Position numbers and translations under genes: made by a program
NCBI RefSeq assembly: GCF_010093535.1
Contig: NW_022985183.1
Coordinates: 842,956-906,955 of the forward strand
Direction of reading: 5' to 3'
Length of the DNA: 64,000 nt
From: Lindgomyces ingoldianus
Taxonomy: Eukaryota; Ascomycota; Dothideomycetes; Pleosporales; Lindgomycetaceae
The notes under the pieces: model-generated
Databases searched by the model: none
Seen by the model: the letters and a program-made list of their open reading frames with translations, nothing else
What the model was told of the DNA's origin: nothing
Shown here: positions 1 to 64,000 of the stretch, one piece after another
Layout: the number at the start of each line of letters is the position of its first letter
Position numbering within the stretch: the first letter of the stretch is position 1

Positions 1-1650
1 AGACAGGTCTGTCAGCGGTTATCTAGCTCAAATAGCAAGTCTAGGGAAGCCATTACGGATACCTTTCAGGTGCTTCATCGTTGGTTGCGAGAACTCACTT
101 CATAGTGCCCCGGTGGACAATTTCCTGACGTGATCGACCTGAGTGGCTTATACGCAAAGGGATCTGCGAAGCTAATGGCGGAAGTGCAATTGAAGCGATC
201 CTGATAGAAGTGATGACGGGCCATCTCCCAGGCCGATACACCCACCGATGTATCCTCATGGCAAATGGTCTCGGCCTAGATCTATTTTATGACTGTCTTT
301 CACCTCACAGCTACCTGCCAACCTTGAGCAACGCCACTCCCACCTTTGACTCTCATTAAAACTTGATGTCGTTCGCGACCTAACGTCAGTTAATCCATTC
401 CTTCGTCTCAAATGTTGGACATCTGACCACCACGAAGTGACCCCAACAGCGCGGCGCGAGCCAATCCAGCTCACCGATGTCAGACGAAGAATGCCTCAGA
501 CCACTCAAATGCGTCTTCTTTTAGAACCTATTTCACATGATTTATATATTCTCTCCACCACGAGGTCTTGAGGTCGGGCTTGCTTTCCCATTTAAACATT
601 TTCAGCCCCAATGCTTCTAGTGGTCCGTGCGGTTCCGTTGACACCTCCAGGCTCCCCGTCGTCGAGCCAAGTTTGCCTGGAAGTTAAATATACAGCAGGG
701 TCTTTTATGACGACGTACTCTCTACCTTGCGAGAGTATTCCTTAAACCTTGTTAGGTTGAATCTCGCTGTGCGTTGGAACCCTGAATTGGAACTCTGACT
801 GTGTGGTTCTGCACTAAGGCGATGTTTTTTCTGAGAGCTCGGTATTGTATACCCCGAGACCGACCCTATTCCGATTCAACACACTGCTGACACACGTAAA
901 CTCAGCAGCCACAATGATGTCTCCGTCTTCTGCAACCGAACCCCTGGGCAGGAATATGAAGGATGCGTCGCTCTTTCAGGGGACCCTCAAACGTCAGTGC
1001 TGCGGTGGTTCCAGATACCGGGTCAATTTCAGCTCAAGCCACGTTGCGCGGTGTTCGTAAGATTGGCCAAGGGATTCCTCTAGCGCCACGCCTTCGGACT
1101 TCAAATGCTCTCTCTCGGCCAATGCATGTGCTTAGGAAACAAGAATGAACGGAGACTGTCACCTGGGCTGGCTCCTGCCATGCTGCGGGTCTCCCATGTC
1201 ACCCATCTAGGAGGGAATAGACGGGCAGTCTCTAAGCTGAATTAACGATGCAGCTAATCAAGGACCCACTCAATGTGTGGAACTTATCATGTGGTAGAAT
1301 TCGCTTTAGGAGGAAACTTAACACCATAGCATTTAGTATCACGTTCGGCAAATACTACAAATGAATGTCATTGGCACCGGATCGAACATCTGCATAGGAT
1401 TGGGTTGCAGAGCTCCTTCTAACATCAACACCGCGATTTCTCACCCACATCTGCAAGCCTCACTTCACTTTTTCTCGGCTTCCGCTAGACTGGAACACCA
1501 ACACACCTCTGGAAAATATGTCTTTTTTTCATTGGTTTTTGCCCGGATCAAATCTAGAGAAGTTTCAGCTCCTGGCCCCATTTTTTCTCACCTTGCTCCA
1601 GTCCACCCACAGGACAAGTTTCCGACCCTGGCCCCACTTCTCGTGTCGTC
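1..1650. other. No supported gene; upstream intergenic tract
   Basis: I find no convincing coding region on either strand. The open frames are short (about 60-105 codons), overlap one another in different frames and show no recognisable motif. Base composition is ordinary, TCA, CCA, TGA and TGG are all common, and there is no RIP-like AT excess. The last few hundred bases probably act as the promoter region of the NRPS-like gene downstream. Confidence 0.5.
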
Positions 1651-1663
1651 TCTGAATTCACTT

Positions 1664-1669
1664 ATAAAA
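1664..1669 (+). promoter_or_regulatory. TATA box of the NRPS-like gene
   Basis: A TATAAA hexamer lies 94 bases upstream of the chosen ATG at 1763. The spacing suits a fungal core promoter with a short 5' leader. The assignment rests on motif and position only. Confidence 0.5.
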
Positions 1670-1762
1670 GACTGAGAGGCGTCTCCAATACAAGAGACCA
1701 GGCTCGAGATCCTTAAAACAGAACCTCCAGCCGGACGTACTTCAACCTAATGTCTTAGTTAC

Positions 1763-4700
1763 ATGATGGGGACACATCATGGTCCAGATTTCATTCTTCC
1801 GCCCTTTGATCCGACCTCCCCGCCTGCCCTAGGGACACCTATCAAAACTGTTGCCGAACTGATCGATTTCAACGCCGACAAAAATGCCAACTACCTCTTC
1901 TGCCTGCAAGCGGAGCGAGCTGTCCAGGGTGCCAAAGATTCAACCTTTCTCCCGATAACCTTCAAGACACTTCGAGACCTTATCTTCGGCTGCCAGCAAT
2001 GGTTGCGAGAAAATATTGTTGAACTTCAGCTCCCAAATAAGAATGACCAAGGAACAGTTGCCAGGGGCAAGCCAATTGCATTGCTTGTCGACAGCGATAT
2101 TGGTCTTCTTATCCATTTCTTTGCATTCGTTGGACTCGGTATCCCTGTACGTTGACACTCTTCTTCGTAACATCTCTAGCGGCATCATCCAGGATCCAGG
2201 GCATTGACAAACAAGTTTGTGCTAGGAAACTGGTAGAAAAAGAAAAGACAATACATTATTGCTAAGGACCTAAGGGTGGTGCTGACTTGGGTATTTCAGG
2301 TACTACTCCTTTCCTCTCGGCTGAGCCCGCTGGCAATCCAGTCGCTACTTCTTCAAACCTCAAGCAATGCCATTCTCACATCCAGCCGCCTCGAAGGTGC
2401 TGCAAAGGAGGCTGTCAGTTTGTTTGAGAATGACGGGCGGCGGCCAACACTGTACCGGGAGACTTCGTACCAGCTCTTCATGCGGCCCCAGTCCCCTTGT
2501 CATGGTCCAGATACTTTGAGTGGGGAATATGATATCCCCACTGGAACCCAAAGCCACATTCCACACCAAACGTCGCCCCAACTCTGGAATTCTTCGAACG
2601 AGCCACTTAAGCACGTCCCACCATCACAGACTACTGGCAATAGAACCTCGCAAATAATCGCATCAGAGCATCACTATGTGGCGGACAATGACCGCAATGT
2701 CCTTATCCTTCATTCTTCTGGTACTACGGGCTTACCGAAGGCTGTATTTCAGAGCCATCGGTATCTACTTAGTTATGCCCCGTTCGCGAGTTTTGATTTT
2801 GAAGGTCCCTCCGATCTGCAGAAGCACCAAACGATAGGACTCTCTACACTTCCCCTCTACCATGCCTTTGGGCTGATGGCCCCTATGATGTCCTTATCAA
2901 TTGGCAAGCCTTTCGCCATTGCCCCTCCTGCTTTTGTTCCTTCGGCTGCCTCTACGGTAGAGCTCCTCACTCTTGCTGATGCTAGATCGCTCCTAACAGT
3001 CCCATCATTGCTGCAAGACATCACCGAACTTCCAGAAAACGTGGGCCTTGAAGTACTCCGCAAGCTTCAGTACGTCGCATCAGGTGGCGGACCACTTGGT
3101 GTCTCTGTGGGCTCAAAGCTTTCTCGGGCAGGTGTCAAGCTTATCAACGGCTTTGGAAGCACGGAAGTGGGCAGCGTTGGTCGTCTTCAGCCTCCCGGAC
3201 CGGATAACGATTGGAGATACTTCCGACTGCGCAAGGATCTGCACTTCAAAATTACCGCGATCGATCCTCCCACTGTCGAGGACGAAGAGCGCCGATATAA
3301 GATTTCAACCAGACCTCCGGGATGGGATTCGGATTTTGAGATGGGCGATTACTTTGTGACAAGCCTCAAGAAAACTGGGCGAGATTTCATGCCCACAGCA
3401 CGAGTGGACGATGTTATCGTTCTCAAGACTGGAGAAAAGGTCTCTCCACATATTCTGGAGACCATGCTAATGAACCGAGAGGATGTTCGAGCCGCAATTG
3501 CTTTTGGCCATGGTCGTTTTGAGATCGGCGTGCTTGTCGAGCCATCTGCTCCCATTCTCGATTCTCAAGTCGAAGAGTTTAAAAACCGACTCTGGGGCAC
3601 AATCGTCCATGCTGGGAGCTTTATGGATGCGCAAGCCCAAATATCGTCTCCTGCCGCCGTTGTCGTCTTGAGACCGGACCAAAAGTTCCCGAGGTCGGAC
3701 AAAGCATCCATTTTACGAGAATTTAGCTACGAGATGTTTCGGAGCGAGATTGAAGATGCATATGTGCACCTCGACAAACCCCTTGCTCAGTTTGGAGCCA
3801 CTAATGGTATGACGATAAGCAGGGCGCAATTGATCTCTACCGAAACTCCTACTGTAAAACCGATTAATGTTTGCAACTCTACCGCAGGTTCTCAGACAAC
3901 AAATTTGCTCGTTAATGGAATGTTAGCTAGTAGGATTGAATGTGAAGCCCGGTCCGAGTCAGAAGCGCCAAAAGAATTTCCTGCCCCCCAGAAACGCAAT
4001 TTCATTCTTGATGGAGATGTCGAAGAGAATCTCCTGGACTTGATACAACGAAATATTTGGAAATCACACTTGAAACCATTGAAGAAGACGGAAGATCTCT
4101 TCGAGCTCGGGATGGACTCTCTTCAGGCAACGCAACTCCGGCGTCACCTGTTTGCCGAATTGTCCAAACGAAAAGATGTAGCTACCGTCCAAACACAGAT
4201 ACGCCCTGATATTGTATACCAATACCCCTCTATCGCAAAATTGGCAACATATCTTAGCGGGGGGGTTTGTTCTGGATCTGGTGCTCTGGATCATGGTTCC
4301 CTACTCACTCTCATAGAGCAGTACGTCGGAAGTCCCCTCCCAACACCAGACGTTAGCGAACGAAATGCGACAGTACTGATAACTGGTGCATCTGGAGCTC
4401 TCGGTGCACACATTCTCGCTCAACTGACCTCCATGTCTTCGGTTGAGCGAATCATCTGTCTCAATCGCCCCGGCGCCGACAAGATGAGCCCATACGCGCG
4501 ACAGTTCAAAGCTAGTAAGCTTAAAGGTGCCTATATTCCTCTTCGTGACGCGGATAAGATCGAAATCTTGGAGGCGAATACTGCCCTGCCCTGCCTCGGG
4601 TTGTCTCAATCCACATTTTGGGGACTTGCAACCTCTATCACCCATATCATCCACAATGCTTGGCCAGTCGACTTCAAGCGTACAGTGACTTCGTTTGAGG

Positions 4701-5588
4701 CCCAATTCCGCATCATGTCAAATCTCTTGGAACTAGCGCTGAATACTGGATCAAGGACCAAATTCTTGTTCGTGTCGTCTATCGCAGTGGTGTCCGAGTA
4801 CGACGCGCACCGAAGGGAGGACGAGCCGGTATTTGTCCCCGAGCAACCTTTCCAGACTGATTGGAGTTTGCCGAACATGGGGTATGGACAGTCGAAGCTA
4901 GTGTGTGAAAAGATGTTAGAGCGAGTGGTCAACGATGGGATGATCGACGGTGTTGTAGTCCGATTCGGCCAGATTTCTGGAGCGATCAGCAACGGGTATT
5001 GGAATCCCGCAGAATACGTCCCCAGGATGGTGGCAAACTCAAAACGCATTGGCGCCTTGCCAGAACTGCCGGGTGTAAGTACAATACATATTTCTGAAAC
5101 TCCTGTCATTTAATTGTCTCGGTTAAAGATGAGTTTCATTTTATGTTCAGTTCCGCTGACACTCACAGACACTCTCTTGGCTTCCCCTTGAAAATGCTGC
5201 CTCGACTGTGACGGATATTCTTTTCGCCCCTCCGAAGACCGGTCGAGAGGGCGACAGGTTTGTCTATCATGTCGAAAATCCCTCTCGTCAATCTTGGGAT
5301 TCAGTTATGGCGACGATATCGGAAACTCTTAATCTGCGTCTAACGCCCTTTGAGAACTGGCTCAATCAACTTCAAAATTTGAATACACAGAAAGAGATAC
5401 ACTCAAGAGAAAATGCCGTAGGTTCCTCAAGTGCGTCCTTGCAGCAGTTCTTTGAAACAGATTTCATTCACGTTGGATGTGGGAATCTGTGCTTGGACAC
5501 CACATTTGCACGAAGAATCTCGCCATCGCTGAATGAAGCAGAGGCCATAAGTAAAGGACTAGTAGAGAAGTACGTCAAGTTCAAGTAA
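1763..5588 (+). CDS. NRPS-like A-T-R enzyme (adenylation, thiolation and thioester reductase domains)
   Basis: Exons 1763-2146, 2300-5074 and 5169-5588 give 1192 residues. Both introns are GT-AG (GTACGT...CAG and GTAAGT...CAG) with CTGAC branch-like motifs, and both fall between codons. The AMP-binding domain has SSGTTGLPK (267-275), NGFGSTEVG (411-419) and an SDKAS lysine (K596) at the usual catalytic-lysine place. A carrier domain follows with LGMDSLQ and phosphopantetheine serine S735. The C-terminal reductase domain has the NAD(P)H-binding TGASGALG (823-830) and the YGQSK pair (Y990/K994). There is no condensation domain. The family activates a carboxylic acid, tethers it as a thioester and releases it reductively as an aldehyde or alcohol. 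The substrate cannot be read from the sequence. No tailoring genes were found nearby, so it appears to be a stand-alone enzyme. The ATG is the first in frame after the TATA box and begins MMGTHHGPDF. Confidence 0.92.
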
Positions 5589-6265
5589 ATCTCATTACCG
5601 CGTAGCACTTTCCTTTGACTAGCGCGGCGTTCCATGTAGGTAGAGTATTATGACGAATGCTGTGGTGGAAACGCCGGAGCCGTTGGAAATACTTGCCAGT
5701 CTTTCTGTCACCAGTTCACTTCATTAATAAAACGACCTCCTTGTCGCCAAATCAACAAGGTCCCTCCACAGTAGTCACCATGCTACCTAGGTCTTTGTTT
5801 GATGACTTAATGAAATTGAATACTTGTTTACGCTCGGTGATATTTTTCGGTCGATAATCGGAACCAGAATAAACATAGTTAAAGGCCCGGCGAGAGTTGC
5901 AGGCCTTCGCAAGGTGTCTAGGAGGTAATCCAGAACATTTAGAAAAAGGATCGTTTATGCGTGTACCATAGGAGAAGTTGGGGGCAGCGACGAGAATTGC
6001 GAGGTAAGGTGGCGATGCTCCGGCGTTCATCCCACTTGAGTCCTTAGTAGGCCCCTAAGACGAGTTAGGATAGCGAATTTTGAGAGAGCTGGCGACGCCT
6101 GAGCGCGGAGAAGGCAAACCACTAGCCATATTCTTATGACTCCAACAAAAGCACTTATCAGGTGGTCCTACGTTTCAGGATGCCCCGACGTAGCTCACAA
6201 GCTTCCGAGCGACGACACAGAGTATGATTCTAACACGCGGAATGAGCAGCCGGGCACGACAAGAA
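5589..6265. other. 3' flank of the NRPS-like gene, no supported gene
   Basis: Normal-GC sequence with only short, overlapping open frames. It probably contains the 3' UTR and terminator of the NRPS-like gene, but I see no decisive polyadenylation motif. Confidence 0.4.
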
Positions 6266-6269
6266 GTCA

Positions 6270-7440
6270 GGGGTGTGTATAATACGCTGTCTCCACTGAC
6301 AAATATATAGGCATCGAATGCAAGAAACCCAAGATTAGATACGACATCTGAGGTAATTCAGGTGCGTTCTGCTGTAAAGTTTCCTCGGCATAATCAGCTT
6401 TAAGGCCCCAGTCATGGTATTTAATAGAACTTAGTACTGTTCCTACTGTTCCTACTAGTAACAATCTCTTAGCAGTTAGAACAAAAGTAAATTGCCTTCT
6501 GTTACTATACAGTTAATAAGGCTATAGTTACCGTAGTAACTGTCGCACGTGTCTCACGCGATACCATACCTATGTACTGCAATATTCACTCATTAGGAGT
6601 AGCTCCTTTCTCGTACAGTATATAGTCAGCCCAGAGCTCTCTCTCGCTCCTTAGACCTTACAATACACTGGTACAATTCACCTTGTTTGGATCTCAATAC
6701 CTTGTCGACTCGCTTACCCTATGACCCCTTCTCAGCTCATCCAAGAGTAACTGCTTATACTAATTAATTTCTTAGTGTTTTGTTAACGCATTTACAGAGG
6801 ATATTTTTATGCATAGTAGTATAAGAGCTAAATGTGTACTAATACACTAGATTTTATACTTTTTTAACTATCCTATTCAATATTAGTGTAGAATAGTGAA
6901 GTAACTTTGTAATTTACCTACTTTTTACTTCTAAGATTAATTCTATTATTACTATAAGTATACTAAACTTTATGTAGCACTTAAAGCTTATAGCACTAGT
7001 TTAACACTTTTGTAAGCTTTTATTACTTTAACAAGTTAAAGGCTGCCTCTAGAAGCTCTTAAAGCTTTATAATTAAAGCTTTATTTTTTAGTGTTTTTAT
7101 TCTTATAAGCTTTCGAAGGACTTTTGCTTTAACAACAGCTTAAATTTTAACATAAAGTAAGATAATATTTAGACTAGCAACTTCTAGCTAAAGCCTTAGG
7201 CTCTTAGATATTATGTAAAGAGCTTAATTACAGCTATTACCTTTTATAATTTTAGAGTAAAACAATTTTTACAACTATATTAGCAAGATTATGTTAAAAT
7301 TAAACTCTATAGACTCTCTAGAAACACTAGTTACTGTAGTAACTATTACTGCATATAAGGCAGTTTTAATTTACACTTTCTATAAGAATAAAACTCTATT
7401 GCAGCTAGTAACACCTTAAAAATACTACTAACAGTAACAA
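6270..7440. repeat. AT-rich, RIP-like transposon relic
   Basis: This stretch is much richer in AT than its flanks and is full of TAA/TAG in every frame, like the large island beyond 16 kb. Its left part (about 6499-6751) looks like an LTR: it starts with TGTTACTATA, has a TATATAG element near 6620 and a pyrimidine-rich stretch after it. I could not find a matching second LTR or a target-site duplication, so the family is unassigned. Confidence 0.35.
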
Positions 7441-10400
7441 TTACGTTCTATTAAACACCATGGCCCTAGTGCGGCCCTGGGTGTCTCTAGCGGCCCCCAG
7501 CACCACGAACATAGTGTCTAAAAATAGCACTAGACGACTATAACTATTCCACCCACGGGTATGACAAAAGAGAGGGAACTTGAAGGGACAGGTGTATGGG
7601 CTTGCTGTAGCACCAATGAGAAGCATGTACGACCTCATACGTATCCGAAAACTTCGGGGTAGCGTTCAATGGAAACCAAACTCGACCTACCCCGAGGGCG
7701 ACTTCATCCTTGAAGGTCTTTATTCAGGCGGTGAAACTGGAATACCTGTTTACTTGGTGTATGCGGAATAACTATCCGCGCTTCGGGGAAGGAGTCTCTT
7801 TCTCTCATCAAATGCTGAAGGCTGGGAGGAATTTGGCTTTACTGACCGTGATAGTTCTTATAGTGTTAGCTCTGTATGTACTTGGACAGAATGGTGGTTG
7901 TGACAAGTGCTACGACATCTTTGTGTCTCTCGCGTATATTATATGCCTGACCCGATTGCAAAATCTCGATCATGTTCATGCTCCTTTGCGTTGTGGCTTT
8001 CTACTTCTCAAACCTCAGCTTGGCGCTCTCCGGGCTGGTGGAGAGAAGTGCCATTGAGATCAAAATGCATCAATCCTTCAGAAGCTATTTGGCGATATGT
8101 CGAGCAACACGATGACGTCTGGCTCAATATGCTTGGTGCATCTGTGAGCACAGGCTTGGTATTGACGAGGCGATGAAGGACCTTGAACCGTTTCAGGACA
8201 GACGCCTCAACGACGCGAGGCGACATACGTCTTTGTGTCTAGGTAGCTCTGGTTAAACGCCGACTGAAGCTTACCTGGCTTACAGAAGCGGTCCTGAGCA
8301 GCCTTTGACGGAACTCGGCTTCTAGGAACCTAACATGTTCAAACGCAAACAAGGAAAGCATTTTAACTGAGAAGTGGCGATTTTTTCCGCAACCTCGCTC
8401 AGTATACAGTGCTCCGGTTGCTTCCTATCCATCTAAAGGCGTTGTCCTTGATCACCACGTTGCCCGCTTCCAGCTGAACTGCTTTGCCGCGCTTAGCCGA
8501 CCCAAGACGGGGTCTTCCGAATTACTCTTCAAATCACCCTCCTATAGCGGCCGCGAAGCTTTAAGTTTATCCCTAAACAAAAATTACGAATTTCAATTTA
8601 TACCTGAGATAAGAGAAATGAAAATAGAGCAATATCAGCTGCAACTAGTGCGGTATGGCTCAACTTGAAGGAGCCGGACCTTTCGAAAGGCTTACCAGGG
8701 GTACGAATTTTCACGAACGCCATGTTTGCTTTCTGCGCTACCTTTATTTGGGGAGAGCCAAACGGTGGGATTATATAAGACAGACCGCTTCTCCTAAATG
8801 GCCTAATAAACTTCTAGGTCTTGGCCAGAGTTTTAAATAGAACAGATCGCCTCCTTATCGCGAAGGTCTGTTAACGTATAAGAAAGCGTAGCCTAGAATC
8901 TGATTGAGAAATTTATGAGTCGTCGTATCGTCGCTAGATTCGAGAGCTTCTTGAACAGTTTAAGGTGGCAGACGGGGCCTAGGGTGGAAGTGAGGAGAGT
9001 CCGACTATATCTTAGGGCTAGGAAAGCACTAATAACTTAAGACGACAAATAGGAGCCTCGAGGCTAACCAGAGCCACATTGTTTGCAGTAACGGAGCTCT
9101 CCAAGCCCTAGTCACCTACACTCCTTTCACCCACTGCTGCCTAGCTACGCCACATGCTGCGGCCTAGAGCTATTGCTGGCCTTAAGTCACATGACGGGTT
9201 CACCTAGTACTATATAAACCCGTAGTTACCCTCTTTTAGCAATCAATCCAGTTTCTCATGCCTATGGTACTCCTCCTAGCTTCACACACATCGATATGAT
9301 TGGCGATTACAGGGTGTACAACCGGATAGCCGTGTTCGGGATTGACAAGTGGAACACCTGCAGGTGGTGCCCGAGGCTTCAACACTAATCTACTCAGATG
9401 GGGGCTAGGTCTAATAGTTTAGTTTCGGGCGCTAAGAGGGTGAATTGAAGTAGCAAACCTGGTCACCCACCCCTCCATTTTGTATGCTACGGAACGCCAA
9501 AAAAAGTCGAAAAGCTCCGTTGCAGCTTCATTGAACTCTCTCTATCGACGCAGTACCCGTCCCATTGTCGCATCAGCCAAACCCTGATACAAAGGCAACG
9601 GCCGCCTCACTGCTAATATATGGGGTGGCTAAAACCCGAGCCAACGATCTTATCGCTGCCGTCAATCAACCCAGCCGAATTCATCAACAAAGGACCTGGA
9701 GGATAAGGAAGAGTGAGAAGCCTTGGGGAGGCTCTCAGTCGATCCAAAAAGCGAGTGGTCCTCCCTGATTCACAACTGAGAGCGATTTGAGTAGCCCTAC
9801 AGAGGGTGCAGAGGACGAAAACAGGGCATTCGTTTGCTGTACAATTAAGGATAATGTAGTATGATCCAGGATCATGTAGGAGAACCGGGTTCCATAGTGA
9901 ATTGATGAATTTTGACCAATTTTGAACGACATTTGATCAATATGTATCAACCCTTGATGCCAAGTAGTGAATTAATTGACCTCCCTCTGTCCCGCCCTAG
10001 GGAAGATTTGATAGAGAACTCTATATAGGCTCCCCTAACAGCTGTCGAAACGATTAGCCTACACACTATTGGGTACTTGCAGGTGGGATACTTGCCACTT
10101 GCCGATTCCGAAACTTCTTTGATAGGCTCCTCCGATTTCGAATATGACGAGTCTTTCCGTAGCTAAGCAGCGTCCAGTGAGCTTGGCCTGTAGTCAGCAT
10201 AACCGGGTCATTCCCTGAGGTATGATAGCTCTCAGGTTGAGACATGTGCAATCCTTAGACATTCGTGCCGGAACTCAGACATTGGGCTAGTGGAGGGGTT
10301 CACCTTATACACAAGATCACGTGATACAAGTCACGTGCAGCAGCGGGGATTGACAACATTGTAATCATTATCCACACTGTAACCTACTATCGATAAGTCG

Positions 10401-13400
10401 CTCAATTCTACTTTGGTCTTACTTCGTCGCACAAAGGGATAGTCAGCTCCAGCTGTCCTTGCACCGAGGCACAACTCTTTCACCATATCGGCCCCTCTTC
10501 TAAACTCGGTTCGCAATTATAGGGATAGTCTATATATAAGGGAAAAATTAATTGGCACTAGATAGTAGGAAATGAATGTTCTTACCCCGCCTGAAGGACA
10601 ATTTAGAGGATAAGATAGGGATACGGCATATGATTTAACCACTTTCATCTCTAAAAGGCTCCGAGAGTTGAAGTCCTGGCGTACGGGTGGATTCTTTTCA
10701 TTTGATGAGCTTTTTGCTTCCTCCATTTTGACGGTGCTGCTGAAAGGCTCCGGAAAAGGAGAAGCAATAGCTGCGGTAGACGAAATTGAAACAAGTACAT
10801 GGATCTTGTTTCTAGCTCCATTACGTAAAGATACTCCATTCCCTTTCGCTGGTCATGCAAATTTGAGTTTATTGTTTCATGCAGGGGTGGGCAAAACCAA
10901 TGAAACGCAAGCGGGAATGATCCTGTAAATCCACTCGGCTGTATCTTAGGAAAGTAACCTGCAAGCCATACCACTATTGTAGGTTATGCGTCACGCTGGC
11001 TAAGTCGGAAGTCGGGAGTTAGGACTGATTAAACAACACTAAGTTTCCAAGTTGTACATTATACTCTAGGCTGAGCAAATTCCCCACTGTGAATCATTGA
11101 TGCTCACCACACTGATGAGAAATATACGAGTAGTTTACTCTAGACCAAGACCCAATAGATCTCTGATCTCCGCGGAGTCTCCACTCGGGAGCGTTTTGCT
11201 ACAATATGCACACCCAATATTTTAGAGATAAGAAATCGTGCGATGGATCCGTAGTTATCGGAAAAAAGGACTTGGCAAGGCACCGTGTAACAAGGGTGCG
11301 CATTCTGATTGGATTACGCCGTCATCCTAAGAATATATGGTGTAAATTACATACATGCTGTGTTCTCTCCAGCCGGTCTAGCGTAACGCACCGATTGCGG
11401 CGGCGAAAATGAGCAAGTTAGGTAACCATGAGTTTAATGTCTAAGCGATTGTTTCCGGAAACCAAGGGCTTGGCGAAAACTAAGGAAGCTCCCGGACTTC
11501 ACCTCTCCTGTATGGACTGGAACGGCCTCACACAAAGAGCTAAATGGCCACACCGTTGTACGTAGCAAGAACTAGGCTAGTAGTTTCTACAAGTGGAAAA
11601 TGTTAGAGTAGAAAGCGATAGAGCCTACTCCGTGGTAGTAGCATCCGGCTCAGGGTTGTTATCGCATTAGATTTAATTAATTGCTATTAAGAAACTTATA
11701 ATTCTTGCTACCTAATTGCATTCTAGATATTATACAACTACTATATAAAAATATACAGCTTAAAATTAAAAATTCTACTCTTTTTTTATATTTTAAGTAT
11801 TCTGTTCCATCAAATATGGATTTCCTTCATCAAGCCAAGGATTTATTTGCCGACCATTGTAATCATTTGAAATATTGTTTCTGGCGCGATAGGATTCATA
11901 CGGAACTACGCTAGCATGGTAGTCCTTCGATTCTTGGTCGGCGTGACCAAGGCGCTCTAATTTCCTGGTGCATATTCTTCCTTCCTGCTGGTATACAAGA
12001 TCTGAAATGCCCGCTAAAATTGTGATCTTTAAGTCTAGTTACACATTCTTGTTTGCTTTTGGTGGATCATTGTTGTGGGTATCGTGGGCGATATCGAAGT
12101 CGTGAGAGGATATCATTTCTAGAGACGAATTTTAATTCGAGGGAGTGCCACCTACTGGCATTGTCCTCCTTCGATAGGCTTTGCTTCCTAACTACCCGTT
12201 GAACGTGAACTGGCTCTCGGAAGAGGTATTTGTCATTGTGACATAGCGAATCAGCCGGGGGCTGAGGTGGTCGGCGGACGAATTAAAGGAATCCGTCTTG
12301 ATCGGGTTGAAATAAGGTACCGGATCCGAAGGCCCCCTTCGCCTTCATTCAGACATCGGCCGTGGTCAATATGAATTTAGTTACCCGTTTGCCTCCATCG
12401 TCCAGACCTTGAAGCATCTCCGCATTGAAAATCCTCTCCTAACCGCACCTCCGTACCTCATAGTATTCATCTACTCCATCACGAACTTTTGCTACTCCAG
12501 ATGAACCAGAGAGTACTAACTCCACATCGTGAGCGCTCTGTATCTCAACTCGGGACTAAATCATATCCATGCCGACACATATCCCGGGACCAGATCCTTC
12601 CCCATATCCCTCCTAGCTAGGGGATCTGCATCTAACTTCAACTGATTCCCAATTGCGTTTCGTTTACTGTACCTTGCCTGGAGGCGAAGCGTCGGTTACT
12701 TTGGCTATGGCTAGTGCCATTTCCAAAACCACGAACGTATGGGGAACTTCTACCCGTTGTTAGATGGGCCGTAAGCTTTAAGCCATCCTTGAGCGGAAAT
12801 TATTGCTCACACGCTCGGCGTAACTTGGAAGGATTGTATTGTCCTGATCGTCGCGTTCACCTGCGGTGCCGTCGCTTCGCTGCTTGCTTCTGGCTGAAGA
12901 AGTTGAATAGGAAGACGGGCCATGAGACTGGCATCGAAAGTATGGGGAATGGAACCGGGCACGCGTTTTGGTGAGTGTACTGAAGAGGCGTCCGCGTGAT
13001 TGCCGACAAAAGTACGTCAGGGTTACATGAGCCACTTAACTCTGATGTTTGTCACTTGCTAGGTCCGACAGACCAACTCGTTCTTTCGTGTTGGGGCTAC
13101 GTGCGATGGCGTAATGACAACATGCTGAAAGTCTGTACTTGCTGCATAGTCTAATTTTTCTTTACAATGGTGTTTCCAGCGTGGCAGGCCGAGATGCGCC
13201 ATTTACAAATACATATGGCTGGGCGCTGAGAACGACCATTCTATGTCAGACTCCATCCCACCTGAATCTTGCAGTATACTTGTAGGTCTGGTGAGAATTT
13301 GGGCTTCATATGCTATTATGCTCCGATACTTGCATGAAGTTGTCGGATCGGAGTCACGCCACCACGTTTTTCACACGTGGAAACTGCAGTCACGGCTGAC

Positions 13401-13450
13401 GCGCAGCTTCCGGTCCGCCTCGGTAAACCGACATCGGCTGCGGCAACCAA
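7441..13450. other. Long gene-poor tract
   Basis: Six kilobases without a gene I can support. Open frames are all under about 120 codons, overlap on both strands and lack recognisable motifs. There are isolated TATA-like sites (for example near 9210 and 10530), paired CACGTG motifs (10317-10338) and a small AT-rich patch at about 11660-11800. Composition alternates between normal and mildly AT-rich, which fits decayed genes or transposons that can no longer be named. Confidence 0.4.
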
Positions 13451-13483
13451 GGAAACACCATGCTCACCACCTCGTGTCCTGGC

Positions 13484-13534
13484 CCCCGGCCGCGACATTC
13501 AACTCCACAACCTCATGCTCACACGGGGCCCCGC
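13484..13534. promoter_or_regulatory. Possible CreA-type sites upstream of the acetate-transporter-family gene
   Basis: CCCCGG (13484-13489) and CCCCGC (13529-13534) each match the reverse complement of the SYGGRG consensus bound by the carbon-catabolite repressor CreA. They lie in an unusually GC-rich stretch about 550-600 bases before the ATG. Acetate transporter genes of this family are known to be carbon-repressed in Aspergillus. In GC-rich DNA such hexamers also arise by chance, so this is a weak call. Confidence 0.25.
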
Positions 13535-13968
13535 AACTCGCCTCCGCCTGGCCGCGTCCACTCGTATTCGAGAATAGTCTCCAAGAGTCTCTGGGTTTCG
13601 CTTAGTCGTTTCTCCTTTCAGGCACAAATTCCGCACAGACATTGAATACGATATGGACATTTCTTCCTACATCGGATGAGGGCTCATCATCCCCTAGCCT
13701 CCGACGTCTTCTCTCCTTTGCGACTACGATGGCCTGGCGTCCTGGCTGTTTGAGGACGCATCGGAACACCATCCTACTTCTCTCGCGAATCGGTCTCCCT
13801 TCATCCAGCATGGATTATCTTGTCCTCGGTTCCTTGAACCATGGTAATTCCCTGCCTCCTCTACACCGTAGTGATTTCGGGCTTGGTTAAGGCCTTGGTC
13901 TCGGCCGGGAGCAGCATGAACTCGACCCATTGTGGTGTCAGCATGTCCCTGAAAATGAAAGGTGGTTG

Positions 13969-13974
13969 TATAAG
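13969..13974 (+). promoter_or_regulatory. TATA-like element of the transporter gene
   Basis: TATAAG lies 105 bases before the ATG at 14079 and is followed by a CT-rich leader (about 14020-14060), a common fungal core promoter arrangement. Confidence 0.4.
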
Positions 13975-14078
13975 TGTTGCGCACGCACGCACCCCTCAAG
14001 AGTACGCGACACCTTGATCTCTGCACTCTACTCTCATCTGCTACTAAGAACGCAAGAGTTCCACTTCCGCGCGACAAG

Positions 14079-15106
14079 ATGGCAACAGCAACTGAAAACC
14101 ACTCTCGCGACACCACCCCGCCCACGGAACATCATAAGGGCTTCCACCCGGTCCACATCGATCCCAGCCCCCTTTCTCATGCTAGAAGCAATAATGAGTT
14201 ACGTCTCGCTGCTTTCGGAGGCGAGTATCAGCCCGGATTGTATCGGTGAGGTTCCGTTGGAGTTCGAACTGATCTCCCGTAACTAACACACGCCTTGAGT
14301 AGACCACCACCGCGGAAAATTGCCAATCCGGCTCCCCTGGGCTTGTCGTGCTTCGGGCTGACGACATTTATCTTGTCTCTGATCAACATTGGCGCTCGTG
14401 GCGTCCACCACCCGAACATTGTCGTGGCCGTTGCCTACGCCTATGGAGGGCTGGTTCAGCTGCTTTCAGGGATGTGGTAAGCATGCTCCTACCCTTCACG
14501 AGAGGATTTACCCCCTTGCTAATACGCGTCGTAGGGAGTTTGCTGCTGGGAACACTTTTGGTGCGACGGCCCTTTCCTCATATGGTGGCTTCTGGATCTC
14601 CTTTGGCATTATTCTCACTCCTGGTGGGTTCGAGATCGTTGAAGGACTCGAAGCCAAAGGTGTCGATCAATTCTACAACTCTTTTGGATTCTTCTTGACT
14701 GTGAGTTGTCCATATATGTGAACTATTACCACGAATCTTTCACTCATCTTGCTCCTAGGCTTGGATAATTTTCACTACTATGCTCCTTATCCTCACTCTT
14801 CGATCTACACTGGCGTTTTTCATGCTGTTCTTCACACTCGACATCGCATTTTGTTGTCTCGCAGCGGGTTACTTCAACTTCGATGAAGCTGGCCCGAACG
14901 CGACATGTATCAAGGTCGGCGGTTGGTTCGGTGTCATTGCCGCTTTTCTCGCGTGGTATAATGCATTCGCCGGAATGGCGGACGACACGAATAGCTTCTT
15001 TGTCGCTCCAGTCATGCATTTCCCGTGGAGCGAGAAGGCGAAGGAGAGGAATGCACAAGCGACAGCCGACTTGGAGAATGGCGTTCATGGGACCAAATCG
15101 GATTAG
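14079..15106 (+). CDS. GPR1/FUN34/YaaH-family (acetate/ammonium) membrane transporter
   Basis: Four exons (14079-14245, 14303-14476, 14535-14700, 14759-15106) joined by three GT-AG introns of 57-58 bases encode 284 residues, the usual family length. The start ATGGCA has a good context. After a polar N-terminal tail of about 60 residues comes the family signature NPAPLGL, created across the first splice, then MWEFAAGNTFGAT, created across the second splice. Around six hydrophobic segments follow, and the C-terminal tail is short and charged. Members sit in the plasma membrane and move acetate and related monocarboxylates or are linked to ammonium export; the substrate here is not decided by sequence. 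The splice-restored motifs make the gene model secure. The gene ends 0.45 kb before transposon relics and shows no RIP-type stops. It resembles the acetate permease AcpA/Ato-type group, but I assign no symbol. Confidence 0.93.
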
Positions 15107-15545
15107 ACGCTGCCCCACTGGCGCATAGATTGACTTATCTTGCATTGTTATTTCGCATGTTCGCTTAGTTCTGTCTATAGCATGGAGGCCTTCTCTCAGA
15201 TTACTCCTAGAGACCCGAAGGGAACCTTCGACAGTCCATATGCCTATTCTAATACTTATTCTTTGCATCTGTAAGCTTGTTTCTAATTCTGGGTATTACT
15301 TCCCTTGCATCCACGATCTAGGAGATACCAGTGACCTCTCTAACTATCGCCATGTTCCTCGTCCTGCCTGAATCCACAATTGCGCTACGACTCACTACAC
15401 TGCAGGTCTTACCCGGTTGTTAGAATAACCCTTTTCTGTCTATGCTTTCCCTTTCCCTTTAGCCTGCACTAGCCGCCACCGCCCAATTACCCTTCATGAG
15501 GCTGTTTCATAAACCTAACCCTGCCTGCCCGCTAATGAAAGACGA
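15107..15545. other. 3' flank of the transporter gene, nothing recognised
   Basis: Pyrimidine-rich sequence of normal GC without a plausible open frame. It separates the transporter gene from the first transposon relic. Confidence 0.4.
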
Positions 15546-15551
15546 AGAGGC

Positions 15552-16158
15552 GTGAAACCGCTAGATACCCTTATTTCCGACCGTGGTTCAATCTTTACCA
15601 GTCAGCTCTGGTCAGATACCTGCTTCCACTTGAAGATCGACCACCGGCTTAGTACAGCTTTCCATCCTCAAACTGACGGGCAAACTGAGCGTCAGAATCA
15701 AGAATTGGAGTCATTCCTGCGGTTGTACTTGAACTACCAGCAGGACAATTGGTGCGAGCTGCTACCGTACGCGGAGTACGCTTACAACTCCAAGAAACAC
15801 TCCTCCCACGGCGAATGCCCAATACGCGTAGCGTACGGGGTCACCCCAAAGGGCTTTGACGGGGTTGAGGACGATCACTGGCTCAGGCGCCCGCCCTAGG
15901 TATGGGACAAGTCCGGAAAGGCACCGGCCCTGTGGGACCAGGTAGTCGCTCATCTTTCGAGATGGAACGAACAATTGGAAACCGCGCGCTCATGCCTTGA
16001 GCAGGCGCGGCACCAGGTCAAGTGGTACAACACCAAGCATTCGGAGAAGCATCTAGTATAGTAGATAGTGTAAAAGTTATAGTACAAAAGCTGTTAAACC
16101 TAAAGTAAACTAGAATAGTTAAAAAGTATACTATATAGTTTAAGGTCCTACAGGGATA
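15552..16158 (+). pseudogene. Ty3/gypsy integrase relic, RIP-degraded at its 3' end
   Basis: The open frame 15552-15899 reads as an integrase catalytic core: SDRGSIFTS carries the second acidic residue and HPQTDGQTERQNQE the region of the third. After one in-frame TAG it continues open to 16058 with the basic linker typical of the family. A frame change then leads into a C-terminal stretch (about 16055-16155, VKVIVQKL...) broken by TAG/TAA. Reverse transcriptase, gag and the first catalytic acid are absent, so this is a fragment. It ends at a TA dinucleotide where a palindromic pogo-like element begins. The first 500 bases have normal GC while the end is RIP-like, so the mutated zone begins inside this relic. 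Confidence 0.85.
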
Positions 16159-16452
16159 ACGTACACCACAGGCGAGTTGCTTACACACCTAAGTTGCTTA
16201 CTTTTACTAAGACCTTACTAAACTACTCTTTCTACACTAATACATTCCTAACAACACTACTTAGATGTGCTAAAGAATGTTAGATATAGCTTATACTCTA
16301 AGCTTTTAAATAAGACATAACACTTTTAAAGTAACATGCTGCAGCTATATATAAGATCTTATAAATAATAATAAATAACTAACGCACTAGATAACTTTAA
16401 TAAGCTAATTTTATAGCTAACTTATAAAGGCTAAATAATATTAAAAAGTAGG
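16159..16452 (+). repeat. P1a: truncated left end of a pogo-related TIR element
   Basis: It starts after a TA with ACGTACACCACAGG and the GTTGCTTAC motif used by the P elements. Its roughly 290 bases match the left end of P1b, which begins two bases later, apart from scattered C/T and G/A differences. The remainder of the element is not present on the far side of P1b. Confidence 0.65.
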
Positions 16453-16454
16453 TA

Positions 16455-17539
16455 ACATACTTTACAAGTAAGTTGCTTACACACCTAAGTTACTTACTTT
16501 TACTAAGACTCTACTAAACTACTCTTTCTACACTAATGTATTTCTAATAACACTACTTAGATAAGCTAAAAAAAAACATTAGATAGAGCTTATAATTTAA
16601 GCTTTTAAATAAAATGTAACACTTTTAAAGTAATATACTATAGCTATATATAAAGTTTTTTAAAAAATAATAAAGAACTAATACACTAAATAACTTTTAT
16701 AAGCTAATTCTATAGCTAACTTATAAAGGCTAGGTAATAATAAAAAGTAAGTAATTATTAAGTATATACTTAAGCTATATATGTAAAGATTTTTCTTTTA
16801 GCTAGCAGCTATAGCTAATATAGCTAATTCTTTACACACTAAGTATAATCTAGGCTATGTTAGTATAAACTAGCTTAGTATATTTATAAAGTATTATCTA
16901 AAGCTTAAAGTAAAGTTTAAGTGTAAGCATAACTATAAAAAAGCTTTTTATAAAAGCTTTAAAGTAATTTAAAGCTAGTTTAGCTTTATAAAAACTATTA
17001 AAGCTAAGTATAGTATCTAGAATAATAATATATATAGCTTTGATAAAATAGGCTTTATAATAAGCTAGATATTTATAACCTATACTTATACTTAAAACTT
17101 TACTTTAAGCTTTAGATAACACTTTATAAACACACTAAGCTAGTTTATGCTACTATAGCCTAGATTATACTTAGTGTATAAAGAATTAGCTATGTTAGCT
17201 ACAGCTACTAGCTAAAAAGAAAATCCTTATATATATAGCTTAAGTATATGCTTAATAATTACTTACTTTTTATTATTATTTAGCCTTTATAAGTTAGTAA
17301 TAGAATTAGCTTATAAAAGTTATCTAGTATGTTAGTTATTTATTATTTTTTAAAAGACCTTATACATAGCTATAGTATACTACTTTAAAAGTGTTATATT
17401 TTATTTAAAAGCTTAAAGTATAAGCTATATCTAATATTCTTTTAGTGTGTTTAAGTAGTGTTGTTAGAAATGTATTAGTGTAGAAAGCATAGTGTAGTAG
17501 AGTCTTAGTAAAAGTAAGTAACTTGCCTATAGTGTATGT
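16455..17539. mobile_element. P1b: palindromic (foldback) pogo-related DNA element
   Basis: Flanked by TA on both sides. The left arm (about 16455-16930) is repeated in inverted orientation as the right arm (about 17085-17539), with a spacer of about 150 bases. The left arm plus spacer reads, through many TAG/TAA stops, as the N-terminal half of a Fot1/pogo-type transposase, including a degraded version of the segment around the first catalytic Asp. The downstream half of the gene is missing and replaced by an inverted copy of the front half. It cannot make a transposase. A transcript across it would fold into a hairpin of roughly 450 bp. Confidence 0.75.
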
Positions 17540-17689
17540 TAACTGTTATGCTATTTAGCTTTACTAACACACTAGCAACCTTTTAATAGATAAATAGTAA
17601 CATACTAAATAAGTAGCTTAACATATTTATAGTAGTATATTTTAATAACATACTAATTTACATCAAGTTAACCTGTAATAGCTATGTTA

Positions 17690-18185
17690 AAAAAGTATAA
17701 TAGGTTTTTACTACGCTGAAAAGAAGTCCTCTTGTATAAAAAAAAAGTATGAATTCTTTATAAAAGAAATAGAATACCTAGAATTTATAGTTTTAAAATA
17801 AATATATAGAATAGATCTAGCTAGAATTGAAGCTATTATAAAGAAGCTAACGTTAAAAACAGTAAAAAATGTACAAGCATTTCTAAAACCAACAGAATAC
17901 ATACACTAACTTGTAGAAAGATACTTAGACAAAGCACTTTTACTAATAGAAGCTATATAAAAACACATAGTCTTTAAATAAACACTACACAAGCTTTAGG
18001 TAATAAATATAATTAAAGCTAACTCTACTAACGCTCTAGTAATAACTATGTACAATCTAGACAAAGAGTTAAAGATTTATACAAACGCCTTACACTATGC
18101 TAAAACAGCAACACACTACTAAAAAAAGAGAAAGCAATAGGTTTTATTATACAGAAAAGAAAAAGGGTAATGTATAGTAAAGTAT
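17690..18185 (+). pseudogene. RIP-degraded Ty3/gypsy reverse transcriptase/RNase H relic
   Basis: One frame reads, through scattered stops, as the end of a gypsy reverse transcriptase (EFFIKEIEYLEFIV, near 17755-17800) followed by the tether into RNase H (YNLDKELKIYTNA, near 18055-18095). The relic carries no LTR of its own. It lies downstream of the integrase relic, the reverse of the normal pol order, so the two probably come from different elements or were rearranged. The 150 bases between P1b and this relic are AT-rich and unassigned. Confidence 0.65.
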
Positions 18186-18194
18186 GTAATAATG

Positions 18195-18199
<5 letters not shown>

Positions 18200-18230
<31 letters not shown>
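18200..18230. repeat. (TTC)n microsatellite
   Basis: About ten uninterrupted copies of TTC directly after the gypsy relic, inside otherwise AT-rich sequence. Confidence 0.9.
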
Positions 18231-18233
<3 letters not shown>

Positions 18234-18392
18234 AATACTATAGAGGACCTAGATAACCGGTATAGTATTAGATTTTAGTAGAGGAGGCGGAAGACTAAGT
18301 AATAGCTTTAAGGGATAGAGTAAAGAGTAAAGTAATACTTAATAGTATTCTTTATAATAAGAATTTCTAGGTAAGAAGAGAAACTATCTAGA

Positions 18393-19009
18393 TGTTACAA
18401 TCCTTACTCCGGAAATAGCGTTTTCAGGAGTACGTCGGCCTATAGTGTTATGTTAACAGAAGGGGAAGGACTTAACTTAATTAAGTGTACAGTTTGTTAA
18501 GCAGAGTATGGGTTAAGAGGAGGTAGAGTAGGCAGGCTTGTAGTTTAACCTAGCAGCTGTATAAGGAGCTAGTAAACCTAATCTGTAGGGATAGAAATAG
18601 AGGTATATATAGTGCAAGATATATAAGGCAGCAGTGTCCTCTTTAGAAAGGTATTACAGCTTCTTAGTCTATAGAATAGGGGGTGTAGAGAATAGACTTA
18701 ATAGTAATCACAACCTTCTAACTATAGTTGTAAATAGAACTATATACATAAGGTTTACATGCGCTTACATGCGTTGCAGGTATTGCATGCACTGCCTGCA
18801 ACAGCCTACAATGCATGCACTGCTTGCACTGCTTAAGTCCTTATTAGATAGTGCACTCTGCTAGGCTTTTGTCTAAAAGCTAGAGCTATTTCTTATCTGT
18901 CCTGTTATGTAATCTGCCTAGCGTAGGGCTAAGCGTTTTCTATCTAACGTTGTTTAGGCTGTGTAGGACAGCTAGTTAGGTTATTATAGTCTAACTGTTA
19001 GCTATAACA
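18393..19009 (-). repeat. Z left LTR (3' LTR on the element's strand)
   Basis: 617 bases, fully RIP-like. It is 37 bases longer than the right LTR because of extra short TGCATGCA/CACTGC-type repeats near 18785-18830. An open frame of 76 codons inside it (18634-18864) is considered spurious. Confidence 0.9.
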
Positions 19010-19217
19010 CATAGGCTTCTCTTTTAGTTAGCGTCCTTACTGTTATGTTTTTTTTGTTATAAGTGTTAAATTTTTTTTTTAGCTAGTGTGTTCCCTTTTT
19101 TAAAGGCTTATTTAATGTTAATCTTTTTTAACTATGCCTTGCTAGGTTTCTTGCACTTCTGCTATTACCTACTGTTTTTGTACTATTGCTTATCTTAATC
19201 TTTTTTATTATATAAAA

Positions 19218-19765
19218 ATGCGTCCCTGTAGTCTGTGCTAGTCTTATAGTTCTTCCTGTGTAATGTCCTTGTTATTAGATAAGCGTGTAGAGTGTGTGCA
19301 AAAAAGTAGTTATTATAATGCCTTTATTTCTAATGCAGCCTAGGATTGTTTAAAGCGTAAAGAAAAAAAACTGCTTAGAGAGCTAGAAGCGGCTAAAAAG
19401 AAAGAGATAAAGAAAAAAAAAATGTAGAAGTAGGCTAAGTCTTTAAAGCGTCTTTAGTTTTTTATAGCTTAGCAGGAATAAGTTTAAAAGCAGTTAAAGG
19501 TTTTATTAGATTAAAAAGTAAAGTATCTAAAAAAAGACTTTTTATTGCTAGATAAGCTTAAAGCGCTTAAGGTAAAAGTAGCTAGTCTTCCTTCTCCTTA
19601 GCCTATATTAAAGAGTTGCAGACTTTCTACATTATAGCTAGCTAATGCTGCAGTTTTAACTAATAATAGTGTTTTCTAGTCTAGGGAGCTTTCTCTAGGG
19701 TAGTTTTACTTAGAAGGGACTTTAGATATTTATAAAAGGCCTAGAGAGCGTTTAACAAGCTTTTA
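19218..19765 (+). pseudogene. Antisense accessory ORF of Z: Cys-rich N-terminus plus coiled coil
   Basis: On the strand opposite to Z's gag-pol, one frame from the ATG at 19218 runs about 180 codons, broken almost only by TAG codons of the kind RIP makes from TGG or CAG. The N-terminus has regularly spaced cysteines (PCSLC, SSSCVMS, ECVQKS) and is followed by a long Lys/Glu-rich helix-like stretch (RELEAAKKKEIKKKK) and a second leucine/lysine-rich one (LLDKLKALKVKVA). This layout, CxxC-type knuckles then coiled coil, resembles small uncharacterised proteins that recur in fungal genomes. A TATATAAAA motif lies directly before the ATG. Its 3' end runs into the region of Z's chromodomain tail on the other strand, so the two ORFs converge and may overlap. 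Function unknown. It could instead be an older gene captured by Z. Confidence 0.55.
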
Positions 19766-19942
19766 ATAAGTTCTTAGGTGTTTTTACTAGTAAGCTATCT
19801 TTTCTATTTTACTAGGTACTTATTTCTTTTATAGTCTAAGATTTTTTTTACTTTATATTTTTCTTCCTCTCTCTTTTATCTAGTAGTTGTAAGTAGAATA
19901 GTTTTAGAAGCAAGTTTAAGCTTAAAGACATAGAACTAAAGG

Positions 19943-20208
19943 TGTTGAATAGACTCTCTGCTAGCTAGCACTTAGTGTTAGCAAATGCGTACAAGACAGA
20001 GAGGTTTGCACAGTGTAAACATTGCACAGGGGTGTTAGGTAACTAGTGTTAATTACTTCTTATTTTTTCTTTATATAGAGGAAAAGGGGGATATCTAGAT
20101 GTTTGCGCACAGAGGTTCGCGCACAAGCATTATGTAACATAGATACGTGATCCTGCTTGTGCGTAATCGCTTGTATCTAGGCTGCAACGCTGCTGCTGTG
20201 TACAGACA
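19943..20208 (-). repeat. X left LTR
   Basis: 266 bases, nearly colinear with the other three LTRs of the X/Y family. A purine-rich stretch beside it on the minus strand (AAAAAGAAAAG) fits a polypurine tract. Confidence 0.92.
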
Positions 20209-20887
20209 CTAGCAACTTTTCTTTTTATCTAAAGAGTTACCTTCTGTACGTGTTACCTTTTTTCTGTCTATGTAGGTTTATCTAATTATGTTCTGCCTTT
20301 ACTTTACTCTATTTATTAAGACTTGCCTTAGTAATGCTGTGTGTTAGAATAGGCTAGTTATGCTATATAAATAGCTTTTTTTTTCTTTATTCTTTACTTT
20401 CTAAGCTTTGCTGTATAATCCCTTAGCTTTTTTTTTTTTTATATAGTGCTAATAGTAACAGATCCTTATAATAAGAAAAATAAGTGTATATAATATAAAA
20501 AAAATAAAATAAAAGAAAATAGGCTTTATATAAAGGCATTATTAGTCTAGTTAGTCTAAGGCATCTTTGCACATAGAATTTAGCTAGTCTATAGATGCTT
20601 CTATCTAGACAGAGAGGCAGTTAGTTAGGACTAATAATTAAAAAGCCTAGTTTAGTGTTTTCTTTATATATACATCTACTAAGTTATTTTTACTATTAAT
20701 CTACTTTATTTTAGTAATTTCTCTTTTCTTATATAATTTATAAAGTAACATAATGTTAATTATAAGTTACTTTTTACTAGTAGTGCCTAGCTTAATAAAG
20801 TAATTATATAAAGACTTTAAATTTATGTAAATTACTACTAGAATTAGTAGTAGTTTAAGTGTTTATATAATTTACTATAAAGTTATA

Positions 20888-22019
20888 ACGTACCTAACAG
20901 GTTAGCTAGCCACACAGGTTAGCTAGCCACTTTTGCTAAGCCCCTACTAACCTCTACCTATCTACATAATGCCTTAACAACAACACTAGATTAAATCTTC
21001 TAAAGAATGTTAAATATAGCTTACTCTTTAGGCTCTTAAATAAGACTTAAAACTCTCCTTATAACATACTACAGCTATCTATAATGTCTCTTACACAACA
21101 CTAAGCAATTAACGCGCTAGACAGCCTTTACAAGCAGAATGCTAGCTTAAATTAAGGAATCTAACTAAGCTTAAAAAAAAGGTAGTTGTTAAGTATATAC
21201 TTAAGCTTATTACACACAGATTTCCCTCTAGGCTTATAGCTATAGCTAATATAGCTAATTCCTTACCTGTAGAGCGCAATCTAGGCCAGGTTAGCTTAAA
21301 CTAGACTAGTATGTAGGTTAAGCACTGCCCTAAGTTTATAATAAAGTTTAATTATAAGTATAATTATAAGAGAGCGCTTTATAAAGATCTAGAGGTTATC
21401 TAGGGCTAGTTTTACCTAGTAGCTAACATAAAAGCTAAGTACAGTATCTAGGATAAAGACAGGTATAACTTTAATAAGTTAGGCTTTATAATAAGCTAGA
21501 TATTAACTAGAGCAGTTGTTATAGCTTTAGAGAGATAAAGACAGCTAAAGGTAATATAGCAAGGTAATAAAGAGTAGATAATAGTTATCTAAAGTATTAA
21601 CGCAATAAGGTAGGCTATAAGATTATAAAGCTTTAAGCAGCAAATAAGGCTGCCACATAACATAGATTACATAAAAAAAAGCAGATTTAGGCAGAAAAAA
21701 CCTTAATAGTTAAGAATAGGGCTTGTCTAACTGCTTTAAAGGAGTTTAGAGCGCGTAGTAATAGGAAGAAGCTAAAGACGCAGGTGCGCGCTAAAAGAGG
21801 TAAGCTAAGTTAAAGGTAATGCAGGCAGTGTAATTAAACTAGGCATAACTTGCGTATGTGTAAGTAAGTAGCAGAAGTAGACTCTAAATAATATCTTATG
21901 TTATATTACTTTATACAGGGCTAAAGTAGGCTGTTTTGCGAGAGAATAGGGTGGTTTTAGTAGGGGCTTGGCAAAAGTGGCCGGCCAACCTGTGTGGCCG
22001 GCCAACCTGTTAGGTACGT
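20888..22019 (+). mobile_element. F1: internally deleted Fot1-like (pogo) DNA transposon
   Basis: 1132 bp between TA duplications. The terminal inverted repeats start ACGTACCTAACAGG and contain doubled GGCCGGCC-type blocks; the left copy is mutated to GCTAGCCAC while the right keeps GGCCGGCC. The same locus in Y reads AGTTATACTAAAAG, the empty site. The transposase relic begins at ATG 20969 and covers the N-terminal DNA-binding part and the segment around the first catalytic Asp, then jumps to a C-terminal tail with a degraded CCHC knuckle (QCRQCN, TRHNLRMC). The middle of the DDE domain is missing, so it is non-autonomous as well as RIP-mutated. Confidence 0.88.
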
Positions 22020-23278
22020 TACTAAAAGTAATTATATTATTAAACCTTCTAACTATTCTATATAGTTTACTAGTAAAAACACTTCTAGTTACTCTTTTAC
22101 ACTTAGTAGAATTCTAGTATATAATGTTGCCTAGTATTTTAAAGTAGTTACTTTACTTTATATAGTCTTTATTACTTAATATAATTAAAAATCCTAGCTA
22201 TAAGCTAAAGTTTTTATTATTAGTAAATAATTTATCTATAAAGATAAATAGCTTTATATAATTAAGCTGTAATAGTAAGAAAGTAAGACTATGCTTACTA
22301 TTATCTATTTACTATTAAATTTATGTGTTAAGTGTGTTAATATTATTATGTAAAGAGTTTATAGTTTATGTAGTAATAGATAAGTTAAATACTGCCTTTA
22401 GTTAATATATAGATGTAATATATACCTCTCTTACACATTACTTAATATATTATTATGCAGCATCTTTGTTCTTTAAGTTAATTATATAAAAGTAGCTTAC
22501 TTATTTCTTCTAAGTAAGAACTACTATGTTGTGTGTAAGTTTAATCTTTTTACTGTTAAACTTAATAGGCTACTTTTTTACTAAAATAGTTTTACCTTTT
22601 ATATAAAACTTTACTTTTTATAGTTTTTTTTTTTCTTTTTATGTAAAATTCTTTATTATAATGCTTAAAGTATTATCTAATTATAGGCTAGTAATACTAA
22701 AGGTGTGCTCTTCTTTATTAGTAATTAAAAAGTAGAGGTTATATAAAGAGATGTGCATGCGCAGCTTTTTTTTATAGTAGTTATAATATGTTTTAAACTA
22801 ATACAGTCCTAATTTAGTAGCTCTATATAAAGGTTGTACAACCTAGAGTATTATATTTAGTAGAAAGCTCTAGCGCATCTCCTTTAGTAGCTTTATGTAC
22901 AGCGTGCGCATAAGCTTATCTGTTAATTAGATGTATGCTTATGTAATATTACGCAGTTTAAAATGCATTCTATACATAGCTCTTAGGCTTGCTTTTATAG
23001 CTAGAAGTAGTCTCTAGCTTATCCTCTAAATAGTTAGTAACTAGGTAAAAATTTCTCCCTTCTTTTTATCTAAGTAGCTAGTAAACACTAGGCAGGATTT
23101 TTTATATAGTTAAGTTGTTTTGCCTTTTACTTTTTATATAAGGCAGAGGTTAAAAATCTAACCTTTGTGCCTTATTAAGTTATACGCTATAACCTTAAAA
23201 GTGCTGTTAGTAATTAAAGTGTTTATCTTTATATAGTCTAATTTCTTAAATAGTTTTCTAGGTGTAGTAATTACACTA

Positions 23279-23596
23279 TGTCACAGTATCCTCTCTAGAT
23301 CCCAGACATAACTGTATTAGACGCGTACTAGAGTATTATTAGTGCACGTCTAATATAAATATAACACAACATAGACATAAACTTAAGCACAAACTGCCTT
23401 AACACTAACTAAACCTAAAATAGGCTTAATTTATACTTAAAGCGCTTAAACTTTTAAGCTAAGTATTTAATTACTAATTTTTTTTTAAACTTTTCTGTTT
23501 CTTACATAACATCTTGTACCTACTATAATACTTTATGTAGTAATTAAACTAGACCTCTGTAAAGCTTTATAACCTTACTTATGCATAATTATAACA
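23279..23596 (+). repeat. A 5' LTR
   Basis: 318 bases, TGTCACAG to ATAACA, strongly RIP-mutated at its 3' end compared with the C 3' LTR. Confidence 0.92.
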
Positions 23597-25295
23597 TTAT
23601 GTTATGTTAAAACTCTAGCTAAGAATAGCTTCTAAATCTAATTTAATAAGCTTAGTACTTACATAACTCTAAGCTATTAAAGTAAGCTAAAAAGCCTTTT
23701 AAGAAGCGCTTACTTTATAGAAAAGCTGCTATATTATAAGCTTTAAAGCTTTTTAAAAAAACTTTAAAAAACAGCTTTATATTATTAAGTAGTTTATTTC
23801 TACCTTAACTTTTATTATAGTAGTAGGAACTAAGAACTTACTAGCCTTAAAGTCTACCTAAAAGTCTAGAGATAGCTTAACTTTCTTCTACCTAATACTG
23901 CTTACAACCTGTAACTTTTTTAACTTAGTAATAAAATCTAACTAACTCTCTAATCCTCTGCTGTTTAATAGAAAATAGAAAGACCTACTTTCTTTTCTAC
24001 ACAAGCTTTAATACAAACTTAAAGAAAACATAGACTAATTCCCCTTTAAACACTTCTAGTTACTATATGCCTACTTTTAACTTAACTATAATGTAATAGC
24101 CTTAATTAACTTACTAATAGATAAGAATATTATTAACCTAGATTAATTTATAGTGTTTCTATAAGTAACTTATAGAGACTTAAATAAAAAGTTAACAGCC
24201 TTAAGTTACCTAAACACTTTATAATAAAAAAAAAAAAGCTTTACTTTACACTTTACTAAGTTTTACTAACTTACATCTAATATAGGCCTAAATAAAATAG
24301 GTCTAATTATAGCCTTATATAACTCTCTCTTAACTAAACTGTAACGCGCTATAGTAGGAGAACCCCTTCTAAATAACTTTAATGCGTATGCAAACTTAAT
24401 TGCTACCTATAATAATAACATAAGGTTCCTCTCTGTACAAGCCCTAATACGCCCCTAAACTAGCGCAGTTGTAAATAAGGACCTTAATATAATAAAAATT
24501 AATTTAAATTATGCTTTAGTTAGTTCTAAAAAGTGTAAAAATTATAGAAAAAAAAGTTAATGTTTTAAGTGTAGTAAGCATAGTTATATCTTTTAAAACT
24601 ACTTTATTCCTCTTTTTTAAGTCTACATAAGTAGTGCTGCTAGTACTTATTAAAGATTTTTACTATTTTAATTTTATTTCTGTAAAAGCTTTAACTTATA
24701 TTTAAGCCTTAATCTTCTTTACTACTCTTAATGTAGCTGCAGCTATAGCAGTAGGAGCCTATAAAAAGGCTTATTCTAGGGCTAAGTTGCCCTCTAGGAC
24801 TAATTTAACACTAGATCTTTGCTAACTTATAAGCTAAGTCCCCTACTAATAACTAAAAGTACTAAGTTAATATTTTTATATATTTATAATAAGAAACTAT
24901 ATTAGCTTTAATATAAGCTTTTATTAACTTAAAAGTAAACAGTATAGGTTATATTAATAAAAAACTAGCGCATAAACTAAATCTTTAATTAATACTACTT
25001 ACCTAAATAATTTACTTAACTAGATTTAATAGAAAATAACTTAAAAAAGGTTTTATCTTTTATACTATAACTATTATAATTACCTACTAACACTATAAGA
25101 AGCAGATTAAACTCTATGTAATAAACATAAAATGTTATAACTTAATCCTAGAATAACTATAGCTATATTAGCATAAAGTTGCCTTTAATTACTAAGAGTA
25201 AGTTCTAAACTTTAACTTTTTTTAATACTAAGACATATGCTTATGCTTACACCTAAACAACACCTAAATAGCACTTAATATAGAAAGTCTCTAGA

Positions 25296-25613
25296 TGTCA
25301 CGGTATCCTCCCCAGATCCTAGACATAACTGTATTAGACGCGTACTAGAGTATTATTAGTGCACGTCTAACATAAACACAACACAACACAGACATAAACT
25401 TAAGCATAAACTGCTTTAACACTAACTAAACTTAGAACAGGCTTAATTTATACTTAAAGCGCTTAGACTTCTAAGCTAAGTATTTAATTACTAATTTCTT
25501 TCTAAACTTTCTTATTCTTTATATAATGTCTTATACTTACTATAATACCTTATGTAGTAATTAAACTAGACCTCTGTAAAGCTCTATAACCTTACTTATG
25601 CATAATTATAACA
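25296..25613 (+). repeat. B 5' LTR
   Basis: 318 bases, same family as the other five LTRs of A, B and C. Confidence 0.92.
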
Positions 25614-28600
25614 TTATGTTATGTTAAAACTTTAGCTAAGAATAGCCTCTAAATCTAATTTAATAAGCTTAGTACTTACATAACTCTAAGCTATTAAAGT
25701 AAGCTAAAAAGCCTTTTAAAAAGCGCTTACTTTATAAGAAAGCTACTATATTATAAGCTTTAAAGCTTTTTAAAAGAACTTTAAAAAACAGCTTTATATT
25801 ATTAAGCAGTTTATTTCTGCCTTAACTTCTGTTATAGTAGTAGGAACTAAGAACTTACTAGCCTTAAAGCTTACCTAAAAGTCTAAAGATAGCTTAACTC
25901 TCTTCTACTTAACACTACTTATAACTTATAACCTTTTTAACTTAGTAATAAAATCTAACTAACTCTCTAATCCCCTACTATTTAATAGAAAATAGAAAGA
26001 CCTACCTTTCTTTCTATGTAAGCTCTAATATAAACTTAAAGAAAACATAGACTAATTCCCCTTTAAACACTTTTAGTTACTATATACCTACTTTTAACTT
26101 AACTATAATATAACAGCCTTAATTAACTTACTAATAAATAAAAATATTATTAACCTAGATTAATTTATAGTGTTTCTATAAGTAACTTATAAAGACTTAA
26201 ATAAAGAGTTAACAGCTCTAAGTTACCTAAACACTTTATAATAAAAAAAAAAAGCTTTACTTTACACTTTACTAAGTTCTACTAACTTGCATCTAATATA
26301 GGCTTAAATAAAATAAGTCTAATTATAGCCTTATATAACTTCCTCTTAACTAAACTGTAACGCGCTATAGTAGAAGAACCCCTTCTAAATAACCTTAACG
26401 TGTATGTAAACTTAATTACTACCTACAATAATAACATAAAGTTCCTCTCTGTACAAGCCCTAATACACCCCTAAACTAGCACAGTTGCAAATAAGGACCC
26501 TAACATAATAAAAATTAATTTAAATTATGCTTTAGTTAGTTTTAAAAAGTGTAAAAATTATAAAAAGAAAAGTTAATATTTTAAGTGCAGTAAGCATAGT
26601 TATATCTTTTAAAACTACTCTATTTCTCTTTTTTAAGTCTACATAAGTAGTGCTGCTAGTACTTATTAAAGATTCTTACTATTTTAATCTTATTTTTATA
26701 AGGGCTCTAACTTATATTTAAGCCTTAATTCTTTTTACTACTTTTAATGTAGCCACAGCTATAGCAGTAGGAGCCTGTAAAAAGGCTTGTTCTAGGGCTA
26801 AGTTGCCCTTTAGGACTAATTTAACACTAAATCTTTGCTAACTTATAGGCTAAGTCCCCTACTAATAACTAGAAGTACTAAGTTAATATTCCTATATATT
26901 TATAATAAAGAACTATATTAGCCTTAATATAAGCTTTTATTAACTTAGAAGTAAATAGCATAGGTTATATTAATAAAAAACTAGCGCGTAAACTAAATCT
27001 TTAATTAATACTACTTACCTAAATAATTTACTTAACTAGATTTAATAGAAAATAACTTAAAAAAAGTTTTATTTTTTATACTATAACTATTATAATTACC
27101 TACTAACACTATAAAGAGCAGATTAAACTCTATGTAATAAACATAAAATGTTATAACTTAATTCTAGAACAACTATAGCTATATTAGCATAAGGTTGCTT
27201 TTAATTACTAAAAGTAAGTTCTAAACTTTAACTCTTTTTAATGCTAAGATGTATACTTACGCTTACACCTAAATAATACCTAAATAGCACTTAATATAGA
27301 AGGTTTCTAGACCTACTTTTTAATAACTTAAAAAAAAACTACTTAAGTAAGGCTAATAAGCTAGGCCTTTTACTAAGATAGGCTATATAAAATAATTTAA
27401 TAACTACTTAAACTTAAAAAAGAAAAAGCCTTTAAGAAACCTTTACCTACTTAATTTAAACATAAACTAGGACTTAAACAGTAGATAAACATCTGCTACA
27501 TAGAACCTGCCCTATTTATAACCCTAGCTTAATAACTAGATTATAAAATCTACGCAGTTACAATTTCTAATATAGACTAAGCTTTAGCTCCCTAAAAACA
27601 CAATAACTTAAAGATAATAGTCCTTTAAGACTACTATAACTTGTTACATGTCTTTTTTTAAAACAAGTCTAATAAGCTTCTAATATAACATCTGTATAAT
27701 TACTAGATAACTTTTAAGCCTAGTAAATAACTTAGTTATAGGCTACTATATAAGATGTTGCTAAATAAATTAAAAGTGCTTTAAAAATACTTTAATAAGA
27801 ACCTAAAAAAAGAGTTTATTTAAGCTAGCTTCTTACTAGTAGTGTTACCTATACTATTTATAAAAAAACTTAAAAGTAGGCTTTAATTTTGTGTTAACTA
27901 CTAAAGACTAAACACTATTACTATTAAAAACTAATACCTAATTCTTTTTTTATAGAAAACCCTAAGCTAACTAAGTAAAGTAAAGTATTTTATAAAGTTA
28001 GATATTATTACTACCTTTAATAAGCTAAAGATAGTAAAGAGTAATAAGTAGCTAATAGTGTTTTAGACCTAATATAGACTATTTAAGTACCTAGTAATGC
28101 CCTTTAGCTTAGCTAACACGCTTAGTACTTTTTAACATTTTATAAACAACTTACTCTAACCCTACCTAGATGTGTTCTGCACTGCGTATATTAATAATAT
28201 TCTAATTTACAGTAATAGCCTTTTAGAGCATAAACAGCATGTACGCCTAGTGCTAAAGGCTATAGAAGAAGCAGGTCTGCAACTTAATATAGATAAATGT
28301 AAGTTCTACTAATTAAAGGTTACATATTTAGAATATGTAATCTCTACAGATAGCATCTAAATAGACCTTATTAAGGTTTAGACTATGCTAAATTAGCAAT
28401 ACTTAAAAGACATAAAGAACATTTAAGCCTTTATAAAATTTGCTAACTTTTACTAATAATTTATTAATAACTTTTTATAGCTAGTAAGCCCTATAATTAT
28501 ACTTACTAAAAAAGAGGTTTAATTTAACTTTAACTTAAATTACTAATAGTTCTTTAACTAGCTAAAGAAAGCCTTTACTAAAGCCTTAATACTCTACTAC

Positions 28601-30641
28601 TTTAACTTTAAACTACTAATACTTATAGAAGCTAATGCCTTAGACTACATAGTAGCAGGAGTTCTTTTCTAGACTAAGCTAGACAGGACTATTAAGCCTA
28701 TTACATACTTCTTAAAAAGAATAAGTTCTGCAGAAGGCAATTATAAGATCTATAATAAGAAATTACTTGCTATAGTACACTACTTTAAATAATAGCAACT
28801 TAAACTAGAAGGTGCAGCGCATCTAATATAAGTTCTATCTAACTATAAGAACTTATAGTACTTTGTAACTATAAAATAACTTAGCTACTAACAAGCCTAT
28901 TAGTCTAAATACTTATTCTATTTTAATTTTAAGATTACTTATTATTCTAGTTAAGACAGAGGGAAACTAGATGCTTTTATAAGGTAATTCTAAAACATCC
29001 CTGCTTAGAAAAAAGTGTAAAAGGCTTAACACTAAACTTTACTTTAACCTAAGCTATTTTTAGACCTTAACTTAAATAAAATAAATTAAATAATTAATTA
29101 AATTATTACTAATAAGTATCTAAATAATAAATTTATCTAAAAAACCTTAGACCTGCTCTAAAATAGCGCTAGTTAGTTAAAGAAGGTAACACTAGCTAAC
29201 TATAAAAACTAAAATAGTAAGCTATATTACTATAACTAACTTATAATCTCTAATTCTAATAAACTAAGAATTAAACTACTCTAAATTATATATAACTTGC
29301 CTGTTAGAGAACACCTAGGTAGAGGAAAGACTCTTAACCTACTACAGAGAGAGTACTACTAGCCCCGCATGTTCTATACTGTACGCTAATACATATTATG
29401 TTGCTATACTTGCTATAAAGTAAAGGCTTTTTAAAAAAAGTATAATAGCCTACTTAAACTACTCTTAATCTTTAAATAAGCTTAAAAAAACATATTAATT
29501 AATTTTATTATAAACTTACTTTTATCTAAAGAGTACATAAATATTATAGTAGTTGTTAATTACTTAACTAAGTATTAACACTTAATACTATGTTCCTCTA
29601 TAACTGCCCCTAATATAGCCTAGTTATTCTACTAATACGTATAAGTTTACTATAGCCTGCCTAACATAATTATATTAGATAGAGGTACACAGTTTGTCTT
29701 AGCCTTCTAGGACAAACTCTGTAAATAGCTCTAAATTATCCCCTATCTATCTACAGCTTTTTACCTAGAGACTAACAGCTAGACTAAGAATATAAACACT
29801 ATAATAAAATAAGTTCTATAAGCGTACACAAACTACTAGTAAGATAACTAGGTAAAATAGTTAGCTATAGCATAGTTTAAAGCTAATAACATAACATCTA
29901 AATTAACATAAGTATCCCTGTTCTTAGCAAACTACAGATACTACCTCTAAATAAGATTTAAACTACTTATAAATACTCTTTAACTAACTTATTAATCTGT
30001 ATAAGTAATAGATATAAATAGACTTATTAATAAAATTTAAAATATATCTAAATATGTTTATAAAAAGCTTATATAGGCTTAAGCTTTTTAATAAGAGTAT
30101 GTAAACTAATTCTAAACCTCTGCCCCTGCGTATGCAGCTAGCAAGAAGGTCTAGCTAGACACTAGAAATATCTAAATAAACTAATAATTAAAGAAACTTA
30201 ATTAAAAGAACCTTAGCCCCTTTATAGTAGCTTATATAGTCTTATTACATGCTTACTAATTAATCCTACCTAATAGCATAAAGATACACCCTGTGTTCTA
30301 CATATTGTTGCTGCGCTAAGTAGCCTCTAAATCTAACTATCTACCTAGACAGCTAAACCTACTACCTAAACCTGTTATTATAAATAATAAACTAGAATAT
30401 ATTATAAAAGATATTAAATAAATTTAGTTTAATAAAAAGAAACATATCTACAAATACCTTATAAAATAGACTAGATACAACAAACTGTTATAGAAACCTA
30501 CAGAAGCCTTGTAAGAGAACTCTGCAGTAACCTAATTCTATGCCTAATACCTATCTAAACTAAACCTATACCCTAATAAAAACAACCTAATGCTAAAACT
30601 ACTAATATAAAGAATTCTCTTTCTAATAAGAGGGGGGGTAC

Positions 30642-30959
30642 TGTTACAGTATCCTCCCTAGATCCCAGACATAACTATATTAGACGTGTACTAAAGTATT
30701 ATTAGTGCACGTCTAACATAAACACAACACAACATAGACATAAACTTAAGTATAAACTGCCTTAACACTAACTAAACCTAAAATAAGCTTAATTTATACT
30801 TAAAGCGCTTAGACTTCTAAGCTAAGTATTTAATTACTAATTTTTTTCTAAACCTTTCTGTTCCTCACACAACATCTTGTACTTACTATGATACCTCACG
30901 TAGTAATTAAACTAGACCTCTGTGAAGCTCTATAACCTTACTCATGCATAATCGTGACA
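30642..30959 (+). repeat. B 3' LTR
   Basis: 318 bases, preceded by the polypurine run AGAGGGGGGG. Its end (ATCGTGACA) is among the least mutated in the family. Confidence 0.92.
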
Positions 30960-33900
30960 CTAGACCTACTTTCTAATAACCTAGAAAAAAACTACTTAAG
31001 TAAGGCTAACAAGCTAGGCTTTTTACTAAAATAGGCTATGTAAAATAATTTAATAACTGCTTAAACTTAAAAAAAAAAAGCCTTTAAAGAACCTCTACTT
31101 ACCTAATTTAAACATAAATAGGGACTTAAACAGCAGATAGACATCTGCTATATAAGACCTGCTCTATTTATAACTCTAGCTTAATAACTAGATTATAAAA
31201 TCTACACAGTTATAATTTCTAATATAGACTAAGCTTTAGCTCCCTAAAAACACACTAACCTAAGAATAATAGTCCTTTAAGACTACTATAACTTATTATA
31301 TGTTTTTTTTTAAGATAAGTCTAATAAGCTTTTAATATAATGTCTATATAATTACTAGATAACTTTTAAGCCTAGTAAACAACCTAGTTATAGGCTACTA
31401 TATAAGATGTTACTAAACAAATTAAAAGTGCTCTAAAAATACCTTAACAAGAACTTAAAAAAAGAGTTTATTTAAGCTAGCTTTTTACTAGTAGTGTTAC
31501 TTATACTATTTATAAAGAAACTTAGGGGTAGGCTTTAATTCTATGTTAACTACTAAAGACTAAATGCTGTTACTATTAAAAACTAATACTTAATTTTTTT
31601 TTTACAGGAAACTCTAAGCTAACTAAGTAAAGTAAAGTATTTTATAAAGTTAAATATTATTACTGCCTTTAATAAGCTAAGAATAGCAAAGGGTAATAAG
31701 TAGCTAACAGCGTTTTAGACCTAATATAAACTATTTAAGTACCTAGTAATGCCCTTTAGCTTAGCTAACACGCCTAGTACTTTTTAACATTTTATAAACA
31801 ACTTGCTCTAACCCTACCTAGATGTGTTTTGCACTATGTATATTAATAACATTCTAATTTATAGTAATAGCCTTTTAGAGCATAAACAGCATGTACGCCT
31901 AGTGCTAAAGGCTATAAAAGAAGCAGGTCTATAACTTAACATAGACAAATGTAAGTTCTACTAATTAAAGGTTACATATTTAAAATATGTAATCTCTATA
32001 GATAGTATCTAAATAGACCTTGTTAAGGTTTAGACTATGCTAGATTAGTAATACTTAAAGAATGTAAAAAATGTTTAAGCCTTTATAAAATTTGCTAACT
32101 TCTACTAATAATTTATTAATAACTTTTTACAGCAAGTAAGCTTTATAATTACACTTACTAAGAAAAAGATTTAATTTAACTTTAACTTAAATTACTAATA
32201 GTCTTTTAACTAGCTAAAGAAAGCCTTTACTAAAGCCTTAATACTCTACTACTTTAACTTTAAACTACTAATACTTATAAAAGCTAATGCCTTAGACTAC
32301 ATAGTAGCAGGAGTTTTTTTCTAGACTAAGCTAGATAGGACTATTAGGCCTATTACATATTTCTTAAAAAGAATAAGTCCTGTAGAAGGTAATTATAAGA
32401 TCTATAATAAGAAACTACTTACTATAGTACACTGCTTTAAATAATAGTAACTTAAACTAGAAAGTGCAGCGCATTTAATATAGGTTTTATCTAACTATAA
32501 GAACTTGTAGTACTTTATAACTATAAAATAACTTAGCTACTAATAAGCTTGTTAGTTTAAATACTTATTTTATTTTAATTTTAAAATTACTTATTATTCT
32601 AGTTAAGATAGAGGGAAACTAGATACTCTTATAAGGCAATTCTAAAACATCTTTACTTAAAAAGAAGTGTAAAAAGCTTAACACTAAACTCTACTTTAAC
32701 CTAAGCTATTTTTAGACCTTAACCTAAATAAAATAAATTAGATAATTAATTAGATTATTACTAATAAGTATTTAAATAATAAATTTATCTAAAAAACCTT
32801 AGACCTGCTTTAAAACAGCGCTAGTTAGTTAAAGAAAGTAACACTAGCTAACTACAAAAACTAAAATAGTAAGCTGTATTACTATAACTAACTTATAATC
32901 TTTAATTCTAATAAACTAAGAATTAAACTACTCTAAATTATACACAACTTACCTGTTAAAGGACACCTAGGCAGAGAAAAGACTCTTAACCTACTATAGA
33001 GAGAGTACTACTAGCCCTGCATGTTCTATACTATACGCTAATATGTATTATGTTGCTATACTTACTGTAAAGTAAAAGCCTTTTAAAAAAGGTATAATAG
33101 CCTACTTAAACTACTCCTAATCCTTAAACAAGCTTAGAAAGATATATTAATTAATTTTATTATAGACCTACTCTTATCTAAAAGGTATATAAATATTATA
33201 GTAGTTATTAATTACTTAACTAAGTATTAATACTTAATACTATGTTCCTTTATAACTGCCCCTAATATAGCCTAGTTATTCTACTAATACATATAAGTTT
33301 ACTATAGCCTGCCTAACATAATTATATTAGACAGAGGTACGCAGTTTGTCTTAGCCTTTTAGGACAAACTCTGTAAACAGCTCTAAATTGTCCCCTATCT
33401 ATCTACAGCTTTTTACCTAGAGACTAACAGCTAGACTAAGAACACAAACACTGTAATAAAATAAGTTCTATAAGCGTATATAAACTACTAGTAGGACAAC
33501 TAAGTAAAATAGTTAGCTATAGCATAGTTTAAAGCTAATAATATAACATTTAAATTAACATAAGTATCCCTGTTTTTAGTAAACTATAGATACTACCCCT
33601 AAATAAGATTTAAACTACTTTTAAATACCCCCTAACTAACTTATTAATCTATATAAGTAATAGATGTAAATAGACTTATTAATAAGATCTAAAATATATT
33701 TAAATATGTTTATAAAAAGCTTATATAAGCTTAAGCTTTTTAATAAAAGTACATAAACTAATTCTAAACCTCTGCCCTTATGTATGTAGCTAGCAAGAAG
33801 GTCTAGCTAGACACTAGAAATATCTAAATAAACTAATAATTAAAGAAACTTAATTAGAAGAACTTTAGCCCCTTTATAGTAGCTTATATAGTCTTATTAC

Positions 33901-34293
33901 ACACTTACTAATTAATCCTACCTAACAGCATAAAAATACACTCTGTGTTCTATGTATTATTGCTGCGCTAAGTAGCCTCTAAATCTAACTATCTACCTAG
34001 ACAGCTAAACTTGCTACTTAAACCTGTTATTATAAACAATAAACTAGAATATGTTATAAAAGACATTAAATAGATCTAGTTTAATAAGAAAAAATATATT
34101 TATAAATACTTTATAAAATAGACTAGATATAATAAACTGTTATAAAAACCTGCAGAAGCCCTGTAAGAGAACTCTACAGTAACCTAATTCTATGCCTAAT
34201 ACCTATCTAAACTAAACCTGTACTCTAACAAAGACAACTTAATGCTAGAACTACTAATGTAAAGAATTCCCTTCCTAATAAGAGGGGGGGTAC

Positions 34294-34611
34294 TATTATA
34301 GTATCCTCCCTAGATCCTAGATATAACTGTATTAGACGTGTACTAGAGTATTATTAGTGCATGTCTAACATAAACACAACACAACATAGATATAAACTTA
34401 AGCATAAACTGCTTTAACACTAACTAAACTTAGAATAGGCTTAATTTATACCTAAAGTGCTTAAACTTTTAAGCTAAGTATTTAATTACTAATTTTTTTC
34501 TAAACTTTTCTATTCCTTACACAATGTCTTGTACTTACTATAATACCTTACGTAGTAATTAAACTAGACCTCCGTGAAGCTCTATAACCTTACTCGTGCA
34601 TAATTGTAACA
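34294..34611 (+). repeat. A 3' LTR
   Basis: 318 bases. The first base pair TG has become TA (TATTATAG), a G-to-A change. It is preceded by the purine run AGAGGGGGGG, the polypurine tract. Confidence 0.92.
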
Positions 34612-35456
34612 CACTATCTATACAGAGCTTAATAGATAAGGCCTAATTATCCTTCTTTTTCTAGGTTAGGAATACCTAGTCTAGACTTTATGCAGGTTTT
34701 CTTTGCCTTTTACTTCTCCTAGTATCTATATCTTCCCTTTGCACTAGTGCAGCATTGCTATTCTAAGGGGCTTAGTCTATAGTAGGCTTTAGTTCTGCCT
34801 CTGTAACATTTTTATAGGGCTGTTTTTTTTTCCTCTTCTTTAGAGGATCTTTTTATATAGGGATTAGTTTATCTAGGTTATCTGTTGCAGGTAGGTTATC
34901 TTTCTTCTTTTCTCTATAGTACAGTTTAACCTGCGTATATTAGAGCTTTAGTAGGCTATTTTTTTTCTTAATAATAATGTCTCTTTTTTTAATACTTTTA
35001 ATTTTATATAGGCTAGTCTAGCCTTTTTTCTCTCTTTATGCTATAATTTTTAAGCTAAGGGGGAGGTTAAGAACTTTATGTGTTATAAAGCTATTATAAG
35101 TGTTAATTACATAATTAATGTTTACTTTTACATAGTTCTTTTAAAGTATCTTTATTACTTTTTATATAGCACTTACTTATGTAATAATGTCTTGTAATAG
35201 CAGAGAGTTTAGGTTAATTCTTAGGTATGCTCTAAAGACTAGCAGCGTAGGTACTAGACTGTGTAGGCTAGCTGTGTTGTTTAGAGCCTTAACTGCTATC
35301 TGCAGGATAGCCTTATTATCTGTATAGTTACCTAGCTTAGTCTTTAGGATGTTAAACGCTTGTTAGAGAGGTGTGTGCGCGCGCTTAACCTTTCTAACTG
35401 CCTAATGTGCTTTTATAGGCATCTGCCTACATGTAGCTCTTATAATCTTTACATAA

Positions 35457-35722
35457 TGTTGAATAGACTCTCTGCTAGCTAGCACTTAGTGTTAGCAAAT
35501 GCGTACAAGACAGAGAGGTTTGCACAGTGTAAACATTGCACAAAAGTGCTAGGTAACTAGTGTTAATTACTTCTTATTTTTCCTTTATATAAAGGAAAAA
35601 GGGGATATCTAGATGTTCGCGCACAGAGGTTCGCGCATAAGCATTATGTAACATAAATATGTGATCCTGCTTGTGCGTGATCGCTTGTATCTAGGCTGCA
35701 ATGCTGCTGCTGCGTACAGACA
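35457..35722 (-). repeat. Y left LTR
   Basis: 266 bases, TGTTGAAT to ACAGACA. Confidence 0.92.
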
Positions 35723-38700
35723 CTAGTAACTTTTCTTTTTGTCTAAAAAGTTACCTTCTATACATATTACCTTCTTTTTATCTGTGTAAGTCTATCTAAT
35801 TATATTCTGCCTTTACTTTACCCTATTTATTAGAACTTGCCTTAGTAATGCTATGCATTAGAATAGGCTAGTTATGCTATGTAAATAGCTTTTTTTTTTT
35901 TATCCTTTACTTTTTAAGCTTTACTATATAATCCCCTAGCTCTTTTTTTTTTTATATAGTGCTAACAGTAACAGATCTTTATAATAAAAAAAATAAGTGT
36001 GTATAATATAAAAAAAAAATAAAGAGAAATAAGCTTTATATAAAAGTGTTGTTAGTCTAGTTAGTCTAAGGCATCTTTGCGCACAGGATCTAGCTAGTCT
36101 ACAGATGCTTTTATCTAGACAGAGAGGTAGTTAGTTAGGACTAATAATTAAAGAGCCTAGTTTAGTGTTTTTTTTATACATATATTTACTAAGTTGTTTT
36201 TACTATTAATTTACTTTATTTTAGTAATTTCCCTTTTCTTATATAATTTATAGAGTAATATAATGTTAATTATAAGTTACTTTTTACTAGTAGTGCTTAG
36301 CTTAATAAAGTAATTATATAAAAACTTTAAATCTATATAAATTACTACTAGAATTAGTAGTAGTTTAAGTGTTTATATAATTTACTATAAAGTTATACTA
36401 AAAGTAATTATATTATTAAACTTTTTAACTATTTTATATAGTTTACTAGTAAGAACACTCTTAGTTACTCTTTTACACTTAGTAGAATTCTAGTGTATAA
36501 TGTTACCTAGTATTTTAAAGTAGTTGCTTTACTCTATATAGTCTTTATTACTTAATATAATTAAGAATTTTAGCTATAAGCTAAAGTTCTTATTATTAGT
36601 AAATAATTTATTTATAAAGATAAATAGCTTTACATAATTAAGCTATAATAGTAAAAAGGTAAAACTATGCTTACTATTATTTACCTACTATTAAATTTAT
36701 GCATTAAGTGTGTTAATATTATTATGCAAAAGGTTTATAGTTTATGCAGTAATAAACAAGTTAAATGCTGCCTTTAGTTAACATATAGATATAATGTATA
36801 CTCTTTTTACATATTACTTAATATATTATTATGCAGCATTCTTATTTTTTAAGTTAATTATATAAAAGTAGCTTACTTATCTCTTCTAAGTAAAAACTAC
36901 TATGTTATATATAAGTTTAATTTTTTTACTATTAAACTTAATAAGCTGCTTTTTTACTAGAATAGTTTTACTTTTTATATAAAACTTTACTTTTTATAGT
37001 TTTTTTTTTTTTTATATAAAATTCTTTGTTATAATGCTTAAAGTGTTGTCTATCTATAGGCTAGTAATACTAAAAGTGTGCTCTTTTTTATTAGTAATTA
37101 AAAGGTAGAGGTTATATAAAAAAATGTGTATGCACAGCTTTTTTTTATAGTAGTTATAATATGTCTTAAACTAATATAGTCCTAATTTAGCAGCTTTATA
37201 TAAGAGTTGTACAACCTAGAGTATTATATTTAGTAGAAAGCTCTAGCGTATCTCTTTTAGTAGCTTTATATATAGTGTGCGCATAAGCTTATCTATTAAT
37301 TAGATATATGCTTATATAATATTACACAGTTTAAAATGCATTTTGTATGTAGCTCTTAGGCTTACTTTTATAGCTAAAAGTAGTCTCTAGCTTATTCTCT
37401 AAATAGTTAGTAACTAAGTAAAAATTTTTTTTTCTTTTTATTTAAGTAGCTAGTAAACACTAAGTAGGATTTTTTATATAGTTAAGTTATTTTACTTTTT
37501 ACTTTTTATATAAAGTAAAAGTTAAAAATCTAACTTTTATGTCTTATTAAGTTATACGCTATAACTTTAAAAGTGCTATTAGTAATTAAAGTGTTTATCT
37601 TTATATAGTCTAATTCTTTAAATAGTTTTTTAAGTATAGTAATTACACTGTCTATATAGAGCTTAATAGATAAAGCCTAATTATTTTTTTTTTCTAGGTT
37701 AGAAATACCTAGTCTAGACTTTATGCAGGTTTTCTTTACTTTTTACTTCTTCTAATATCTATATCTTCCTTTTACACTAGTGCAGTATTGCTATCCTAAG
37801 GGGCTTAGTTTATAGTAGGCTCTAGTTCTACCTTTATAATATTTTTATAAGGCTGTTTTCTTTTTCTCTTCTTTAGAGAATTTTTTTATATAGGGATTAG
37901 TTTATCTAGGTTATTTATTATAAGTAAGTTATCTTTTTTTTTCTTTATAGTACAGTTTAACCTGTGTATATTAGAGCTTTAGTAGGCTATTTTTTCTTTT
38001 AATAATAATATCTCTCTCTTTAATGCTCTTAATTTTATATAGGCTAGTTTAGCTTTTTTTCTCTCTTTATGCTATAATCTCTAAGCTAAGGGGGAAGTTA
38101 AGAACTTTATATGTTATAAAGCTATTATAAGTGTTAATTATATAATTAATGTTTACTTTTATATAGTCTTTTTAAAGTATCTTTATTACCTTTTATATAG
38201 CACTTACTTATATAATAATGTCTAGTAATAGTAGAGAGTTTAGGTTAATTTTTAAGTATACTCTAAAGACTAGTAGCGTGGGTACTAGACTGTGTAGGCT
38301 AGCTATGTTATTTAGAGCCTTAACTGCTATCTACAGGATAGCCTTATTATCTATACAGTTACCTAGCTTAGTCTTTAAGATGTTAAACACTTATTAAAAA
38401 GGTGCATGTGCGCGCTTAACTTTTCTAACTGCCTAATGTGCTTTTATAGGCATTTACTTACATGTAGCTTTTATAATCTTTGCATAAGCTTAAAAATCTT
38501 TTAAAGTAAAGTTTATACTAGAGTTATGCATAATATAGTCTAAAAGTTCTTAATAGGCGTTAATCTAGTATTTACACAGTACATTTTAGGTATCTTGTGC
38601 AGATATAGATTTTAGGAATGTAGTAGCCTAAAATAATGTGTCTACATTAATAACATATAAAACATCCCTATTATTAATTTATATAACATTAATAATAACT

Positions 38701-41331
38701 TTATAGTTAAAGTAGGTGTTATTTTTAATTATAAACTTAAATCTTTATAAAGCCTAGTTATATAATTAGTAAAGGTAGCAAAACTTTTTAATCTCTTCTA
38801 GCACTACAGCATTAACATTATAGCTAGCGCTAGTTAGCATTTTCTAGAGTCTCTCTATGCAAAGGTGTCTAAATTAGTAGTAGAGGCAGTAAAGTTTTAA
38901 TTTAGTAAAAAAAGACATAAATTCTTCTTTACTAATATTAAAAAAAAAGTGTTTTTATTTTTATATAATAAAGATAGTAGTTTTGTCTTTATGTATAATA
39001 ACATTTAAAATGTTGTTAAAGTATGCACCTATTTAGTTTACGTCTACTAAAGATAGTAGGAACAGTGTTAGAGTGTTTAAGATGTAATACATTACATTAC
39101 TAACTAGGTTAGTAATTTATATAGTACTAATTAATTTTATTAATTTTTATTTTTTAAAGCTAATACTTTTTTTTCTTAGTGTTTAGTCTACTTTTGTATA
39201 AGGGAATTCTTGTAGGTATGCTTTAAGTTATAACTTCCTTACAGTAGAGATTCTTACTACGCTAGTATTCTATAGTTTACCTTAGTATACTATACAGTAT
39301 TAATCTTTAAGGATAAACTGTTCTGCGTATTCTTTAGGTTCTAGGCTGTAGATGTCCTCTGCAGTTGCGCAGTAAAGAAATGTAGCATTAGTAAGGTAGT
39401 TAATAATTTTTTTACTTTTCTTTTTATTTAAGTTGTTATTATTATGTAACTTCTTTTTTTTTTACTTTAGTTTACCTTTAAACTTTTAAATGTATATATT
39501 TACCTCTTTACATATTAGTGTCTTGTTATAGAATTCTTTATATAAAAAGATATATTAGCATTTTACATAAAATTAATCTATGTAAGAATAATTTATTAAC
39601 TAACATTCTTTTTTATAATAGATAAAGCATTACTTTAATTATGTAAAGGACTATAGTTTAAATAATCCTTTATATCCCCTTAGGCTTTTTTTATGTTATT
39701 AATAGCTATGTGTATGTAGTAAGCTATATTACTTATTAGTGTAGTACACATCTTAGAATTTATTTATAAATACATTATTCTATTAATTAATTATAACTTA
39801 AAGTGCTAAATAAAGGTTACTATATAGTGCCTTATATATAAGCTTAATTAAGAACATTACTTATTTAAGTTTAAGTTGCCTTTAGCATGCTTATATAATA
39901 GTAGTGTAAAGTAGTATTTTGCTTTAGAATTATAAACTAAGAGCTTTTTATGTAAGAGTAAGTTTATTAATTATAGCTTTAAAAGCTTTATATAAAGTTT
40001 TTATAAAGTTTTTTTATTTACTTTATGTAAAGCTTATTATTGTTTAATCTGTCTAATACTAGTTATAGTTTATATTAGTATTAAAGTAATTACTAAGCTG
40101 CTTATATAGTAACTTTTATAATTATCCTAGACTAATATTATAAAGGTAAAACATGTGTACGCGCTTTTTAAAAATAGTAAGGTGTTAGTAGAGCTTAATA
40201 AATACTATAGCCTTATTAGCTAGAATATTATATAGTTACTCTATATAGTTGTTCTTTTTTCTTTATGCCTTCTAAAATTATATAACCTTCTTAGGCGTAA
40301 GGTTCTCTGCTGTAATATCTTGTGTAGGTAAAAGTTAGTGTAAATTATATAGTAATTAAATTGTATATAGTAGGTATAAGCTTTAGGGAATCTTATGTAG
40401 AGCTATAGCTATAGGAATATGTAGCTGCCTAGTTGTGCTCTTGTATAGTAAGCTATTATAAGGTAGTTATACTAATTATAAAGGAAGTATTAGGTTTATA
40501 AGTAATTTATATAGAGACATCCTCTATTATGTTAAGACTAGTAATAGTAGTAATAGTTTTATATAATGCTTTAGTAAAATAGTAAACATGTGTTCTTTTT
40601 TTATAAGTTTATATAGTGTAGTAGCCTTTATTATGTCCTTTTTAAAGCTAATACTTTTATTTTATAGAGTAGTAATTAGTTTTTATAGAAATAGTTAGCT
40701 AAGATCTTTAAAGTGTATAAGCTTTTACTTTATAAAGTTATTTTAAAAGTTCTTAAGTGTACATATATCTGTTATGCTTAACATGTAAAGTTTTATAATT
40801 AAGTTAGCTATGTATAAATTAAGCTTCTTTTTAAGTGTGTTATTTAATAGTTTAATTTTATTTACTTAATTTTTAATATTTATCTACTTTACTAGGGTCT
40901 TTGCTAAAATGCCTATAAAAAGTATATATTAGTTATATGTTAATACATTATGCTAGCTAGTTATAGATAAAGCTAGTGTTGCTTATTACTTTATAGTAGT
41001 TAGTTATGTGTTATTGCGCGCTGTCTTACTTCTTGTTGTACGCTGCCTCTAAACAGCCTTATATAAAAAGATAAAACAGACCTCTTAGCATTAAATAAGC
41101 ACTACTATTTATATAATACTTTTAAATAGTATTATATAGATAGGTTTCTTACTCTTACTTAGGTAACTAAATAAAGATTTATAGCTACTTATATATAAAT
41201 TAGACTTTATTTTTACTTTTGCTAATTTATAGTTAAAGTAGTAAAGAAAAAAATTCTTTTTATACATAAACTTTTAAATAAAAAGGTATAAAAAAAGCTT
41301 TTTTTTTTATAGTATTTAAACTACTAATTAG
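35723..41331 (-). pseudogene. Y gag-pol, RIP-inactivated Ty1/copia polyprotein
   Basis: On the minus strand the integrase core lies at about 38050-38700 (read as VLYVINVDTLF, then ELLDYIMHN, then VKALND and LVPTLLVF), matching the layout of fungal Ty1/copia integrases. The start of the reverse transcriptase lies at about 37300-37620, with a degraded FNSRFVDE-like segment and KSRLV-like segment. The gag/protease part would lie at about 39000-41300 but is too decayed to define. Every frame has many TAG/TAA codons. Recognition of the copia class comes from integrase motif order, so I am less certain of the limits of each domain. Confidence 0.7.
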
Positions 41332-41597
41332 TGTTAAATAGACTCTTTACTAGCTAGCACTTAGTGTTAGCAAATGCGTATAAGACAGAGAGGTTTGCAC
41401 AGTGTAAACATTGCATAAGGGTGTTAAGTAACTAGTGTTAATTACTTCTTATTTTTCCTTTATACAGAGGAAAAGAGGGATATTTAGATGTTTGCGCACA
41501 GAGGTTCGCGCACAAGCATCATGTGACATAGATACGTGATCCTGCTCGTGCGTGATCGCTTGTATCTAGGCCGCGACGCTGCTGCTGCGTACAGACA
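41332..41597 (-). repeat. Y right LTR
   Basis: 266 bases. The outer end keeps GCTCGTGCGTGATCGC and GGCCGCGACGC, which are mutated in the left LTRs. Confidence 0.92.
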
Positions 41598-44482
41598 CAT
41601 AAGCTTAAAAATCCTCTAAAGCAAAGTTTGTACTAGAGTTATGCATAATATAGTCTAGGGGTTCTTAATAGGTGTTAATCTAGTATTTACACAGTGCATT
41701 CTAGGTATTTTATGTAAACATAGATTTTAGGAATATAGCAGCCTAAAATAATGTGTTTACATTAATAACATATAAGACATTTTTATTATTAATTTATATA
41801 ATATTAATAATAACTTTATAGTTAAAGTAGGTGTTATTTTTAATTATAAACTTAAATCTTTGTAGGGCTTAGTTGTATAATTAGTAGAGGTAGCAGAACT
41901 TCTTAATCTCTTCTAGCACTGCAGCATTAATGTTGTAGCTAGCGCTAGTTAGCATCTTCTAGAGTCTCTCTATGCAGGGGTGTCTAAATTAGTAGTAGAG
42001 GTAGTAAAGTTCTAATTTAGTAAAAAAAGACATAGATTCTTCCTTACTAACATTAAAAAAAAAGTGTTTTTATTTTTATATAATAAAAATAGTAGTTTTA
42101 TCTTTATGTATAATAACATTTAGAATATTGTTAAAGTATGCCCTAAGTTAGTTAGCATCTGCTAGTAATAGCAGGAATAGTGTTAAAGTCTCTAAAATGT
42201 AATACATTACATTACTAACTAGGTTAGTAATTTATATAGTACTAATTAATTCTATTAATTTTTATTTTTTAAAGCTAATACTTTTCTTTTTTAGTGTCTA
42301 GTCTACTTTTATATAAGGGAATTTTTGCAGGTATGCTTTAAGTTATAACTTCTCTATAGTAGAGATTCTTACTACGCTAGTATCCTATAGTTTACTTTAG
42401 TATACTGTATAGTATTAATCTTTAAGGATAAACTATTCTGCGTATTCTTTAGGTTCTAGGCTGTAGATGTCCTCTATAGTCACACAGTAAAGAAATGCAG
42501 CATTAGTAAAGTAGTTAATAATCTTTTTACTTTTTTCTTTATCTAAGTTCTTATTATTATGCAACTTCTTTTTCTTCTACTTTAGTTTACTTTTAAACTT
42601 TTAAATATACACATTTACTTTCTTATATATTAGTGTCTTGTTATAGAATTTTTTATATAAAAAGATATATTAGCGTTTTATATAAAATTAATTTATGTAA
42701 AAATAATTTATTAACTAATATTCTTTTTTATAACAGATAAAGCATTATTTTAATTATATAAAAGACTATAGTCTAAATAATCCTTTATATCCTCTTAGGC
42801 TTCTTCTATGTTATTAATAGCTATGTGTACGTAGTAAGCTATATTACCTATTAGTGTAGTACATGTTCTAAGATTTATTTATAAATGCATTATTTTATTA
42901 ATTAATTATAGCCTAAAGTGCTAAATAGAGGTTACTGTATAGTGCCTTATATATAAGCTTAATTAAAAACATTGCTTATTTAAGTTTAAGTTACCCTTAG
43001 CATGCTTATATAATAGTAGTATAAAACAGTATCTTGCTTTAAAATTATAGACTAAGAGCTTTTTATATAAAAGTAAGTTTATTAATTATAGCTTTAAAAG
43101 CTTTATGTAAGGTTTTTATAAAGTTTTTTTACTTACTTTATATAAAGCTTATTATTGTCTAATTTATCTAATACTAGTTATAGTTTACATTAGTATTAAA
43201 GTAATTACTAAGCTACTTATACAGTAACTTCTATAATTATCCTAGACTAATATTATAAAAGTAGAACATGTGTGCGCGCTTTTTAAGAATATTAGGAAAG
43301 ATGCTTACATATAATGCCTTAAAAATAGTAAGGTGTTAGTAAAGCTTAATAAATACTATAGCCTTATTAGCTAGAATATTATATAGTTACTTTATATAGT
43401 TATTTTTTTTTCTTTATGCCTTTTAAAATTATATAACTTTCTTAGGTGTAAAGTTCTCTGCTGTAATATCTTATATAAGTAGAAGTTAGTATAAATTATA
43501 TAGTAATTAAATTATATGTAGTAGGTACAAGCTTTAGAGAATCTTATACAGAGCTGTAGCTACAGGAATATGTAGCTGCTTAGTTATACTCTTATATAGT
43601 AAGCTATTATAAGGTAGTTATACTAATTATAGAGAAAGTATTAGGTCTGTAGGTAATTTATACAGAGACATTCTCTGTTGTGTTAAGACTAGTAATAGTA
43701 GTAATAGTTTTATATAATGCTTTAGTAAGATAGTAAATGTGTGTTCTTTTTTTATAAGTTTATATAGTGTAGTAGCTTTTATTATGTCCTTTTTAAAGCT
43801 AATGCCTTTATTCTGTAAAGTAGTAATTAGTTTTTATAAAAATAGTTAGCTAAGATTTTTAAAGTGTATAAGCTTTTACTTTATAAAGTTATCTTAAAAG
43901 TTTTTAAGTGTACATACATCTATTATGCTTAACATGTAAAGTTCTATAATTAAGTTAGCTATATATAAATTAAGCTTTTTTTTAAGTGTGTTATTTAATA
44001 GTTTAATTTTATTTACTTAATTTTTAATATTTATCTGCTCTACTAGGGTCTTTGCTAAGATGCCTATAAAAGGTATATATTAGTTATACATTAATACATT
44101 ATGTTAGCTAGTTATAAATAGAGCTAGTGTTGCTTATTACTCTATAGTAGTTAATTATGTGTTGTTACGCGCTATCTTACTTCTTATTATACGCTGCCTC
44201 TAAACAGCCTTATGTAAAAAAATAAAACAGACCTTCTAGCATTAAATAAGCACTACTATTTATATAATACTTTTAAATAGTATTATATAGACAGGTTTCT
44301 TACTCTTACTTAGGTAACTAAATAGAGATTTATAGCTACTTACACATAAATTAAACTTTATCTTTACTCTTACTAATTTATAGTTAAAGTAGTAAAAAAA
44401 AAAATTCTTCTTATACATAAACTTTTAAATAAAAAGGTATAAAAAAAGCTTTCTTTTTTATAGTATTTAAACTACTAATTAG

Positions 44483-44748
44483 TGTTAAATAGACTCTCTA
44501 CTAGCTAGCACTTAGTGTTAGTAAATGCGTATAAGACAGAGAGGTTTGCACAGTGTAAATATTACATAGGGGTGTTAGGTAACTAGTGTTAATTACTTCT
44601 TATTTTTCCTTTATATAGAGGAAAAGGGGGATATCTAGATGTTTGTGCACAGAGGTTCGCGCACAAGCATCATGTGACATAGATACGTGATCCTGCTCGT
44701 GCGTGATCGCTTGTATCCAGGCCGCGACGCTGCTGCTGCGTACAGACA
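44483..44748 (-). repeat. X right LTR
   Basis: 266 bases. The outer part keeps CCAG and GCCGCGACGC sites that are mutated in the left copies, so RIP is weaker here. Confidence 0.92.
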
Positions 44749-47700
44749 AAAGGTGTATTTACATTTCTTTTAGTAATTTAAGTTTACAAATGCTAGGGCG
44801 TGTTTATATAACCTAGTATAGTTCTATATGTTTCTCTACTAACTTTTTAGAAGGTCTTAGTGTTTTAAGGTCTTTTATGTCTAAATATATATAATTATTT
44901 AGGTGTATTTTTAGTGTAGGTTTTTTTTTTATTTACTACTTTTTCTATAGCTTCTTAGGCTAATTAGGCTTCTTTAGTAAGTTTCTAATGTAGTTCTAGA
45001 AGTTTAGTAGTGTGATCTATAGCTTCTAAAGAGTTAGTTAGTTGCAAGCTGTAAAGCTTATATTATAAAAAGTATCTAAAATTAGCTTTGTATAGGGTTT
45101 CCTTAGTTATAGCTAATTCTAAGGTATTAATAATAAACTGTGCTATTAGTAGCTATTTTACCTAATCTATCTACTTATATAAGATATATTTTTATAGAAA
45201 TTTTTCTACTTTTGTGTTTACTCTTTCTGTTTGTCTATCTATTTATAGGTAGTAGGTAGTAAAGAGTTTGTAGTTAATTCTAAAATGCTTAATAAAGGCT
45301 GTCTAAAACTTACTAGTAAATAGTTTATTACAGTTAGAGATAATAACCTTAGGGCAGCTATAAGTAGTAAAGACATTTTTCTTTAGTTTAAATATAAATT
45401 TCTTTACTATAATGCTTTTTTTTTAATAGCTATAGATAGACAAACTTAGTAGTTTTATTAATAACTTATGTAATTATGTTGCATAGTCTTTTAGTGCTAG
45501 GTTTTTATAATAGTAGTAGTCTAGTAATAAAATCTATAGTTATTATAGCCTATAGTTAAACTAGCGCTGTAATTAGTTAGAGTAATCTATAAGGCTTATA
45601 ACACTAAAGATTATTTTTATTACAAGTGTTACATTCCTGTAGGACTTTAGTACATAAGTGTTTTAGTTAGAGTATTTCTTAAAGTATAGTAATTTTAATT
45701 TTTTTCTGTAGTAATCTAATTACTAGGTGTCTAAACATAGGAGCTTTATAATATTCTTTTATTAAGTTTTTCTATTCTTATTTAACTATTATAAGGGAAC
45801 ATAGTAGTTTTTTTTAGTTAGGTCCTTTATAAATTAGTTCTTTAGTTATTTCTTTAAAGATTGTAAATTTCTCTAAGTTTTTCTTATTTACTTTAAAGTA
45901 GTCTACACGCCTACTTAAAGCATTAGCTTATTAGTTGCTGCTTTCTGCTACATGTTTAATAATAAAGTTAAACTAGGCAAGTTCTATAGCCTATTGTATA
46001 TGCATTAGTAAAAGCTTTTTAGTAGTAAAGAAGGTAATAAAGTTTATGTAATTAGTAAAAATTATAAATTATTATTTTAAGCTTTAAAGCTTTACTTTCT
46101 AGTTTCTATATATATTAACTATAGCTTTTAGTTCTTTATTAGGGATAGTATATTTTTGTTCTAGTAGCGTAAACTTTACTAAGTAGTAGGCTACTAGATG
46201 CTATTGCCTATTTTCTTGTTTTTAGAAAAGTGCAGCTCCTTCTGCTTTTAGAAAGGCATCTGTGTGTACTTTTGTCTCTAGTGTAGAGTTATACATTTTT
46301 AGAATAGGGTAGCTTGTTATTATTTACTTTAGCTTTTAAAAAGCTTCTTTTATTTCTGTTGTTTATTAAAATTTCTAAGTTACTTATTCTTTTAAAGTAG
46401 CGTTAGTAAGGGGGAGCGCTATTTTTAAGTAATTCTTAATTATTCTTTGTATATATTCTATAAGGCCTAGAAATCCTTTAATTTTAGTTACTATTATTAG
46501 TGTTAGCTAATTAAGCACTTTACTTACTTTAGTAGAGTCTATCTTTATTTTTTCTTTATTAATAATAAATTCTAGGTATTTAGTTTTCTGTATATTAAAC
46601 TTGCATTTCTCTAGTTATAAATAAAGTCTATATTATTAGAGTTAGTTAAGTATAAGTTTTACTTTAGATACATAGTCTACTTAGTTCTTTTTAGTGTATA
46701 TTAGAACATTATCTAGGTACACTAGTATAAATATGTCTAAGTAGGGGTTAAGTGCAGTGTTAATAACTCTTTAGAAAGTTACTAGGGCGTTTGTTAACTT
46801 AAATAGCATAATAAAAAGTTTATATAGTCCTTCTAGAGTTTAAAAGGCTATTATTTATTTATGTTCTTTCTTAATCCTAATTTTATTAAATCTATCTTAG
46901 ACATTAAACTTAGTAAAATGCTTAGTTTCTTTAAGTTAATTTATAATGTCTTAGATAATTAGTAGGGGGTATTAGTCCCTTATAGTGTTGTTATTTAAAG
47001 TTTAGTAGTTTTAATATACTTTTACCTTACTGTTCTTCTTCTTAGCAAAAACTACTGCTAATGCTACTAGACTGTTGCTTTCTTTAATGTGTCTTTAGGC
47101 TAGCATCTTGTCTATGTACTCCTATAGAGCGTCTTTTTAAGCTTTTATTAAGGGCTGTAGTTTGTAAGTTTTTAGTTATAAGTTTAGTTTAAAGTTAATA
47201 GTGTAGTCCTAGAGTTAGTGTAGTAGCAGTTCTTCTAGATCTTCTAGGGTTTTAAACATGTTTTTGTAATCTAAGTATTCCTCTAGTAGTTTAGTTGTTT
47301 TATAGGTTATTTAATAGATCTTAACCTAATTAAAGTCTTATTTTTTTTTAAATTCTTTAAAGGAGATTTCCTCTAGTTCTTTCTTTATTAGGTAGACAGC
47401 CTAGGCTTCTAGTTTCTAATAGGGGAACCTTTTTAGTTTTTCTTGTAGATAGGTTTTATTTAAGTCTTTATAAGATACTGCTTGTACTGCTTCTGCACTA
47501 TCTTAGTTAGTTAAGGACATAGTTTACTAGTTAATTACTAAGTTATGTTTATAAAGCTAGTTATAGCCTAATATTGCTTAGTATTTACCTTTTAATAGCA
47601 GTATGTTAAAAGATATCTAGTTGTTAGTTTCTTCTACTTTAGTAATAAGTTTTTTTATTTTAAGTTAAATTTATCCTACTCTATATTCTATTAATAAGGC

Positions 47701-50213
47701 GTTAGCTAGGGATACTCTAAAAAGGTTTTTTTTTTTTTAGAAGAGTATGTTGTTTTAATTAACCTATCTAGAGTTAATTACTATAAATGTACATCTGCTG
47801 TCTATTAGGGCAAGTCCTGTCTATTTCTAGCCTAGGCGTTAGAGGGTAATTTTAGTTGTTAGGCTTTAGCCTAGTTCTTATCTAACTATAATAAAGATAT
47901 AGAGTTTATAAGGTGTTTCTTTATAGTTTCTTTTGTTATCTTTATTAACAGCCTTAGCTACTTTTTTATATTTAGTAATTTAATCTAATTATACCTTATA
48001 TTTTTAATGTCTTAGTATTATGCATTCTAGTATAGTACACTAGGCGTCTTTTATCTTGTAGTAGTATAGCATCTAGTTATTTTATTAGTGTGCTTTTTAT
48101 TAGAAGTAATAGAACATGCATGCTGTTCTATTGTTGCATTTAGTCTATAGTTCTTGTTTGTAGTCTATGCTGTTCCTGCAATGGAGGCAGTGTGGCATTT
48201 TGCAGGTAGATGTTATGCTAGTTAGTGTGTTAGTTTTAGGTGCGCTTTCTTATGTTCTACTTAGCTACTAGCTAGCCCTATGCTTAGTTAGCTAGTGTTT
48301 AATGCAATACTTATTACTGCATAGGTACTAGGTATATAGGCATTTCTTAAGGTTGTTCTGTACAGGTATTAGCTAAACCTGTGTCTACCTAGGGTATTCC
48401 TTAGTCCTAATAATTTGCAACAGGTGGCTTTAGTAGGTACACTAGAACTTATTATGTTGCTTACTTTTATAGAGAATATAGTATCCTTTGTCTTATTAAG
48501 TTTCTAGATCTTTTTAAGTAATAGCTAGTGTAGGGGGAGGTGTGTTAGTTTATTTTTAGTATAGCTCTAGTATTAGTAACAGCGTGCATTACTAGTTAGA
48601 GCCTTTTTCTTTGTTAAGAATCTTTTAGAACATTTTCTATTATTCCTCTATGTTTATAACTGTGTAGTGTGTTTTAGCAATTTTCTTTAGTATACTATAA
48701 GTTTTAACATTATTATTAATGTGTAATTTATATATTAATTTTTTATAAACTCTTACTTTATGTGTATTACTACACTTCTAGCAGTTACTGTATGTAAACT
48801 AGTATCTTAGTTCTTAAAAAAAAATTCCTGTTATTAGTTGTTTTAAGAGAAAAAATTTTTTTTTTAATGTTAGCAACGTATGTTGTAGCTTAGGTGTAGC
48901 TTTACTATCCTTTATAAGTAGTAGCTTACTCTAGTGCCCTAAAAACTTTATTGTTGTCTTATACTTTAACTTCCTAGTATTCTATAAGGCATCCTTTAGA
49001 TTTGTAATTGTCCCTGCATTGCTAGTAGAGATGTCTGTCTAGCCTATCTAAGATTTCTTGTCCTGTTAGGCCTTATTTTATATGCATTACTTTTATAGTT
49101 AATTAATTATCTTTATTCTCTAGTTGTTTAGAGTTTAGGCATTTTTAATAAAAGTAACCTACTTTTTTATAGTTAAGGCATGCCTTTTTTTTAAGCTATT
49201 TCTTTTATTTCTTGTTTAAGAGTAGCCTTACACTTTTAAAGGTATTACTCTTTTTTTTAGAGAAGCTACACATGTGTTTAGTGTAACTAAGGTCTATAAG
49301 CTTACTGTTAGCCTGTAGGACTTCTTTTTTTTTTTTTAAAACTAGTTAGCTTTTTTAGTTATCTAGCCTTTTTTTTTCTTACTACATTACTTAGCATGTT
49401 TTTTATTATAAGTAAGTGCTTTCTTAACATAGTTTTTAAAGCTTTTAAGCTTTTTATTATAAGTAAACTTATCTTTAATAGTATTTAAGAGTCTTTTATA
49501 GAACATTTATTTTACAGCTTTCTTGTCTGTTTATCTATAGATGGCTAGCAGTTTCTTAAAGCAGGCTGCATATTATTAGACAGAGCTATTACTTTATTAG
49601 AGAGTGTTTATTCTGTTAACTACTTATTTTTTTTTATTAACTAGCTTATAAATTATAGTTAAAGCTGTTTTAAATAAATTAAGGTTGTTAAAAACTTTCT
49701 ATGTCTCTAGTAGTAAAAGTTTACTGTTTACTTTATAGTTTATCTAATTATTAGCGTAAAGTTAGAACTAGATAGTAGGTAATTCTTCTAAGTATAAGCT
49801 TATTTATAAAATTATTTCTTTATTTATTCTAAAGGCACCTTTATTATATTACATGTAGAGGTAGCATTTAGTAAAAAAAGGTTTTAAGTCTTTAGCAAAG
49901 CTATTAAATGCTTTAGAGGGGGCTAGGCATAGGGTTTTTTTAGACTTAATACTAGTTTTTTTTTAAGTAATATTTCTAAGGTTAGCTACTTCTAGCTAGA
50001 GGGCTTAGATCTAGTAGATGTTTAAGGGTTTTTACTGTGCTTAAAGCTAGAGAGCTTGCTTAAGCTGTTTAAGCATATTTTAAAGATAAAGTATCTGCTA
50101 ATTCTGTGCTTTTTTAGTTACTATAGAAGTCTAGCTAGTGCTAGCAGCTAAAGCACCTGTTATGCTAATGTCTAAGGTAGTAGTAGCTATACTTTATAGG
50201 TAGTAGTAATTAC
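44749..50213 (-). pseudogene. Z gag-pol, RIP-inactivated (main part)
   Basis: Read on the minus strand through many stops. A CCHC-like knuckle lies near 49170. The reverse transcriptase has YLDNVLIYTKKN near 46690-46730, where the catalytic YxDD has become YLDN by a G-to-A change. The integrase catalytic core (PKVIISNCNKLFTSKFW and YYL.IDRQTERVN) is near 45220-45380. The GPY/F-like tail (LRPSKKL, KLLKEM) near 44790-44880 is cut by X, and the pol tail with a chromodomain-like ILDYKRNKYLVK resumes at about 19942 down to 19740. Gag, RNase H, integrase and chromodomain are in the normal Ty3/gypsy order. Confidence 0.8.
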
Positions 50214-50793
50214 TGTTATAATTCTTACTCTAGAAATAGTGTTTTTAGGAGTATGTTAGCCTATAGTGTTATGTTAACAAAAGGGGAAGGACTTAACTTA
50301 ATTAAGTGTACAGTTTGTTAAGCAGAGTATAGGTTAAAAGGAGGTAAAGTAGGCAGGCTTGTAGTTTAACCTAGTAGCTGTATAGGGAGCTAGTAAACCT
50401 AATCTATAGGGATAGGAATAGAGGTATATATAGTGCAAGATATATAAGGCAGTAGTGTTCTCTTTAGAAAGGTATCACAGCTTCTTAGTCTATAGAATAG
50501 AGGGTGTAGAGAATAGACTTAATAGTAATTACAACCTTCTAACTATAGTTGTAAACAGAACTATATACATAAGGTTTGCATGCGCTTGCATGCGTTGCAG
50601 GTATTGCATGCACTGCTTAAGTCCTTATTAGATAGTGCACTCTGCTAGGCTTTTGTCTAAAAGCTGGAGCTATTCCTTATCTGTCCTGTTACGTGATCTG
50701 CCTAGCGCGGGGCTAAGCGTTTTCCATCCGACGTCGTTCGGGCTGTGTGGGACAGCCAGTTGGGTCATTACGGTCTGACTGTTGGCCGTAACA
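50214..50793 (-). repeat. Z right LTR (5' LTR on the element's strand)
   Basis: 580 bases matching the left LTR. The outer 110 bases or so (from about 50680) keep CCG, CGG, TGG and GGCC sites that are mutated in the left copy, so RIP fades towards this edge. Confidence 0.9.
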
Positions 50794-50798
50794 CTAGA

Positions 50799-51031
50799 GT
50801 AGAGATTTGCTTTCTTTATATACATTCTGTTTCTTTACTTAGCAATGTAGAATCTTCTATAAAATACTACAACAGTTTATAAATAATTTGTAAAAGCAAA
50901 GCTTGCTTAGAGTAATAGTTAGCGTATTAAAGTAGGTTGTTTAGGTTAAAGAATAGTTGCAGCATAATAGTTAGCAAAGTAGTATTAGATAAGTAATAGA
51001 CACATAATAATAACATTTAACTACAGCATGT
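50799..51031. other. AT-rich spacer between Z and the solo LTR
   Basis: RIP-like sequence, right flank of the Z insertion site. No family could be assigned. Confidence 0.4.
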
Positions 51032-51232
51032 TGTAAGGCCGGATGTCCCAGAACGGGCCAGTATGGCCTCACCTGACCTGTTTGGAGGTCGTATGACCTG
51101 TGCTTCGTATATAAGCATGAATCCTAACAAGCGAGGCTTGGCAGCGATTCGTCTCTCTTACAATACACTCCTATCTTTCTCCGAAAGCTTGCTCTCAGTG
51201 CTATTCGTGCCACTTACCATCCCATCTTTACA
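51032..51232 (+). mobile_element. Solo LTR, not RIP-mutated
   Basis: 201 bases from TGTAAGGCCGG to CTTTACA, flanked by CATGT (51027-51031 and 51233-51237). It holds a TATATAAG element near 51108 and a CT-rich stretch after it, as in an LTR promoter. It contains many CCA, TCA, TGG and TGA sites and its GC is normal, unlike everything around it. No internal retroelement sequence remains, so it arose by LTR-LTR recombination or is a very short insertion. Strand is inferred from the TATA element. Confidence 0.8.
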
Positions 51233-51262
51233 CATGTAACTAATCACAGCCTAAAACTAAGC

Positions 51263-51352
51263 GTGGCTAATACTAATCTCTAACACACTAATGTAGCTAA
51301 TACTAATTCTTAATACACTAATGTAGCTAATGCTAATCCCTAACACATTAAT
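51263..51352. repeat. Three tandem 30-bp repeats
   Basis: Three units starting at 51263, 51293 and 51323, each reading like GTAGCTAATACTAAT followed by a 15-base half ending CACTAAT, with a few substitutions, then a degraded partial unit. Confidence 0.8.
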
Positions 51353-51422
51353 ATAGCTAGAGAGGTAAAACAGACGCAACTAACTATAATTTAAACATGT
51401 TTTACACAACACGCTATATAAT

Positions 51423-53149
51423 TTTACTAGTAAAATAAGTAGAAGAATAGTAGAAAAGTCTTAGGCTAATTAGTTTATTAAGTGTTATAATATTAAGCCT
51501 ATATTAAAGTAGACTACTAGTATAGATAAGAAAAAAAGAGCTAATTTAGTTTTTAAATATGCATTAGATTTTAAGCTTTTAAAGCGTAAAATTAAGCAGT
51601 ATAATATATAGCTAAAATATATAACGTACCTAACAGGTTAGCCGGCCACACGGGTTAGCCGGCCACTTTTGCCAAGCCCCCACTAAACTCTACCTATCTA
51701 CATAATGCCTTAACAACAACACTAGATTAAATCTTCTAAAGAACGTTAGATACAGCTTACTCTTTAGGCTCTTAAATAAGACTTAAAACTTTTCTTAGAA
51801 CACGCTATAGCTATCTATAATGTCTCTTACACAACACTAAGCAATTAACACGCTAGACAGCCTTTACAAGCAGAATGCTGGCCTAAATTAAGGAATCTAA
51901 CTAAGCTTAAAAAGAAAGTAGTTATTAAGTATATACTTAAGCTTATTACACGCAGATTTCCCTTTAGGCTTATAGCTGTAGCTAATATAGCTAATTCCTT
52001 GCCCGCAGAGCGCAATCTAGGCTAGGTTAGCTTAAACTAGACTAGTATATAGGTTAAGCACTGCCCTAAGTTTATAATAAAGTTTAATTATAAGTATAAT
52101 TATAAAAAAGCGCTTTATAAGGATCTAGAGGTTATCTAGGGCTAGTTTTGCCTAGTAGCTAACATAAAAGCTAAGTATAGTATTTAGAATAAAGACAGGT
52201 ATAACTTTAATAAGTTAGGCTTTATAATAGGCTAGATATTAACTAGAGCAGTTATTATAGCTTTAGAGAGATAAAAACAGCTAAAAGTAATATAGTAAGG
52301 TAATAAGAAGTAGACAACAGTTATCTAAGGCATTAACATAATAAGGTAGGCTATAAGATTATAGAGCTTTAAGCAGCAAATAAGGCTACTACATAATATA
52401 GATTGCATAAAAAAAAGTAGATTTAGGCAAAAAAGACCTTAATAGTTAAGAATAAAGCTTGTCTAACTGCTTTAAAGGAGTTTAGAGCGCGTAGTAATAG
52501 GAAGAAGCTAAAGACGCAGGTGCGCGCTAAAGGAGGTAAGCTAAGTTAAAGGCAATGCAGGCAGTGCAATTAGACTAGGCATAACTTACATATGTGTAAG
52601 TAAGTAGTAGAAGTAGACTCTAAATAATATCTTGTGTTATATTACTTTATATAAGGCTAAAGTAGGCTGTTTTGCGAGAGAATAGGGTGGTTTTAGTGGG
52701 GGCTTAGCAAAAGTGGCCGGCCAACCCGTGTGGCCGGCCAACCTGTTAGGTACGTTATATAATATAGACAAAAAAGGCTTTCTAGTTAAAGTACTATTAA
52801 AAGTAAAGCACGTCTTCTTCTACTAGATGTATAAAGAAGAAGGGATTAAGCAGATTATTTAAGATAGCAATTATAAGTAAATTATAACTATAGTGTGCAT
52901 ATACACAGATAAATTATCTCTCTCCTCTAGCCTTATCTACTAAGCTGTATTAGGTAACATTTAAGATACCTAGCTTTAAGACTTTAATTTTGCTATTTAT
53001 AAAGCTTTCTTTACTTTATTACCTAGTAGATAGATAAATAATAACTTTAAGCTTTAATAGCTTAAGATAATCTTTAATAAAGAAACTATAGTAAAGGTAA
53101 CAAAATAATATTAACTTTAATACTTAATAGCTATAAATTCTATGTAACT
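51423..53149 (+). pseudogene. Q: pogo/Tigger-type DDE transposase relic, split by F2 and P2
   Basis: Before F2 the frame reads through the end of a DNA-binding domain and a linker (DFKLLKRKIKQYN); after F2 it continues with YNIDKKGFLV, the segment that carries the first catalytic Asp. Further on are KQII.DSNYK.ITIV and LIY.AV.GNI.DT, the typical order of a DDE_1 transposase. Removing F2 and one TA restores an unshifted frame across the join. Internal stops are of the Trp/Gln-to-stop type. The frame is lost just before the second catalytic Asp, where P2 starts. The rest was not found to the right of P2/P3. Confidence 0.8.
51624..52755 (+). mobile_element. F2: second internally deleted Fot1-like element
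   Basis: 1132 bp, exactly the length of F1, between TA duplications (51622-51623 and 52756-52757). The terminal inverted repeats (ACGTACCTAACAGG...GGCCGGCCAC) are about 56 bp and better preserved than in F1. The transposase relic starts at ATG 51705, reads through the N-terminal region (SSKER, YNVSYTTLSN) and the first-Asp segment, and has the same internal deletion and C-terminal knuckle as F1. The shared deletion means it was made before the copies spread. Confidence 0.88.
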
Positions 53150-53808
53150 AACATACTTAACAGGCAAGTTACTTACACACCTAAGTTGCTTACTTTTACT
53201 AAAACCCTACTAAAATACATTTTCTACACTAATGCATTCTTAATAACACTACTAAGATGTGCTAAAAGAATATTAGATATAGCTTACACTTTAAGCTTTT
53301 AAATAAAATGTAATACTTTTAAAATAACATGCTATAGCTATATATAAGGTCTTTTAAAAAATAATAAATAACTTATATACTAAATAACTTTTATAAGCTA
53401 ATTCTATAGCTAACTTATAAAGGCTAGGTAATAATAAAAAGTAGGTAATTATTAAGCCTATACTTAAACTATATATGTAAGAATTTTCCTCTTAGCTAGT
53501 AGCTATAGCAAATATAGCTAATTTTTTACACACAAAGTATAATCTAGGCTATATTAGCATAAACTAGCTTAGTATATTTATAAAGTGTTATTTAAAGCTT
53601 AAAGTAAAGTTTAAGTATAATTATAACTATAAAAAAGCTTTTTATAAGAATTTTAAAGTAGTTTAAAGCTAAGTATAGCATTTAAGGTAATAACATATAT
53701 AACTTTAATAAAATAAGCTTTATAATAGGCTAAATATTTACTAACTATACTTATACTTAAAACTTTACTTTAAGCTTTAGATAACACTTTATAAATATAC
53801 TAAGCTAG

Positions 53809-54126
53809 TGTCACAGTATCCTCCCCGGATCCTAGACATAACTGTATTAGACGCGTACTAGAGTATTATTAGTGCACGTCTAACATAAACACAACACAAC
53901 ATAGACATAAACTTAAGCATAAACTGCCTTAACACTAACTAAACCTAGAATAGGCTTAATTTATACTTAAAGCACTTAGACTTCTAAGCTAAGTATTTAA
54001 TTACTAATTTCCTTCTAAACCTTTTTATTTTTTACATAATGTCTTATACCTACTATAATACCTTACGTAGTAATTAAACTAGACCTCTGTAAAGCTCTAT
54101 AACCTTACTTGTGCATAATTATAACA
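53809..54126 (+). repeat. C 5' LTR
   Basis: 318 bases, TGTCACAG to ATAACA. Confidence 0.93.
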
Positions 54127-57100
54127 TTATGTTATGTTAAAACTTTAGCTAAGAATAGCCTCTAAATTTAATCTAATAAGCTTAGTACTTATATAACTCT
54201 AAGCTATTAAAGTAAGCTAAAAAGCTTTTTAAAAAGCGCTTACTTTATAGAAAAGCTACTATATTATAAGCTTTAAAGCTTTTTAAAAAAACTTTAAAGA
54301 ACAGCTTTATGTTATTAAGTAGTCTATTTTTGCCTTAACTTTTATTATAGTAGTAGGAACTAAAAACTTACTAGCTTTAAAGCTTACTTAGAAGTCTAGA
54401 GATAGCTTAACTCTTTTCTGCTTAACACTGCCTATAACTTATAACCTTTCTAACTTAGTAATAAAATCTAACTAACTCTCTAATCTCCTACTGTTTAATA
54501 GAAAATAAAAAGACCTACTTTTCTTTCTACATAAGCTTTAATATAAACTTAAAGAAAATATAGACTAATTTTTCTTTAAACACTTCTAGTTACTATATAC
54601 TTACTCTTAACTTAACTATAATATAACAGCCTTAATTAACTTACTAATAAATAAGGATATTATTAACTTAGATTAATTTATAGTGTTCTTATAAGTAACT
54701 TATAAAGACTTAAATAAAGAGTTAATAGCTCTAAGTTGCCTAAACACTTTATAATAAAAAGAAAAAAGCTTTACTTTACACTTTACTAAGTTCTACTAAC
54801 TTGCATCTAATATAGGCCTAAATAAGATAGGTCTAATTATAGCCTTATATAACTCCCTTTTAACTAAACTGCAACGCGCTATAGTAGAAGAACCCCTCTT
54901 AAACAACTTTAACATGTATGCAAACCTAATTGCTACCTACAATAATAACATAAGGTTCCTCCCTATACAAGCCCTAATACGCCCCTAAACTAGCGCAGTT
55001 ATAAATAAGAACCTTAATGTAATAAAAATTAATTTAAATTATACTTTAGTTAGTTCTAGAAAGCGTAAAGATTATAAGAAAAAAAGTTAATGCTTTAAGT
55101 GCAGTAAGTATAGTTATATTTTTTAAAACTACTTTATTTCTCTTTTTTAAGTCTGCGTAAGTAGTGCTGCTAGCACTTATTAAAGATTTTTACTATTTTA
55201 ATTTTATTTTTGTAAAGGCTTTAACTTATATTTAAGCTTTAATCCCTCTTGCCACTTTTAACATAGCCGCAGCTATAGCAGTAAGAGCCTGCAAAAAGGC
55301 TTGTTCTAGGGCTAAGTTACTCTCTAGAACTAATTTAACACTAGATCTTTGCTAACTTATAAGCTAAGTCCTCTACTAATAACTAAAAGTACTAAGTTAA
55401 TATTTTTATATATTTATAATAAGAAACTATATTAGCTCTAATATAAGCTTTTATTAACTTAGAAGTAAACAGCATAGGTTACATTAACAAAGAACTAGCG
55501 CATAAACTAAATCTTTAATTAACACTACTTACTTAAATAATTTACCTAACTAGATTTAATAGAAAACAACTTAAAAAAAGTTTTATCTTTTATACTATAA
55601 CTATTATAATTACCTACTAACACTATAAGGAGCAAATTAAGCTTTATATAATAAACATAAAACATTATAACCTAATTCTAGGATAACTATAGCTGTATTA
55701 GCATAAAGTTGCTTTTAATTACTAAGAGTAAGTTCTAAACTTTAACTCTTTTTAATGCTAAGATGTATGCTTACACTTACACCTAAACAACACTTAAATA
55801 GCACTTAATATAAAAGGTTTTTAGACTTACTTTTTAATAACTTAGAGAAGAACTACCTAAGTAAGGCTAATAAGCTAGGCTTTTTACTAAGATAGGCTAC
55901 ATAAAATAATTTAATAACTACTTAAACTTAAAAAAAAGAAAGCCTTTAAAAAACCTTTACCTACCTAATTTAGATATAAACTAGGACTTAAATAGTAGAT
56001 AGACATCTGCTATATAAGACCTACTCTATTTATAACCCTAGCTTAATAACTAGATTATAAAATCTACACAGTTATAATTTCTAATATAGACTAAGCTTTA
56101 GCTCCCTAAAAACACACTAACTTAAAGATAATAGTCTTTTAAGACTACTATAACTTATTACATGTCTTTTTCTAAGATAAGTTTAATAAGCTTTTAATAT
56201 AACATCTATATAATTACTAAATAAGCCTTAAGCCTAGTAAACAACCTAGTTATAGGCTACTATATAGAATGTTGCTAAATAAATTAAAAGTGCTTTAAAA
56301 ATACCTTAATAAGAACTTAAAAAAAGGGTTTATTTAAGCTAGCTTTTTACTAGTAGTGTTACTTATACTATTTATAAAGAAACTTAGGGGTAGGCTTTAA
56401 TTTTATGTTAACTACTAAAGACTAAACACTATTACTATTAAGAACTAATACTTAATTTCCTTCTTACAAGAAACTTTAAGCTAACTAAGTAAAGTAAAGT
56501 ATTTTATAAAGTTAGATATTATTACTGCCTTTAATAAGCTAAAGATAGTAAAGGGTAATAAGTAGCTAACAGTGTTTTAGACCTAATATAGACTATTTAA
56601 GTACCTAGTAATGCCCTTTAGCTTAGCTAACACGCTTAGTACTTTTTAATATTTTATAAACAACTTACTCTAACCCTACCTAGACGTGTTCTACACTATG
56701 TATATTAACAATATTCTAATTTACAGTAATAGCCTTTTAAAGCATAAACAGCATGTATGCCTAGTGCTAAAGGCTATAGAAGAAGCAGGTCTATAACTTA
56801 ATATAGATAAATGTAAGTTCTACTAATTAAAAGTTACATATTTAGGATATGTAATCTTTACAGATAGCATCTAAATAGACCCTATTAAGGTTTAGACTAT
56901 GCTAGATTAGTAATACTTAAAGAATGTAAAAAATGTTTAAGCTTTTATAAAATTTACTAACTTTTACTAATAATTTATTAATAACTTCTTGCAGCTAGTA
57001 AGCCTTATAATTACACTTACTAAGAAAAAGGTTTAATTTAACTTTAACTTAAATTACTAATAGTTTTTTAACTAGCTAAAAAAAGCCTTTACTAAAGCTT

Positions 57101-59155
57101 TAATACTCTACTACTTTAACTTTAAACTACTAATACTTGTAGAAGCTAATGCCTTAGACTACATAGTAGCAGGAGTTCTCTTCTAGACTAAGCTAGACAG
57201 GACTATTAGGCCTATTACATACTTCTTAAAAAGAATAAGTCCTACAAAAGGCAATTATAAGATTTATAATAAAAAATTACTTACTATAGTATGCTACTTT
57301 AAATAATAGCAACTTAAACTAAAAAGTGCAGCGCATCTAATATAGGTTCTATTTAACTATAAGAACTTATAGTACTTTGCAACTATAAAATAACTTAGCT
57401 ACTAATAAGCCTATTAGTTTAAATACTTGTCTTATTTTAATTTTAAGATTACTTATTGTTCTAGTTAAGACAGAGGGAAACTAGATACTTTTATAAGGCA
57501 ATCCTAAAACATCCTTGCTTAAAAAAAAGTGTAAAAGGCTTAACACTAAACTCTACTTTAACTTAAGCTATTTTTAGACCTTAACTTAAATAAAATAAAT
57601 TAAATAATAAATTAAATTATTACTAATAAGTATCTAAATAATAAATTTATTTAAAAAACCTTAGACCTACTCTAAAATAGCGCTAGTTAGTTAAAGAAGG
57701 TAACACTAGCTAACTATAAAAACTAAAATAGTAAGCTATATTACTATAACTAACTTATAATTCTTAATTCTAATAAACTAAGAATTAAACTACTCTAAAT
57801 TGTACACAACTTGCCTGTTAAAGGACACCTAGGCAGAGAAAAGACTCTTAACCTACTATAGAGAGAGTACTACTAGCCCCGCATGTTCTATACTGTACGC
57901 TAATACATATTATGTTGCTATACTTACTGTAAAGTAAAGGCCTCTTAAAAAAAGTATAATAGCCTGCTTAAACTACTTCTAATCTCTAAATAAGCTTAAA
58001 AAGATATATTAATTAATTTTATTATAAACCTACTTTTATCTAAAGAGTATATAAATATTATAGTAGTTGTTAATTACTTAACTAAGTATTAACACCTAAT
58101 ACTATGTTCCTTTATAACTGCCCCTAATATAGCCTAGTTATTCTACTAATATATATAAGTTTACTATAGCCTGCCTAACATAATTATATTAGACAGAGGT
58201 ACGCAGTTTGTCTTAGCCTTTTAAGACAAACTTTATAAACAGCTTTAAATTATCTTTTATCTATCTATAGCTTTTTACCTAGAGACTAATAGCTAGACTA
58301 AGAATGTAAACACTATAATAGAATAAGTTTTATAAGTGTACATAAACTACTAGTAAAATAACTAGGTAAAATAGTTAGCTATAGCATAGTTTAAAGCTAA
58401 TAACATAACATCTAAATTAACACAAGTATCTCTGTTCTTAGTAAACTATAGATACTACCCCTAAATAAAATTTAAACTACTTATAAATACCCTCTAACTA
58501 ACTTATTAATCTATATAAGTAATAGACATAAATAGACTTATTAATAAAATTTAAAATATATTTAAATATGTTTATAAAAAGCTTACATAGGCTTAAGCTT
58601 TTTAATAAGAGTACATAAACTAATTCTAAACCTCTGCCCTTGCGTATGCAGCTAGCAAGAAGGTCTAGCTAGACACTAGAAATATCTAAATAAACTAATA
58701 ATTAAAAAAACTTAATTAAAAGAACTTTAGCCTCTTTACAGTAGCCTATATAGTCTTATTACATGCTTACTAATTAATCCTACCTAACAGCATAAAGATA
58801 CACCCTATGTTCTACATATTGTTACTGCGCTAAGTAGCCTCTAAATCTAACTATCTACCTAGACAGCTAAACTTACTACCTAAACCTATTATTATAAATA
58901 ATAAACTAGAATATGTTGTAAAAGACATTAAATAGATCTAGTTTAATAAAAAAAAACATACTTATAAATACTTTATAAAATAGACTAGATATAATAAACT
59001 GTTATAAGAACCTATAGAAGCCTTATAAGAGAACTTTATAGTAACCTAATTTTACGCCTAATACCTATCTAAACTAAACCTGTACTCTAATAAAAACAAC
59101 CTAATGCTAGAACTACTAATATAAAGAATTCCTTTTTTAATAAAAGGGGGGGTAC
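54127..59155 (+). pseudogene. C gag-pol, RIP-inactivated chromovirus polyprotein
   Basis: Plus-strand order: gag with a degraded CCHC (FKCSKYSYIF frame, near 55095-55125), reverse transcriptase with YINN at 56701-56712 in place of YIDD, RNase H (near 57100-57480), an integrase zinc-binding region (HLGREKTLN and following CxxC, near 57825-57930), an integrase core (LDRGTQFV near 58190-58215; the first catalytic Asp is replaced by Asn in VVNYLTKY near 58060), and a chromodomain (near 58900-59060). TGG and CAG codons have become TAG throughout. The protein cannot be made. Confidence 0.8.
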
Positions 59156-59473
59156 TGTTACAGTATCCTCCCTAGATCCTAGACATAACTGTATTAGACA
59201 TGTACTAGAGTATTATTAGTGCACGTCTAACATAAATATAACATAACATAGACATAAACTTAAGTATAAACTGCTTTAACACTAACTAAACTTAAAATAG
59301 GCTTAATTTATACCTAAAGCGCTTAGACTTTTAAGCTAAGTATTTAATTACTAATTTTCTTTTAAACCTTTCTATTCCTCACACAACGTCTTGTACCTAC
59401 TATAATACCTCACGTAGTAATTGAACTAGACCTCCGTGAAGCTCTATAACCTTACTCGTGCACAATCATGACA
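59156..59473 (+). repeat. C 3' LTR
   Basis: 318 bases. Its last 80 bases keep TCACG, TTGAAC, CCGTGAAG and TCATGACA and are the least mutated in the family. Confidence 0.93.
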
Positions 59474-59893
59474 GCTAGCTTATACTAACATAGCCTAGAT
59501 TATGCTTAATGTGTAAATAATTAGCTATATTAGCTATAGCTACTAGCTAAAATTAAAATTTTTACACATATAGCTTAAGCATAGGCTTAATAATTACTTA
59601 CTTTTTATTATTACTTAGCTGTTATAAGTTAGCTATAGAATTAGCTTATAAAAGGTATTTAGTGTATAAATTATTTATTATTTTTTAAGAAACTTTATAT
59701 ATAGCTGTAGTATATTATTTTAAAAGTGTTATGTTTTATTTAAAAGCCTAATATATAAGCTATATCTAATATTCTTTTAGCACATCTAAGTAGTGTTATT
59801 AGAAATGCATTAGTGTAAAAAAAGTAGTTTAGTAGAGTCTTAGTAAAAGTAAGTAACTTAGATGTGTAAGCAACTTACCTATTAAGTATGTTA

Positions 59894-60120
59894 TAGTAGT
59901 TATTAATTATTTTTTAAAAAACTTTATACATAGCTATAGTATATTACTTTAAGTGTGTTATGTTTTACTTAAAAGCTTAAAGTAGAAGCTATACCTAATA
60001 TTTTTTTAGCATGTCTAAGTAGTGTTGTTAGGAATGTATTAGTGTAAAAAGAGTAGTTTAGTAGAGTCTTAGTAAAAGTAAGCAACTTAGTTATGTAAGC
60101 AACTTGCCTGTAGAGTACGT
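59894..60120. repeat. P3: right-end fragment of another P-family element
   Basis: About 227 bases matching the right end of P2 in the same orientation, ending AGAGTACGT before a TA. The left part is absent. The RIP-like, AT-rich sequence ends here. Confidence 0.65.
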
Positions 60121-60122
60121 TA

Positions 60123-60640
60123 CTATTAAAATTACTATATAGTGGTGATGATAATGTTCTTGTTCCGCCTCCGGGGTAGACCGAACGGCGAACGCTGGTC
60201 GGTTAACCCTTAGCCCCCTCACGTGACATTCAAATTAAAAACTCCGACCCGCTACACTACAATTTCCTCCCCCACTTAAGAGCTTGGCCCCATCAAGCTC
60301 AAACGTCTCTTCGACGAACTTCTAGAGTGAGGAGTCCGAGATCCTGGCAAAGCCTTCTAAGCGTGCATTCCGAGCGGCTGTCCGACCGCAAAACTTCGCC
60401 CCTCAGTGCAGAGCCAGCCGCCCGATGTCAGAAAACCTCTCTCAGTCTTCCTGTTACCTTCTCCAATTGCCTTTCGGTCTTCGATTCCCTCAGCTTTTAA
60501 TTCCAAAGGCTCTACACCCCTTTCCCTTCCTTAGGGTTCACCGATGTGACCTCAATGCTTCCATAAGACCTTCTCTTCACCAGTGCAGCACTCAACTCCC
60601 TCCTCGGATGCATCGAAGTTGACTACCAGTGCGGCCAGTC
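60123..60640 (-). pseudogene. Possible 3' end of a Ty3/gypsy element (minus strand)
   Basis: On the minus strand a purine run (AGTGGGGGAGGAAAT) is followed by TGTAGTGTAGCGGG near 60265, as in a polypurine tract followed by the start of an LTR; the LTR would then be cut at P3. Upstream of the tract a Ser/Arg-rich frame ending in SLMGPSS resembles the tails of fungal gypsy polyproteins. GC is normal. No second LTR is in the window. Confidence 0.3.
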
Positions 60641-60764
60641 AAGATTCCCTTAACATGACGTTCCGAACCCCATTCGGCCAGACATCCGCAGTGCATTCCT
60701 AGATCATGCCCACCGATCTGGATAGCCGCGCGCCCGGACTTTGAGGTGCGCTAACTTAGAGGGG

Positions 60765-61450
60765 TACTCTATTTTGTATCAAGAAACGACTCTAAAATAA
60801 GTGCACTTTTTACGCACTGCATTTATTGCCTACACCTAACTTAAGTTAACATTGCTAACATGCCTTAAATGCAAAAATCCCCTAAAACAATGCTCACGTA
60901 CAAACAACAAGTACAAATACACACCCTAAGATCGATTAGATAGACCTAAACTGCAGTTAGACGCCATCTAGGCGTCCTATAGTCAACAGGATCACTCTGC
61001 CTGCTTTAGGGCGAGAATCCTTTGCCTCCGCGTACAGGCAGAAAACCAATTCTCGATACACCGCAACGCTGCGCCCTTATCGCCTAGCCTTATCGCCTAT
61101 GCTACTTCGAACGCTACACAATGTAGGAAGTTAAGGGAGCAGATTGCCTGCGAGCTTAGATTTAACGTTTGCTAGAGAACCCCAATTAAGGCGTTTAAGA
61201 AGGAGCGTTACTTTAGGCGCTTAGCAACTTAGAAGCCTCTTATTAGCAAGTCTAATTAATACTGCCGCCTTTAATAGGCTCTTGCTTATGTTAACTAGAC
61301 GGACAATTAGTAGGCTGCCATGGGGTAGAGCAACAAGATGTTAGCTAGAATCGGGCCAGAGAAGATATATGTAACAAGAAGAGCAGAAGAAGCGAACCCT
61401 ATAGCAGGTGCGGGTCGGCCGTCCTTCCTGCTAGTGTCATCGGAAGAGTT
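60765..61450 (+). pseudogene. Degraded Tc1/mariner-type transposase relic
   Basis: The left end (AGAGGGGTACTCTATTTTG, then AAGTGCACTTTTT) resembles terminal repeats of fungal Tc1/mariner elements. Near 61285-61400 one frame reads ALAYVN.TDN..AAMG.SNKM followed by IGPEKIYVTRRAEEA, where the stops fall at tryptophan positions of the conserved NWT..QW...W region of mariner transposases. Frames shift upstream of this. RIP-like Trp-to-stop changes are present although GC is near normal. No right-hand terminal repeat was identified. Confidence 0.45.
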
Positions 61451-61640
61451 CATCAGTTTAACGAGGCAGAAGTGGCAAATCTACAAGGCGAGTAGAACTT
61501 TCTAGAAGTAGCCGTCTCACCACCAATTCGATCTAGAGCATGCTCGGAGCTTCGCTGTGGCAAATCCACGGGCTAAGTTATATAATCATTCTGATCCCCG
61601 ACCCTCTATGAAATAGAGGGAATAATAAATATATGATAGT
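61451..61640. other. 3' flank of the NACHT-ankyrin gene
   Basis: No open frame of note. AATAATAAATATATG just beyond the stop codon of the minus-strand gene may include its 3' processing signal when read on that strand. Confidence 0.3.
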
Positions 61641-61652
61641 AAAATTGTGCTG

Positions 61653-64000
61653 TTAATGCGCCCGCACCCTGACGTCGGCACCTGATTCGAGCAGCAGCTT
61701 CACTATCATCTCGTGGCCTCGTTCTGAAGCTGCCTGGAGCGCGTTTTCGTTGCCGTACCATCCACTCTGCGCGTTGACGTCGGCGCCTGCTTCGAGCAGC
61801 AGCTTCACTATCGTCTCGTGGNNNNNNNNNNNNNNNNNNNNNNNNNNNNNNNNNNNNNNNNNNNNNNNNNNNNNNNNNNNNNNNNNNNNNNNNNNNNNNN
61901 NNNNNNNNNNNNNNNNNNNNNNNNNNNNNNNNNNNNNNNNNNNNNNNNNNNNNNNNNNNNNNNNNNNNNNNNNNNNNNNNNNNNNNNNNNNNNNNNNNNN
62001 NNNNNNNNNNNNNNNNNNNNNNNNNNNNNNNNNNNNNNNNNNNNNNNNNNNNNNNNNNNNNNNNNNNNNNNNNNNNNNNNNNNNNNNNNNNNNNNNNNNN
62101 NNNNNNNNNNNNNNNNNNNNNNNNNNNNNNNNNNNNNNNNNNNNNNNNNNNNNNNNNNNNNNNNNNNNNNNNNNNNNNNNNNNNNNNNNNNNNNNNNNNN
62201 NNNNNNNNNNNNNNNNNNNNNNNNNNNNNNNNNNNNNNNNNNNNNNNNNNNNNNNNNNNNNNNNNNNNNNNNNNNNNNNNNNNNNNNNNNNNNNNNNNNN
62301 NNNNNNNNNNNNNNNNNNNNNNNNNNNNNNNNNNNNNNNNNNNNNNNNNNNNNNNNNNNNNNNNNNNNCCATCCACTCTGCGCGTTGACGTCGGCGCCTG
62401 CTTCGAGCAGCAGCTTCACTATCGTCTCGTGGTCTCGTTCTGAAGCCGCCTGGAGCGCGTTGCCGTACCTTCCACCCTGCGCGTTGACTTCAGCGCCTGC
62501 ATCGAGCAGCAGCTTCACTATCGTCTCGTGACCTTCGTATGAAGCCGCCTGGAGTGCGTTGTCGTTGCCGTACCTTCCACTCTGCGCGTTGACGTCAGCG
62601 CCTGCTTCGAGCAGCAGCTTCACTATCGTCTCGTGGCCTCGTACTGAAGCCGCGTGGAGAGCGTTGCCGTACCTTCCACCCTGCGCGTTGACGTCGGCGC
62701 CCTTGTCGAGCAGCAGCTTCACCATTCTTTGATGTCCATGTCCTGCCGCAAGATATAGGAGGGTCTGGCCATAGCTATCTCTTCTTTCCAATACGAGTGC
62801 TGTCTCCCTTACTTGGTTTAGGAGCAGTGCCTCTAATACAATTGGTAATCCGAATCGTGCTGTAAGATGTAATCCCGTGCTGTCCTTAGGGTATGCCTGG
62901 CTATACCCCTGATACGTGTATTTTGGACGTGAGAGTACCTGCGCAGCGCAAGAAACCAATTCTTTGTGGGAAAGAAATGAGCAAGCTAGCTCACATATCT
63001 GATCTTCCACTGTTACTGCATGCTCTCCCCAGTGCTTGGCAGCATAGTCTAAGAACTGGCTTTCTTGAAGCCTCTCTTCAAACTCTTGGTTAGAGGAGCA
63101 GCTCCCAGTTTTAAATATGCTAAGTGATAAGTAGGTGAGGCATGTGGAGGCAATGTATAATTGAGCGCCAGGATCCCATGCATCTCGAATACGGTCGAAG
63201 TATTCTTGGGTGGTGTAATGCACAAGACGGATGACAGCGCTTTCTTGATCAACAACAACCAGTCCAGCACAGACGGACAATAGGTCCTCAACATCAGGTA
63301 TGTTCTCGGTATCGAGATCCGCCTCGTCCGGCTCTACTGCCAGAGCACAGCACATCTCCGTCGTGGTAAGCGGTCTTTTCGCATACGTGATCCACGACAG
63401 TACTTTTTTGGCTAGTTCGTAATCTCCGCTTAACTGGCCTTCTATGCGCTGGATAGCTTCCTTGTATGCATGGTCGAGTGCGGCTGAGCCTTTAGAGAGC
63501 TTAGCTAGCGTTGACTTTACGTCCTTCACTGTTCTCTTATCCAGCAGGGAATCAGTGTGGAGGCGAGCAAGAAGAAACCTAAGAACATGTAAGTCTGCGT
63601 TATATTACAATTTAGCTAGGAAGAGCATACATGCCGTCTACTGCCTCCACGATCTTTTCCTGGACAATCTCTTGTAGCGCAGAGTTGCGCTGAATACACT
63701 TTGGGAGTCGGCATATCTGGCCAGCCACGAATCGCTTCACATCTTCTTTGCTCGCCTGCACCTCCAGCTTCAGCGCTTGGTTAAACCAGTCCACAATCTC
63801 TGGGATGAAACGGGAGGTGGCCATTAGGCGAACGTCCCGTCCCACTTGGAGATCACGCAGTTTGGTCAGAAACTGGCGCCGCGTGCCGTCGCTGTCCTGA
63901 CATTCATCCAGAGCATCGATCACAATATAGACAGTAGAGTAACGTGCAAGCACATCTCGGAGTGCGCTAAAGACCTCATCAGGCGATGGCCTGGTTCCTC
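61653..64000 (-). CDS. NACHT-ankyrin NLR-like protein, 5' partial, with assembly gap
   Basis: Minus strand; the 5' end lies beyond 64000. Exon 63631-64000 encodes the middle of a NACHT-type NTPase with the Walker B-like YIVIDALDECQ and a following LMATSRFIPEI sensor-like segment. A 52-bp GT-AG intron (63579-63630) joins it to a second exon; the splice creates GMFLLARLHTDSL, a motif typical of fungal NACHT-ankyrin proteins. Next comes a winged-helix-like region (KKVLSWITYAKRPLTTTEM, then VIRLVHYTTQEYF) and then ankyrin repeats of 33-35 residues to a TAA at 61653-61655. The N-terminal effector domain is not visible. Such proteins act in heterokaryon incompatibility and self/non-self recognition in fungi. 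The 547-N gap interrupts the repeat array, and the frames on its two sides disagree if the gap length is taken literally. Confidence 0.85.
61656..62760 (-). repeat. Ankyrin repeat array, nearly identical units
   Basis: Units of 99-105 bp read as HETIVKLLLEAGADVNAQSG with short variable linkers (YGNALQ or YGNDNALQ). Four units are visible right of the gap, starting with the divergent one near 62660-62760, and about one and a half left of it, ending in a diverged terminal unit (GADVRVRAH). The similarity is high at nucleotide level, which points to recent unit duplication or gene conversion. Confidence 0.85.
61822..62368. other. Assembly gap (547 N)
   Basis: A run of N within the ankyrin array. 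The last 60 or so known bases on its left side reappear directly at its right edge, so both gap ends lie at the same place within a repeat unit. This is the expected result of an unresolved tandem repeat. Confidence 0.98.

Follow-up and report, generated by a model that had tools for sequence, protein, structure and literature searches.

The window (the whole stretch of DNA analysed, 64,000 nt) comes from Lindgomyces ingoldianus, RefSeq assembly GCF_010093535.1 (68.4 Mb in 99 contigs), contig NW_022985183.1, positions 842,956-906,955 of the forward strand. Across about 16-60 kb of the window the GC content is 20-36%, down from about 50% over large parts of the left flank, and no open frame of at least 110 codons lies between 16 and 61 kb. 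The block around the nest described below is AT-rich, heterochromatin-like fungal DNA. A frame of 945 aa at 2276-5113 resembles NRPS-like adenylation-reductase enzymes. Another, at 61606-63529, has ankyrin-like repeats, recognized by eye, and ends in a stretch of Ns; its repeat units of about 100 bp are nearly identical to each other.

Within the block is a nest of five LTR elements (Z, X, A, B and Y) and one small TIR transposon (F1). The base element is Z (18393-50793). It is flanked by the matching duplication CTAGA at 18388-18392 and 50794-50798, has LTRs at 18393-19010 and 50214-50793 and contributes 7590 bp of its own sequence; its assignment to the minus strand is tentative, drawn only from weak RNase H pieces below the Pfam cut-off. 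Inserted in Z is X (19943-44748; AAAGG at 19938-19942 and 44749-44753), with LTRs at 19943-20208 and 44483-44748 and its own sequence split into four pieces. X in turn holds three insertions. The first is F1, a 1132-bp TIR element (20888-22019) between TA dinucleotides at 20886-20887 and 22020-22021. The second is A, a Ty3/gypsy-like element on the plus strand (23279-34611; CACTA at 23274-23278 and 34612-34616) with LTRs at 23279-23596 and 34294-34611. The third is Y, of the same family as X (35457-41597; CATAA at 35452-35456 and 41598-41602). A itself contains B, a plus-strand copy of its own family (25296-30959; CTAGA at 25291-25295 and 30960-30964). X, Y, F1, the segments of X and the duplication of Z are given without strand. 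Outside the nest lie a relative of F1 (51622-52755) and C, a third copy of the A/B family (53809-59473, plus strand, TSD GCTAG). The apparent host of C is a repeat of fold-back type, a relative of 16156-17524, whose arms lie at 53149-53808 and 59474-59893.

Direct terminal repeats, TG...CA ends and a short target duplication mark A, B, C, X, Y and Z as LTR retrotransposons, and each of the five in the nest has an identical 5-bp duplication on its two sides. Once nested insertions are subtracted, A, B and C measure 5664, 5664 and 5665 bp, and X measures 6188 bp versus 6141 bp for Y. The original prediction, made from the DNA itself, thus holds for the nest and its coordinates, for every duplication (including the TA of F1), for the agreement of sizes within families and for the four levels: Z; X; A, Y and F1; B. 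These levels were built up by independent insertions of three LTR families (Z; X/Y; A/B/C) and a TIR element with a TA target.

What kinds of elements are these? Judged by sequence, A, B and C are Ty3/gypsy-like. B retains a 50-aa piece of reverse transcriptase (RVT_1, 28160-28309; 32.4 bits, cut-off 29.6) and beside it RT_RNaseH (26.5 bits, cut-off 24.8). The search for an integrase downstream used a 30-aa piece (29486-29575), which matched no Pfam family. A, B and C share a Ty3-like RT and an RNase H with chromodomain-bearing Ty3/gypsy elements, and by eye their tail resembles a chromodomain; they differ in that the piece searched has no chromodomain by Pfam, and the 16 matches to PF00385 in the genome include none within the window. 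Z yielded three weak RNase H matches in two minus-strand pieces (E 0.0016-0.019), all below the cut-off. Nine pieces of the X/Y family gave no convincing Pfam match to an RT domain, and none of the 39 RVT_2 matches in the genome falls within the window. F1 has the inverted repeats and TA target duplication of Tc1/mariner-like elements. A look for a DDE transposase found stop-to-stop pieces no longer than 52 aa in F1 and 58 aa in its relative, and the one piece of the relative that was scanned had no Pfam match; F1 is at most a non-autonomous TIR element. Of the two inverted repeats of F1 (20888-22019), one retains GGCCGGCC-like sites and one is mutated; in the relative at 51622-52755 both are retained. 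The tips of a single copy, then, need not be alike.

The nest can also be read against copies that lack the insertions. For F1, A, Y and B, unoccupied paralogous sites can be found inside the window, in Y, C or B. Among genome copies, with Y, B and C from the window included, the site of X in Z is empty in all four copies examined (nine were fetched), the sites of A and of Y in X are each empty in 7/7, the TA site of F1 in X in 6/7, and the site of B in A in 14/14. The empty sites carry a single copy of the target and the host carries two. All nested insertions have both a duplication of their own and an empty site in a paralogue. By nesting, X is later than Z; F1, A and Y are later than X; and B is later than A. 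To this extent the predicted order of events stands, but the claim that it is fixed was too strong. F1, A and Y are unordered among themselves and B, merely later than A, is unordered relative to Y and F1, so that 12 histories fit this partial order. Nesting is common in this genome: at 8 of 20 A-family loci (a raw count) the left flank lies directly in another of the window's families or in another A-family copy. One locus (L001, 1-9901) has A in A in A, three copies serially within 9.9 kb; at another (L007, 1-9901), an A-family copy lies within an oppositely oriented one.

The elements are heavily marked by one class of mutation. Across the six LTR pairs, that of C included, we counted 187 transitions and no transversion in 2066 positions. 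Comparisons of whole copies gave 371-481 transitions, with 9 transversions in 5596 positions for X/Y and 3-5 per approximately 5025 positions for A/B/C. CpA, CpT and CpG contexts are all mutated, not CpA alone. In the LTR elements the TA/AT ratio lies at about 1.7-2.0, versus 0.6-1.1 in the flanks (1-5000, 12-16 kb and 60.2-64 kb). Since insertion, then, the LTR pairs have taken C-to-T and G-to-A changes on both strands of the repeats, with transversions rare, which is the signature of repeat-induced point mutation (RIP), a fungal defence that mutates repeats. The genome encodes two cytosine-5 methyltransferase genes (L058 and L059). One has a frame of more than 1000 codons and its best match is PDB 9baq, which we take to be DIM-2; the second might be RID. 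A repeat of about 200 bp at 51032-51232, for which 38 of the 42 matches listed are other places with 94-99% identity (40 of 712 candidates were scored), resembles a MITE or a short LTR that escaped RIP, as is expected of a repeat below the RIP length limit.

The changes are not spread evenly along the LTRs. In the first half of the LTR, summed over the six pairs in the window, the 5' copy retained C or G at 66 sites and the 3' copy at 16; in the second half the counts were 15 and 90. All six pairs show this polarity in both halves (Fisher p 1e-20). It is seen in B, Y and A, deep inside the nest, and likewise in Z and C. Internal comparisons of A with C, A with B and B with C, which served as a control, were without such asymmetry. 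Ten further A-family copies in the genome were chosen by their RT domain, of which two had no 3' LTR at the expected place; the remaining eight, all with equal TSDs, gave 105:11 in the first half and 16:134 in the second (p 1e-42), with 1 transversion in 2544 positions. Twenty copies were also chosen by LTR similarity, and the 13 with a partner LTR at the expected distance gave 173:10 and 19:210, with 1 transversion in 4134 positions and equal TSDs in 12 (L004 is unequal). This choice is biased toward 5'-LTR-like sequence, and the result is weaker evidence than that from the RT-chosen copies. In the 11 A-family pairs from the window and the RT-chosen set, 5' LTRs have a mutated fraction of 0.16 and 3' LTRs one of 0.57 at positions 1-30; at positions 301-318 the values are 0.68 and 0.09, and the two curves cross near the middle of the LTR. 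Because the two LTRs were identical at insertion, the same sequence is mutated where it faces inward and spared at the tip. We conclude that the RIP changes are polar and that the outermost part of each copy is spared.

Why should the tips be spared? RIP with an edge effect is the likely cause of the LTR pattern. RIP would recognize homology over a tract, and the homology of each copy would end abruptly at its tips because each copy has different neighbors. With homology lost there, mutation would drop within roughly 150 bp of the end of the element. Tips and target duplications would stay legible, which would explain how target duplications survive beside ruined elements. We think it highly probable that separate insertions built the four-level nest and that RIP, acting with an edge effect, spared the element tips.

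By the same mechanism, though on weaker grounds, an insertion that preceded mutation of its host would also make two new edges in the host. X retained C or G at 307 sites and Y at 199 in their comparison, so that X, though it must predate Y, is less mutated. The pieces of X adjoining its LTRs are even with Y (31:28 and 122:110). The excess lies in the segment between F1 and A (22022-23273; 78:35), where it increases toward A, and in the segment between A and Y (34617-35451; 61:16), where it has maxima at both ends. Set against other copies of its family, X gave values of 0.38, 0.38, 0.50, 0.77 and 0.76 in successive bins from F1 to A, and of 0.89, 0.76, 0.54, 0.67 and 0.81 from A to Y. We tested 19 sides of junctions, two of them again with more references; references were few and sites were treated as independent. 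X shows sparing to either side of A, keeping 20/24 and 31/34 sites within 150 bp (others 0.48 and 0.56). Its sparing beside Y is weak, to the left (31/39; others 0.59) and, within 75 bp only, to the right (14/19; others 0.50). The same tests found no sparing of X beside F1, of A beside B or of Z beside X. Among A-family hosts outside the window, two of nine sides were spared (L016 left and the copy A#1 at L001), the remainder not at p<0.01.

Read simply, these results have A, and probably Y, arriving in X ahead of its mutation, with B and F1 landing in hosts that had already been mutated. As X is spared at A but not at F1, A not at B, and Z not at X, rounds of RIP probably fell between insertions; we regard this as a hint, not proof. 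The main rival to this reading of RIP timing is a length effect of trapped pieces. The extra C and G in X near A and Y would then be uninformative about timing, short trapped tracts being poorer targets for RIP, or would be due to chance. The spared pieces of X are indeed short, 1252 and 835 bp, and the spared copy at L001 is a 1.4-kb piece. We hold this a serious contender, if somewhat short of an even bet: the piece of X from its LTR to F1, 943 bp with the LTR included, lacks sparing, and the excess in the spared pieces increases toward the A and Y junctions.

The polarity in the LTRs could be real and have a cause other than loss of homology, such as deamination of methylcytosine by a DIM-2-like route or chromatin whose boundary falls before the element ends. 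The long cytosine methyltransferase gene and the mutation of all dinucleotide contexts would suit such a cause. We consider it unlikely. B, Y and A are flanked by AT-rich DNA on both sides and yet are polar, a pattern not expected from a boundary around the block as a whole, and that mutation depends so sharply on the tip of each element itself speaks for homology.

RIP with an edge effect also bears on dating. LTR divergence is 8.1% for Z, 6.4% for X, 10.4% for A, 10.7% for B and 9.0% for Y; the older Z and X together stand at 7.6% versus 10.1% for the younger A, B and Y (Fisher p 0.065). This leans opposite to the order of nesting, as the edge effect dominates. Dating the pairs with C/T and G/A sites masked, proposed along with the original prediction, leaves 0 differences in 2066 positions and cannot settle the order. 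In a plain nest diverging by ordinary mutation since insertion, LTR pairs that are 89-94% identical would normally be dated as old. That account is very improbable: it is contradicted by the absence of transversions among the 187 differences and by the polarity, and Z and X, though older, show no greater divergence than the younger elements. LTR divergence in this nest mainly records position, not age, and in RIPed genomes it is unfit as a clock, even for relative order. An assembly artefact, with repeats collapsed or misjoined, is not a credible account of the nest either: the families are very numerous (900-1225 seed candidates per LTR query), but every joint carries a matching TSD of its own and has its empty counterpart elsewhere, and the copies differ at 7-10% of positions, enough to be separated.

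The edge polarity matters more than the nest. The two LTRs of an element place one sequence in two settings, which supplies an internal control, and their polarity lets the reach of RIP from the end of homology be measured from genome sequence, with no cross. Should a survey bear out the sparing of host flanks, nested insertions could be used to time transposition bursts relative to rounds of sex. Our literature search, which covered papers outside subscription, found no report of outer/inner LTR polarity under RIP.

Nested clusters of RIPed LTR elements are already known, and the present nest is one more good example. The accessible part of a study of Mycosphaerella graminicola (Zymoseptoria tritici) describes 78 nested clusters of transposable elements, one of them spanning 47 kb, founded on an LTR element and showing a TSD of 5 bp; it reports RIP-type transitions, with one element RIPed inside while its LTRs escaped, and already states that RIP inflates LTR ages (PMC4522978). 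Nested clusters, an LTR base and RIP are common to both cases, as far as that part of the study goes; it makes no mention of polarity within LTRs, which is shown here, with empty sites used joint by joint. In Neurospora crassa, the portion of the work available to us relates the number of RIP mutations to the length of homology, 220-520 bp, in closely placed repeats (PMC4858203); those are laboratory constructs, and ours are native LTR pairs. For the crapaud element of Podospora anserina, the sections at hand report that the LTRs of full copies are RIPed and that solo or fragment LTRs mostly are not, a difference attributed to size (PMC10787394). RIPed LTRs in full copies are found there as here; those sections describe no outer/inner polarity such as that of the present nest.
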